From contig VCJN01001643.1 in assembly GCA_006384855.1 (NCBI GenBank), positions 1 through 64,000 on the forward strand: a stretch of 64,000 bases of DNA, read 5' to 3'. Source of the DNA: Tetraselmis striata (taxonomy: Eukaryota; Chlorophyta; Chlorodendrophyceae; Chlorodendrales; Chlorodendraceae). The number at the start of each line of letters is the position of its first letter. Within the stretch, counting starts at the first letter, position 1. Below are positions 1 through 64,000 of this stretch, one piece after another. Both the position numbers and the translations under genes were made by a program. The notes under the pieces were generated by a model. That model worked only from the letters and a program-made list of their open reading frames with translations. It was not told the origin of the DNA and ran no database searches.

Positions 1-450
1 CGCCGCCGGGCGTGGCCAGGGAGGGGCAAGAGGCGGGGTGGAAGCGTGGCAGGGAGGGCGCGGAGCCGGATGCGAGGCGCACATCCACGCGGGGCGCTTC
101 AGCCATCCCAAGGCAGCGCCTTCTCCAAGCCCGTGGCGACGCGAGCTCGGGCGGGATCGGGCGAGCCCGGCCTGCCGGAGGTGCTGGCGCAGCGGCTGGG
201 GCTGCTGGGTAGCGCGCCGAACCAGGCCCCGCCGGCGGACAGCCTGCGAAAGACTGTTGCAGCTGCACAGGACGAAGATCCCCTCAGGAGGGACACATTG
301 GCGCTGTTGCTAGGGCAGCAGCAGCAGCAGCGGCATGCGGCGATCAGGGGCGCGGCAGCAGGGCAGCGGGGGGGTGCGGGGGGCGCAGGGGAGGCAGAGG
401 GGGCGGATAGGAAGAAGCGCAAGTTGTTTGGCATGCAGCTTGGCAAGTGA
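1..450 (+). CDS. C-terminal part of an unrecognised protein (start outside window)
   Basis: The frame is open from base 1 and closes with the TGA at 448-450, so about 149 codons of a longer gene are visible. The translation is rich in Ala, Gly and Arg, has a short helix-like stretch (PEVLAQRLGLLG), a run of five Gln near the middle of the visible part, and a basic tail (DRKKRKLFGMQLGK) that could act as a nuclear localisation signal. I recognise no family. The reality of the gene rests on the open frame reaching the window edge and on polyadenylation-type signals 65-90 nt after the stop. An upstream intron boundary inside the first bases cannot be excluded. Confidence 0.55.
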   Translation, partial: RRRAWPGRGKRRGGSVAGRARSRMRGAHPRGALQPSQGSAFSKPVATRARAGSGEPGLPEVLAQRLGLLGSAPNQAPPADSLRKTVAAAQDEDPLRRDTLALLLGQQQQQRHAAIRGAAAGQRGGAGGAGEAEGADRKKRKLFGMQLGK

Positions 451-513
451 CGGGGGCCGGGTGGCAGCGTGCCTGCTTCTCGCAGCGGTGACCGCACGCC
501 CATACACGCGTGC

Positions 514-540
514 TGTAATGAATAAAACGCTGGAATGTAA
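514..540 (+). other. Polyadenylation signals (TGTAA twice, AATAAA)
   Basis: TGTAA occurs at 514-518 and 536-540 with AATAAA at 521-526 between them. TGTAA is the usual chlorophyte polyadenylation signal. The cluster fits the 3' end of the gene that stops at 450. Confidence 0.5.
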
Positions 541-1740
541 GCGGTGGCAACGGGCCTACATCTGGCCGGCAACAGCCTCGCAGCTCCTCTTGCCGCACTA
601 AATTTCAGAGTGTCCCGGCAAGACTCTCGACGCAGAGCCACGCAGGCAGTTTGTACCCCCAAACGCGGCCAGGCGAAGAGTCACGAGCGCAGAGATCTTT
701 CCTCTACCAGGGCGGGTGGTTAATCAATACTTCCAGTGCTCAGTCCCCAGCACGGGCAGTCCAGGTCTCCATCCGCCTTGTGCCTTTGATGCTCCGCACA
801 CCCAGCGCGATCAACTCCCCCGAAAAGAAAGCCCCCCCCCCCCCTCCCCCCCACCACCACCCCCGCCACACACACACACACGCCCGCATCTCGTCGCTCC
901 ATGGTAGGCAGGCCGGTCATACTCGCCCGCGCGCCGCTTGCCTCCGCAGCTCGCCTCGTCCCTGTAGCAGCCCGTTCATGGTCAGACCGGGCTGGCCGCC
1001 AGCTGAATCCTCCCGCTGCGTGGTTGCGACTCCCTCTTGGCACTCCGGCTCATGTCTTCTGGCCCCTAAGTCGTTGCCATGCCCGGCCTTTCTCCGCCCC
1101 CGAACGCCCGCCCCGCCTTTAAATGCCGGGCTCCCGTCTAGTTGCGCTCGCCGCCCTTCGCCCGTTCTTATGGGACGGCTGAGGGTTCCCTGTGTGATGT
1201 TCCAAACGGGTCGGCCGCATGGCGCCGCCAAACACTCCGCTGTACTAGGCCGGGATTCGAGTGATTTACAAGTGTAACACATATGGTTGGGGTTACGCAA
1301 GATCTTCTATAAGTCGGTCGCGGGTCGTACGGGGGTACGAGAGCACGCATTTATTACGAACAGCCCTCGCAAGTAGGCTGCCCCCGTCCGAGTCGTACAC
1401 ACCCCCTCCCCACCGCATGCGGATCTAGGAGAGGCCGGCGCACGGCCGAGGTTGTACATGAATTACTTTCAGCACCCCCCCGTGCAGGGCTGCTGCCTGG
1501 CGGCGCCGGCAGGCGCTACCATAATTACGAGTATTATTTGAAAAGCCCGCCGTGAGGCTCCGTGGTCGTCGCTTGATCCAAGGACCCGCTACAACCGGCC
1601 ACCTCGCTCAGCCCCCTGTCGCAGCCATCCGGGCATGGGTCTTAGGGGTTACCATCGCTGTGAGACTGCAAAGGGGGGTCACTGCATGACGGCTGCAGCG
1701 ACGGCCGGCTCGACAGAGTGCATGACAAGCGCGGCGTAGG
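541..1740. other. Intergenic stretch, no gene supported
   Basis: I find no convincing coding frame. The stretch contains a C-rich tract near 834-862 followed by a short CA repeat (about 870-884). The longer open frames here are GC-driven and low in complexity. Confidence 0.5.
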
Positions 1741-1744
1741 GGCA

Positions 1745-2100
1745 TCATGCCATGGTGAGGGCATAGCTGAGCGTGAGCGCGGGGTAGCGGCGGCGCACCC
1801 AGCCCAACAGCCGCGGTGTCCTCCGCACCCTTGACCATGATGCGCTCATACTCGGGGAGGTAGCTGGGGCGCCCGGCCGCGTCGAAGAAGCGCCCCGAGC
1901 GGACGAGCCGTGCGGTGAGGAAGCGGCCCATGGCGCGCGAGGAGGTGAGGTACTGAATGTACTGCCTACGCTGCTTGCGCAGCGCAGTGGCGATGCGCAG
2001 GCGCGGCACCAAGAAGCCGGCCGCCATCTCGGGGTGCTCGCACAGAATGTTGAAGACCAACGCCAACTCAATTAGGATTTCTTCTCCCAGTACTGCTTCG
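1745..2100 (-). CDS. Hypothetical protein fragment, possibly last exon
   Basis: Reading the minus strand from about 2100 gives a protein-like stretch with an amphipathic helix (LALVFNILCEHPEMAAGFL), a basic patch (RIATALRKQRRQYIQYL), and the segment RFFDAAGRPSYLPEYERIMV. At about 1815 the natural-looking sequence moves to the neighbouring frame, which reads LLGWVRRRYPALTLSYALTM before the TGA at 1745-1747. The codon structure suggests a real exon with either a one-base shift or a small unresolved splice. No family is recognised and no upstream exon was found between 2.1 and 4.7 kb. Confidence 0.35.
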
Positions 2101-4079
2101 CGTGCATTCCCTGGACGCTATCCATGTAAACACGGCGCAGCCGCACGGTATTTAAAATCGGCGATATATAGAGCGTACATTATCTCATGCGTACCCGTAC
2201 AAGGACCACCCCCATCCCACCGCCGAATCGGCCACTGGCCAGTACATACGACGTGAACGAGAGCCCGTAGACCACCACCCATGGGCCCTTATGGGCTAGG
2301 GGTGGGATATGGGCCGAGTCGTTTGGGATTTGGTGAGGCACGGGTGAAGAATCGTGCGATTCAGCCCGTGTCTCACCTCCGCCCGATAACCGTATTTTCG
2401 CGATTTTGAAGATGATCACAGCTACCCGTCGCTCCATCGGCTCCCGGGGCACCTACAAGCAAACAAATCGACCCATATCGGTGGTGGTTGGCCGGCCCCC
2501 CATTCTGCCCGTTTATCTAATCTCGGCTCAAAGATACGGGGGGAGATGGGGCACCGCGCACCGACCACCTCATGGGCCACTCATGGGCTCTACCGCACCC
2601 CTAGAAGCTAGGCCATGGGACGGTACATATGCGGCATGCAATAGTGGAATGCAGGTGGCATGCAATGCCTGTGCGGGAGGGGGTCGAGAGCGCGGAAAAT
2701 CCGGGTCGGTCGGGCCCATAGGGCCGGCATCGACTGAGATTGACCGCAAATTGACCGCTAGCGGACGTCACCCCTGCGTATCGGCCTCTACTACTGCTCA
2801 TACGATCGATAAGCAGAGAGCTGCCTCAGCCGCCCCCACGGGAGGGGTTGAGGCCGAGGGTGTATTTTCGAAAACGCGGGTTAAAAAATCGGACGGATTC
2901 TTGAACCGGGGGCACATGGGGCACCGTCCCTGTAGCCCCCGACCTCTAGCTCATTTTCTCTCTAGCATCCCTATGAGACAGGCTATGGACCTATCCTATT
3001 TCCAGGGCAGGTGGTGCCCGTTCGGCTCGGGCATGATGCCGTGAACATCCCCCTCCCCCTCAGTGAGCCGAACGGGCATTGTCCGTCCGCGGTTGCGGCC
3101 GATAGGGGGCCGTTTTCGTGCACTGCTACGCAGCACACGAGCGGAATACACCGGAAAATAAGCGATAAACACGATACACGATTCTAAAGAACTAAACAAC
3201 GTACCGCGAAATGTATATTTCGCTATTTATCCGATTCGGGACCCGCTGGGTGCGCTGAAGCCGGTATTCACATGAAAAGTACAATACGAGAGAAAACTGT
3301 AGATGGAGAACTCGGTGGATGAGAAAATATTTCGAGGTTTTCTCATCCGAAATGGCCATTTACGACCATTTATTTCTGGCATGTGTCAAGATGCATGTAT
3401 TCACATTTAAAAACACGGCGGTGGATGCATCGGCGGGTGCTCCGCCATCAATTTCCGACAGCATTGCCCAGCTCAATCGTAAAGCGTGCCCGCCCAAGGC
3501 GCCTCTGATGACATGCATCTCGCTATGCTTGGCGGAGGGGGGGGGGGGGGGGGGTTCGCCACCGTTGGCCGCGGCTAGTGGGCGCGGCCAGAGCAGCGAG
3601 AACGATGCTGCCCGGCGTTGCTCGTCGCGCTATATTGGAGCGACGAAAGCGCACCGTCCGTCCTCCCAACGCGTGCGTTGTGTGGACGATGCCCACGCTG
3701 AATGGGGGAAGGGGGGAGGACGGAGCGAGGCGGGGAAGGATCTTTATTAGCAATGTTATTGCGTCAACACCTAAGGACTTAACTACCCCTCCCTTCACGA
3801 CGCTCTGGATGGGTTGTACTGAAAACGGGAATTTTTCGTTGGGTGCTCGTTCACATTCATTTGCCCTTTATGTTGCACATGTATCGCAATCCCGAAATGC
3901 TTTGCTCCGCGGGATGAGGCTTGCCCAAACTCGCATTACTCGAATGGGCCGACGCCCAAACGGGTGGGGCGGACCTGCTTTTGTGGGTAGTGCCGGGTAT
4001 TTTGATGGCCGCAGTGTTTTAGACGGTGATCTAACAATGTTGGAAATTCTATCGATGGCCTTCAATTAGTCTTGCACAG
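2101..4079. other. Intergenic stretch, no gene supported
   Basis: No supported gene. A G-tract lies at 3537-3553. A short near-palindrome around the repeated ATGAGAAAA/TTTTCTCAT words occurs near 3318-3350. Open frames are short or low in complexity. Confidence 0.45.
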
Positions 4080-4203
4080 TGCTTCGGCAAATTGCTTGTT
4101 GACTATCACGGAGCGTCGCCTACCCACGGCTTTCCGTAAGTCGATCGCTGCCTAAACGGCCGTCGAAGAGCAATGGTTTCACTGTTGCCAGTCCTGTCGC
4201 GGG
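4080..4203 (+). repeat. Dispersed repeat family B, copy 1
   Basis: This ~125-bp segment, from GCTTCGGCAA to TGCCAGTCCTGTC, recurs in the same orientation at 46550-46680 inside an intron of the GID7 homologue. Shared blocks include GAGCGTCGCCTACC, GGCTTTCCGTAA and CTGCCTAAACGGCCGTCG. The copies differ by scattered substitutions and small indels, as expected for an old short interspersed element. Confidence 0.75.
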
Positions 4204-4781
4204 GGCGGGAAAAAAACAGGCCGTAGCCAGTGCCGGTAGAGAAAAATAACCCGGTTTTCCATATCGCGCAACTTTAATTTGAATGCCGGCTTCAGATCCA
4301 GTTAAAACACGGACATGCGAAATACAAATATCCCGCTGTACTACCCAGCGGGGTACAAGCAAGGCGGAGCGACTAGCGGCACGGGCGGCGGGCATGTCGC
4401 CGCGCGCGACATGCCGGAGACGATCGTACATATCTTAGCTAGCCCGCGCGCCATTATGGAACTCACATATCCGCCCGCTCCATCTTGTCAGCAGCCCGGA
4501 CCAGCGCCTGTATGTCAGGAGACGGCGGAGGTGACACCTCGGATACGGTGCATTCACACTGAGGCTTCGCTGAGGTCGCGTACTTCCGGCAATATCGCGC
4601 GCCCCGCCTATTGAAAAAGGCGCGAAGAGTTACTACGTCAACCCAAATCAGAGCCGGCTGGACGCGACTCGTCGCAGCGAGCACCAGGGGGTCCTAGCAC
4701 AACAAGGCATGCCCATCCGAAGGCTACTTACGCAAACTGCCATATCCGCGACATAGTTGTCGCGCTCGCCCGCAGGGCGCT
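4204..4781. other. Upstream region of the EF-hand membrane-protein gene
   Basis: No gene seen. This stretch should hold the promoter and 5' UTR of the gene starting at 4782, but no recognisable core promoter motif was found. Confidence 0.35.
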
Positions 4782-7700
4782 ATGAACAGTCCGCACGACC
4801 TGTCGGCAACGGGCAGCAAGCTGCCGCCGATGTCGCGCACCCCCGACCCGCCCACGTCCGCCTCACCAGGCGACACCGACAGCGCTGGCGCGCCGCTGCT
4901 CCCCACCGGCGTCACGCCATCCCAACAGTCCCCGGCGACTATGCACCTACCCGTCGAGCCTTCATCCCCGGCTGGCGGCGACGAGGTGATGCAGGAGCTG
5001 ACCTTCGGGCCGCGGGCTGCGCCTCCGCCGGGATCGGACATCGATGACATCGAGTCAGCCAACGGCGCACGACCGGCGTCTAGGCCGCCACGGCCCCACT
5101 CGGTTCCCGTCAAAAAGGGCAAGCTGGGTGAGTAAGCCGAGCGCGAACAGTGTGCCTGCGGTATTGCTGCGGCCGTCTGGGGTGAATGTTTCGGGCTCGA
5201 AGTCGACAACCCAGGGTCGGCGGTCGCTGGATGTTGACGTCCGACTCCCCCTCTTGCTATGTTGGCGGCAACCATCTGAATTCCGCTGCTGCTGCTACAG
5301 ATATTTCCCGCCTTTCATGCGGTAGCCGCTGCATCAGGATGATGTTCCTGGCGATCCTGCTTTCCGTGGCGTTTGCCCTCTGGGTCTTTGTCATCGCCGT
5401 CTTTGGCAAGTTCGTGTACTCCGAGTCCTTTGACGCCTCCCACCGCGAAATGCTCAACGTGGAGGTGTCCGGCTGCGACGTGGAGATTGTGCCTGGGCTT
5501 GACGCCAGGGTGGAGGTGGACTACATCGTCTGGGGCCACATGTCTACCGCTTACCAGTTCGAGCGCTGGGGAGAGGGACTGGGTCCTGGGTACCCCAATG
5601 TGCGCAGCGTGCGCGTGTTCAATCCGGATGGCTGCGGCGACACTGTCGACCGCCGCTGCTACGACATATGTCATGTGACCATCTACGCGCCGCCGGAAAT
5701 GTATGGAGTCTGGGTGTACCAGGTGCGAGGGTGAGGGGGGGGGGGGGGGGGGGGGGGGCAGCCGCATGCTTTACCCTGTGTGCCCCTCCTGCAAGCAAGG
5801 TGGATGTGTCTTGTGTCTTGTCGCCCATCGCGCTCACGCCCCGCTGCCGCCGCCACCCAGGACGCCAACGACGTGTCCGAAGCACTGGAGGTCCGCGTGA
5901 AGACGGGCGTGCAGATGCAGGAGCTGCGAGTGGTGGGCCTGGCGTACTGGAGCAACGCGGGGCCGTCCATCTCCCTCATGATTGAGCCCGGCGTGGCCAT
6001 TGACAACGTGGCCGCCTACACCGGTACACACCCGCCAGACGGCTCTGCCCCCGTCCCACCCTCGGACAGTGCGTCGCGCAGGAGCTGACGGGTGTTTGCT
6101 CCTCCCCCTTTTTGTGGTCCCAGACGGCGGCGCCATCCAGTCCTTCTCGCAGGATGTCAAGGCGGTGGACTTTTGGTCGCTGCAGAACAGCGTGCGGCTG
6201 ATCAACTGGAATCAGCCGGGCGATGACGCGACCATCAAATGGCGGCAGCCCGAGAACAAGGTCTGCGTGCACACCGCCGGCACGAGCCCCGGTGTGGTGG
6301 CGGAGGAGCCCGACCCCTGGAAGCACTGCGACATCACGTCCTTCAACGCCCGCCTCAAGAAGCTCTGGGGCGCCTTTGACGAAAACGCGGACGGCCTCAT
6401 CGACGCCGCGGAGCTCACGGGCGGATTTGCCTCCAACCTGCGCACCTGCTGTGGAGGTGCGGCAGCCACTCCCTCTCCGTACGGAAACCAGGGCCGGCGG
6501 CATATCCTCGTAACTGCGGCATCCATCACCTGGCTCAGCACGACACCGCGGGCTTTCCCCATGCTTAATATATTACATTATATTGTGTTATACAACAGAA
6601 TATAATTTGTACATCATATTGATTAATATGCAATATATTATACTGTTTTATATACCCTTCATGTTATTACCCCAAAGGGAGGAGGGGGGTGCGTTGTGTT
6701 TCATTACCGTACTGATGCTTTGGGTACATGCTTGCTGCAATTACGAGAGACGACATGCAGAAATGGCCGGATGCATACCATAGACAGGTACCTCGGGCAG
6801 GCAGCCTTCCACGTACAGCAGTCCCTCCCAGGGGAGCTGCGACTTTAGCTGCCCCGGTATTTGATGAAGAAAGCAAGAAGCTCCCGGCGTGGCTTGACAC
6901 ACCCCGAGAATCTGCGTAGCCCCGCCGCCCTCACCATTGCTGCATTTCATTCCCGGCATGCGGGACTGATTGTGCGCCCGCTCTCGCGCGGCTGTGCCTT
7001 TCCCCGCAGGCGGCTGCCCGTTCTTCTCCTTCTGCGGAGGCTACGAGGCGGAGGTGTTTCAGCTGGACACCAACAGCGGCATTGCCACCTCCAACCGGGC
7101 CGGCATCATGAGCAACGCCAACTTTGGCGCCAAGGTGCTCGAGCTGAACCACACCTTCTGGGTGCCCACCTGCGTGAAGGAGATCGCGCTGCCGCACCCG
7201 CAGCCAGCGCCGTCTGGCGCCGTGCTACGCGGCGAGTACAACAGCGACAAACCCGAGGGCACCGGCATCAGCATCTGGGCCAAGGTGCGCCCTCACCGAC
7301 CGCATGCAAAGATCATCAAAATGCCCCCCCCCCCCCCCCCCCTCTTTTTTTTTTTTGGGGGGGGGGGGGGGGGGGGCAATGAAATGCATCGAGCCCAAAA
7401 CGTGGGGAACCCCTCTGCTGAAAGCCACCTGCCGCTCCCCCCAAACATGCAGGCGGCGCCCTTTGAGGCGCACCTGAAGTCCGAAGGCGGCGAGGTGGAG
7501 GTCCTGGCAATGCAGGACGCTCCCGCCGACCTCAACCGCACGGCCGTCAACTACTGGGCCCCGGACGCGCGCATCAGCGGCATCCGCATGCTCAAGAAGG
7601 ACGCGGAGCGCATCCGCGCGGAGATCACCGACCAATTCGGCCTCCCCACGCAGAGCGACAACATCTATGTGGTCTTCGACGTGCTGTGAGTCGCGCCCTA

Positions 7701-8397
7701 CCTGAGTCGACACCACCATATACCTCAATGCCCCGCCTGCGGGTGGCGTGCACTGCATGTGCGATGGGCATCCGCTGACGCCGTTGTCGTCCGTCCACGG
7801 CAGGCCGTCGCGCAGTGTCCCGCGCTCCCGCTGGATTTACACCGCCAAAGAGTTCTACCTCAGCCTGGAGCCCGTGCACCTGCAGTTTCTGTCGGCGGGG
7901 CTGCTGCGCCCGGAGATCAAGCACTACACCGTTGGCTTCACCAACACGCATTGCGGAACCTTCCTGGACGACGACCTCGAGGACGGCAGAGCCGTGGAGG
8001 TGGTGGAGAACCGCAACCTCACGACGGCGCAGCTGCAGCAGTTGTGAGTGGCACATTGCCCCCCCCCCCCCCCCCCCCTGCCCCCTCATCAGACGTCACC
8101 CTACCAGGCTCGACACAGTAGCGCGCAGAGGCCAGCGGAGCGCCCCCCCCCCCCCCCCCCCCGCCCCATACACAGTCCCATGCAGTAAGAATCTGTAGTT
8201 GTATAGCAGGTAAAGAGTACATATAGGTCGTCCAAGAGCGGGCCGAAATAAGATACTGCCATACGGTAGTCAGACGGGATACCGGTATGCACAGGCAGCG
8301 TTATAGTCGCTGGTCGCTAGTTGCAATGTATATGCATGTTATGATTATGATTAGACATATTATAATTGTAGCAAATAAGGATATATGTCATAATGAT

Positions 8398-8434
<37 letters not shown>

Positions 8435-11400
8435 CTGACTAACATAATCCTTGGTTGCTATAATCATAATTTGTACCTGACATCTGCCGGAGAGCATATA
8501 TTTATTAGATTGTAAATTCGGCATGTGACAACGATTGAGGACCGGTTTCAAACGGATGTCGAAGCATGTCCAGAACCTTCAGGTGGGGGATGTGTTAGTG
8601 ACGGTAAGTTTGCTGACATGTCACTTATAGAATCAATCTGGCGGGGGGATATGCACACCCAGGTGCCCTCTGCCGCGCAGATGGTACCCCACCATCCCTT
8701 CAAACCAACCACTCTATCACACGCAATCGGCAAAAGAGGGCAAAGCCGCTACTATGCGCGAAACCGCGTTTACCCCACACCGCGAATTGCCCATGTATCA
8801 GATGTACGGGTGCCGGCGCCTCGATAAGAACACTGCGAATAAGAACCCGCCCGGCCTGCCAGAGGTCCGATGCAGGCGACCCTGTGCCGAAACTGCAGCG
8901 ACTGTTCTTTTAGGATGCATGCATGCAAGCCCTATTAGTGGCTTGCGATGTGGGCTCTGGTAGGTGCATCGGCGCCGGTATAGCAATGACCGTTTGGCTG
9001 GCCCATGTCAGCTGCAGATACCTCCACCGCTGCGCTCTGCCTGCTCTGAACGCGGTATGCCAATGCGCCCCCCCCCCTTCCTCCTCTTGCCTGCAGGCTG
9101 AACGGCTTTGACGGGTTCCACAAGGTGCTGACCCTGGAGATGGTGAAGGACGTGTACGAGCAGCTGCAGACCGCGCTGCTGCCGCGCTTTCAGCGCGAGC
9201 TGCACGGCATGCTCGTCATGGTCAACGGCACGCACCAGCCGGAGCCGCTGCCCAGCCAGCTTGTCGCGTTCCACAAGTCGCTGGCAACGGGGCCCACCCA
9301 GATCACCGCGTCGCCGTACACCAACCCCTTTGCTTCGTACGTCCGCGCGGGCGCCGCCCTGAGCATTGCGCTGGCGGCCGTCATGAGCACCCTGGCGATG
9401 GGCGGCATCCTGGGCTACTCGCGCTTTGTGCTCAAGCACCGCGCCAAGGCCGAGCAGCTGCGCAAGCGCCTGATGGTGCTCAACATGGAGCAGCTGGCGG
9501 CGGACGACCACTACGACGCCGGGCAGCTGAAGGCCGCAGAGAAGCAGGTGCGCCGCCGCCGGCCACTCCTAGGACTCTCGTTGCGTCGCCACAAGCACGG
9601 CAGTGGCGCCGGGACGCGTGCTCTCCCCAGCGCGGTATACACTTTGTCAGGGAAAGGATGTCCACGTGGGCCCTGCAGGACGTAACTGAATCGTCGAGAT
9701 GGCAGCGGTAGCATCCGCTGCGGATTGAGCTGTCTGCACTGGCGGCTGGTGCGCAACGTGACATGAATCCGGGCTGCTCAAGAATGACTGGATGAGGTTC
9801 TTTGGGTTAGGTCATACCGCAACCCCACGCTCTGGGTCTGTGGTATAACATTGTTTTTGACCCTCCCTCTCCCCCCCCCCCCCCCCCCCCGGCACAAAAC
9901 GAAAAACTACATTCATGTTGACATGTATCCAAATACAACGCGAAAATCACACGGATCTTCTTCTTTGCCGATGCAAAACAGTTCATCATTTTCGACCCCC
10001 GGGACTCACTGTAATGCCACGGGCGGCAAGGTGAACGTACTGCCAAAGGGCGCATTGCGCTGGCGGTGGGGTGCAGGCGCCACCTACCTCGGCGCCATGC
10101 AGACGCCAGGCCGTTTAGGGAAGGGCCGTGTCACGTATTGTGCTGCGGCGGGGGGATGGAATGGCATGGTGAAGATACATCCCGGAAAGCGGCATTCTTT
10201 TTGTGTCCCTAATGTCGAGCAATCGGGAGCAACCATCCTCCTCTTTCATAATATTGGCCCAAAGACAGTGACCTATAATATTAATGAACAACATCGCTAC
10301 TTTAGTAACAATATCTCAAAGTGATATTTTGATTATTGTAGGGGTTTTTGTCTCCATAGACTTTATTTGCATGGACACGTGAAATAGCTGTTTCGATTTG
10401 TTTTTACTTTTTTGCGCCTGCCGCGGCGCCGGTCGCGGTGTTGTGTGATTGCGCAGGCAAAGGCCGCCAGCAGCGAGAAGGAGAGCATGAACACGGAGGG
10501 CAACTCGTTCAACCCGTTTGAGATGCCGCTGGTGCTGCTGCGCCAGCTGGTGGTCAATTCGGTGCGCAAGAGCGTCGTCAACTCGCTGGACCGCTTCCTG
10601 CGCTGGCACTGCCACGTGTACCGCCCCGAGAAGGCGGCGCCGGCAGCCGCGGGCGCGCACCATCCCGGCGGCGGCGTCAAGGCGCCGTCGTTCATGAGGG
10701 ACGACGCCGGCGTGGGGCGCGTCACGTGGCACCTCAGCAAGGGCTGCCACGGCGGGGCCGTCTTCCACTCCGGCCGCGAGCCCGCCATGTCGCTCGCAAA
10801 GCTGTTCAAGGAGTACACGTTCTTCTGCTTTGAGGAGGACCTCAAGGTTTGTGCCCGCACAGGAGCGACCCAACGCTGTGAACAGGCTGTGAACACGGTT
10901 GAAGGTTTATATTCATGGGCGGGGGGGGCTTTCTGGGGATGGAAGGGTTTTCAAGTCCTTAAGACCTGAAATTAACCGGCCGAAACCCTAAGCATTTCAT
11001 CTGGGGTTTCATTGGTTAAAGTGTGGTTTTTGAAAAGCTGTTTGAAGTTTTTAAGATGTCTAAAGTCTGAACATTCCACGTGAAGGAGCTGTCGGGCGTG
11101 AAGGATTCGTGAATGCCATGTGAATGATTGGTTGTCGTGGACGGCCTCACACGTGTGCCCGTTGCAAGCAAGGACTGAGTGTCGGTGGTGTCGCTTGCCG
11201 CGCAGGTGCTGTCCAACCTGGACATGCTGCAGCGCGAGCTGGTGCGGGAGCACAGCGCGATGATCCGTCTGCTCAAGGTCCGCCGGCTGTCGGGGTGCCG
11301 CTGGCGCGACCAGCGCGCCCTGGAGGCCGCGCGCGCAGGCGGTGCGTGGCCGCAGTGGGCCGCGCCTGTGGGGCTGCCGACGGAGTGCCTCGCGGGGGCC

Positions 11401-14400
11401 GCTGGCGGGCCGTCCAATGACACCGACGGCGCCGCGGTGTCGGCCTTCCTGCGCGCCTGCGTGACGGCCACGGGCGACCCGGCCGACAAGCTGGACGTGT
11501 GGCGGACGTGCCGCGACAAGGAGCCGGTCGGGGGGCTCAGCGTGTACATGGCGATCGGCAGCTGGTGCGCCGCCTACGGCGTCGCGGAGCCCAACATGGC
11601 CGACCTCGACATCGCTGCCATCGCCAGCGCCGCCGGCGAGGGCATCACCTACACGGCCGCCAACGTGAAGGAGGTCCGCGGCCTGGAGCTCAAGGACATG
11701 ACGGACCCGCGCTGCCGGCCGCGCTACGCGCGGCAATGGTACATGATGGAGGCGCTGACGGTGCTGGTGCACGTGGCGGCGATGCTGCTGCTGCCCTGCA
11801 TCTGCCTGCCGCTCGCCGTCAACGCGCAGTACGCGTACGCCGCCTCCACCGCGCCGCCCGGCACCACGCCGCTCATGTGGTACCACGTGATGCAGCTGTG
11901 GCCCGACGTGCGCGGGAAGGAGGTGGCGCTGGTGGTGCAGATCCTGGTGTGGCTCAACCTGGTCTACATGGCCGCCGCGCTGCTGCGCATCTTCCTCCAC
12001 TACCTCCAGATCAACGACCGCTCCTGGTTTGTCCGCGGCGTTCGCAAGGTTCAGCCCCCCCCCCCCCCCCCCCAGCCCCTTCATGCCCTCATGTTATGCA
12101 CTGTGGCTTTACCATACATTGACTACCGCGACATTGCTTTGGCTGTGCAAAATGCCATTGTTTTTCACAGCCAAGAGGAAAACAGCCTCCATCTGAACAC
12201 GCTCGAGCACATCAGAGCAAACCTGAACACATGATAGCACATCTGAGCACATCCGAACACATCTGAACAATACGAACACATCCAAACATATCATTAGAAC
12301 CCAACACCACACAAATACGAACACATAACACGTCTGAACGTATAATTTGAACCCATCTGAACACATTATTAGAACACATCCGAACACATGAATAAGAACA
12401 TATAATAAGCAAACGTTATAGCAACACATCTGAACACATCCAAACATGTCCGAACACATAATTTGAACCAATCTGAAGACGTAATAGGAACACTTTCGAA
12501 TTTATTAGAGCACATAATAAGAACCCGGAATAAGAACACATCCGAACACGTCTGAATACATAATTTGAACCCAATTGAACAGATAATAAGAACACATCCA
12601 AAAGCATCCGAATTCATCTGAACACGTCTGAACACATAGTTTGAACTCATCTGAACAAAAACGAAAACAGCACGAAATAGACACAGAATTCATCAGTTTT
12701 CCAACTCCACCTCCGTGGCGCAAAACAATGCACTGCTTTATTTCACCCGCGAACCCATTTAAACGTCACGGGCGGGGACCTGCTGACAGTCGCCCTTTCA
12801 TGTACAATGTCCGCGTGCATGATTGAGCGCCATCCCACCAAATTGACAGCGCGCCCCGCCCGCGCGCCATGGGTGCCCAGGTGTTTGGCGCCATCCTGGT
12901 GGTGTACCTCTGGCTCATCATCACGTACCTCGCGCTGCTGTGCGTCTGGTTTAGCCTGGCCGCCATCATCGACCCCATGCGCTTCCTGCCGTACGGCACG
13001 GCGGTCGTCACCGTGCTGGCGGTGATGCTCGTCACCTGGAAGGCGATGAAGAAGGTGATGTGGCGGGGTCGCCCGCCTCTTGTCCGATCGTGTGGATCCG
13101 CACCGCATTATTTCCCCCTCGGCAATATATGCGAATTGGGCAGCAAGGCCGGAGAATTATCCAGTCCCGGCGTAGCCTCGACGAGCTGCGCCGACACCGT
13201 CACGAGTATAATTCTAACCACGGCATCTACTGTACGGATGCCGACACACCTGGTAAATATATGCACGAGTCTTCCCAGCCGCGTACCCGCGTAATATAAG
13301 CTTTTAATTGGCCCGGTATATGCAACCTACAATTTGGGCCTTCGCTTTAGTTCCTCTATTTTTTTCGTCTACATTTAACGTCCGACAGGTAAGGCAGGTT
13401 GCTAGTCGCAGTATCAGGTTTTTTTGCTTGTTTTTTAACATTGCAGAGTCGACACCTGTAGCGAGCTCGCCAGCATTCTTATGACCGATGTTACCGCAGT
13501 CGACAAGTCGTTTATACCACGGTAGTGCCGTATCGTATCTCTGTAGCTGAATACCCCGCTCCTCTGATCCGACGACGGCGGTGAGCTGACGATTGTGGCA
13601 ACTGTGCACTGCTTGGATAGGCTGCTGAGATGCTGGGCTCCGCACTGAGGGACGCGTACCAGAAGCAGATCAGCGCCACCCTCACCAGAAGCGGCTCGGC
13701 CGACTACCTGGCGGTGTCCGCCCAGACCGACGGGCTGCGGAAGCGCAAAAATGCGAAGGGCGAGGATGTCGCCTCGGTCAACGTGAGGCCACCGCTGCCG
13801 CCTCTGCCCCGTTCAGCTTCCGAGGCTGTGACGCGATCGCCATGCGGCCAAAACACCGGAGTCGCCCACTGTTACATTCATGATATCTATTATGTACTAT
13901 ATATAAATGTATACAATCACATATTCGACTTGTTCAAGATATTAATTAATGCTCGTCATGAAATACCTTCATTTACTAACTAAATGTTCACTATCGCATT
14001 ATTTGCTGGATAGCGCTACTACATCAATGATATCATGATTTGCAGATGCTTATTATTATTGAATGGATGATATTGCACACATGTATTCATATTGCTGATG
14101 CATGTATACACTATATGACTACTGGCGAGTATATACCTTCGCATAAAAAAGAGCGACTCGCTCATCTGATGTATTCTCGTACTTGCCCCAAGACGGACGG
14201 CCTGACTGCGGTCTTGGCCGGATTCCCCCATGGCCAGCACCATAATTGAGCGATGGGCCACGAGCTGCTGCTAGAGTGCTAGACATCTTTCGATCGATTA
14301 ACACCGGGTCACGACATGTCAGACGCTGACCTCGTCAAGTGCCCTGTCGCCGAGTCGGTATTTCATTTCGACAATCCTCGCCGTCGACATGCAGCGCCGC

Positions 14401-15015
14401 GGCGGCGAGTGTCGGGGGTTCTGATGCACTCGCTTGCTTTGTGCGTCCGATAGATGCTCGACGGCGGAAAGATGACAAAAAAGGAGCTCAAGGCGGAGGA
14501 CGTGTTTGACTTTCTCAACGCGGACGGCGACGACGTGCTGGACGCGCACGAGTTCCGCGACCTCTTCCAGAAGGCTGGACCTCTCGCTCACTGCGCAGCA
14601 GCAGGACCGACTCTTCGCGTACTGCGACATCGACTGCACCAACACCATCAGCCGGGAGGAGTTTGTGGAGGGCTGGGAGTTCATCATGGAGGAGATGGTG
14701 CAGCAGACAACGGAGGAGCTGGGGCTTGACACGCCGCGCATCATCCTGGTGGTGGCCAGCCTCGTCACGATGCTCGCCCTGTGGTTTGCGTTCCTCTTCC
14801 TGCTCATCTCGGCCTGGTCCAGCCAGGGCAGCTTCCAGGCCACCATTCAGAGCATGATCGTCGCCGGCAGCGGTGCGATGTCGTCCAAGGTGCGTAAGCA
14901 GAGCGAGGTGGAGGCGGACGGCAAGGGCGTCGGCGACATTGTGAGCGGCGTCATGGACAAAAAGGCGGACGACACTGGCGACGCCGCGGCCGCCGCCACA
15001 CCCGCAACAGAGTGA
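4782..15015 (+). CDS. Large multi-pass membrane protein with EF-hands (13 exons, ~1530 aa)
   Basis: My exon model is 4782-5127, 5301-5722, 5861-6023, 6124-6456, 7010-7284, 7453-7685, 7804-8043, 9097-9547, 10457-10846, 11206-12048, 12881-13054, 13621-13782 and 14454-15015. All introns are GT-AG and all phases agree. Visible parts: a Ser/Pro-rich N-terminus; a membrane segment at ~130-153; a long, probably lumenal or extracellular region with an EF-hand loop (DENADGLIDAAE, ~396-407); a second membrane segment at ~754-776; four more between ~1134 and 1284; a C-terminal EF-hand pair (NADGDDVLDAHE at ~1366, DIDCTNTISREE at ~1402); a last membrane segment at ~1440-1465; and an acidic Ala-rich tail. 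The last exon carries one extra base near 14574, between the two EF-hands. A Ca2+-regulated membrane role is inferred from the EF-hands. The family is not recognised. Confidence 0.75.
5736..5758 (+). repeat. Intronic poly-G tract
   Basis: About 23 consecutive G lie just after the donor of exon 2 of the EF-hand gene. This is one of two exceptions to the rule that intron tracts are poly-C on the sense strand. Confidence 0.9.
7324..7376 (+). repeat. C19-TC-T12-G20 perfect homopolymer hairpin in an intron
   Basis: Nineteen C, then TC, twelve T and twenty G. The C and G runs are fully complementary, so RNA or single-stranded DNA can form a long GC stem with a T-rich loop. It lies 39 nt after the donor of exon 5 of the EF-hand gene. 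Confidence 0.85.
8398..8434 (+). repeat. CA/TA microsatellite in an intron
   Basis: A run of CA dinucleotides passes directly into TA dinucleotides inside intron 7 of the EF-hand gene, which spans 8044-9096. Confidence 0.9.
8807..8960 (-). repeat. Dispersed repeat family A, copy 1 (inverted)
   Basis: The reverse complement matches 19153-19311 and, more weakly, 48745-48890. Shared blocks include GGGCTTGCATGCA, GACCTCTGGC, GGGCGGGTTCTTATTCGCAG and GCCGGCACCCG. The copy sits in an intron of the EF-hand gene. No coding capacity is seen. Confidence 0.75.
12187..12660 (+). repeat. Diverged tandem array of ~11-12-nt units (ATCTGAACACAT-like)
   Basis: About 470 bp of intron 10 of the EF-hand gene consist of variants of ATCTGAACACAT or ATCCGAACACAT, mixed with AATAAGAACACAT and ATAATTTGAACC units. 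The low-complexity open frames on the minus strand here are products of the repeat. Confidence 0.85.
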
Positions 15016-15498
15016 CGCTGCCCTGGAGTGATTCTCGACAGATAATTCACCTCAACATACTATCCGCAATGCCGCCATGCAAGGGCAGGGCGTTGCAGGT
15101 GGGCGAGCCGGCTTGCCATATCCTGCCCACTACGGAGCCTCCCCTCGTCACCTAGATGTAATCCTTACTTATCTGTGTAAAATGCACATGGCTATCGTCC
15201 CGACACTCTTTCAGGCTCCAACACCGCTTGCGCAGACGTGCGCGCTCGATCACAATGTCACAACCTCAATGGCGTGAATCATTGGATCGTCGTCCATGTG
15301 GGGACGACGTGCAGGGCGTACATATATCAAACAAACGGCGGACAGGCAGGCGCTGTTCCATTATTGGACTGGTCGCCCCGTGCGTGCCCCTCCTCATTCC
15401 CATCGAACAAACGACCGTGTTCAAAGTCTGTAAATTTTCACAGGGCCCAGGCGGCACGCCAAGGTGGGGCATCACTTCAAAGACAGTAGACAGCAATG

Positions 15499-15559
<61 letters not shown>

Positions 15560-15791
15560 CGCGTGCACAACCCCGTGGTGGCGACAGTGGCATAGTATGA
15601 TAGTAAAGTGTAGTGGAGCAATCACGAGTTGAGCAGCCACGCAGCAAATCATGATGACCATGCGCTGCAAACATGATCAGAAATTGCCACATGTAGACCT
15701 GGAAGGCGGGCAGGCGGGGAGGCTGAATGAACGCGCATTATGTACAGAGTCCTTTTGATTACAATCTAAAACAGGATACAATGATCAACTA
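15016..15791. other. Convergent 3' intergenic region with a CA microsatellite
   Basis: It separates the convergent EF-hand and DnaJ-like genes. TGTAA at 15157-15161 could end the plus-strand transcript. TTACA at 15759-15763 is TGTAA on the minus strand, about 30 nt past the DnaJ-like stop. A pure CA repeat of about 29 units lies at 15499-15557. Confidence 0.7.
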
Positions 15792-18700
15792 CTAAGCAGC
15801 GGTGGCCCTGGGTCTTCCGAAGCTGTCTAAGAGTGGTCCTCTGCCGGCAATCATGCCATCAAGCCTGTGGGCGGCATAGTGTCGCACTGCCCCCCGTCCG
15901 ATCACTCCACCCTCAGCCGGCAGAGGCCGCCCCCCGTGCTGGAAGCACTCCGCGGCGGACATCGGCGGCTGCTGCTCCGCGTGCAGGCGCACGCCCCACA
16001 GCATCAGGCACGCCAGCGCCGAGGTGACCATCAGGTTGAAGCTCTGCTGGCGCCCCTCCGCCTGCACAGACCGGCGCAGCGCAGGCGAGGCGCGGTGAGC
16101 TACTACGGCGGGGAGTTTTTGGAGCGCGCAAACGAATTTAGGGTTAAAGACCAGTTAAAGTCACGGAAACTAAAGATTTAAAAACCCCTAAAGTAAGGGG
16201 CATCGCTTGGGCATCATGGGGGGAACACCCCCGCATGTGAGGCTCCTCCGGGTGAGGTAAGTCCACACTGATGAAAAGAACGCTTGCTTTTTTCCGGGTG
16301 GGTATCAATTCAGGCCTGACAGTGGGGCTTTTTTCTGGGGTTTGTCCCCAGAGATAGGTGGCGCTGACCAAACCATTTTTTATGAATTCTCCGCTCCATC
16401 TGTGCCTTAATCGCCTCCTTCACAGGAGCCCCCCTCTCTAGCACGAAGGGGCTGAAGATGAGCCACCTGATTGGACCGTGTACTGTTGTCGCTCATTGGC
16501 CGGCATGCAGTACGGCGGCAGCGGGCTTTGCCGGCCCTATGAAAAAAGGGTTCATGGGGCCGGGCCGCAAGGCAGCTGGCCCGCGGTGCCGCCCAGCAGA
16601 CAGCGGCAAAGCAATTCAAACTTCAAGCTTTATTAATGATTGTTCTCTTGCTGTACAACGACATAAAAAGCCCTGCTGATGATTGCTAGGTAGGTCGTAG
16701 GGCGAGTGGGGTGTTCACTTTTCAATACACGTATCCAAATCACTATACAGCTCGTCTGGAGGGATGGTGGGGGGAGGAGGGGGGGGGGGGGGGGGGGATA
16801 GGCAGCGCAGCCGCGGCGAGAGGTGGCGGCGAGCCACACGCTAACCGCGACATGAACAAGACGGGAGCAGCGCGTCGCCCGCGCGAGCCGCAGCGGGGCC
16901 GTACCTCCCGAAGCTCCGAGTACTGCTGCTGCATCTGCGCTGATTGGGGCGTCCTGGCCTCCCTCTCCTGCAACAGCAGGCCACGCACATCTCAGTTGTG
17001 CAGGTGGCTCAGTCTCGGCCTGACTATTATGAGGTCAGTTCGCTTTCATGAATCAATCCATCAAACCCTAGTCCTAAACCTAATCAGCCGGCCCTGGCTG
17101 GGCACTGCTGGTATCATCCGGAAGTGGGATGGCAGCCAGGGTTTGCCTCCAGGAGTCGCTATCAATCGAGATGCCAACTCCATCGGCCGGATCAAAATCA
17201 TTTCCGGAGATGCCAAAGCACGGGGCGCACCCATCTTTGCTCCTTTATTCATGCTGTTATTAGTTGAAGATACACAATATCATGAGGCTTATCATCCGAC
17301 TGTTAATCATCACGCGAAAGGCCAGGGGCAGCATGGATCCATGTAATGCAGCTACTATCAAGGACCGAGAAACACATCAGCCAGAGTAGGATCGCGCCAC
17401 AGTGTTCAGGCGGTGACATATCATAATGATTGATCTTTAGCACCTCTGGTATACGCCAGGCGCATGTGATCATGAGACGCAAACCAGACCCGACTTGTTC
17501 ATCCACACAAGAACGCTTCATTCGGAATCCTTGAAATGCTTGCGATTCATATCGTGAATACATTGTGAACGTGCCTGACTTCGTGATCCTGATATTCGAC
17601 TGGATCTCGATTCTTGATCTTTAGATCATGGAACCCCAGGGAAGAGGGCGGGGGGAATCGGGCTTGCCTGCTGCTTGCGGACAAAGCGAGCGCGCTGGGC
17701 CTGCCCGTCGCCTCGTTGCGCCTCCACATGCTCCCAGTACTCCTCCTCCATCACCGGCGCCTCGGGCGCCGCCGCCTCGTCCATGAACGCCCAGGCGTAG
17801 GCGGGGTGCTGCGGCGCAGCACCGCGCCGCCGGGCGGCCATGTGCTCCAGGTAGCTGTGGGCCACACCTTGCGAGAGCGGCAATGATGTGTCAGCTGATG
17901 TGCGGAGGTGTCTTCACCAATAGTGAGGTAGAGCCAGGGGCCCGCCGCAATGTGGACGGTCCAAAGCTAGAACACAGCGAGTATCAATTCCAAGTCTTAG
18001 CATTAGAAGATGATCAGCTGCGGTCTGCTAGTTAGTATCTCTGTTATTTCCGGATCCCGATCTCGAGTCTTGGCATCAAGATCATCACCCCAGTCATACA
18101 CCCTTGACGTTGATTCAATTTGAGTCCCAACGATCGTTGCACATGGTGCGTCAACACATTGCTGTTGGTGTAATTAACTGATTTGATTTGCACATGCCTC
18201 CGATCTTGCTAATGTATCACTACTTGGTGCTTAGCCTTGCGGTGAGGCTGCCAAGGCCGCGCTTGGGTGTTGTGATGGGGGAGGGAGATGGAGCAGGGGG
18301 GAAGCGAAGGACAGGGGGAGGGGGAGGGGGGAGGGTACCCGCAGGGCGGCTCCAAGGGTGAGGCCTCGCATGGCTCAACGGCACCAACGCAAAGCGGCGC
18401 TCTGTCTGCGCGGTGCCCGCCAGCGCGTGCCAAATGCGGGAGCTGCCTCCAGAGCCGCGCCGCAGAATGGAGGAGACCGCGCCCGAAGGGGCCTCGCCTG
18501 CCCACGGCGGCTGCGCGGGTGCGACCTGCATAGAGGGGACATGGACGTCCTCTTAGGGGGGGCGTTGCGGAGACTGGGGTGTGTGAACGACTGTGGGGGC
18601 TGTTAATGGCGGTTAACAACCCCTGACAATCCAACTTGGCGGCGTCTCGTTGAACCGGTGAACCGGTGGTCGCGTGAGGGCGCATTCGAGTGTATATACG

Positions 18701-20986
18701 TAAGTACATGAAACACTGCGGAATACTGCGGAAACACTGCGGAGGTTACGCGAACACTGCGAAAAACCAACCTGCCGCATCTGTCGGAGGTCGAATCTAT
18801 ATACAACTAAAGCGCAAGTGCAGCAAATGTTATTTCATCGATTGCCTGCAACCCCAATGTTTTCGGCTTGCAATAACAGTTCCTATAGGCGAGTCCGCAC
18901 CCGTACATGCCTGTGTTGTTATTGGTGTACATAAATATACAGACATGCACACACAATAATCATACACACACACTAAGCGTATTTACGGGTGAATATTGAC
19001 CTACCCAAATGCATCCATGTGCACATGTAGTTATATGTCTAGAGCTTACAAGCAGCTAAATATACACACGTGACAAACACACAGTATACACATGTACCTA
19101 CACACATATATACATACATATATATATGTACACCAACATGCCGACGCAGCTATAAGAGCCCCTATCATAAGCCTCAATCCGGGCTTGCATGCAACCTGCA
19201 GGAACATCCGATGTGGTTCTGCTATAGTTCCTTATACATTTGACCTCTGGCTAGCAGGGCGGGTTCTTATTCGCAGTGTTTTTGTCAATGTGCCGGCACC
19301 CGTGTATACATACATACACATCATGTCACACATTACATCATGCATACCGCTCCCGCTACATACAACATGTCTAGCTAAGCCTCTGAAAGTGCATATGTGT
19401 ACGTGAGCTTTGCACGGGATGGGGTACCTGGGAGTGGCCAGTCCCCGCGCCCGCAGCCTGTGTCCACTTGCGCTCGAAAGCGGCCGCGGAGGCAAAGGGG
19501 TCGCCGGTGGGGCGGCCGCCGCCTTGCTGCATGTCGCGCCGCATGGTGTGCTCCAGCGCGGGGAGCTGCGCGCGGTCCACCCAGTGGATGCAGCTCACGG
19601 GGCAGATGGCGGCGGCCACCTGGATGCGCTCCTCGCTGTCGCCCCACTGCGTCACGGCGCGCGCCTTGCCGTACTTCATCTCAACCTGCGTGCCGGGACA
19701 ATGAGAGGGGAAGGGGGGGGGGGAAGGGAACATCGTCATGGCTCTAGCAGATCTGTAAATCTTCAATGAAGTCTTAAGACATTAACTGAAGGGCACCCCA
19801 ACCTGAGGCCCGATCTGACTGCTACGTCCCCAATCTTGGACCCCGTGGGCCTGTCACCCTTAAATTGACTTGTACATTGTCACGTTAAAAGCAAGTGTAC
19901 TGAGCCATGGAGGGGTCAAGGCGGGTGTCGGCGGTGGGGTGTGGGTAGTGGGAGTGTTGTGAGCAGCACCTTGAAGGTGCTGCTGGCCTCCAAGGCGCAC
20001 TTCAGGCAGCCAACGCAGGCGCCCTCGTCCACAAACACCGCACGGCTCTCGCCCTCGCCGCCCGCCCAGCTCGACAGCGCCGCGCCGGTGAAGCCCTCGA
20101 ACACGTGCGCCTCACTGCGCGCCACGTCAAAGGCATGCCGCTGCCGGGGGTCTGCCAAGGGCACACCTCTCAATATCGGCGTGGCTGCATGGCGTGCCAT
20201 TCAACGCAAGGGAGGCCGCTGAGAGGGTGCAGCAAAACGGGTGGACAGGTGCCTAGGTAGAGAGGGGGGGGGGGGGGGGGGGGGGCAACCACCCGACAGG
20301 ACGCGGTACGCGTCGTTCAGCAGCACTCCCATCTCGTGGCCCAGCGCACCGCCAGCGATGTCTGGGTGGCACCGCTTCTGCAAGTACCTGGCGCAATCCG
20401 GTGATCAACGGGACGGGACGGCACAATGTTGGCGATTAGTAATTGAGCAGCGACCGTCGGGGGGTCGGAGGGAAGCCTCGGCCAATACGCGGTGGCGAAA
20501 GTGGGGCGTTTCGCTTTTCGCCGGATGCTTGTAGTCGGTAAAGAGAAAGCTTGCCAACCAGCCTACCAAGATGTCTCTACGGTAACGCAGCAGTGTTAGC
20601 AAGTGCATGTAGTCGCTAAGATTACTAAAGTAGCACTACCTGGGTACCGGTATCGTATCGTATGACGACTGCGCTGGGTACACCACCGATTCCGCGGCAA
20701 TAGGCGACGCAGGCTGGGCAGCATGCACGGGCAGCGGGTCGGAGCACCTGTAAGCGCGCTTCAGGTCCGCCTGCGCACAGGAGGGCTCCACGCCCAGCAG
20801 CTTGTAGTAGTCCAGAAACTGGTCCGGGGCGCCCGCGGTTTCGTGCGGGCGCCCCGAAGCCGCAGCGGCAGCCTTCACGGTATCGCGCGCAGTAGCGCCC
20901 GCGCCGCGCGGGCGGAGGGAGGGGAGGCGCGCGCGGTAAGCGCGGTCGAAGCTGCAGCGGGTGCCCCCCGCGCGAAGCAGCACCAT
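15792..20986 (-). CDS. Chloroplast DnaJ-like protein with 4Fe-4S ferredoxin domain (8 exons, 497 aa)
   Basis: Exons in transcript order are 20986-20748, 20387-20293, 20151-19970, 19685-19428, 18525-18339, 17867-17668, 16967-16905 and 16061-15792, which sum to 498 in-frame codons. The N-terminus is Arg/Ala-rich and lacks acids, like a plastid transit peptide. The J domain starts at DYYKLLGVEPS and keeps the HPD triad (KRCHPDIAGG), so Hsp70 stimulation is plausible. A bacterial-type ferredoxin domain follows: CVGCLKC, then a distant AICPVSCIHWV supplying the remaining cluster cysteine. Near the C-terminus is a hydrophobic helix (LMVTSALACLMLWGVRL), a possible membrane anchor. This J-plus-ferredoxin layout is that of the plant DJC76/DJC77/DJC82 group. 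Intron 6 appears to use a GC donor (CAG|GCAAGC). Exons 5 and 7 are supported mainly by phase and splice sites. Confidence 0.85.
16779..16798 (-). repeat. Intronic poly-C tract (sense strand)
   Basis: A run of about 20 G on the plus strand, interrupted by one A near its start, reads as poly-C in the sense of the DnaJ-like gene, between exons 7 and 8. Confidence 0.85.
19153..19311 (+). repeat. Dispersed repeat family A, copy 2
   Basis: It matches the reverse complement of 8807-8960, with the block GGGCGGGTTCTTATTCGCAG identical, and the plus strand of 48745-48890. It lies in the 902-bp intron between exons 4 and 5 of the DnaJ-like gene. It is flanked by AT-rich ATACA microsatellite-like DNA at 18930-19135. 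Confidence 0.75.
20263..20285 (-). repeat. Poly-C tract just after a 5' splice site
   Basis: About 23 G on the plus strand, read as poly-C in sense. The tract begins 8 nt after the donor of exon 2 of the DnaJ-like gene (G|GTGGTTGCCCC). Confidence 0.9.
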
Positions 20987-21640
20987 GATGAGATAAGCTA
21001 CTGACGCTAAACTGCGGGTCGGTCTGTCCCGGTGGCGCGGAACAGGTCGGGGCGGAGCCCAGAAAAAAATGCGTGAAGGGGGAGGGCCGATAAGGGGAGA
21101 GGGGTGCCGTGCAATGGGTGCCTCCTGGCTCGCGCCAAAACCAGCGCAGTAAGCCCTTATGCCCTCAGATTCCGGGTGGGGTCGCTACTGCTGTAAGACC
21201 GGCACCCAGCAATCGATGGGATAGGGTGCGTGTCGTGGCTACTGTTGCATATGAGTTTGGTTGCGGAGCAGTGGTCACGTCGTTCCGGAAAGGCTTTCGG
21301 AAGTAGCAATCTGTCTCCGTAGAAACGAAAGAAAGAGGGATACCTCCGGATAACTGTACATTTTTATAAGTGCCAGAGATTCAAGCTCGCGACCTATCAC
21401 TAAGCTTACCGGTTTATAATTAATATTCCTCTTAAGCGACCTGCTCCTACCGGTACCGCCTGTAATCCTTCGCGTGGGCGGCAGGTAGGGCACGTCACGG
21501 GCGCGCCATGCCCACGTGGTTGCCGGTTGGTCGCCGAATGCTGATTGCACCGGTGCCCTCTTGCGCAGCTGCTGCTGCCCCATTTTGCGCGCGCTTCGCA
21601 CGCTCTGCACGCTCTCAGCACGCGATGGTAAGAGTGAATT
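20987..21640. other. Upstream region of the DnaJ-like gene
   Basis: No gene supported. It should include the DnaJ-like promoter and 5' UTR. No clear core element was identified. Confidence 0.4.
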
Positions 21641-21650
21641 AGAAAATCAA

Positions 21651-22060
21651 CACAGCAAGCCGCCTACCCTGTATCTAAAAGCGGCCCGCATCCCGCATGG
21701 TAAGGGTACAGGTACCCTGTACTGGTCGTCTCGAAAGGTCCCAGGATCGATTCCTGATCGATGTATTTCGGCAATATCGTCCTGGCGTGTCCGGGGTTTA
21801 CTCGGTTGATGCATTAGCCCTTCGGGGTTCGAATGAGGCAATGGTCCAAGGGCTACTCTGTATGCCAGACCTACGACTGCAGTTGGCGCAAGAGGTCAAG
21901 TGCAGGGGTGGGCTTCGGCCGATGCCCCGGGGCGAACTCTACTTTTACTTTAAGGGCACTGGTGTGAATTACAAAAGGCCAGTAACAAATCTACCGCAAA
22001 AAGCAGTTGTAAAAGATTAACACAGAAAGCCGCCTTAAAGCGGCCCGCATCCCGCACGAG
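21651..22060 (+). repeat. Segment flanked by a short GCGGCCCGCATCCCGC-type repeat
   Basis: Two direct copies of AAAGCGGCCCGCATCCCGCA occur at about 21676 and 22036, each preceded by a GCCGCC hairpin arm. The same motif is found at about 42095-42118 (+) and inverted at 41819-41848. The 107-codon frame between the two copies has no recognisable domain. Confidence 0.6.
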
Positions 22061-23534
22061 GCGGGATGGATGAGAGATGCACTCACGGTTCAGAGTCCGG
22101 GCCACGCGTGCACGTGTGTGTTAGGGTGATCCACGGACGTGCTGTGCTGCTTCGGCAACGGCGGGATGGCGGACGAATATGCGCCGCCGTCTGATGAGGC
22201 AGTGAGCACGCTCTCAAGCCGACACCAAGCTCAGCACCCCGAGGGAATTTATTGCGAGTAAAGCCTCTTTGTGAGCCCGAGTGGTGCACCGAGTTCCCTG
22301 CGATGAGAGGGCACCCCGATCCGCGGCCAAGCATGCGACACCGCGCACAATGCGGCGCACCCCCTTGCTCAACTAACTCACCCATTGTGCCGAAGACCAT
22401 GCCCGTGTACTCCGACATGTCCAGGATGTCTCGAAGAGGGCCTTTTTGTCCCGGGTCCGTATTGTGCCACGCCGCATCCCGCACTGCCGAACCCCGTTGT
22501 ATGTCGCCCAACAGGGAGCGCTCAAACCGATCCACAGCCGTGGCCCGGGGCATCACCGCATTGCACTTGACCCCGTACCGCATACATAGTCTTGAGCTCC
22601 AACATCGTGGGATTCAAGCTCCGGGGATCATAGCTCCCGGTCACGACGTTGAGGGGGAGCTCTACGCAAGGCACCGGGTACTTGAGTTCATCCCTATGCA
22701 TATGCGTACAGTGTTGCCGAGAGGCAGTGCCTGTTGGAACAAGTCATCCACCTCCCGGCGTACAGCGGTACCCGGATCGTGAACATAGTGATCGCGGACG
22801 GCGTCTGCGATAGTGTCGTGATGTACACGCCAGTGAGCGTCTCCAGGTGCCAGGAGGTCCATGAGCGCGTCGCCGTAGAGGTCGACAGTGACGGGGTTGT
22901 GCTCCGTCGAAGGCAGAATGATGTAGCTCCCAACAACCGGCCAGGCATGGGCTATAGGCAGGAAGAAGTTCCCGGCAACGACATCCTGCATCTCATGCGG
23001 AGTCATGACTGTTCGCGCGGTGGGGATGGCCAAATTGAAATTGAAATATCAATTGATTTAGATTATGCTAACTTGCTGCTCTCCACTGCCCAGGCCGGGT
23101 TGCTTTTAGGACCTGCTTTATCCAACCGCTGTGGGAACCCTAGGGATTACGGATGCAGCTTCCTCCTTTTCACCCGCGGCCCTCCTCCTTCCATGCCGCT
23201 TGATATTGGTCCCCCTTGCCGTAGCGGGGGTGCCTTGTACGATGATCTGCGGAAGCATGTATGTTCACGGTGGGTGTGCGTGTGGCGTTTGTGGGAGGTC
23301 TTGGGGTCGGGCATGGCAGGTTTGAGGGGCTGTCGGGATATGCGGAGGATAGTATGTAGCCATCCGATTGAGTGTCTTTGGAGTTTTCTACAAAGGCGGA
23401 TTGCAGCGGCGCTGGGAGGCAGAGGGGTTTTGTCCGGGGGTTGCTTTTGGGGGTGGAGGACAGTGAGGTGATGGATGGCTTCTAGTGTGAGTTTGTGCAT
23501 GGCACCGCTGCGGCTGAGGATGACGGAGATGATT
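22061..23534 (-). pseudogene. Coding-like remnants of unknown origin
   Basis: Minus-strand frames at 22662-23033 (for example HYVHDPGTAVRREVDDLFQQ) and 22083-22583 (for example SLLGDIQRGSAVRDAAWHN) have the composition of real protein but are broken by stops and frame changes. They lie directly downstream of the RNase H element and may belong to it or to another decayed element. No family is recognised. Confidence 0.3.
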
Positions 23535-26454
23535 TCAATCGGACACTGCCAGCCTTGTGGTTGACGTAGGGCGCTCACCATGTGTTGGTACTTTTCGCGG
23601 ATGAGAGCGTGTACGGTGGCATATGGTTGAGATCCGTGCAGTATTTGAATTAGAGTATCTGTAATTTTTTGACTGCTTTGGGATCGTTGCTAGGAGATAT
23701 GGTTTCGGTGGTCGGATCCCAATCGAATCCGGCGATGCGTACTGCGTCCGGCTTGCAATGTTTAGGGCGCTTGTTGAGGGAGGGGGGGGGGTTAGCATGG
23801 TCGTGGGGAGCAGGGTGGGTGATTGGGCGGCGCTGGGACCTTCGGTTGCCCCTTCTTGGGTGTCCGCTAGGCGATCGGGGGTGTAGTTGATGCATGGGAC
23901 TATGTGTCTGATTCCGTCGGTTAGGTCGGAGATCAGGGTGTCAGTGTTGGGGGAGGATAAGTTAGCCACATATTTGTTGCCCGCTTCCGTGGACAGTACG
24001 TGCCAGCGACCGCCGTTCAGGACCTTCCACTCGTTGAGGAGGAGTGTAAGCGTGCTGTTGTTTCGGTCGGTCTTGAGGCCGGCCATGGAGGAGGGGCAGT
24101 TGCCTGCCATGTGGCCGTATCTGAGGCGATGTCCGCATTTCCAGCATGTGAAGGACGGTTGACCTTTGCGTCTCATTCGGCTTGAGTGTTTTCCCCAAAT
24201 GAATTCATGGCAGTAGATTCTTTCCGAGATGGTGATGTGCGAGGGGGTGACGAGGTCCGGCATTACAACTGTGGCCAACGCCTGGTCTATGCGGTGGGAG
24301 TGTAGGGTTTCGTCGGAGGCGTGGCAGCCATATATAGCAATGTCCGTGTTTCTGGAGGGCGATTTTCAGGTTGTGGATTCAGCCACACGTCATCGGTTGT
24401 TTCGGGAGTCGCGCCTACGGTTACAAGAATGTCAGGTGGGATTGTGCCGTTGGCTACTTCGCCAACGGTGGTGTCGACTTGTTCGTTGCCTTCGACCACA
24501 ATATGGGCTTTGACTTTCTGGAGGATGGCTCGGAGTCCCAAATTCGCTCGGTGTCAGAGTTGGTGTGCCATGTGTCTTAGTAACATGTATTTTGTGAGCG
24601 TGACGTCGTAAGGTGACCGGCCGGTACATCGTGCGTTCTATTCGGTGAAGGGAGACGGCGCTATCTGAGAGGATGTGCTTCGGAAGGTCAGACTCCACTG
24701 CCACCGATATGGCGTCAAGTTCGGCTCTGGTGATGGTGCGGCGAATTTCGTCTGCGTCCAGTCCCATTGCGATGGGTTTATTGCCCAACGTGTAGACCCC
24801 GGCGCCGATTCCCACCACTCCGCCGGGGTGGATACGGGAACCGTCCGTGTTTGTAAAGCGTTTCGGGTCGTGCCGTCGTTCCAAGGGTTGCATGGACGGG
24901 ATTGGTGTCGTCAGTGGGCGGAGTTCCGGTGCGGCGGGTGGTATATGTTTGTCGCGAGGCGGTTTGGGAGGACGGGGGCCTGGTGTTGCGGCTCTTGCTG
25001 CGTCCGAGCACGTTGGTCGTTGGGTGGTGTTAAGGTGGAAGTGCGGCGTGCAGCCGGGGTACAAGACGCTGAGGGTAGCCGTCATCTGTATTTGTTGAAG
25101 CTTGTGTTGCGTTGACGTTCATGAGGTAGGGGGCGGAAGCCACTAAGTACACTCCCACCGGCCGTTTGGTGCCGAGGTCCGTGTTCGGCGGGGCTGTCTG
25201 GGTGTGTTTGGTATGGGGACCGGAATTTGGTGAGGTCCGCGGGGAGCTCGCACAGTTTTTGCATGTAGGGGTGGTTGAGGAGATGATCTTCCTTGTAGGA
25301 TGTGTCTGTCCACCTGGGGAGGATGAACAATGTGGCGGTAGACTCGTGCCTCTGAGCGTGCACGCTACGAAGAGCGTGTTGCACCGCTTTCAACATATAT
25401 TTGTCGTCGTATTATTCCGGGTTGGCGAGGGACGTTTCAGCCCACAAGTACAGGTCGTTGGCGTGTCTAGCGCCGAAAACTACATCTTCGGGGTACAGTC
25501 ATGCTATGATACTGGGAGGTGTATATCAACTTGTTGAGGGGTCGCTGAAAAGTTCTGTGCGGGCATGGAGGGCGGTCATGATTGCCAATGTAAAGCGGTC
25601 ATCCGTGGCCCATCTGTTTCTTCGGATTTGGTGTTTGGAATTGTCGTCGGCACTCGTAAGGGTGCGCACTTTGTCTAAGAGCGCATAAACCTCCTCCGCA
25701 AACGTCTTATTTGTTCGGTCCGGTATGAAGAGAAAGTGGAGGTGTTCAACCCTTCGGCGGTGAAGGGTATCAATGTGAGGCTGTGCCGTCCGGCTTATTG
25801 TGGAGCACTAATCGTTAGTGTGCGTCCCGGAAGCTGAAGTATAATTCCCCCGTGGGCAAGGAGTCCAGGCCCGGGTTGATGGTGGCGAGTCTGATTTCCA
25901 CTTGGTGTTTGGGGGGGTGCCACGCGGCCGGCTGAGCGGGGGGCGGGATTCCGGGGTTTCGAGTCTGGTTCGAATGCGATGGCTTGAATCGAGTGCGCGC
26001 GGTCCGGATTCCGTAGCCATAATGGATTCGGCTAGTTGCGAGGCTGGTTCCCATTTGACCTCGAATATGTGAGTGGTGTCGTCCTGGTTGTTCTCACGGG
26101 CGCATTTGGCACACCTGGCATCCATGGACGCAAGCGGGGTGGGCAACGTTATGGCACCCTGTGATTGGGCACTTCCAGAATATGCATGCGGCGGGGAGGC
26201 GGCAGTGGGTACAAAGCAGTGACGACGACCGGCGTTTTTTACTTCTCGAGGCGAAAGGCGGTCTTATGTGATGGGTGTGCACGAGGCCGGGATGAAGCCA
26301 TGTGCTTCCGGGCGTTGCTTTCCGCAAGGTTATTGATTTCCGGGGCCCAATAGACGAGGTATTGGTTTAAGACATCTTGTCCTCGGGCTGTGGAGGTTAT
26401 GCGGATTACGTCGTTGGCTGGCATGGGGGTTGTATGGACCGTGAGGGGTTGCAT
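23535..26454 (-). mobile_element. Decayed retroelement: zinc finger, MTase-like, RNase H, zinc knuckle
   Basis: Read on the minus strand, the domains in order are: a Cys/His cluster at ~26.26-26.10 kb (LCTHCRLPAACIF, then CHNVAHPACVHGCQVC); a segment at ~25.5-25.2 kb (YPEDVVFGARH, SLANPE, LFILPRWTD) resembling PCIF1/Dam-like adenine methyltransferases, with NPE-stop-Y where NPPF would be expected; an RNase HI domain at ~24.87-24.4 kb with its three carboxylates in NTDGS, TRAELDAI and LSDSAVS, and the later KVKAHIVVEGNEQVD motif in a shifted frame; and an unusually spaced zinc knuckle at ~24.15 kb (CWKCGHRLRYGHMAGNC). Stops and frameshifts break it into at least six frames, so it is not functional. 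No reverse transcriptase core was found inside it. The methyltransferase call is inference. The RNase H call is firm. Confidence 0.7.
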
Positions 26455-26696
26455 GCGGAATTGGGTTCTGCGGGATTGGGCCGGGGCAAAGGGTGTAGGA
26501 CCGGCGGGGCGAGTTGTGGGCGGCGTGCGGTGCGCGGAAGGACAGACAGCCGTGTGTTTTCAGCTTGTTTTCAGCTTGCCGGTGTAGTTGAGGAGTATCC
26601 GATATGTGAGGAACCTAGCCGGGAGATCAAAGGCGCATTCATTGACCGATCTCGTCCGACCCGGAGCACTCGTGCAAACGAGCACGCATCAACTCC

Positions 26697-26718
26697 CACT
26701 GTGAGATTCAGATGTGAC
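26697..26718 (+). repeat. 22-bp inverted repeat, left arm
   Basis: CACTGTGAGATTCAGATGTG followed by AC. The exact reverse complement is at 33921-33942. Both arms are also close to a GTGACGAA word. The two arms could be ends of a 7.2-kb element or of two related insertions. Confidence 0.65.
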
Positions 26719-27300
26719 GTAAATGTGCCCTACTGGTGACGAACGACGACATACGGGGACGATACGGGACGGACGAGGGACGTGTATTTCATACCCAGTA
26801 GCGACGACTATCGCGCGCGACCTGTAAAGTACTATATGAATTTCTCGTTTCCATAATTTCATCAAATTGATATGCGCACGCGGGCTCGCGTGTCGCCCGC
26901 CGACGCGGAGCACCCGGGCTAAGTACAGGCGGATGTACGCACTCATTGCACATCGCCGCACATCGCTGACCGCACATCGCTGACCGCTGACCCCGCGGTG
27001 TGCGGCGATGTGCGGCACGACGGGCGGAGGTGTGGGCGGATGTAGGTGGTACGGTAGGTGGTAGGCGGTAGGTGGTGTTCGTAGGTGCGCGTTTTAATGC
27101 AGCCGCCCTAACTGCTGATGATTGTGTAACGCCCCAGCACGCGCATGAAGTATGGGGTCGCCTCACGGTCACCGCCGCTCACCGTTGAATCAAGCGCGGA
27201 CAGCCGCGCACTCGCATCTGTGTTGCCTGCCGGTGGTGGGTTACATCCACCCCAACTCTCAACCCCCCCCCCCCCCCCCCGGCCCCCGCGCGCGGCAGCA
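26719..27300. other. Non-coding stretch inside the 22-bp repeat-bounded interval
   Basis: No gene seen. It contains clustered GCACATCGC words near 26945-27010, GGTAGGTGGTA-type repeats near 27045-27085, and a C17 tract near 27264-27280. Confidence 0.45.
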
Positions 27301-27303
27301 GGC

Positions 27304-27714
27304 ATGCCGGCAAAGGGATGGATAGCGAGTGTGTCGAAGGATGGCGTGTACTCATGCAAGCACTGCCGGGGCAACGTGACGGGCACATGTGATAAGATGG
27401 CGCGAGAGCGGCACTTCCTAAAATTCCCGAACTGTAGCCACTCGTTGAAGCGTGCGGCTAAGTTGCGCCGCAAGGCCGCCTTATCACAAGCAGCAGCAGC
27501 AGGGGCGGCAGCAGCAACAGCAACAACAACAGGGGCGGCAGCAGGAGTAGCTGCAGCCGTCGGAAACGGCCCGCCGGCGCCGGTCTCGGACGACGGCGGC
27601 TCGAAGGTGGACGATCTGATGGGCGTGGGGGAGGACCCCGTTGGCGAAGACGGTATGGACATCGACGCGCCTGCGTGGCCGCCGGCGGGCGTGGAACCCG
27701 CGATGAGGGCGTGA
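27304..27714 (+). CDS. BED-type zinc-finger-like protein, transposon-associated
   Basis: An ATG at 27304 opens 136 codons to the TGA at 27712-27714. Near the N-terminus, GVYSCKHCRGNVTG, a spacer, and RHFLKFPNCSH give a C-x2-C ... H-x6-C pattern like the BED fingers found at the N-termini of hAT-type transposases. An Ala/Thr-rich low-complexity region (CAG/CAA-like codons) and an acidic tail (DDLMGVGEDPVGEDGMDID) follow. The downstream Tudor-like segment is in another frame, so this may be the first part of one broken or spliced gene. DNA binding is inferred from the finger only. Confidence 0.45.
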   Translation: MPAKGWIASVSKDGVYSCKHCRGNVTGTCDKMARERHFLKFPNCSHSLKRAAKLRRKAALSQAAAAGAAAATATTTGAAAGVAAAVGNGPPAPVSDDGGSKVDDLMGVGEDPVGEDGMDIDAPAWPPAGVEPAMRA

Positions 27715-27715
27715 T

Positions 27716-27898
27716 ATGGAAAGGCGATCCCGGCGACTTCTACATGAAGGTCATCGCCAAGAAGTTCCGGGGAGTATGGCACTACGGCGTGATAACCTGC
27801 GTCGTTACCGAGTGGGTGTTGGAGGACTACGGCGGGGCGACCCAGTGGCGCGCTGTTTTCGAGGACGGGGGCATTGTGGGCCTTCTGCGTTCAGAGGT
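27716..27898 (+). CDS. Tudor-like domain exon
   Basis: The frame through VIAKKFRGVWHYGVI and QWRAVFEDGGIVGLL fits the small barrel of Tudor-like domains of the PTM/DIR17 type, common in plants and algae, which have a K-F-x-G-x-W-Y-x-G-x-V start and a W-x-V-x-F/Y-E-D-G core. The exon ends at a strong donor (TCAGAG|GTGAGT). A possible following exon starts at 27982 after GTGGCAG in the same phase and reads VVEAMTAAQEHPPVDADG. It lies directly after the BED-like ORF and could be part of the same transposon gene. Confidence 0.45.
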
Positions 27899-28099
27899 GA
27901 GTGGGCCCGGCCTGCGTGCTGGTGGCACCACTCAACTGCGGTTGTATGGAATCACACGCACCCGCCCGGTCGGCGTGGCAGGTTGTGGAGGCTATGACGG
28001 CTGCCCAGGAGCACCCCCCTGTGGATGCGGACGGGGAGGCTCGCTTGGTAACCGTCCATGAAGGCGATGACTTGTCCAGTGAATCACGCACCTTGCCCG

Positions 28100-28900
28100 G
28101 CGTGCGGTCAACACAACCCGGCTGGCGGAGGCCAAGCAGAACACTGGCTGCCATGGCGCGTGCCATGTGCATGTGGTCTTGGGCTATGTCAGCATGGTCA
28201 ACCTCTTCCCCCTCGCGCCGTTCCACCTGTTTTTTTTTGGCTTGGGAAGGGACTTCTGGAGGAAATTTGTCACCGTGCAGGGCCACATTGGATTCCGAGC
28301 TATGAAGCAGGAAGACCGGCGCCAGGCTTTAGTCCCGATACCCAGCAACTTTGAACGCGGGTTGCGCCCTTCGTTTGCAGTGTCCAAGAATCGAAAGGTA
28401 AACCCCTCCCCCCCCCCCCCCCCCCCGGGCGTGGGCGTGGGCGTGGGCGTGACGGCATTCCCCTCCATGACTGCAGGGTCAGGCAAGGTGACGGTAGGTG
28501 CAGCCCGGCTGGGTCATGGAGGACTGCTTGCACCACATGGAAACGTTTTCCATTCTTAACGCCGGTCCGCTGCTCGAGGAGGCCCGGGTGAAGGCGATCA
28601 TGCCCGAGAAGGAGCTCGCGTCCCCAGCGGTGGTGCGTTCGGTGTCGCGACTGGCGGTGCTTGGGCACATGTACAAGCGCCTGCAAGGAGCTGCGTGGTT
28701 CGTCACGCGGTGGGGGTTGCAGAATGTGGTGACGGAGGAGGACGGCCCCGAGCGCAAGGCGCAGGTGGACGCGCTCACTAGGGAGGGGAGGACTCGATAC
28801 CCAGCGCGGCGCCAAGGCGCGGCGGCCGGGGCAGCGCGGCGCCAAGGCGCGGCGGCCGGGGCAGCGCGGCGCCAAGACAGCGCATACAGCGGAATCGGCG
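28100..28900 (+). mobile_element. Transposase-like fragment (exon series)
   Basis: Frames at ~28160-28398 (VHVVLGYVSMVNLFPL, FFFGLGRDFWRKFVTVQGH) and from ~28513 (MEDCLHHMETFSILNAGPLL, AVLGHMYKRLQGAAWF) are protein-like. The first closes at a donor (AAG|GTAAAC) followed by a C17 tract, so it appears to be spliced. The H-x-L-x-x-L-x-x-x-x-FW theme is reminiscent of TNP2/Transposase_21-type proteins, but the match is weak and no DDE triad could be assigned. It is probably part of the element that carries the BED-like and Tudor-like frames. Confidence 0.35.
28796..28876 (+). repeat. Three ~30-bp GC-rich tandem repeats
   Basis: The unit contains CAGCGCGGCGCCAAGGCGCG and encodes RRQGAAAGA. It occurs twice in full, and a third copy diverges after the first half. 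Confidence 0.85.
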
Positions 28901-29464
28901 GAAAGGGATGCATTACAAGTTGTGGACGGCAGCCGCTGAAAACTATGCGGTCATGCCGCAACAACCCCAGCACTGGCTTCTGGATACCTCTGATCTGGCT
29001 GGCGGCGGCGGGCTGCGGGATGCAGGGCCGCATGACTGAGGTGGCGGTGCTGGTGAGCCCGGAGAGTCTGCATGCGGCGGAGGCGGCGCAGCCGCATAGG
29101 CACTAGACAATGCTCTGAAGCGAGCCCCAATTGTCTGCCCAGCGCCTGCCCCAATGTAACGCACCAGCTTGGCAGCAATTGGCAGCTCTTTTGCCCCCCC
29201 TCCACCCCACAGACACACTACCAATACCAGTTTCTCATCCCGGCGGGCAGTTGATGCGTATACCCAGGCTTGTGCGTACGCGGTGCGGGGGGGGGGGGGG
29301 GAATCACTATAGCTAAGCTAGTGATGTGAGATATGAGTGCAGCAACAGATATTGTGCAAGATATAATACGATGGCATGCAAGCGGGTCCCCGCTCTTCCA
29401 CAATCATTGGCCCTGCTCCCTCTTGCCCCGCCCCCGGTGCCCTTTTGCTGCTCTCAGCATCCCG

Positions 29465-29788
29465 AGTGGGATGGGCGGGGCAGCGGTTGCTACCGAGTGA
29501 GGCGTAGCATCGTTTGCAGTAGCAAAGCAGCCTTTCCGGTGTGACGCCGCCTGGATGTAACCCAGCAGTACGCGCAAAGTGCAAGTGCAAGCTGCTGATG
29601 GCGGGGATCCCGCGCGGGGAGGGGGGGGGGGGGGGCGGGGGGGGCAGCGGCTGTGGGATAGGCGGGGCAGCGGTTGCTACCGAGTGAGGCGTAGCATCGT
29701 TTGCAGTAGCAACGCAGCCTTTCCGGTTGCATAGTGTGACACCGCTTGGATGTAACCCAGCAGTACGCGCAAAGTGCAAGTGTTACAC
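29465..29788 (+). repeat. Two direct ~120-bp repeats separated by a G-rich tract
   Basis: GGGCGGGGCAGCGGTTGCTA and the following ~100 bp occur at about 29471-29592 and again at about 29661-29783, with over 90% identity by eye. A G tract of about 17-20 nt lies between them. The second copy carries a short insertion (TGCATAG). Confidence 0.85.
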
Positions 29789-29824
29789 GTCCGTGTGCCC
29801 CACCCAATGACATTGCGCCCGACC

Positions 29825-30943
29825 TCACTGACGGCATGTCTCGCTCTCCTTCAGCTCCTGGGCCGTCCGCCGCCTCACCCTGCGCACCCTACCAGCCGCG
29901 CGTGCCTTCTCGGAAGCCTCACACACGGCGGCGCGAGTCGCGTCGTGGAACGCGTCCCTGACATGGCGGAACTCCGCCCTCACCGTGGCCGTGGTCGGGC
30001 AGAGGACTGCCCGCTGATGGGTCGCCATGCATGGGTACTTGGGGCCGCACAAAGCCGGGGTGCCGTCGCAGCAACACTCCCAGTCCGTCCGTTGGCCGCA
30101 GTCCACGCATGACGGGCGTCCGGCCAGGACACGCACATGATAGTGCATGTGGCCGCCTCCCGCCACTGCTCGTAGTGCTCCGGTCAACATGGCGACGAGC
30201 AAGTCGGCATGTCCCGCAGGTGGCTGCGGGGCGGGTGGCGCGAGCGCAGCCTCGCTCGCCTCGACAACCCCCTCAGCCCGATCAGTCGCCTCGACCACGG
30301 CCTCCTCCGCCTCCTGACGCGGCGCACCAGGCGCATCATCGTCGCCTGGCAGGGCGTCCCCCCCCGCAACGGCGCCGTCGGCGGTGGCCGACGCCGTCGT
30401 GGCGGGGTGTTGTGAGGAGGTGGCCCTAGACATAGGTGGGGCCGGCACCGCCATGTGTTGCTCCACATGCGGTGCGGTTCCTGACGCGACAGCTCCGTCG
30501 CACCAGTACCGGCGCCGGCACCCCACGCCTGCTGGGATTACCACCAACCGGCATGTTTCCTTTGGGAGGCGGTTCACCCGCGTCGGAGGTGAGCGGCGGT
30601 GCCTGTGTGGGTGTGGATACTGCCCGGCCATTAGGGCTCCCGCCGCCTGCCGCTCCGCCGACCCAAGCCGCGGCGTGTGCTGCGCCCCACATAGTCGCCT
30701 CGAATATAATATACATGACGCGGGGACGGGGGGGGGGGGGGGGGGGGGGGGATTCGTGCGTTTCGTATGTCGGCGGAAAGGCGTGCGAAGCTGCGGCTGG
30801 CGAAGGTGGTGGAAATAAGCGTGGCGGCGTCGGCGGCGCATTACCGTGCGTGCATGCGTGCGCAACCCCGCGGCAGCAAGCGCCGGACTCGGCGTGTGCC
30901 GGCGGCAGAGCTGCGAAGCCATGGACACGGTACGGGATGCCAA
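29825..30943 (-). CDS. Hypothetical protein with piggyBac-like cysteine-rich C-terminal domain
   Basis: An open frame of up to 372 codons. Only the C-terminal third has clear structure: CVDCGQRTDWECCC, then ALCGPKYPCMATHQRA, giving C-x2-C ... C-x2-C ... C-x5-C-x3-H. This spacing recalls the C-terminal zinc-binding domain of piggyBac transposases, which reads C-x2-C-x-x-R-T ... LC ... C ... H. No DDD catalytic domain precedes it; the upstream sequence is Ala/Pro-rich and acidic (EEAVVEATDRAEGVVEA). The N-terminal part crosses a homopolymer and is probably not coding, so a start inside the frame near 30470, at the MAVPAPPMS methionine, is more likely. Confidence 0.4.
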   Translation of the reverse strand: MASRTVSMASQLCRRHTPSPALAAAGLRTHARTVMRRRRRHAYFHHLRQPQLRTPFRRHTKRTNPPPPPPPPVPASCILYSRRLCGAQHTPRLGSAERQAAGALMAGQYPHPHRHRRSPPTRVNRLPKETCRLVVIPAGVGCRRRYWCDGAVASGTAPHVEQHMAVPAPPMSRATSSQHPATTASATADGAVAGGDALPGDDDAPGAPRQEAEEAVVEATDRAEGVVEASEAALAPPAPQPPAGHADLLVAMLTGALRAVAGGGHMHYHVRVLAGRPSCVDCGQRTDWECCCDGTPALCGPKYPCMATHQRAVLCPTTATVRAEFRHVRDAFHDATRAAVCEASEKARAAGRVRRVRRRTAQELKESETCRQ

Positions 30944-31440
30944 GTCTGGCTAAGCAACTGCCGAGGCTGGCGGCTTAACCCCCATGTCCGGCGGTTAAGG
31001 GACGGAAAGTGCGTAGAAGTTGATCGGCAAAGCGGGCATATAAGCCTGGCTGTGCTAGGTTCCTATTAAGTAATGGCGGTTTGTGCTGAGTAATTCGTAG
31101 GGGTGGACCATGCAGCGCAGGTAGGGGGCGGTATAAATGAGGCCGGGCACATATACTGCTCCACGAAACGACACTGTCGCACGTGTAGTTGAATAGACGC
31201 CCCCCCCCCCCCCCCCCCCCCCCGCCGGGTCGGCCCGCCGGGTCGGCCCGCCGACCCGCCACGGCATGTAATATCTGTCATGCATCGCCGGGGTATGTGT
31301 GAGTGGATGCCCCGCCGCCACACACCCCCCCCCCCCCCCCCACCCCCCCATTTACACTTGTGCACTCATTAAGTTTGGGCTGGTTTCGGAGCAGTACATG
31401 TACGTATGTATATACATACAATGGAACGTAGGACCTGCGC
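30944..31440. other. Non-coding stretch with long C-homopolymers
   Basis: No gene supported. C tracts of about 24 nt (31200-31223) and 15 nt (31326-31340) flank a short GGGTCGGCCCGCC duplication. Confidence 0.5.
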
Positions 31441-31444
31441 GGAA

Positions 31445-32235
31445 AGAGGCGGGGCTGGCGGAGTGCGTTGGGGGTGCGTAGAGTAGCGTGTTGGTGAGAT
31501 TCGGGGTGCATCGGACGCCGGATGCCCATCCACCCAGCGTAAAAGACGCGTACGTAATATTCACACTATATATATTTACACGCAAATGTGTGAAAACCGG
31601 ACATTCCGTGCCGGATGGGTGGGAATACGGCGTCCGATGCAGCCAAAACCCCAGCACCACGCTATTCTATGCACCGCCAATGCACTCCGCCAGCACCGCC
31701 TCATTCTCTGTCGATTTCGAAAACGCCTTCACATTATCCACCGCTAATTGCAATTGCCACCGTGTAATGTTGTCACGATGTGCGCACACAACAACACTTA
31801 CTACCGGTTCCGACGCGGATGGAGGCGAGGCTTGCGGAGTGCGTTGGGGGTGCGTAGAGTAGCGTGCTGCAAATAATTGGGGTGCATCGGACGCCGGATG
31901 CCCATCCACCCGGCGTAAAAGACGCGTAATATTCACACTTTATTAACACACAAATGTGTGAAAACCGGACATTCCGTGCCGGATGGGTGGGAATACGGCG
32001 TCCGATGCAGCCAAAACCCCAGCAACACGCTATTCTATGCACCGCCAATGCACTCCGCCAGCACCGCCTCATTCTCTGTCGATTTCGAAAACGTTTTCAC
32101 ATTATCCACCGCTAATAATTGCAATTGCCACCGTGTAATGTTGTCACGATGTGCGCACACAACAACACTTACTACCGGTTCCGACGCGGATGGAGGCGAG
32201 GCTTGCGGAGTGCACTGGCGGTGCACAGACTAGCG
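31445..32235. repeat. Tandem ~375-bp units, each an imperfect palindrome (foldback)
   Basis: The word GAGTGCGTTGGGGGTGCGTA starts at 31461 and 31837 and a diverged copy at 32208, giving a period of about 371-376 bp. Within each unit the left arm (containing GTGCATCGGACGCCGGATGC) has an inverted partner (GGCGTCCGATGCAGCC, then CACGCTATTCTATGCACCGC). The two arms can pair over ~130 bp with mismatches. Short frames inside are products of the repeat. Confidence 0.8.
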
Positions 32236-32600
32236 GGAGACTAGATCCATTGTCGCTTATTTACAAGCACGGGCGGTGCTGCCAGACCTGATCGTCTACG
32301 GCCGATATAATATTCACACTATATTAACATCGGTGCACACCGCCGCACACCGCCGCACACCGCCGCACAACGCTGCGCGCGCACATTCGTCGCACACATT
32401 ATCCCGGATTCACTCGCCGTATCCATTACGCCGTGCTACTTCAACAATTAACATTGCGAAATTACACCGACACAATGCCGCACCGACTAGCTCTTGACAA
32501 TACGTGCATATAAATAGTAGTGGCGCGCTGCTCCTCGCCTCCGATGTGTCGTTGACTGCGGAAGGCGGTCGTCGACTGGGTGTTAGTTTCTCCACCTCGG
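32236..32600. other. Non-coding stretch
   Basis: It contains four tandem CCGCCGCACA-type units (32340-32368) and a C17-type tract at 32606-32622 just beyond its end. No gene seen. Confidence 0.45.
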
Positions 32601-32628
32601 CCGCCCCCCCCCCCCCCCCCCCCCTTCA

Positions 32629-32931
32629 CCGCTCACAGCGCCATGGCCGACCTCGCCCCCCCGGGCAAAAGTGGGCGGCGAGCCTTGTTGTCTCGCGTGT
32701 CCGCGCCGCCGGCATCGAGGAGGACGAGAAAGACATGAGGAAACGCGTGACAAGGTGGGCGCGCAACAGAACACTCCATCCTCCACATTAGCACGCACCC
32801 ACTCGTGGCTAACTTGTGCCGCGCGCAGGTTCGTCCGGGAGCGCCGTAAGGCCCACCTCAACGTCAAGGCTTCCACAGTGCCAGCGGCGCAACTCGTGGT
32901 GGCCGAGGAGGCCGCATCCTCAGCCGCTTAA
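32629..32931 (+). CDS. Small hypothetical protein, two exons
   Basis: The first exon frame runs through VVSRVRAAGIEEDEKDMRKR and ends at ACAAG|GTGGGC (about 32755). After CGCGCAG the second exon starts with GTTCGTCC in matching phase and reads RFVRERRKAHLNVKASTV to the TAA at 32929-32931. The start is uncertain because the in-frame upstream sequence crosses a poly-C tract. The protein is basic and short with no recognised domain. It may be a transposon cargo gene or a chance frame. Confidence 0.35.
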   Translation, partial: PLTAPWPTSPPRAKVGGEPCCLACPRRRHRGGRERHEETRDKVGAQQNTPSSTLARTHSWLTCAARRFVRERRKAHLNVKASTVPAAQLVVAEEAASSAA

Positions 32932-33003
32932 AGGCGAAACGATTGTGGCTTGTTGTGGGTGTCTGGGCACAGGGGGCGTCCCGACGCGAAGGTAAGGAAG
33001 CTC

Positions 33004-33207
33004 ATGGCGGCGTCGTCGACGGCACAGCCTCCCGGGGTGGTGAAGATACTGAGGGATGACAAGAAGCGGAAGAGGCCAGTGAAGAAACGCCGAGGTAAGA
33101 AACTGACGGTCGCGGAGTCGGAGGCGGAGGCGGAGGCGGAGGCGGAGGCAGCGAGATCGTCGAAGCGGAGGGTCCCCCGGGCACGCAAGAACAAGAACAA
33201 GCAGTAG
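33004..33207 (+). CDS. Small Lys/Arg- and Glu/Ala-rich protein
   Basis: The frame from the ATG at 33004 reads basic clusters (DDKKRKRPVKKRRGKK), a Glu-Ala repeat encoded by GGAGGC hexanucleotides (33121-33150), and another basic tail (RRVPRARKNKNKQ) to the TAG at 33205-33207. Low complexity makes function impossible to assign. A nuclear or nucleic-acid-binding role would fit the charge pattern. It is close to the preceding small gene, which ends 72 bp upstream. Confidence 0.35.
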   Translation: MAASSTAQPPGVVKILRDDKKRKRPVKKRRGKKLTVAESEAEAEAEAEAARSSKRRVPRARKNKNKQ

Positions 33208-33920
33208 CCCCCGCCCCCTTACCCCCCTCCCCTCACTCCCCCGGCGGGAGCGGCGGGGGGGAAGGGGGGGGGGGGGGGCGCGGGGGCGGCGGGGGGACCA
33301 CGCCCGCCCGCCCCCCCCCCCCCCCCCCCCCGCCGGGCCACATTCCCCGATGGCAGCTGTCGCGAATATTGTAATTCAATCATTCTTCGGCAAACCGCTG
33401 CCTGCCCCCGCCCTCCCCCTCGCGAATATTTATGTAACGTGAGCACTCTTTGGCAAAACATGGCAGCCAAACCGCCCATCTGATGACCTTTGATCGGACG
33501 GCTGGCAGGCCCGTTCAGCAGTACTAGCTATAATGTACACAAAATTCCCCACTTTGGCCAAAAAGTACGGCTGGGATTTGCGCTCCCATGTACTAATAGT
33601 CGTAGTTATCCACAGGACCACTCGCCATCGCGCCCGTTTCGTACTAGATACCCGGTACCGGCTTAATAAATATATCGCGTACTACCCGGTACCACCCGGT
33701 ACTACCCGGTACCACACGGACAACCTCGCACCTTTTACGTCAGTGCCATGTAGCACATCACACGTCATGTACGACTTCCTCAATGATTACAAAAAGGATT
33801 TATCGCCCGCCGGCAATAACGCCGGATGTACTCGCACGTAACTGGATGGACATGCCGCCACCAGCAGCAGCTTTCACGGATAATAGTGGTACCGGTACGG
33901 TAGTGCTTCGTCACCCGTAT
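33208..33920. other. Non-coding stretch with G/C homopolymers and GTACC repeats
   Basis: It contains a G13 tract near 33266, a C19 tract near 33312, and a short tandem array of GGTACCACCC / GGTACTACCC units at 33682-33716. A duplicated CTCGCGAATATT word occurs at about 33358 and 33419. No gene seen. Confidence 0.5.
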
Positions 33921-33942
33921 GTCACATCTGAATCTCACAGTG
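33921..33942 (-). repeat. 22-bp inverted repeat, right arm
   Basis: Perfect reverse complement of 26697-26718. Confidence 0.65.
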
Positions 33943-34159
33943 TCCTTCCAAGGAGGAATCAAAGCAGGCTCGTCAACCACGTAAGTGCAGGTTGTGACAG
34001 TGGAAACCCTGGGGAGATTTGTGCTGTGGCGTCTGCCATGTCCGCGGGCGCACGACGGCGCGGCGACAGAGACAGCCCAAGACCTTCCTGGTCAGCTAGA
34101 CTCTTGACATGGCGCATGCAGTTGGGCGGTCCTAGCAACCGACCTCGTCGAGGGCGACG

Positions 34160-36030
34160 TGGACAACCACCGGCGCCTACTTGCCCGGTGCCGATGGTGG
34201 CTGTTTCGGCGCGAAGCACAACGTCAAGCCCGTGTGCGAGGACACGCTTGGTGTGCCGGTGCGTTGGTTCCCGCTCGACGACCGAGCCTATCTCAAAATC
34301 GAGATGAGGGACGCCGTGATAAACTCGTTGCGCATGGACCCGAGCCAATTCGTCGCCTCTCATTCTACAAAACATGGTAGTGTACGTGTTCCCGTCGAGC
34401 ACCTCCATCAACCGCATGGGTGTTGAGGGTCGAAGGCTTCCTGGCTGTAGGCTGCGACGCTCGTACCTTCGTCGAGTTGTATTCGCAGCCACAAGGTACG
34501 TCACAACCTTCACATTCACGGCTCTGCCCGCGAAAAGGTGTCGATAACAATTTTCGCGACGCTAAGAGAAAACATGAGCGTCACCGCGGCATACCTCGGG
34601 GTGAACATCACGAACGACATCGGCGGATATACGGAGGTCGATGTCACACATAGCATCAGCCGTGGTACGTCCATCTCGTATGCTGACTAGGAGGCGTTGG
34701 GGGGGGGGGGGGGGGGGGGGGCGAACCAAACGAAGCATTTCTGGCTGCGCCCCGTCGATGCCTCGGCCAATGAGCAGAGCATCATCACCTACCTTGGCAC
34801 ATGGACCGTGGCGGACCTCAGGCCCCCACCGTCGGCACCTTAACGTTGGTTGTCGGTCACTCGGTCCCACCCCCACAAGCTCGGTGAGCGTGACGCAGGC
34901 GGTGAGCGGCAACGACGTTGCGGCTACGGTCTACCTCTTCTTGAGCAGCACCGTCACGGCGGCTCTCGCCGCGAGAGAGATCAAAAGCAATGGCCTCGCG
35001 CTCCCGGAGGATACAACGGCCAACACCTTCACCGGCCTACCCATGGGTACCACCTACATACTAGGGGTGGGTGCTAGCCAAGGATAAAGTCGGCAGCGAG
35101 TCGGCGATGGTTGCGTTGACGCCCGCCGCAATAGACACAACGTCGGACACCACCCCGCCGCAGCTAGACGGCCCCGCCTCCGCGTGACCCCCGCGGCACA
35201 TGGCGATCAAAACGCGGCGGAGCACGCCGTGCTTGCCATGCACGGTGCTGAGCAGGTGCTTGGCCCTGTGCGCGTGCATCATTGTATTTGCGGCAAACTC
35301 CTTATTTTTAGGATGGTCTGAATCGATGGAGCACAACCAATATGTCACGAGGTAAAGCGAGGTCGTACGCGACATTGACATTGAATCGATGCTTAATAAA
35401 GCGCAACAACAATGGGACTTTCGCATCATAAGCCTAATGTCTCAAACAGATATCGGCCCAGCTTGACGGGATAGAGGACAATGCGCGTCGCCGATTCCCG
35501 GCACGCGTGATCGAGCGCGTAAGCCATCAAAGCACAACGATAGCCTAGATAAATTGTGTCGCACAAGGCATAGAATGAGTGGCTTCACTCAGATACGCTT
35601 GTATTCCAATGCATCCAACTCGACATCCGTTAGTTGGGGTGTTTACGATGACACCGACGAGCTTATCGGGTCGGTCACGGCCACCATCACGCCCAACGTG
35701 CTGTATGACTATGAAAATTGCCGGGTGACCGTGATCGGCCTCCTGCCGGGAACGCAACATCGGCTATGAATCGAGCTCATCGATACGTTCGGGAACTTGA
35801 ATGTCCGGCATTTTTGAATTAGCCTCGGAAGCCATAACACAAACCCCGTAGTCGCAATCGATGGCGCAATTGCCACCGTAACATCAACCAACGCCGTGTT
35901 TTCACCGGATCTCCGCGCGAGCTATATCTTCGATGGGCAATACGGATGGTTTGGGGACGGATTAGAAAGCCCGGAAAGCTCCCCTCATGTTACGATCAAT
36001 TTTGCGCTCTTTCACCTAAGCGGATAGTAG
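34160..36030 (+). pseudogene. Decayed fibre-like / FN3-like beta-repeat coding sequence
   Basis: Several plus-strand frames look like one or two decayed proteins broken by stops, frameshifts and a G-tract at 34699-34721. Recognisable pieces are near 34200-34380 (RWFPLDDRAYLKIEMRDAVI), 34540-34680, 34860-35160 (TFTGLPMGTTYILGVG, then a DTTSDTTPPQL linker), and 35580-36030 (VTVIGLLPGTQHRL). The L-P-x-G-T-x-Y and D-x-T-P-P words are typical of FN3-like and other beta-sandwich repeats in surface, fibre or tail proteins of microbes and viruses. Host or viral origin cannot be decided. No capsid, ATPase or polymerase gene was found nearby. Confidence 0.45.
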
Positions 36031-36161
36031 GTTCACAGCGTACGTAATCGGCAAATACCCGTACTTTTTAAGCACGCGTATGCGTGCGCCTGTAACACTC
36101 GCCCCTATGCTCACTCGTTCCGCCTTTTAACACACGTTCGAGCAGCCTTATGGCTGCTCTC

Positions 36162-37370
36162 GTACCGTGGGCAGGACGGGCGAAGGGGTTGGGCTCAGGC
36201 GGTCCGGCAGCTGCGTGCGTAATAACGTTTTCCCGCATACATTTTGCGCGCGCGCCCACAGCCGCCACGCGGCATGCAACATGCAACAAAGCGAAGTGTC
36301 GCCCTTCTCGACTCACAACACAGCTTCCACCACGCCTGAGCACAGCTGCCATGGGGCGAGGGCTAGCAGATCGCGGGCGCAGAAGGCGCGCCGCGCGCGG
36401 GCGCCCGCGGCGGCTGAGGAGGCGGCCGCGGCTGGGCGCCCCAGGAGGGTTTGGCGGCATGCCGCAGCCGCCCGCGACTACAGCAGGAGACACAACCCGG
36501 CAGCGTACCGCGACATAGCTCGCGACTGTCACGTCGGAGCGCGCGACACGTTGACCAACACGGTCGCGAGGCTAATCGCGGAAGCGGCAGAGCAAAAGGA
36601 TGCGGGGGAGAAGCCTCGAGCGGTAATACAGCGGGACCTGCGGTCCCGGCTTGCTGCTGCCGAGGCTTTTGCTGCACATTACCGGAAGAAAGCACGGGAT
36701 GCGACGAGCAAGCTCTACCAAACCAAGTACAAGTTCCTCAAGCGCAAGATGGAGGTGGAGGACGACGACGAGGAGCAGGAGGAGGGGGCTGAAACGGGCG
36801 ACGAGGGCAGCGGGGCGAGCGACAGCGACGAACCGCAGCGGGCTCGGCGGGACCGCCCTTCGCTACATAATTTGGCGGAAGGGTGCGGACGTGACGAAGG
36901 ACAGCATCGGCTTATATATTAGAAAGCGGCGGGAGGAACTCGAGTCACTGCTGGTGGACCAGATTGGCACCAAGTGGCAAGAGTTCTACAAGCTGGGTGG
37001 GATGGGCGAGGAGCTGGAGGCGGCGGCGGCGGCGGAGGGCGGTGGCGGCGATGATTGTGGCGGCGGCGGCGGGGGGGCTAGCGGTGGTATCGAGGCCGGA
37101 CCGGGTTGTAACCATGTTAGTCCGGCAGGCAAAGAACACCGCTCGAATACACACATGCCGCGCTGGGTGCTTAGGTCCTTCTTTGCGAAGTACCCTCACG
37201 TGCTTCATGCCATGCTGGACGACATGGGGCACAACATGCAGTTGGAGGAGAATGCAAAGGCAGTGACAATGAAGCACTGGCGGGAGAAGGCCGTCAAGAT
37301 ATTTACTGACACTGCGAGCACTAGCCGGGCGTGGACTACGGGGCTGCGCATCTTGCTGTCGCACACTTAG
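36162..37370 (+). CDS. Transposon-associated protein, N-terminal part
   Basis: The frame through RDTLTNTVARLIAEAAEQKD and AHYRKKARDATSKLYQTKYK is Arg/Ala-rich, probably coiled coil, and is followed by a strongly acidic segment (EDDDEEQEEGAETGDEGSG, near 36760-36820). From about 36850 the protein-like sequence moves to a second frame (SIGLYIRKRREELESLLVDQ, FAKYPHVLHAMLDDMGHNMQ) that ends at the TAG at 37368-37370. A splice or frameshift joins the two. It is immediately upstream of the transposase-like frame at 37.5-38.5 kb in the same direction and is probably the same gene or element. Confidence 0.45.
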
Positions 37371-37514
37371 GACCCCGCCACTGGGCTCTACATGCCGTTA
37401 CTGTGGCCGCACGGCATTGCCACCCCTGGTTACGGGTTTTGTTTTACTATCCGGCTACTGCTACGGCTACGCTACCTGGCCATGTAGGTACCATGGCTAT
37501 CCTGGCTACTGTTT

Positions 37515-38538
37515 GGCTACGGCTACGGCTAGCTCTCACCTTGTCGGAGTGGAAGGAGGCCGGTATCAGGATGCGCGACACATACGAGCTGGAGAAGCTC
37601 ACCCACACCGTCATGGGCAGCCGCTGCCCGTCTGGTGAGTGCACAGACAAGAATGTCAACATCGACAGCCCTGAGCTCACCACAAAGGGCATGAGCGCCC
37701 AGAGGAGGCGGCTGCAGCAGCAACTGCATTGGGGTATGTGCAGGGGAAGGAGCCCACATCCCTACATCAAGCTCGCCCACATCCTAGACTGCGTGGTGGA
37801 CATACCACACCTCATGCTGCGTGTCATCCCGCAGATCTTCAAGTTCACGGTGTCCAAGCATTGCGACGCCGCCAAGCTGCAACACCTGGTCCTATGGATT
37901 GAGAAGCAGATCAATCTGAAGCTCACCGAGAACAAGTCCGGGCAGTCCAAGACATGCACTAGGAAGATCGATATGTCGGCAGAGTCTTGGCCGGGGGATA
38001 CCTGCCAAGTGTTGCTGGACAACTTTGTGGACATCCTACATCGGGCCATCCCATTGTGGCAGGGCAGGGACATGCGGAGCTATCATGACGCTGTCAAGGT
38101 GTGGGAGGTGTTCTTCTGCCTCAACTACATTGTCAGGCATGGAGCGATGACAAGGATCCGGCTGATGTGTTGGCTCACACTGCTGAGGTAGTGGGAGCGC
38201 TGGGGAACGAGTTCCTTACCGCATTCCTCCAAGTGGCGAGCCAAAAGGACGTCACGGTGTACATCCACGTGAGCGCCGTCCATCTCGGGCAGATGATCCG
38301 CCGGCATGGCAGCCTGGGGAAGTGGTGCAGGCAGGGGCTTGAGGCCTTGCATCATTGGGTCCACTTCTTCGGACGCCACCGGAGCAACAAGCATGGTCAG
38401 TGGGTGGCCACTAGCATCAGGCAGCGCGCTGAGCGGGAGAGTGTGCTCACCGGCAGGGGTGCAAAACATCATGACCGCGCCCGGAAGAAGAAGGCATGGG
38501 TCCTGCTGGTGTTGTGTATATCCGGGCATGGGTCATGA
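37515..38538 (+). mobile_element. Transposase-like C-terminal region
   Basis: A long conserved-looking frame runs from about 37515 (ALTLSEWKEAGIRMRDTYEL, LAHILDCVVDIPHLMLRVIP, LLDNFVDILHRAIPLW) to about 38150, then continues in a shifted frame (VYIHVSAVHLGQMIRRHGSL, GLEALHHWVHFFGRHRSNKH) to the TGA at 38536-38538. The H-x-x-x-x-H ... RHGSLGKW ... QGLEALH pattern occurs in a group of eukaryotic transposon proteins of unclear superfamily; I know the motif but not a name for it. The shift near 38150 may be a frameshift or an intron. Confidence 0.5.
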
Positions 38539-38604
38539 TGTTGTTATGTAAATAGGCACTCGACGCAGCATGAGCCGCCGATGAGCGCCATATCTGCGCA
38601 GTGC

Positions 38605-39465
38605 GAGACACAACGCCATTAGGGGACGTCACTAACGACGCAGTGCCAACGCGCACACGAGATAGCGTTGCAAGCGCACCTAACAACTTCCTAAAAACAC
38701 CCTATGGAACGGTTGCAAACCGTTTGCAGGCGGGTATCGGCCGAAATTTGTGCTGGCCTGTCTCTCAAGCTGGGCGGATGGTGCAACGGTCGGCAGGCGG
38801 CGCGGCAGCAATCTAGGAACTCGCCACGCGGGAATGGGGCGCTCGCGGCCGGTCAGCGCCCGGTCAAACATGCTTTAGGTGTATATGGTCGCGGCGGAGT
38901 CAGGTTGCGGTCGGCGATGGCCCGCGGGCGGCCGCTCGCTGGCTCTTGGAATGGTGTCACTACTGTGGTGACACCGCGCCACCACTGTGGAGATATGCAC
39001 AGTGGTGGCGCGGCGTGTTAGCGCGGTACGCGAACCGCGCCATTAGGGCACATCACTAACGACGCAGTGCCAACGCGCACACGAGATAGCGTTAGTTGCA
39101 AGCGCACCTAATGACACCCGGAGAACACCCTATGGAACGCTTGCGAACCGTTTACGTGCGGACATCGGTCGAGATGCTTGCAGGTTTGTCTCTCGAGCTA
39201 GGCGGATGGTGCAGCGGTTGGTGGGTGACGAGACATCAATCTAGGAACTCGCCGCTAGGCGGGAATGGGGCAGTGCACGGCACAGGGGCAGTGCACGGCA
39301 CAGGGGCGCTCGCGGCCGGTCAGCGCCCGGTCAAACCTGCCTTAGGGGTATATGGTCGCGGCGGAGTCAAGGTTGCGGTCGGGGATGGTCTGCGGTCGGC
39401 CCCTCGTTGGTTCTTGGAATGGTGTCGGTGGGGAAGTGCAGAGTGGTGGCGCGACAGTGCCGAAA
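38605..39465 (+). repeat. Two tandem ~425-bp non-coding repeats
   Basis: GACGCAGTGCCAACGCGCAC, CACGAGATAGCGTT, GGCGGATGGTGCA and TATGGTCGCGGCGGAGTCA occur in order in both 38612-39035 and 39038-39460. The second copy carries an internal GGGCAGTGCACGGCACA duplication. The array begins about 75 bp after the transposase-like stop. Confidence 0.8.
38974..39013. repeat. Perfect 16-bp hairpin
   Basis: CCGCGCCACCACTGTG is followed by an 8-nt loop and its exact reverse complement. It lies between the two tandem repeats. Confidence 0.85.
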
Positions 39466-39639
39466 CCTGTAATACCCGCGAGTTCATGTACGGGATCGCG
39501 ACATTAAAAAATCGGTACACGGTACTGTACCCGTACGCTGTGTTTTCGTTTGTATTCCGCCGCGATGGTTGCGGACGGCCCTCCGCGCAACTTTGTCGAA
39601 TAGAGATCCTTCTCTTGAGATCGTACGGTGCTTGCCATG

Positions 39640-40235
39640 GGCGGATTATTACATGCTAGTGATTACCAAGTCGGAGCAACCAACCCCGGGGCGGCCAGCC
39701 TACGCACCGACTATTTCGATGTATATTTTGTAAATAACCAATCATCAACCGAGTACTACTCGATATTTTGTACCGCGTTGAGCTCGCTCGAACTCAAGTA
39801 ATATCATTAGCATCGTCGAGTTGGTTCGTTTACGAGCCTTACCGGATCGTTCTAGCCCTCATATCGGACCTCGACCAGGGCTACACCATCACCATCTCAA
39901 GCGTTTACAACGAAGGAGACTACGACGGCTTTTACGCTTTCGGACTACCGGAAAAAAGGGGACTTCCCAATTTGGTTTGTCGACGGCAAGCTCTGCTAGT
40001 CCGCCTCACCATATGGCTATTCAACTACCATCGACGGTTACCGCATGCTTGATTCGGATGTGGTCCTCGAAATCATGGGCTAGTTCTACGATCACGTCAT
40101 CGCGCTTGGAGGGCATCAGTAACGACGGCACCAATTGGACCCGAATTGCGGTGTACGAGGGCATGGTGTACACATACAAAGATCGCTGCCGTGGATAAAG
40201 CGACAAACGCCTTTTCCCAAGCCGACTTTGACGTG
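39640..40235 (+). pseudogene. Decayed coding sequence, similar in style to 34.2-36.0 kb
   Basis: Protein-like stretches (DYQVGATNPGAASLRTDYFD, NNQSSTEYYSIFCTALSSLE, GYTITISSVYNEGDYDGFYA, TTIDGYRMLDSDVVLEIMG) lie in different frames separated by stops. They resemble beta-rich surface or fibre-type sequence. It may be a displaced part of the same protein as the 34-36 kb remnant, separated by the transposase-like gene and the tandem repeats. Confidence 0.35.
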
Positions 40236-40316
40236 GATAGTAGCCTGGCATGATGTGGAGGCGTAGTATCTCTTACAAGCGAGTGTCGCAAGCCTCGGGT
40301 TGTACATTGCATACAC

Positions 40317-41200
40317 TGTAGGTTTATTGTGACCGCTCACATCGGATCCGTTACACGCGAGTCGGAGCTTGTGTTGCTTTAATGGGTGTGAGCGTCGTTC
40401 CGGAGCGTCATACGGGCATAGACATCGTTCCGGGGCGTCATACACCCGCCTCGCCCCGGTAGTCGGTGGAGTTCGGCCCGTGGCCCCATTTACATGGCCG
40501 AATTCCATCGCTATGGTACCGGGAGTACCGCACTGAGTACTGACATGAAGCAACGTTGGGATTCCTGGACGATCACCGCTCCAATAAACCACGAAGACAT
40601 TGCCGAGGTTAGCAGATATCCGCATACATAACGAAAAATACCGTAAACACACCAGTATGCACCGTCGGGGACGGGCGGAACGTTGTGCTCCAAATATGTC
40701 TCCGCAACACCCTTTTTCATAACACACACAATACGTTGTAAATACACTATAGGTCTATTGTGACCGCCCACAACGGTTTAGTTACATGCGTGTCGGAGCT
40801 TGTGTTGCTTTAACGGGTGTGGGCGTTGTTCCGGAGCGTCGTACGGGCATAGACATGGTTCCGGGGTGTCATACCACCGCCTCGCCCCGGTCGGTGGATT
40901 CCGGCCCCGCGGCCCCATTTACGGGGCCGAAATCTATCGCTGTGGTACCGCACGGAGTACCGACATTAATACATTAATAAAGCAGTTATTGGCGGGATAC
41001 GATGACCATCACTGCTCCAATAATAAAGCACGAAGGCATTTCCAAGATTAGCAGATATCCGCCGACATAACGAGAAATCCGTAAACACACCGCTTGAATC
41101 CTTCCTTTAGTCGCTACTTTACACCGCCAGGAATCGTCGGGGACGACGACGGGCGGAACGGTCGTGCTCCAAAATATGTCGCCGCGACTGGATCATTTAT
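40317..41200 (+). repeat. Two tandem ~431-bp non-coding repeats
   Basis: AGGTTTATTGTGACCGCTCA at 40320 is matched at 40751 by AGGTCTATTGTGACCGCCCA. The copies share GTCGGAGCTTGTGTTGCTTT, a palindromic GGCCCCATTTAC block and TTAGCAGATATCCGC. They differ by scattered substitutions and indels. Confidence 0.8.
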
Positions 41201-41233
41201 TTCATGACAAATTGACAACACACACTATGGGTT

Positions 41234-42148
41234 CCCCTACCTCTTGGGTTGAGCGGAGGAAAAGGAGAGCCGCGTCCGAAATCGCATGGAATACGTGAGA
41301 ATCGATACCGGTTGCAATACGGTTTTATCACGGAGTTTTAGGCGTCCGTCCTCCGTCCTCCGTCCTCCGTCCTCCGTCCGTCCTCCGTCCTCCTGTGCTG
41401 CGTCTTCGCGTATGAACCGTCATACATTCGGTTTTTGGTCGTTTGATTTCTAGGCACTGGTCCGACGACGGTAAGGTTCTGAATGGATGCGCGTTTATTC
41501 TAGCCCAGGCACGTCATATATTCGTCTAAAACGCCAAAATAACGCGGTACCGCAGCGCGTTTTTACTGCTGAATCAGCAAGCGAGACTATTCCTTACGAC
41601 TATTCCTTACCTAGACGGTAGTCCAAGTATGGTGCTGTAAAAAGGGGTCGCCGCGGTGCGGGGGCAGTCCGCCGACCCGGGGCCCGGCGTCCGTCGACGG
41701 ACGGGCGACGGTCAAACGACGGCGTCCGGCGTCCGGTGCCGGTACAGGCGGCGGGCGTGGCGATTCGCGCCGTGCCCGCCCCGTAGACCTGACGACCGGC
41801 CCGACCTGCGCGGCCTCGTGCGGGATGCGGGCCGCCTGTAGGCGGCTTGTACTGTATTGCTGATCTTGCAGTGCTGTTTTTTTTTTCTTTTCTTTAGCGG
41901 TGGGTTGGGTACCGGCCTTTTTGTAATGCACACCAGTAGTCAGCGGCCCGCTTTTACGCGGCTTGCAGATTTAATCTGTTTTACAAAATAATACGTCTCT
42001 TTTGAAAAATAACTTACTGACAAATCTAACGCTAACAGCATTATTACCCGGAAACAACAGTATTACAAGATCAACACTACTGTACAAGCCGGCTAAAAGC
42101 GGCCCGCATCCCGCACGGCCGCACCACGCTCAACCCAAGAGGTAGGGG
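41234..42148. repeat. 915-bp interval bounded by perfect 22-bp inverted repeats
   Basis: CCCCTACCTCTTGGGTTGAG plus CG at 41234-41255 and its exact reverse complement at 42127-42148. The interior is non-coding and contains a CCTCCGT heptamer array (41344-41392) and the GCGGCCCGCATCCCGC motif in both orientations. The layout suits a non-autonomous DNA transposon. No target-site duplication was evident. Confidence 0.55.
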
Positions 42149-42370
42149 CACCTCCACAAATCCCCGGCGCGAAGCGCCGCTTAGTAAAGATTACATAAGG
42201 ATTAATTAAAAAATATAAAAATGATATGATATTTGTCATTATTATCGCTTAATATTTGTCACACATGAATTGTATTATGTCGCTTAATATTGCAATATGC
42301 TGTAGATTCATTTTACTGTCGCTTGTAATACATATTATCGGTTAGTATTGTACTGAGTGTATCCGCCGTG

Positions 42371-42472
42371 TATACCACGCGACTAGTAGAGGACCTTTCT
42401 GATTGCCTTTTATTTTGGTGATTTCCGATATCGCCTTCTGCTGCTAGCTCATGTAATTATACCACGCGACTA
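42371..42472 (+). mobile_element. 72-bp 5'-truncated non-LTR insertion with 15-bp target-site duplication
   Basis: TATACCACGCGACTA occurs at 42371-42385 and exactly again at 42458-42472. Between them, 42386-42457 matches almost base for base the reverse complement of 56305-56374, the region just downstream of the non-LTR retrotransposon C-terminal frame at 56.37-56.98 kb. It is therefore a severely truncated copy of that element's 3' end. Confidence 0.85.
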
Positions 42473-43438
42473 CTGGTGCTTGAGTACCCGTACCGCTTTA
42501 CTTTACTTTAATACTTTACCCGTACCGCGAGAGAAGTATCTGGGTAGTCGCTACCTGTACCTAGTCCCAAACTCCCAATGCAAATGGGCGCGGCACCTGC
42601 CTGTAACCAAAAAGATAAATCTACCTGTAGCATCGTCACCAGGGCGGCGGACCGGGGCGGGATGGCAGCAGCGCAGCGCGGCATCAGCGCAGGCAGCATC
42701 CAGCGTGCAGTGTTCCGCCCGCGCGCGACACCCCCGGCCCGCCCCGCCTGCCTGGACACCGCAGAAGAAACGACAGGGCGAGACAGGCAGCCGTTTCCAG
42801 GACTACAGGGTGCTTGACATTCAAGCCCGTCGATACGAGCAGCCACCGCCGTCTCGTAGCTGCTCCGCGGCCAGGGGGGGCTCGCCGTCGCACACGCGCC
42901 TGGCCGCGCCACTCCAGCCCTCCTGCCCGCCAGGAGACCAGAAGGCCGGTGACACAGCCGCAACTGCTGGGGCAGGAGGGAGGGGGGGGGGGGGTCACAG
43001 GGCGGTGACTTGTGGCGCGAGACAGGGACACTCGCTGCCACAAGACAGAGCGCGGCGGCAGGCTTGGGCAGGGCGGAGGAGTGGGGCCACTCGAAATACC
43101 GAAGGAGGGCGCCGCGCCGGCAGCATGGTACCCTCCCTCCCCGCTGCCTCCTCGCCTCGTTAAATTCCCCCGGATCCTCACCCCGCCGCCCCCCGTCTGG
43201 CCTTGTCTCGCCGTGACGGATGGCGAGGTTTGATTTTTTCGTATTTGGTAAATTATTCCTAGCCGGTTGACATTGCATTTCGTGCCATCATCACTCCGTT
43301 CGTCAAGGAATCCTTTTGAAGAGTGGCCTTGCCCTCGCTTTCCCCAGCAACCAGGCACCTGACCGCTGTGGGGCTGGGCTCACTGCATGGCTGCCTCCCT
43401 TCCCCTCTTCACCCCTCACCCTTACCTCTTTCGCGCAG
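42473..43438. other. Upstream region of the GID7 homologue
   Basis: It should hold the promoter and first exon(s) of the gene confirmed from 43439. Short frames at 42663-42817 and on the minus strand at 42508-43278 are GC-rich and could not be tied to a splice donor of correct phase, so no first exon is proposed. A G tract of about 13 nt lies at 42981-42993. Confidence 0.45.
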
Positions 43439-43703
43439 GACACCCCAACGGCCAATGGGGCGAGCGGCGGCGGCGAGGGCAGCAGCGGCGGCGACCGACT
43501 GGGGCCCAGCAAGCGCATCGACCGCGGCGAGTATGTCCGCCTACTGCAGCAGGCGCTGCACCGGCTGGGCTATGCGGAGGTGGCGCTCAAGCTAGAACAG
43601 CAGTCGGTGGGGCCATGCTGTGTCGCATGAAGCCCCACAACTGCGCCCATCTGTCCCAGCCCCCCCTACCCCCTCTTTCCCCCGTGGCGCTGAGATGGCA
43701 GGA

Positions 43704-43735
<32 letters not shown>

Positions 43736-44172
43736 CCTTGCCATCATATGAAGGGCATCGAGATGCAGCCAAGCTTCGCGACGTCCTTCCAGGCGGCGGT
43801 GCGCAGCGGCGACTGGCCGGCGGCAGTGGCGCTGCTGCCGCAGGTGATGGCGGGGCCGTCGGCGCGCGCGGAGGGGGAGTTCCTCATCCTGCGGCAGAAG
43901 TACCACGAGCTGCTGGGCGCGGGCGACCAGACAGGGGCGCTGCGCTGCCTGCGCGCCGAGCTGGCGCCGCTCAACGTGAACCAGGCGGAGCTGCACAAGC
44001 TGGCGGGTGGGAACCACCCCCCCCCCCCCCCCCTGCTTTACCGCCTCCACGGCCACACCCGGTCGCAACATTCCTCATTCCAGTTATCCTGTTCGCGCTC
44101 AGCGGGATGGCAGTCGGCAGCAGCAGCCCAGCGGCTGGCAGCCTCCCCCCCTTACACCCACCCACCCACCCA

Positions 44173-44207
<35 letters not shown>

Positions 44208-47200
44208 CTGAGGCTGAACCCCCTCCCCCCCTTGCCGCCACGCATGTGGCTGCAGTCATGCTGCTGTGCGGGCAGCCGGAGCGCCCCGCCGGTATGGTGC
44301 CTGAGGAGCACATCGCCGCGCAGCGCTCTCAGGTGCTAGAGGAGCTACAGGGGCTGCTGCTGCCCTCGCTCATCATCCCTGACGGCAGGTACGGCATGCA
44401 GCGCCAGAGCACCCCCCCCCCCCCCCCCCCCGCCTCCTCCCCTCTCTCCTCTGCAGGTGCTTGGTGCCCCGACTGACCCCCAAGCCGCCTTACCTGGACC
44501 CCTTAGGCTGGAGCACCTGGTCGAGCAGGCGCTGCTTATGCAGGTGGCCAACTGCCCCTACCACAACGGCACGCCTGCGCACCTGTCGCTGTTTGCCGAC
44601 TACAGCGCGGGGCCGGAGCAGCTGCCCACGCAGACGGTGCAGGTTGCCCCCCCCCCCCCCCTCCCCCCTGCCTGGTAGCCCGGCTCTAATCACCAGGGAG
44701 ATGTCCCGGCACAGCCCGGATCCCCTGTGGTGCCCGCCCTGTATCACCATTCTCCCTCAACGTGGAGGGCGGGTGCCTTGGCGGGCAGCACCCGCGGAGG
44801 GAGGCCCGCTACCCCCCGAGCCAACCCTGTCCCCGCTCTGGTCGCTTGGCAGGTGCTCGACGCGCACACAGACGAGGTGTGGCACCTGCAGTTCAGCCAC
44901 GACGGCAAGATGCTCGCGTCTGCCAGCAAGGTGCGCGCCACCAATGCAGCCCCCCCTCCCCCCCCCTCTCCCTCCCCCCCCGAACCTTCCCTTTTCCTTC
45001 TCCTGCGTGCAATGCATCAATCTCCCCCCCCCCCCCCCCCCCCTTTCCCCTCCAATACACCCCGTGCAGCCCCCCCCCCCCCACCCTCCCACCCCCTGTT
45101 ATGCTATGCCATGCTACACTGTGGCTGATCCCCCCCCCCCCCCCCCTCCCCGCTTTGTGCTGCTCCCCGCAGGACACCACCTCCATAATCTGGGCCATCA
45201 CTAGTGGCGGCGAGTGCAGCTGCCTGCACACCCTGAAAGGCAGGCCCCGGCTCCCGCACGCCCTTCCCCTCCATGGGCGCCCGCTTGCGGCCAGTGGGCC
45301 AGCGTGCCCAGCGCCACAGCATCCCGTGGGCGGCTCGCGGGGGCTCTCGTAGCGCTGGGGTGTAGGCCGGCGCAAGCAGGGGATCTGCCCCGCATCAGCC
45401 AGCACTTAGTTCGCTCATCATTTTCCGCTGCAAGGCACGCCGGTGGGCAGCTGTGGTATCCCCTGGGACGCAGGCCGTCGCGTGCGGAGGGAGGGAGAAA
45501 GGAGTCTGGAAACAGTTGGGGGCAAGGGGCGGGTTACCCTACTTAGGGCTCTGAAGCCCTGATGGGTTTACGATCGCCCTGACCCCCGGCTGGCGTGTGG
45601 GTGCGCAGGGGTGGACACGCAGCTGACGTATGTGTCTTGGTCGCACGACGACTCGATGCTGCTGACGTGCGGGAACAGCGGCGACTGCGGGCTGTGGAGC
45701 GTGGGCAGCGGGCAGCTGCTCAAGAGGCTCAAGTACCCCCCCACGCCCTTTGGGCCTCCGTCCCTTCGCACGCTCGCGTAGTCATAAACCCTAAGTATAA
45801 ACCCTAAATCCTCCTCCCTTGTGCGGCTACGGCTCCTTCTCCCGATGGGCGAAGCATACAGGGTTGGAATTTGGGGCTTACAACCCTGACACACAGGGTT
45901 AGGGCTATAGGGTTTAGTACCAAAACCCTTTTGTTTAGCACTTTATTAGGATTTGCACGGTGCGCTGATTTACTTACCGGTCTGGGTGATTGTGGTGTTG
46001 CAGCGGTTTTACACGCCTGTTTTTTTTACCATGCGCTTTCGACATGGCGGCCAAGACATTTGAGGGGGAAACAATCAGGGTTGGGCGCTTGTCATTCCAT
46101 CTCTCAGGGCTTTTCCGGCAAACCCTAAAACCCGACCCCTCAGGCAAGATGCGCCCGCGGAGAGTACTTCCATCCAGCTTTCTAATATAAAGGTCTAACT
46201 GTCACGTGGCTTTGCCACATGGGGCGCGCTGTCGTCATCCTTAGCTGCCCCTGCGAGACTGGCTGGGCAGACGGGGTGCACGCGGTCACCTACCTACTCG
46301 TACTGAAACAGCTTCACAAGCTTTTAAGTTTAGGGTTTGGGTGACCATCCCTCTCTAAGCCCTAACTTGAATCATTCCACCCTGATTTCAAGGTGGACAG
46401 AGCTCCAACTCACCTCACGCGGTTCCCTCGCGGTCTGGCCGTGAATTAGCCGCCAAGGTCGGTCTTAGCAGGCATGCTCGGTGGGCGGCGGCCCTCATCC
46501 TCGCCGGCAGAAAGGGGCGATAGAGGGCGGGGGGGGGGAATTGCGGAATGCTTCGGCAATGTGCTTGATGACTATAACAGAGCGTCGCCTACCCCGGGCT
46601 TTCCGTAACTGGATTGCTGCCTAAACGGCCGTCGTAGAGGTGCTGCAAGGGTTTCACTGATGTTGCCAGTCCTGTCCCGAGTGCGAAGGGGGATAGAGGT
46701 TGGGGGGAGGGGGGCTCGCTGGTGAGAGCGGCGCCGGCTCCCTGCGCACCGGGGTGGCCCCGCTCCGGTGTGCCGCTTTCGTCGGGCCGCCGGGCAGAGC
46801 CCGGTGCGCAGCGTGGCGATCCCTTTCCCAGTTCGAGGTTCCGGCTGCGCAGCGCCCGCCCCCCCTAATGACCCGCCTGCCTTTGCCGCCCGCCCCGCCC
46901 CCCGCAAGGAAGCACACCAGCACCGTGGTCGCCGCCGCGTGGTTCCCGGCCGGCGACCGCTTTGTGACGGGCGGCTACGACAAGCGCACCGTCATCTGGA
47001 ACACGGACGGCGAGGTCCTGCGCGTCATCCAAGGTGCGGATGTCCAAGGTGCCCCGCGCTCCCACGGCACTGACCTCCGTGTGGCTGTCAGCCTGTCGGC
47101 CGGCGGGTGGGCCGGAATGTCTCTATTTGAAATGAACTTAGGAATTCCTTGCAACTTTGTTCCTGCTTAGTCTTTGATGCTCAACAGGCCAGCTGTCTTA

Positions 47201-50200
47201 CGGCCCAGCGCATAGTGTCCGCTAGTGTAGTGTGTAGCGTCTGTGTCTATGATATATCTATCGTATGGGGCATCACTACGCACGCTCGAATAGGTTGCCT
47301 GCCACCCCAATTTGAGGCTTACCTTACGGGTTCCCATACGGGTGCCGACTGCTCGCCGATAACACTCCTTCTCACAAGCCTCGAGTGGGGCTTCCATGCA
47401 ACCGATAACACCATTCGCTGTAGTATTGTCTATGTTGTATCTGGCAGGCGGGGCGGTGTCCTTATCGCCGCGTGGGCGCTTGTAGGCGAGTCGGTGAGCA
47501 ATGCGCAATGGACATCCGCCTACCGCACTGTTACCCACCACACCAGACCGCATCGTACTTGCCTTTGCCCCCCCCCCCCCCCCCCCCCCCCCACACCACC
47601 ACCACCAGTTGGTTTGGCAGCGGCGCATGGATACGGTGGGTTTGTGGCGCACCTCGTGAATTTCGACTGTCGTATACCTTCGCCGGCGTTGTCAGGAAGG
47701 GGGGGGGGGGGACGATTCTGTGCAGACTAGGCGGTGTTTGTTTACGGCATTACACCATAAGCATATTCTGCGGGGGTGCATAACTATCACCCACATTAAC
47801 CCTCCCCCCCCTGGGTTGCCGCTATGCCGCCCCCCCGCAGACATCCGGATAAACGACCTGGTGGTCACCGGCGACGGGGAGCACCTCGTCTGCGTGGTCT
47901 CCGAGAAGCACCTGCGGATACACCGCCTGGCGGACGACGTGTCGATGCAGATCAACCGCGACGAGCCGATGACGTCGCTGGCGCTGTGCCCCGACGGCAG
48001 CCAGCTGCTGGTCAACCTCGCCTCGCACACCATCAACCTCTGGTCCATGGCCAACCTCAAGCGGCAGCTCGGCAAGGCCGGCGGCGGCGGCGCTGCCGGC
48101 GGCAGCCGCATCCCCGGGCCCCCGCCCCCCGGGCCCCACTCCCAGGGCGACGTGCTGGTGGAGTACAAGCGCGGCCGGCCCGAGAAGCAGGGCCGCTTTG
48201 TCATCCGCTCCGCCTTTGGCGGCAGCCACTCCAACTTTGTCGTCAGCGGCAGCGAGGACTCGCAGGTGAGCGCGCACTCCGGCCGGCGCGCGCACCACAG
48301 GGGAGCCGCTGCTCGACCGGCGCGGAGAGTGACTGCGCGCCCCCTCTCACAAACCGACAGTCTAGCTAGGATCAGGGGAGGGCACATCCTGGTGCTCTCC
48401 CCCACAGGCAGGTGCTTCAACCTGATGATGAAGCGGCCGTTGATTGGGCCCGCGAGATTATCGTCAACAGAATTAAGTTTTTTTGCCGGGATAACCGTGT
48501 TTTATGCTAATTAGTCTCCAGATAATGCAGTTTTGAATAATGTTGTTCCTAAGGGGGGGGGACGGGAGGGTAGAAATGTTGCGAGTACATAGGGGAAACT
48601 GAAATGATACATATTTTACCGCATGGCCGCTATATTATGGTGAATGTGCATTGTTTAGTGGAATGGAGTATGGGCCGTCGGTACTCTTCCCACCGATCAT
48701 ACGTCGATAATTGACTTGAACTACGGGCGCCGACGAACCTATACTAAGAGCCCTTGTTATGGGAAGCCTGAGATTGGGCTCATTGCATGCAACCCATAGG
48801 AACATTCGCTGTACTTCCGCCATATATAGTGCCGACTGCATTTGACCTCTGGCGGGTGGGCCGGGATCTCGTGCACAGTCTCGTTATGACTAGCGCGTAG
48901 GTGGCAAACAATTACACGGCGGTGCCCGGCCGTGTTTTGTCACCCTTTTAGCGTTTTTTCTATTCCATTCTGGTATTATTCTGGTCTTAAATCTGCTGAG
49001 TGCTGGAGTTTCATTGTAGTAAACCTGTTTAGACGGGATAGAGTGGATTACATAATCCTTCATATCTGCAATATTGCTGCCATATTATGTCCTAATGATA
49101 TTATACTACCTTATACTATCTGTACTATCTGTGCTTACCAGAGAGTACACCTCCTTACACACGTTGTCGCATTCTGAGTGTAGCGTGTGCAAGGTCATCT
49201 TATCGTTGTGCTCCGGTCCGCATTCTAATTGTCGCTATCTAATCCCAAACATTGCACGTACACTTCTCCTTAACAAATGGGCAATACAAACTCAAACAAT
49301 GTACTTAGTGCGATTCGAAAGCGCTTCGCAGTACGACTAAGATGTATCTCAGCTTTCTTTCAAGAAACCCAATCTATAAACACCCTTCATATCTATTCTA
49401 TTCTATTCATATCTGTTCTATTCTATTCTATTCATATCTATTCTATTCTATTCTATTCTATTCATATCTATTCTATTATATTCATGTCTGTTCTATTCTA
49501 TTCATATCTGTTCTATTCATATCTGTTCTGTTCTATTCTATTCTATTCTATTCTAGTCTAGTCTACTCTACTCTACTCTACTCTACTCTATTCGAGTCGA
49601 GTCGAGTCGATTCGATTCGATTCTATTCTATTCCATTCCATTCCATTCGCTTCTCTTCTCTTCTCTTCCATTCCGTTCCGTTCCATTCCATTCCATTCCA
49701 TTCCATTCCATTCCATTCCATTCCATTCCATTCCATTCCATTCTGTTCTGTTCTGTTCTGTTCTGTTCTGTTCTGTTCTGTTCTGTTCTGTTCTGTTTCT
49801 GATTTCCAAGCTTCCATCCTAATATACTGGTTAGTCCGCGCCAGCACCCGCCAGTGCATGACGTGGTAGTAACTTATTAAATGGGCTGTGATACCTCCCG
49901 CCGATGGGCAGCCACGCCCTGTCCATGTGGACCGGCGCCCCAACCCTCCGCGTCCCGGCTGCCCCAATCTGCTCTCCGCGGCTTTGCCTCCCTGGCGGCG
50001 AGGCCGTCCCGGCCGCGCCCTGACGCTCTGACGCTGCGGCGGCGCAGGTGTACATTTGGCACAAGGACACGGGCGACCTGCTGGAGGTGATGCCGGGGCA
50101 CTCCGGCACCGTCAACGCCGTCTCCTGGAACCCGGTGTTTCCGCACCTCCTGGCCTCGGGCAGCGACGACCGGTCGATCCGCGTCTGGATGTCGCCGGTG

Positions 50201-50224
50201 ATGACGGAGGCGATGCAGCCGTAG
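43439..50224 (+). CDS. WDR26/GID7 homologue, GID/CTLH E3 ligase subunit (10 exons seen)
   Basis: Exons are 43439-43606, 43754-44006, 44256-44388, 44507-44642, 44853-44930, 45173-45239, 45609-45732, 46909-47033, 47841-48265 and 50048-50224, giving 561 codons plus stop in continuous phase. At least one 5' exon is missing. Domains in order: LisH-like ([20 protein letters not shown]), CTLH ([20 protein letters not shown] through [10 protein letters not shown]), a helical linker ([20 protein letters not shown]), then WD40 repeats ([53 protein letters not shown]). This is the layout of WDR26, the GID7-type substrate-recruiting and oligomerising subunit of the GID/CTLH ubiquitin ligase. The penultimate exon carries a Gly/Pro-rich insertion ([20 protein letters not shown]) in the propeller. 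Intron 6 uses a GC donor (AAAG|GCAGGC). TGTAA at 50366-50370 may end the mRNA. Confidence 0.92.
43706..43732 (+). repeat. Intronic poly-C tract
   Basis: About 26 C with flanking C-rich DNA in intron 1 of the GID7 homologue. Further sense-strand C tracts follow at 44017-44033, 44412-44431, 44647-44660, 45026-45043 and 45131-45146. Confidence 0.9.
44175..44207 (+). repeat. CT microsatellite in an intron
   Basis: A run of about 15 CT units, preceded by a CCCA tetramer array, just before exon 3 of the GID7 homologue. Confidence 0.9.
46550..46680 (+). repeat. Dispersed repeat family B, copy 2
   Basis: It matches 4080-4203 in the same orientation and is located in the 1176-bp intron 7 of the GID7 homologue. 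Confidence 0.75.
47570..47592 (+). repeat. Intronic poly-C tract
   Basis: About 23 consecutive C in intron 8 of the GID7 homologue, not close to either splice site. Confidence 0.9.
48745..48890 (+). repeat. Dispersed repeat family A, copy 3
   Basis: It shares AAGAGCCC, CATGCAACC, AGGAACAT and TTTGACCTCTGGC in order with 19153-19311. It is the most diverged copy and lies in intron 9 of the GID7 homologue. Confidence 0.65.
49389..49797 (+). repeat. Pentanucleotide satellite in blocks: TTCTA, TCTAC, TCGAG, TTCCA, TTCTG
   Basis: About 400 bp of near-perfect 5-nt periodicity in intron 9 of the GID7 homologue. It starts with TTCTA units interrupted by CATATC, passes through CTCTA and TCGAG/TTCGA units, then becomes homogeneous TTCCA (about 49629-49740) and finally TTCTG (about 49741-49795). 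The Ser/Ile/Pro-His open frames here are artefacts of the repeat. Confidence 0.95.
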
Positions 50225-50466
50225 CCGTGGCCCGGGCGCGCAGCCTGGGCCTCGCGATAGGAGCCCCGCCCTCAAGGCTGAGCCGGCGAGTTGCCGATGC
50301 GGCATGCGCAAGCAAGGCCGTCCAGGCCGACCGGGGGAGGAGCGGCCGAGGGGAGGGGGCTTCGTTGTAAGACTCACATAACTAATGCATGCGCATCCGG
50401 CAACGCCGCTGTATCTGCTCTTCTGCTTGCCTCCGAATCAGCGGTGCGGCAATGAGCCTCCGCCGT

Positions 50467-51000
50467 ATTGTCTTTGTTTGGTGTTTTGGCGCGTGCCCCC
50501 CCTCCCCTCCTTCCCACCCCTCGCTTCTCTCTCAGCATACACAAGGCAGAAGAAAGAGAAATTAAGAGAAAAAGAAAATTAGTGATTCATGAAGGGAGGG
50601 AAAAACTAAGAACGGAGGGCGTCAGGAAGAAGAGGAACGTTTGTAAACATCATTTTTTGATCTTCTCTCTTTTCCCCAAGTTTGCACGATTGATTTCCTC
50701 CCATTATATCTTTCGCTCCGTAATATCTTTCGTAATATCTTTCCGCGGTATTTATTGTCTTTTGTTTGGTATTTTGGCGGCGTGTCCCCCCCCTCCTTTC
50801 CTTCCCTCCTCTCCGCATGCACCCGGGACAAGAAAAGCGATGTCACAAGATAATAAAAAGAATAATTTACTAAAGAAGATAAACGAGCAATGGAGGGCGT
50901 CAGGAAGGAGAGGAACATTTGTAACATTATTTTTTCGATCTTCTCTTTTCCCCGAGTTTGTATGATTTCCCCCCCATTAGATCTTTCGCTCCGTAATATG
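50467..51000 (+). repeat. Tandem duplication of ~270 bp after the GID7 homologue
   Basis: TTGTCTTTGTTTGGTGTTTTGGCG at about 50467 is repeated, with changes, at about 50755. GGAGGGCGTCAGGAAG and ATCTTTCGCTCCGTAATAT also occur in both halves. The arms are about 70-80% identical by eye. No coding sequence seen. Confidence 0.75.
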
Positions 51001-52788
51001 TTTTCCCGTTAGTTAGTTTTTCTTCTGTAAGTCATCACAGAAATGCGACGTCATCAATGCTACAGCGTGTTAGCACAGCCTCTGACCTCGCTCATCTTCT
51101 ACACTGCATGGCTGAGAGAGCAGGCAATCACAGCGGATCATCCGTTGTATTCAAACCGGACACGCGACGGCGGGATCGACCTACCATTATTGCACTGTAC
51201 TCCGCCCGCGGTCTCTCCATCCGCTCCGCACAGCCGGCCACGGCATGCACGCGCGCATGGCCTCCAGCGACCGTCATGGCCTCGCCGCGTTTGTCTGCCG
51301 CCTCGGAACGCACTTCCTTCACGTGCAGGACGGGGGATGTATGCACGGAGAATGAGGGCAGCCCAGCGGACGATTCGACCTGTTGTAGACGCGCCTCAGA
51401 GTAGCACCATCCGGGACAGCATCATCCGAGATTACGATACCTTATCTTAAGACATCGCCTGAGTCAACACCTCCGAGAGTACGTCGTGCCCCCGGAAGCC
51501 TGCACGCACTAGCCGGCAGCGCATCACGCTCGCCACGCTCGCAAGGGATGCCGTTTCTCGCGTGACTGTACTCAATCACGCAGAGGCTGCCTGCATTGCC
51601 TCAACCTCTGATGAACCTCGACACCGGCTCAGCATTATAGCCTGAGTCGATCCGGACATCGATAGGCCGGCAGGGTTGGCCACCCCCACATCAAACTCGT
51701 TCAGGGCCAGCCAGCATTGCGCTGTGCCTGATGAGCTGCGCCAGAATGCTACTGTCGCACAGCCGCACCGCCGCTGCGTCGTCGTTGCAGGCTACCTTGT
51801 CATACAATTGCGATTCCAGCGAATGGCCGCAGTAGTGGATACCATCATCGACTTTTTCAGGCATCGGCGCGGCCAGGTACCGTCTCGGCCAGCGTGCTGC
51901 ACAATATGACAAGCAGCCCTGCACCAGGGGTTCCAGTTTCTCCCAACAGTGAGGAGCATGTCAGGCCCGGATGCTCCACAAAAGTCGACGAAAACCACAT
52001 GGCGCTACCGACGCATCGCATTTATCCTGATGTTTTCCGAGCAGTTCCTGATACATTATATGAACGTCTGCATGGACTTCAAGGGCTGCTCAACGAGGCG
52101 ACACTGCAGTCACGATGACACCAATGCAGCGACGTGCACCACATCACGCAAACATGGCTCCAGCACCCCCACCGAACATCACCCCAGTAGCATCCCTGCT
52201 AGCATGCAATTCTCACCCTTCCTTGGCAATCGCCCGACAATGCCATGGTCAATGCATGCGCGCCAGCACGTATGGGGCGCCAACCCCAGTTTCATAGGGC
52301 TGCTTGCGGAATCACTCAATGCTTAAAAAGCGCTTGAGTGGCACCCTATCAGCAGGCCTCTCGCCTTGTAGTAGCACAGTCACTGGGGTTTGATTCATAA
52401 ACCCCCCTTCCCCTCCAGATTGATTCTACAGGTGACACGTCAGCAGACGCACCGTATAACGTATCGTTAACATATCGCAACGCACATTCACGTATCATAA
52501 CGTACCGTAACGTATCAGAACGCACCGTCACGTATCGCAACGCACCGTCACGTATCACAATGTCCCGTCACATACTACATTGATCTAAATCAGTTTATGG
52601 GGTTTCCTCCTTTTCTAATCGCTTTTCCGGCTACCGTTTCTGCAAAGTGATACGGGTTACTAACTCGCCCGTTGTTGCGCCCTTTTGGGTGCAGCGCGAG
52701 TAGACATAAAAGCAGCCGTAACACCTGAGCCTGCCATCTTCTAGTTTCGCTGCGTTACACGCGCAGCGATGAACTGCTGGCTCGTAAC
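51001..52788. other. Stretch without a supported gene; short tandem repeats at 52462-52570
   Basis: No protein-like frame stands out. At 52462-52570 degenerate units of ACGTATCGCAACGCACCGTC repeat about six times. Confidence 0.45.
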
Positions 52789-53460
52789 ATGTTGCGAACG
52801 AGGTCACATGTTGTTTCAAGACTACACTCGGCTCACCAAGTCCAATCCGTGTGTGAAATTCTCATCCGTATGTCCGTGCGTCACCATGCGAGATGGAGAA
52901 GAATCCGTCGCCGAGTCGACGCTCGAGTCGCTACAAGCAGACAAACATGCCCATTCTACATTGCTGCGCTAGCGCTCGCATCGACGTTGGCCCGGTTGAC
53001 GGCTCGTGATTGTGTTGTTGATCGAGACGGAGTAGCACAAGGCTTTGGTTCCGGGCAGGTAGCGCGTCGTGGGACAGCCGACAGGCAACGGGGGAGCCGC
53101 AATGCGCCCCGACTTACTAGAACTATCCGAAAGCGGCCCTGTCGGAGCAAAATCCGCGAGGACGACTACCTCGCGGTGCCAGAACTAATGCAACGAGCCG
53201 AGTATAGAAAAAATGGTTACGAGGACATTCGAGTGCCTGGGCTCTTTCTCGTGTGGAGCAACATGACGAATGACTACCTCACGCATGATGACCGGCGTCT
53301 GCCGCCGGCCCAGGAGGAGTACCTTTACATGACTACGTGCTTTGGGGCCCAGCCACATGGCTGCTCGTTTCGTGGCCCTCGACGAGCTGCTACCTTACGT
53401 CTATGCTTCGTGGGGTTGTGCTGCAGCCCCAAGGCGTCGAGGAGGCTGGCGAGCCGCTGA
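52789..53460 (+). CDS. Hypothetical ORF, probably transposon-derived
   Basis: An open frame of up to 223 codons whose C-terminal half looks protein-like (REDDYLAVPELMQRAEYRKN, LFLVWSNMTNDYLTHDDRRL). The last ~135 bp overlap, on the opposite strand, the end of the reverse transcriptase frame. Either the plus or the minus frame must be the decayed one at the overlap. No family is recognised. Confidence 0.25.
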   Translation: MLRTRSHVVSRLHSAHQVQSVCEILIRMSVRHHARWRRIRRRVDARVATSRQTCPFYIAALALASTLARLTARDCVVDRDGVAQGFGSGQVARRGTADRQRGSRNAPRLTRTIRKRPCRSKIREDDYLAVPELMQRAEYRKNGYEDIRVPGLFLVWSNMTNDYLTHDDRRLPPAQEEYLYMTTCFGAQPHGCSFRGPRRAATLRLCFVGLCCSPKASRRLASR

Positions 53461-55360
53461 CGGAGGTGGAGCGCCTCCCCCAGCGACGCGGAGATGAGGA
53501 GAAAGTCGTCCACATAAGGTAGGGTGCGCGCTTTCCTCCACATGGTCCGCCGGAAATAGCGCTTGCTCCGTGTGGGCTGTGTAGACGATGAGGGGGGCTC
53601 GGGCTCGGGTTTTCGGAGGTGGGTGATGAATACTTGGGTGAGCGCGACGAAGTAATAGGGCGAAAGGCTCCAGCCTATTGGCAGACCGGCAAGCATCTAG
53701 AGTTCACCTCGGACGTCCACGGTGAAGTAGTCTCGGTCCGCCTCTTCGATGCCTAGGGCATAGACGCTGGCTTGTAGGTCGAAGGAGAACATGTAGTCTC
53801 CCTTCTTGGTGAGATGGGCACTCCTAATAGGTTCTCCATCTTGAGCCGGGCATAGACGCTGGCTTGTAGGTCGAAGGAGAACATGTAGTCTCCCTTCTTG
53901 GTGAGATGGGCACTCCTAATAGGTTCTCCATCTTGAGCCGCTTGCGCGCAGAGTAGGAGCTGAGCACGCGGAGGTCGATGATGCAGCGCCACTGGTTGAC
54001 GACGGGCTTGGGTACTAAAAAGAGTCGACACCCACTTGCGGCATATATATATACAAGACTCCCACGCGCCGGACTCCACGAAGGGGGCAAGCTCGCCCTC
54101 GAGGAAGGTGAGCTGCGCTGGGGTAGAGTCGTGCATGATGATGCCGTTGTGGAAGTGGGGTGGGGGGTGGTTGTGCTCAAAGGGGATCCGGACGCCCTCT
54201 TGGATCCACCGTAGTAGGACTTGACCGCCTGCTCCGATGTCTTGCAATTGCCGCCATTCATTTGTCGCCGCACCCGATGTCGCATGTAGCTTAAACTTGG
54301 ATAGCATATGACTCGGGACGGCGGAGCACACCGTCAGCTCTGCTCCTCGATGTGCGGGGTAGCGTCTTCTTCTTCGCTAGTAGTCTTCTTCGCAGGGTTG
54401 CCGGGCTGAATCTTGCCGTTGTCCTTGTTCTTGTCCGCCCTCTCCTTGGTAGTTCGCTCTGCGCGCTCTTGCTCCTTGGTGCGGCTGTTTCCGCCGCCGC
54501 CTCCGCCCCGTCCGCCGCCGCCGCCCTTTAACTGCGCGTCTGCTTGTAGTGCCTTGGCCGCTTGGTGAAGCCTGACCTCGAGTCGTCTGTCGTCCATGGC
54601 GTTGAAAAGGCCGTCGACGCCATTGTTGGAGCGCTTGGCGGCGGTGGTAGTGTCGAAGAAGTGGGAGTAGACGAGGGCACGAAGCGCTTGGCGACGCGCT
54701 CCTCGCCGGGAGGTGTCTTCCTGCACTTGAAGCGCCGGAGGTAGGCGAGCCGGTCTTCAACAGCTTGCCCGCACGTCGTGATTGTGCGAATTGCGGAGTC
54801 GAGTAGGTCGTTGGCGTCCGTGGTGTCGCGAGCGGTGGCGCTTTGCGCGCGAAGCGTTGCCACAACGTCCGTGAGCGCCGCGTGCGCATAGGCGGTAAGA
54901 ACTCCATAGGACATCATGTGGCGATACTCGGCGCGCGTCGCGTGCTTCTTCTCGTCGGTGAGGTAGCGGGCCCATCACTCGTCGTGGCGTGGGTTTCACA
55001 GCCGGGGGTGGTGAGTCCTGCGGGGGGCATAGACTCGATGTATGCCCGCGGCAGGTAGTTGATCCAGTCGTGCGGGTCAATGGACGCCGCGTGCCCAAGA
55101 GTTTTCGCAAGGAAACCAGGGGGGGGGGATAAGTCCTCCTCGTCGTCACCCTTGAGGCCGTCGGCTCGCGTCGCGGGAATAGGTTTCTGCTGTGGTGGTT
55201 GTTGAATAATATAATGGAAGAGGTGCGGGAGCTCGTCGATGAGTTGCGGCATCATCCGTTGCACCAGCGCGGTTAGGCTAGCGGTGTCAACTGTCGAACT
55301 CGCGGCGTTGCCTCCACCGCCCCCTCCGAATCGTACATGTCGTCATGCAACCGTGTGTTG
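53325..55360 (-). mobile_element. Decayed DIRS-like retroelement (gag-like region and reverse transcriptase)
   Basis: Reading from 55.36 kb downwards, a gag-like region comes first (RMMPQLIDELPHLFHYIIQQ, HDWINYLPRAYIESM, VLTAYAHAALTDVVATLRAQ, then a Gly/Lys/Glu-rich tail). Reverse transcriptase follows: LVPKPVVNQWRCIIDLRVLS, GDYMFSFDLQAS with the first catalytic Asp, GLPIGWSLSPYYF, and LPYVDDFLLIS with the YVDD catalytic pair. The GLP-x-GW-x-x-SP wording is typical of DIRS-group elements more than of Ty3 elements. A 92-bp tandem duplication and stops break the frame, and neither RNase H nor a tyrosine recombinase was found, so it is dead. Confidence 0.7.
53757..53940 (-). repeat. 92-bp perfect tandem duplication inside the RT domain
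   Basis: The 92 bp beginning GGCATAGACGCTGGCTTGTA (plus strand) occur twice back to back. The duplication repeats the codons for the MEN-to-FSFDLQAS segment and shifts the frame, since 92 is not a multiple of three. Confidence 0.85.
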
Positions 55361-56304
55361 TCCATAGTACGGCTTGCTGCCGTTATTGCAGTCACGGCGA
55401 GCGGCTTGCGTCGAACGTTGTGTGATATATATCGTGTGTCACATTGCGGGACTGCGAGTCAGAGTCTCGGTGCCGTTGCACTAGCTGGTAGTTGGCGCCG
55501 TTGCACTAGCTGGAAGTTGGCGCAAAGGCAATAGGTGGAGGCACCGTTGCGCCGCGGGGCGTTATATAGGTGTGAGGGACGGACATGGGCACATGGCTAT
55601 AGCGTACTAGCCGCGTACGAAGTGGCGGAATGTGTATCGTCGGGTAACACCCGTCGTACTTAGCCCCGTGTAATTCAAACCTCCATAATTTTCACATGAC
55701 CATATTGGTAATATATATGTTTGGATTACACCGGGGATGAAAACGGACGCTCCGTATTCCGCTACTATTCCGCGTTGCTCCGTAGCAACGCCGCGATGTC
55801 TAGGCAACGCCGATGACAAGCGGCGCACACGCTAGCTCCAGTCAGCCCTGCTATATGACGGTCCGGAGCAGCGACGGGAGTCCACCTTCTGCTTTTGCGC
55901 CAGCTTGACAACTTGCGCGACGGCATCGCCTCTCTCGTAGGGCGCAAGGTGTGACTGCTCATCGGTACCGACCGACTCACTCCCCACTCCCTACACCTCC
56001 GAGCTAGTTGCGATGGCGGGTGGGAAGAAGGCGGGCGGTTCTTCAAACGACTCGCCCACAGAAAGGTCTCCCAACATCAAAATCCCGGAGCCGGTGGAGC
56101 AGATAGACAACCGCGGAGTCAACGCTTACGATTATGCAAGCGTTGTCATATACAATTTCTGCCGTCTGACTACCGTACATGTATGGCAACATTTATTCTG
56201 GCCCACTCTCGGACGACCTATTTATGGTCGCTAGCTAGTAAGGATGATGTAGCGACGTAGCGACTGTAAACCTGCCTTATTTGCTATAATATACAAAAAC
56301 TTAC
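55361..56304. other. Stretch without a supported gene
   Basis: It contains a 26-bp-spaced duplication of GTTGCACTAGCTGG (55473 and 55499). A plus-strand frame at 56013-56234 (MAGGKKAGGSSNDSPTERSP, PEPVEQIDNRGVNAYDYASV) might be a remnant of an element. Nothing firm. Confidence 0.4.
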
Positions 56305-56976
56305 ATGAGCTAGCAGCAGAAGGCGATATCGGAAATGACCAAAATAAAAGGCAATCAGAAAGGTCCTCTACATCGACTGCGGGGTGGAAGCAGGAACATG
56401 AGAAGACGCAGAGTGGGCACGAGCACACGCATCAGACTTGGCCATCTGCACACCGGCAGAGAGAATGCCGCCCAGGGTACCATGCACGCAAGCCGAGACC
56501 CGCTGCAACAGCCCCCGCCGTGTGCGCGACAGGTGACGGCGGAACTCAGCAGGTTGGCCGGCGACAAAGTTTCGAAGTGCCTGAACGGATTGACCACGAA
56601 GAAAGCAAGAGGTCGGGGCGGAAGGACTGCCAGGGAAGTTGCGCACAGCCAACAGCACCGCGAAGATGTAGACCACAGTCAAAGCGGACTTCCCGAGTCG
56701 GCCGCGGTCCTCAACCACAAAAGGGTAGTACCGGTGAACACCCTGCACTGGGGCGGAAGACGCCCGGTCCGCTGCCAACTTAGCATGCTCCGCCTCGGTC
56801 GCCGCGATTCCCGGGATGCACCAGCGGGGGTCGTTGCTCCAAGTGGGGGTCGTGGAGGACACGCACGCGAAGTCGATCATGTAATCGCACGCTGCCCCTC
56901 CCCACCCCGCCAGCGTCAGGTCCGACGGCCGCGAGCGGTCCGCTGGGCGCAGCCCACTCGTCTCAATAATATACAA
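56305..56976 (-). mobile_element. Non-LTR retrotransposon C-terminal fragment and 3' UTR
   Basis: The minus-strand frame ends at 56368 and contains SRPSDLTLAGWGGAACDYMI, DFACVSSTTPTW and YYPFVVEDRGRLGKSALTVV. The RP-x-D ... W ... D-x-x-V-x-S pattern followed by a PF-V-V/A-E-x-x-G-x-x-G motif is found at the C-termini of many non-LTR retrotransposon polyproteins, where it resembles a PD-(D/E)XK nuclease fold. The following ~65 bp are the 3' UTR, as shown by the independent truncated copy at 42386-42457. The reverse transcriptase part is absent, so this copy is 5'-truncated. Confidence 0.65.
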
Positions 56977-57015
56977 CTGGACACTACTCTTACGGGAACA
57001 AGTAATGTATGTCCG

Positions 57016-57173
57016 TACGGGTGCCGCCGACGCACTTTGAAGAACGGGATTTTTTAATGCAGAAATAGGGGTACCGGCATTGCGTTATTAAATTCGCATT
57101 ATATCCGTGATTATTTCATCTAAATTTGAGCCAAAAATGGCAATGCGTTCTTCACAGTGCGTCGGCACCCGTA
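57016..57173. repeat. Imperfect ~30-bp inverted repeat around 100 bp
   Basis: TACGGGTGCCGCCGACGCAC continuing to GAAGAACG at 57016-57046 pairs with CGTTCTTCACAGTGCGTCGG continuing to CACCCGTA at 57146-57173, with one three-base gap and one mismatch. It suits a small foldback element or MITE end pair. It adjoins the 5' end of the non-LTR fragment. Confidence 0.7.
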
Positions 57174-58255
57174 TAGGGGACTGGGCCCTTCCCGGCGCGC
57201 CACTGTCGGTGACATGTTACACGTCATACCTGCGTGCGACCACATTACGCCCTCATGCCTCTGCCAATGCCCGGCGCTGTCCGCAGCAATCCCCGATGTC
57301 TTCAAGACTAGATTGCATCTCCAAGCCTAGCGCCTGCTTGCAACCGACTGCCAAACCAATAGCTGTATAGAGACGTGTACGCCCCGGTACACTGTAACAA
57401 TTTCCTTGGCTGCAAACCTTTTCCGTCTTTACGCTGAAGCCCTCTGCCTAAAGCTTACATGCGCCTTGGGGGGCTGCTCCGGTGGGCGTGGCGTTCGCCG
57501 GGGGCTAGTGTGCTGGTAGTTCCGGGGGCCCCTGCTGGGGCTGGCTGGCTGGTCATCTGTCACTAATGCCGGTTGATGCTCCCCCCCAGCCCACTCCCGC
57601 TGCTGTGTGTTCGCCGCGCCGGCGGCCACGAGCTTGGGGCCGGTTGATTCAACAGTCTTGCGCCACTGCTCTGCGTTGCCGCTCTCACGTGTGCCCCTGA
57701 TCTGGCTGTGGTGCGTGACGGGGCGAAGGGTGAGGGTGTAGAAGGTTGTCTGCTCCGCGTGGAGGGCGCGGGAGGGAGGATTAGGAGTTTGTGTGGGCTG
57801 CCGTGGTCCGCGATCTCGCCCGCCTCCACGGCAGCGAGGCTGAACGGGTGGACCTCGAGGGTCGACGGGTACACGTGTACATGTGTTGATCTCCTCCTTA
57901 TAGTGATGCTTTTAGCGCTGCCTTTGTTACTGGCGCTTTTTGTACTTCACAGCACAGGTACCTCCATGGTCACGATAGGACGTAGCGACTACATGCAGCG
58001 AATTAAATCAGACTGTCGATGGCGATCAATCGTTGATAAGCACCACGGGGTGCAATTCTTCGTTTAAAAAAGGTTTTTGGCGCTTGCCGCAGCTCGCGGG
58101 GCGCTCGCCGGGCCGCGTTAGCCACGGGACTCTCAGCCCCGCAAGGCGGGTATGCTTGGCGAGAGCGCTCGGGGAGTCGAGTCTGGCGCGGGGGTGGTCG
58201 GGCGGTAGCAGAGCGGGGCGGGGGGTGGGTCGTGAGGGGGTTGGAGGGCGCGATG
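57174..58255. other. Downstream region of the AKINbetagamma gene, no gene supported
   Basis: The frames here are short and GC-driven. The 3' UTR of the minus-strand AKINbetagamma gene must lie near its high-numbered end, but no TGTAA signal was seen there on the minus strand. Confidence 0.45.
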
Positions 58256-61200
58256 CTACGGGATGAACAGGTACGCCGCGATGTCGCTCAGGCTGATCAC
58301 CCCCTCCACGCGCCGGGTCTCGGGCTCCACCATCACCAGGCGCCGCACGCCCGGGATCGACAGGCGCTCCACCACCGTCCGCAGCGAGTCGCGCTTGGTG
58401 CACATGAACACGCGCTGCCGTAGGTGCGGGTGCTGCTGCCCCTGCGACGGCGCCGGGCTCGGCGGCGGCTGGGACAGGGGCGTGCCTGCGCGTGGGCGCA
58501 CCCATGGGGGGTCAGGGGGGGGGGGGGGGGGATTAAACCCTAAAACTCTAAGGAAGCAGCTGCGCCGGGACTAGCCAACTTAGGGTTTTGAAACCCTAAA
58601 TCGCCCGCCGCCGGCCAGGAGCAGCACGCAAACCGCAAATGTTGCCTTTCTTCTCTGTTTCGTTTGAGAAATCACCTGGGCGGTGGCATCTAGCTGCACG
58701 CCTGCGGTACCCGCACCCGCACGCATGTGCACCAGGGGTTTCGACGTTTGATGCTTCAATTCGCAACCCGCACCCGCCCAAGTTGACAGCGAGCCGGAAT
58801 TACGGGTGCCGGCAGGGTAATGATGTGAACGCGGCGAGCAGCAACCTGCCCTACCCGCCAGGGTGTAGCAACAATAGAGCAAGGATGCTGGGAAGGGGGG
58901 GGGGGGGGGGGGGGATCTGGGCGCCGCACCCGCCGCCGCCATCATATCGGCCGTCAGCCCGCCGGGAGGGAGGCCCCCGGGCACAGAGCCTGCCCGGGCC
59001 GCCGCCGCTGCTGCCGCGGCCGCCGCCGCCTGCGCCTGCTGGTTGGCGAGCGCCTGCATGTGGCACAGCGCCGTCAGACCACGCCGGCCAATGCCTCCCC
59101 CCCCCCCCTCCCACTACCTTCCTCTGCCACTGTCACCCGCCATCAAGGGCGGCCCCCACCCCAAGCACCAAATACCCCAATACACTGCGCCATTTAATTG
59201 GGTTTGCGGGTCCCCAAAATAACGTTTTTTTTGCAGCATCGAGTCGGAATATCGGTGTGGCGTTCGTGTTGTATTCCGATAAATTCCAGGATAAATACAG
59301 TTTTTGGGCCCAGGGTGGGTGGGTGGGGGGGGGGGGGGGGGGTAAACGATAATACCGCGCACCCGAAGCGTGGTTTAAGGTATTTCTTTGCTCCTCAAGC
59401 ACAACAGCAACAGAGCAGAGATATGCGCCCTCAGGCCGACCCCACCAACCCCCCACAGGGGAGGGCCATATTAAAAAACAGTATAACCAGGTATAAACAG
59501 ATACAAACAGTTCTCGATTCAAAACCGCACGAAATCGGGTACGGTATTGGGTCGTAGCCGCGCTGTCAATATCTACCCGGGTACTAGAACCCGTCGTTCG
59601 TAAATTCTCCACACAATAAGTTCGGGCGTTTCGCCCGTCGATATACCTGATAGGATACCGACATGTGAATACCGCATCACAAATGCATACCGACAATATG
59701 GAGCACGCGATCCTCGCTGAACGAGGCGTCTGTAGATATGAGGGAGCTGGCAACCTTCGGCACGCCTCGAGCCGCCGCGAAACGGGCTGGAGCGCTGTGA
59801 GGAACGCCGAGCCTATGCAGCGCTGCGCGTTTGAAAGGGAATAGCGCAAGTCTGCCAGCGGGTGCCGGAGGTGGCGGCACACTGGCGGTGCAAGGGGGTG
59901 GTCGGAGAGTGAAGACAGGAGGAACCGGGGGGGGGGGGGGGGGGGGGGGTCAAGGACAGAAGCGGGTGCGCGGGCAGAGGTGCCATGGGAGAGGTGCCTC
60001 TGGGAGAGCCAGTGCCATCCTGGCTCTGAGGGAGGCGGCCCGGCGGGAAGGGGGGGGGGCATGGGCGCGTGCGCACCAGGGCCTGCCCTACGGTGACGTC
60101 CTCCCACTGCAGCCGGCTGTACGCATTGCCCTTTGCCTGTCACACGAGGAGGGCAGGACCGGGGGGGGGGGGGGGTCAAGTGAGCTACGGGAGGCGCCAC
60201 ACGCGAACGAGCGATAAGGCCTTGGGGTGGTAGAGACGAGGAGGTTTGGGCAGGTCGGGGGAAGGGAGGGGGGGGAGGACCAGCATGGTGATGTCGCTGC
60301 GCGAGTAGATGTCCATGAGCATGCCCTGCTCGTTGACGACCGGCAGGCTGCTGACGCCCTTCTCCAGCAGCATCGACAGCGCGGTCGTGAGCGGCGTGGC
60401 GGCGGTGACGGTGTTGAGCGCGCCCACGTGGCGCAGGCCGCCGCGGCCGCTGTGCGCGTCCTTGTCGCCGCCGGGCGGCGCCTCCTCGGGCGCCCCCACC
60501 CACGTGCCCAGTGGCAGCGAGCCCAGCGGGTGGCTCAGCAGCGGCAGCGAGGACAGGCTGGCGCGGAAGTGGCGCAGCAGGCAGGCGAGCACGCCGCTGA
60601 TGGTGGCGATGTGCAGTAGGTTGGGGATGGCGCCGTCCTCCGCGGCGGGGTCGCAGCTCAGGATGGGCGCCATTGAGTGGCCGCCCTCGTACAGGGTCGC
60701 CACCACCGTGCGCAGTGAGTCGTCCGGCCGGCAGTACACCAGCTCCAGCTGCTCGCCCGCGCCCAGCGCCATCTGCACGCCACGCCACAGCCTTATCGCC
60801 CCCCCACCCGCTCAGCCAGCCTTCACCATCGGGCTCTCCCCGGCACCCTCTGGCGCCACACTGGGCTACCCCCTTGGTCGGCCAGTGAAGATCTCTGGCC
60901 GGACTTTCCCATGGTACCAAACCCCCCCGCTGCCGTCTCCCCTCTCATCTCCCGGTGGCACTGCCCCCCCCCCCCCCCCCTAGCCCTCTTTGAGCAGCCT
61001 CAAACCTTAGGCCCTGAACATATTCAGGGTCCACCCTCCCCGCTATCCTGCGAGTGGATACAGGCATGCAGGGAGGGGCGGCCCCCACCTCCTCGCGCAG
61101 GTGCTGGATGGTGTGCCGGTCCATCTCCTGCTCGCTGAGGGGGTTGCTCCCGCCGGCGACGCTGTTGCGCAGGTGGCGCAGGATGTGGATGAAGTCGCTG

Positions 61201-63251
61201 GCGCTGATCATGCCCACGATGCTGGCCGCCTCAGTGTCCCACAGCGGCGCCGAGGTAATCCCCTGCTCGTGCAGCGCGTGGAAGGCTTGCCGCACCGGGA
61301 GCTCCGTGTCCAGCAGCACCACTTTCCCGCTCTCGGGGATCAGCTCGTACGCGGTGTGGTTGGACAGAAACTCTAGCACCTTCTTCTTGGTCATCTCCTG
61401 CCATTGCGACGGCATGGGAGGGGGAGGAGCGGAGGCTCAGCATATGTGTGCGAGAAGGTATCCCGGGGGGGGGGGGGGGGGGGGGGGGGGCCAGGGGGGG
61501 GGGGGGGGAGGGGGGAGTTGAGCAGGGAGAGTGTTGGGGAGGCAGCAATGCTCACCGCAGCAGCCTGCAGTGGCTCGTCCGGCTGCAGCGCGATGGGCGC
61601 CACGACACTGTGCTCCGTCATGTCCACGTCCTCTGAGACCGGCGCCACGCTCGCCTGCTCGCTCTGCGCCGCCTGCGGAATCAGCAGCCGCGCGTGGGCA
61701 GGTCAGTCCTTGCACCAGCGTGGCACAACGGTAGGTCCGAGTACGGCTGGTGGTGGGTGGGTGGGTGAGTGGCGGGTGGTGGTGGGTGGGTAGAGGGGGG
61801 GGGGGGGGGGGGATCCGTACCTCTGCCTGCATGGATTGCTGCCCAAACGGCTCGGTGTGCTCCGTGGCGGTCTGCCCCTGTGGGGTCATCTGCTGCCCGC
61901 TGTCGTGCAGCGTTTGCGCCCAAGTGAAGGGATGGGGGGAGTGCGGGGGCAGCGAATACCGTCAGTGGTGCACCCTCCCTTGACGACTGACATTTCACCC
62001 ATATGCCTCATTCACCAAGTGCGCAGCGGCCAACTCCAACCCCATCCCTGTCAGCATCCCCAACCCGGTTCCCATCCCCAGGTGTACCTCCATCCCCATC
62101 ATAATCCCCGTCCCCTTCCATGCCGTCATCCCCATCCATGCAATAATCTCAACCCCCATCCCCATCCCCACCTACACGCCCATTCTTGTCCCTGTCTGAA
62201 TCCCCATCCTGACCCCCTGTTCTCATTCCCGTCTTCATCTCCATCCCGGACTGCGACATCACCGCATCCTGATCCCAGGTCTCCAGCCCATCCACATCTC
62301 CAACCCCATCACCGCCCCCATCATCACCCCCTCCCCCGCCCCAAATCCCCAACCCCGTCCCCCGTCATGCCTCCGCCCTCACCCTCACCCCCTCCTCCCC
62401 CTCGCCCACAGCGTCACTCACCTGTGGTGCGGCTCCGCCCGCCGCACAAACAGCCAGTTGTTCACATTGCCCAGCGGGTCGGGCATGTTGGGCTGCGTCT
62501 CGTCATGCCGCCACTCGCCGTCCACAATGAATTTGTACTGGTGGTAGCTGGCGCGGGCAGGCAGCCAGGGCGGGGCATTGGATGGGAGGAGATCCGGGGC
62601 GAGGCGGGCTGCGCATCAGTAGGGCGCTCCCCCTTGCTAGACGACACTCAATGCTGTCATACTGTCTGTGCGGGGCACTCGACCCCCCAGGGAGGGGGGG
62701 GGGGGCAGACATCGACGGGGGCAGCCAGGCAGAGGAGGGGGACCAAAGAGATGGAGCCAGGCCCGGAAGGGGGGGGGTCACCCGGGCGGCAGGTGCACCA
62801 TGACGGCAAACACGCCGGGCGCGTCTGGCACCGGCGGCATAACGACCGTCTCCACCCATCGTGTGAAGGAGCCGCACAGGTGGACCTGCAGCGCGCGGGG
62901 CGCGAATCAAGCACGTGGGGGGGGGGGGGGGGGGTCCGCGCAGAGACGTTGGGATGATGCGCTGGGGTTGGCTGAGCTGGAAGGGGCGAGGATGGGCACG
63001 CTGCTGGGAGTGTGCGAGAGAGTGAGAGGGAGTTTGAGATGTGTGTGTGGGTGTTGGGGGGGGGGTATGCAGGAAGAGACACTGTTGGCGATGGGACAGG
63101 AGGCGCAGTGGGCCTGTGCTGGCATCAGCACGGCAAGAAATTAGAGAGGCAGGAAGTAGCGGCGTTGGGGGGGCTGGGGGGGGGGGGGGGGGGGGTCCAC
63201 CTGCGCCCCGCCAAAGCGCCAAACAAATCGTGTCGGAACGAAGAACGACAT
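58256..63251 (-). CDS. SNF4: SnRK1 beta-gamma subunit (AKINbetagamma/SNF4-type), 10 exons, 563 aa
   Basis: Exons in transcript order are 63251-63201, 62885-62782, 62547-62422, 61899-61821, 61672-61556, 61397-61089, 60772-60281, 60136-60077, 59053-58930 and 58485-58256. They sum to 564 codons including stop, with every phase matching. Residues ~7-90 form a CBM48/glycogen-binding domain ([40 protein letters not shown]). Four CBS motifs follow at ~162-235, ~275-330, ~378-440 and ~510-563 (for example [57 protein letters not shown]). This CBM48-plus-CBS fusion is specific to plant and green-algal SnRK1, the kinase that senses low energy. A poly-Ala linker is encoded by exon 9 between CBS3 and CBS4. 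The start is the only ATG in phase before the conserved PTRFVW motif. Confidence 0.95.
58895..58914 (-). repeat. Poly-C tract 16 nt after a 5' splice site
   Basis: Twenty G on the plus strand, read as poly-C in the sense of the AKINbetagamma gene, directly after the exon 9 donor. Comparable tracts in this gene follow the donors of exon 1 (63176-63195) and exon 4 (61795-61812), with shorter ones after exons 2, 7 and 8. Confidence 0.9.
61465..61508 (-). repeat. Double intronic poly-C tract
   Basis: Runs of about 26 and 14 G on the plus strand, split by CCA, read as poly-C in sense between exons 5 and 6 of the AKINbetagamma gene. Confidence 0.9.
62030..62400 (-). repeat. Degenerate CCCCATCCCCA-type low-complexity intron
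   Basis: On the plus strand, about 370 bp of variants of TCCCCATCCC and CATCCCCA fill the intron between exons 3 and 4 of the AKINbetagamma gene. In sense this is a G-rich (GGGGAT)n-like tract, the opposite base from the poly-C tracts near donors. Confidence 0.8.
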
Positions 63252-64000
63252 GGCGCCCGCTCGACTGCAGCGCCCACTACGCCAGGCAAGGCCCCGCAGG
63301 CCGATATCTGAGCCTACCAGCCCCTAAAGACTGGGCGCCAAGGCGTGCAGGGGACGCGGTGGGGCGGCTGCTGTGAGTCCCAGCCGCTGGGATGGGGCAC
63401 CGCTGGTACTAAGCGGCGCAGGTTGGAAGTACTGCGCCAACTACTGCGATGCCGCGAGCCCCTGACGCTCGTTCGTCCGACGGCAGGCGGGCGGCCGCAG
63501 CCCCGCTACCGGGGTACCGACCTCGGGAGGGCGGGCCGGAGCAACACAGACAGCGCCTCTGGGTATACAGGTCTGCACTTGTCAACACCGTTCGATCTGA
63601 CTCGCAAATTGGCTGACGAAAGGGTGACTGGTCGCGACCAGTTGAAAGACTGCCGCGGATGAGGAGAGTTCTCTGACGCTGATGTTGTGCGCCGGGGCAG
63701 CCGGGGGGATCTGCGACCCCTTCGACCCGCACGGCACGCGCCAGGAGGCCGGATACTACGCTACAGGGTACCTGACGAGCCGGTACAGGTAGAGGTACCT
63801 GTACTCCGTACATGTCAAGATTTTATTTAGTCAGTATCGACGATGATATTATTTTCAGATCTAAGGATTATAGTTAGTCAACGATTGCTGCGTTGATTTA
63901 TTAATTGAATAAATTTCCGATATAATAGTTACACTATCGTATCGTACACTAGTTATAATAGTTATACTGTCGTCTCTGGGACGATTAATAAATTAATAAA
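63252..64000. other. Upstream region of the AKINbetagamma gene
   Basis: It should contain the promoter and 5' UTR for the minus-strand gene. The last ~160 bp are AT-rich (TTATAATAGTTA-type words). No other gene supported. Confidence 0.45.

Follow-up and report, generated by a model that had tools for sequence, protein, structure and literature searches.

Sense-strand polycytidine runs are concentrated just past predicted 5' splice sites in the green alga Tetraselmis striata

Why do so many introns of Tetraselmis striata have a long sense-strand C run shortly after the donor, and is this orientation tied to splicing or to transcription? The question is raised by the window, a stretch of 64,000 nucleotides from contig VCJN01001643.1 (assembly GCA_006384855.1), in which such runs recur in genes on both strands. 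Our analysis is based on 106 predicted introns from the window and seven arbitrarily picked contigs, which are what is left of 121 introns once those longer than 1,500 nt or truncated at an edge are set aside. The gene models were taken from a gene-finder run with stringent penalties, and the donors are predicted ones; a first run, which returned 1,243 introns, was much too permissive and was discarded. Contigs C211, C1010, and C1207 (47.5 kb of 273 kb) were excluded from gene finding because they have no C or G runs of at least 9 and may be contaminants, an exclusion that could raise the density of runs, but not their C:G ratio or their position. Runs within exons of the sampled gene models (13 C and 1 G) were left out of the intron counts, and in part these look like donors that were missed by the gene finder.

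Within the window, the original prediction had named C runs after exons 5, 7, and 10 of an EF-hand gene, and we found them past donors 7285, 8044, and 12049 of a 10-exon model with a single open frame and no internal stop. The runs that it gave for exons 2-5 of a GID7 homologue were recovered as well (C17, C20, C15, and C9); this GID7/WDR26 homologue has a LisH_WDR26 match (E 4.6e-12) and WD40 matches just short of the cut-off, and its intron after donor 44931 holds four more C runs (44974-45146). In the minus-strand homologue of AKINbetagamma, which has AMPK1_CBM and CBS matches, the C18, C20, and C9 runs do follow donors as described, while the runs assigned to exons 7-9 exist at places where the donors could not be fixed. 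A C20 is found past donor 58929 at exon 2 of a gene that the same prediction had called DnaJ-like, in a model made by the gene finder only, and a C19 stands 10 nt past the GT that closes the transposon-like frame. The two sense poly-G runs that had been listed as exceptions, near 5736 and 60965, are also present. The runs are as follows.

5735..5758, plus strand: exception, sense G24, 12 nt past EF-hand donor 5723
7324..7342, plus strand: C19 in EF-hand intron 5, 39 nt past donor GT 7285
8059..8078, plus strand: C20 in EF-hand intron 7, 15 nt past donor 8044
12055..12073, plus strand: C19, 6 nt past the EF-hand exon 10 donor 12049
28408..28426, plus strand: C19, 10 nt past GT 28398, which closes the transposon-like frame
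44017..44033, plus strand: C17, 10 nt past GID7/WDR26 donor 44007
44412..44431, plus strand: C20, 23 nt past GID7/WDR26 donor 44389
44647..44661, plus strand: C15, 10 or 4 nt past GID7/WDR26 donor 44637 or 44643
44958..44966, plus strand: C9, 27 nt past GID7/WDR26 donor 44931
58895..58914, minus strand: sense C20, 15 nt past donor 58929 of the putative DnaJ-like gene
60964..60980, minus strand: exception, sense G17, 108 nt past donor 61088
61795..61812, minus strand: sense C18, 8 nt past AKINbetagamma donor 61820
62769..62777, minus strand: sense C9, about 4 nt past an AKINbetagamma donor near 62781, read by eye
63176..63195, minus strand: sense C20, about 5 nt past the AKINbetagamma exon 1 donor near 63200, read by eye

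EF-hand intron 5 was not called by the gene finder, and its C19 is therefore outside the 30 near-donor C runs counted below. The gene finder also put the donor of EF-hand exon 10 at 12027 rather than 12049. These genes contain further sense-G runs that had not been listed before, namely 7357-7376, 10921-10928, 47699-47711, and 48553-48561, at 72, 74, 665, and 287 nt from their donors, and another at 46529-46538 without a fixed donor.

In the 106 predicted introns, runs of at least 8 that start within 40 nt of the donor comprise 30 C and 4 G, and those that start within 20 nt comprise 24 C and 1 G. A donor-proximal C run, 8-33 nt long, is present in 27 of these introns. Runs of the same minimum length deep in the introns are 11 C and 13 G, while the total over the sampled introns is 62 C and 25 G on the sense strand. 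A C8 within 46 nt was found after 29 of 121 donors (24%), compared to 123 of 7,700 decoy GTs inside sense introns (1.6%) and 43 of 6,172 intergenic GTs (0.7%), making it about 15 times commoner past donors than past the sense-intron decoys. When runs were re-placed uniformly within their introns, a mean of 8.4 C runs fell within 40 nt of the donor (maximum 21 in 10,000 trials; observed 30), and random strand flips of the 34 near-donor runs gave a mean of 17 C and a maximum of 28 (observed 30). Near-donor G runs show no deficit in these introns (4 observed vs 2.2 expected). The 73 introns outside the window have 21 C and 3 G runs near their donors (p 0.0003), although a single contig, C803, supplies 13 of those 21. 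The donor-linked bias is thus confirmed as genuine, and it extends beyond the window. Enrichment is confined to the first ~45 nt of the intron, together with a weaker rise at the acceptor, where the last 45 nt of 71 introns hold 12 C and 2 G tracts. The excess is also graded, as short C runs and C content are raised too: among 53 introns that are 200 nt or longer and lack a C8 starting within 40 nt, short runs (3-7 nt) at 6-46 nt are 75 C and 32 G, vs 313 C and 303 G in the middle of the same introns, and in the 67 introns whose first 60 nt lack a C8, C accounts for 0.45 of positions 6-16.

Genome-wide, with a single count per donor word, a C10 occurs in the 30 nt after AGGTGCG in 777 cases and a G10 in 312, whereas at 60-90 nt the counts are 468 and 426 (p 0.17); C10 occurs on the exon side of this word 68 times. 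The second donor word, AGGTGAG, has a weak bias only (327 C vs 250 G, p 0.0015). Read backwards, the control is itself unequal at 0-30 nt (330 C vs 167 G) and equal at 60-90 nt (150 vs 150). The decoy word GATGGCG does not give 1:1 (161 C10 vs 716 G10), but it is a poor control on which we do not rely: a repeat family inflates its G count (7 of the 13 listed plus-strand places), and several of the listed C hits have an intervening donor-like word.

These counts bear on whether transcription itself orients the runs. A sense-C strand would avoid R-loops and RNA G-quadruplexes, or a G-rich template would affect RNA polymerase, and genic runs would survive as sense C. Consistent with this are the intron-wide excess of sense C, the rarity of G10 past AGGTGCG at 0-30 nt relative to 60-90 nt, and a mild C excess at 60-90 nt in the reverse-strand tally, which counts each start inside a run (3,868 vs 3,110). 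Intragenic tracts in C. elegans favour G on the non-coding strand by 84 to 47, according to PMC2211496. However, there is no clear skew away from splice sites, neither in the deep intronic runs, nor in mid-intron base content (C 0.267, G 0.265 over 33 kb), nor at 60-90 nt from the donor word, and loss of G runs alone is insufficient to account for a C8 frequency ~15 times that past sense-intron decoys. The original prediction that the bias follows transcription therefore holds near splice sites only, and its suggestion of a template-strand G4 or R-loop, which predicts a bias along the whole transcribed region, fails in the unbiased intron interiors. Because the bias is local to donors, and weaker at acceptors, it argues against a transcription-wide effect, which we consider quite improbable.

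Our main reading, to which we assign a probability of roughly 0.6, is that C-rich intronic splicing enhancers at the 5' splice site have been lengthened by slippage, and that the tracts are their overgrown form. Selection would keep the start of the intron (~45 nt) C-rich, and a factor that reads poly-C, which we infer to be a KH protein akin to PCBP/hnRNP K, would aid U1 at the 5' splice site. The milder C preference toward the acceptor would be the usual pyrimidine tract. C-rich seeds kept for splicing would then lengthen by slippage to runs of ~20 nt, and seed function, rather than transcription, would set the strand bias. G/C tracts of at least 18 number 82 in the 273 kb sampled, far above chance, with an estimated 7x10^4 in the 224-Mb genome; as this genome seems to extend C/G mononucleotides very readily, C-rich seeds held by splicing may grow into long runs.

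The idea of a splicing enhancer, also part of the original prediction, gains indirect support from the localisation, the graded C excess, and the likeness to published enhancers, as we find a C-rich motif on the sense strand within tens of nucleotides 3' of predicted donors. According to PMC8789036, inclusion of SMN2 exon 7 went from 50% to 67% when C runs were placed at +10 of intron 7, the gain being larger the more Cs there were, and PCBP1/2 reportedly activate cassette exons with C-rich motifs adjoining splice sites; C runs at +15, on the other hand, suppressed splicing via GCACC until a base was inserted. PMC2481429 describes inhibition of alpha-globin intron 1 by alphaCP2 bound to a C-rich patch, and G-rich motifs able to substitute fully for C-rich ones in LCAT intron 4. 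Published effects of C tracts on splicing are thus mixed and point both ways. A counterpoint to the enhancer view in the window is the G24 only 12 nt from a donor. One gene on contig C1064 encodes three KH domains, two of which match FUBP2, Nova-1, and, lower down, PCBP2, and it terminates in a WW-like domain; KH proteins are also encoded on contigs C4 and C187. We take this gene to resemble the C1 subunit of CHLAMY1 rather than a proven poly-C binder. Runs of ~20 nt seem longer than a single KH site requires.

Among the sampled introns, those with a tract have a median donor score of 5.1 vs 5.3 without (p 0.33), are not shorter (p 0.73), and do not differ in 3' pyrimidine content (p 0.49), so compensation for weak signals is not seen. 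Compensation for a weak donor or 3' pyrimidine tract is known from LCAT-type cases and is not generally required. The lack of a correlation with donor strength and 3' pyrimidine content, like the abundance of runs across the genome, would also fit a neutral mutational hotspot, in which a process tied to donors (splicing-coupled breaks, or exposure by U1 or R-loops) makes or extends C runs without any benefit. Yet a slippage hotspot has no need of an excess that is graded down to C3, and we know of no donor-tied mechanism of this kind. We regard such a hotspot as unlikely.

The runs could also have arrived with mobile introns or repeats, if an inserting element carried a terminal poly-C. Some dispersed repeats of this genome do contain runs: the GATGGCGGGGATCCCGCGCG(G)n repeat family recurs, and window positions 7010-8260 have 45 other matches, 43 of which overlap 8115-8260 (the surroundings of the second C run in EF-hand intron 7). 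Moreover, of the 79 introns that lack a C run near the donor, 11 have matches elsewhere to their first 200 nt, and 5 of those 11 matches begin within the first 4 bases; these 11 introns may belong to transposon genes. None of the 27 tract-bearing introns, however, matches elsewhere in the 273-kb sample over its first 200 nt, a sample small enough for rare intron families to escape, and the matches between introns (10 of 106 introns) are internal. An origin of this kind is very improbable. Introner elements, which would share sequence along their length and at their ends, were considered and rejected on these grounds within the 273-kb sample.

An effect through RNA structure, in which the C run leaves the donor unpaired or base-pairs with a G run elsewhere in that intron, appears just as far-fetched. 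EF-hand intron 5, with its C19, T-rich spacer, and G20 (7324-7376), could form a long hairpin. Over the 27 tract-bearing introns, though, predicted donor openness is 0.304 and becomes 0.310 on deletion of the run (p 0.99), swapping the run for A, G, or random bases gives p of at least 0.17, and G6 or longer is equally frequent in introns with (7/27) and without (20/79) a C run (p 1.0).

If the tracts are indeed overgrown enhancers, it is conceivable, and we put this forward tentatively, that donor-proximal polycytidine is a standard fourth intron signal at ~2x10^4 introns (an extrapolation of 27 introns in the ~226 kb examined to 224 Mb), with run length tuning splicing gene by gene. Homopolymer length changes fast, and splicing efficiency could therefore be tuned by it. 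This would amount to a natural experiment on enhancer length and splicing, with a mutable homopolymer in roughly one in four sampled introns, and an unstable repeat class would have been captured by the splicing code. In the literature consulted, the evidence for donor-proximal C tracts comes from reporter assays and from introns of mammals and chicken. A C tract caused EF-hand intron 5 to be overlooked by a simple gene finder, and several more introns were apparently lost in the same way; donor-proximal C tracts may likewise mislead annotation pipelines.

Compared with known systems, the alga resembles the enhancers of PCBP1/2 and hnRNP K (SMN2 intron 7, chicken beta-tropomyosin), which also have sense C runs within tens of nucleotides past the donor, and some C runs at the acceptor too. 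It differs from them in that 27 of its 106 sampled introns carry homopolymers 8-33 nt long, for which an enhancer role is putative. The poly-G/poly-C tracts that DOG-1 maintains in Caenorhabditis are likewise in excess at lengths of at least 18 and lie largely outside exons, and in both cases the genic sense-C orientation is favoured. However, C. elegans has 396 tracts in ~100 Mb, far from the number estimated for the alga, and their position in introns is unbiased, whereas the algal runs are in excess at donors. Finally, the 3' polypyrimidine tract, the site of U2AF, is likewise a splicing signal rich in sense-strand pyrimidines, but the main peak in the alga is at the other end of the intron and is made of C rather than U.

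The genome around the window comprises 224 Mb in 2,903 contigs. In the window itself, runs of at least 8 nt number 28 for C and 34 for G, but only five for T and none for A. The original prediction placed sense-strand poly-C tracts just downstream of 5' splice sites (donors), and comparison with the sequence and gene models confirmed that the tracts it named are present; this includes those of the AKINbetagamma homologue, although the donors of its exons 7-9 are putative. This homologue is backed by Pfam matches to AMPK1_CBM and CBS, and the GID7/WDR26 homologue by LisH_WDR26, with WD40 slightly below the cut-off. The ten exons of the EF-hand gene form a single open frame, and the gene's EF-hand domain match scores below the Pfam curated cut-off. 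Its intron 5 carries C19, a T-rich spacer and G20 (window 7324-7376), which together could fold into an extended hairpin. In intron 7, the second C run lies inside a dispersed repeat at window 8115-8260. Of the 45 additional genomic matches for window 7010-8260, at least 43 overlap this stretch, so repeats do carry some of the runs with them. A repeat family consisting of GATGGCGGGGATCCCGCGCG followed by poly-G was also seen on several contigs among the matches listed (for example, G000:C4:1088-1116 and G000:C21:48416-48460). Downstream of the EF-hand gene, a long degenerate 'gaacacat' array is visible by eye at window 12160-12600.

Beyond the window, we sampled 209 kb from ten contigs, an arbitrary choice. 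Three run-free contigs (C211, C1010 and C1207) were left out of gene finding; the stretches examined (L011, L012, L019, L020 and L021) have zero C or G runs of 9 nt or more, the G+C content of C1010 is 66-67%, and these contigs are perhaps bacterial contaminants. The gene finder was codon-based, seeded with window exons and self-trained, and its models are computed from sequence with no transcript support. It predicted 121 introns, 106 of which are 1,500 nt or shorter (median about 350 nt). In these 106 introns, 24 C runs and a single G run start 0-20 nt from the donor, and 6 C and 3 G runs start at 20-40 nt, while at least 100 nt from both intron ends the counts are 11 and 13. C runs are also in excess within 100 nt of the acceptor (23 vs. 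4 G runs). Introns with a donor-proximal C run were found in five of the eight sequences:

Introns bearing a C run close to the donor, per sequence (contigs of the same genome)
C803: 10 of 29
window: 9 of 33
C37: 3 of 14
C402: 3 of 10
C1411: 2 of 9
C1802: 0 of 8
C1605: 0 of 2
C615: 0 of 1

With the window excluded, 21 C runs vs. 3 G runs remained in 73 introns (p 0.0003), 13 of the 21 being supplied by C803, a heavy weight for one contig in a small sample. Random re-placement of runs within their own introns gave an expected 8.4 C runs within 40 nt of the donor and a maximum of 21 in 10,000 trials, against 30 observed. Decoy GTs in sense introns with a donor score of at least 3 were followed about equally by C and G runs of at least 8 nt (18/987 and 16/987), compared with 24/98 and 4/98 for predicted donors.

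The gene finder views only positions -3 to +6 of a donor and -4 to +1 of an acceptor, and C or G runs of at least 8 nt were given a neutral score. Its donor matrix leans mildly to C over G at +4 and +6, and the five tracts starting 2-5 nt after the donor could have been slightly favoured by it, but in 22 of the 27 tract-bearing introns the tract starts beyond this zone. Homopolymer lengths in the assembly may err by a few bases; we see no route from such error to a donor-linked strand bias.

Genome-wide plus-strand counts, in which each donor word is scored once, point the same way. In the 30 nt after the word AGGTGCG, a C run of at least 10 nt occurs 777 times and a G run of this length 312 times; at 60-90 nt the figures are 468 and 426, respectively (Fisher p 4e-18 for the shift). 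Reverse-strand tallies, which score every start inside a run and are thus not independent events, were 7,302 C and 2,144 G at 0-30 nt, and 3,868 and 3,110 at 60-90 nt. On the exon side, where only C was counted, 68 runs lie within 30 nt. AGGTGAG shows a weaker bias (327 C, 250 G; p 0.0015). Of the controls, AGGTGAG written backwards leans to G (38 C, 112 G), AGGTGCG written backwards is unclean at 0-30 nt (330 C, 167 G) and even at 60-90 nt (150 each), and the decoy word GATGGCG (161 C, 716 G) is unclean, being inflated by a repeat family. Because non-donor sites are included, the word counts are presumably a lower estimate.

The enrichment extends beyond long tracts. Across 92 introns the C fraction falls from 0.52 at +6 to +16 to 0.36 at +46 to +60, and base composition is balanced in mid-intron. 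This gradient persists in introns without a long tract, where runs of 3-7 nt number 75 C vs. 32 G at +6 to +46 and 313 vs. 303 in the middle. Tract-bearing introns resemble the others in length, donor score and 3' pyrimidine content, a partner G run is equally present in both, and in RNA folding the tract leaves predicted donor openness unchanged. The pattern fits a C-rich enhancer adjoining the 5' splice site, which would be the role of the donor-proximal tracts. As tract starts vary from 2 to 28 nt after the donor (27 introns), a protein that reads C-rich RNA would be a better match than fixed-register base pairing. A candidate reader, judged by its domains, is the product of a three-KH gene on contig C1064 (L034:398-2196); a query of two of its KH domains gave structure matches to FUBP2, Nova-1, FUBP1, IGF2BP and PCBP2. 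By eye, this protein has a Tyr/Gly/Gln-rich tail and a WW-like domain at its C-terminal end, and it resembles the CHLAMY1 C1 clock protein. Slippage would be the simplest account of tract length, because tracts of at least 18 nt are so abundant (82 in 273 kb; about 7x10^4 genome-wide, scaled from the genome 18-mer count).

Enhancers of this kind have been described elsewhere. According to passages of one SMN2 study, C runs inserted at +10 of intron 7 increase exon inclusion, the more so the more Cs they contain, while runs at +15 form GCACC and suppress inclusion unless a base is interposed; its authors hold PCBP1/2 to be likely mediators, and work cited there places C-rich motifs adjacent to the splice sites of PCBP1/2-dependent exons (PMC8789036). 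Passages of another paper describe intronic enhancement by C-rich motifs in two human introns, LCAT intron 4 and GNPTG intron 2; in LCAT, G-rich motifs could take their place. They also describe hnRNP K acting through a C-rich motif close to a 5' splice site in chicken, and inhibition of alpha-globin intron 1 by alphaCP2 on a C-rich patch (PMC2481429). The top matches of an open-access literature search included no report of donor-proximal poly-C tracts in algae, a weak negative, and the terms C-rich, polypyrimidine and three others are absent from a Volvox splicing paper (PMC4378016). Mononucleotide repeats are reported to be rare among the green algae covered by one survey, at 0.94% of tandem repeats (PMC3887541). 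The 396 tracts of C. elegans, as described in part of PMC2211496, are biased in orientation (84 to 47) but not in intron position, whereas T. striata has an estimated 7x10^4 tracts and an excess of C beside its donors.
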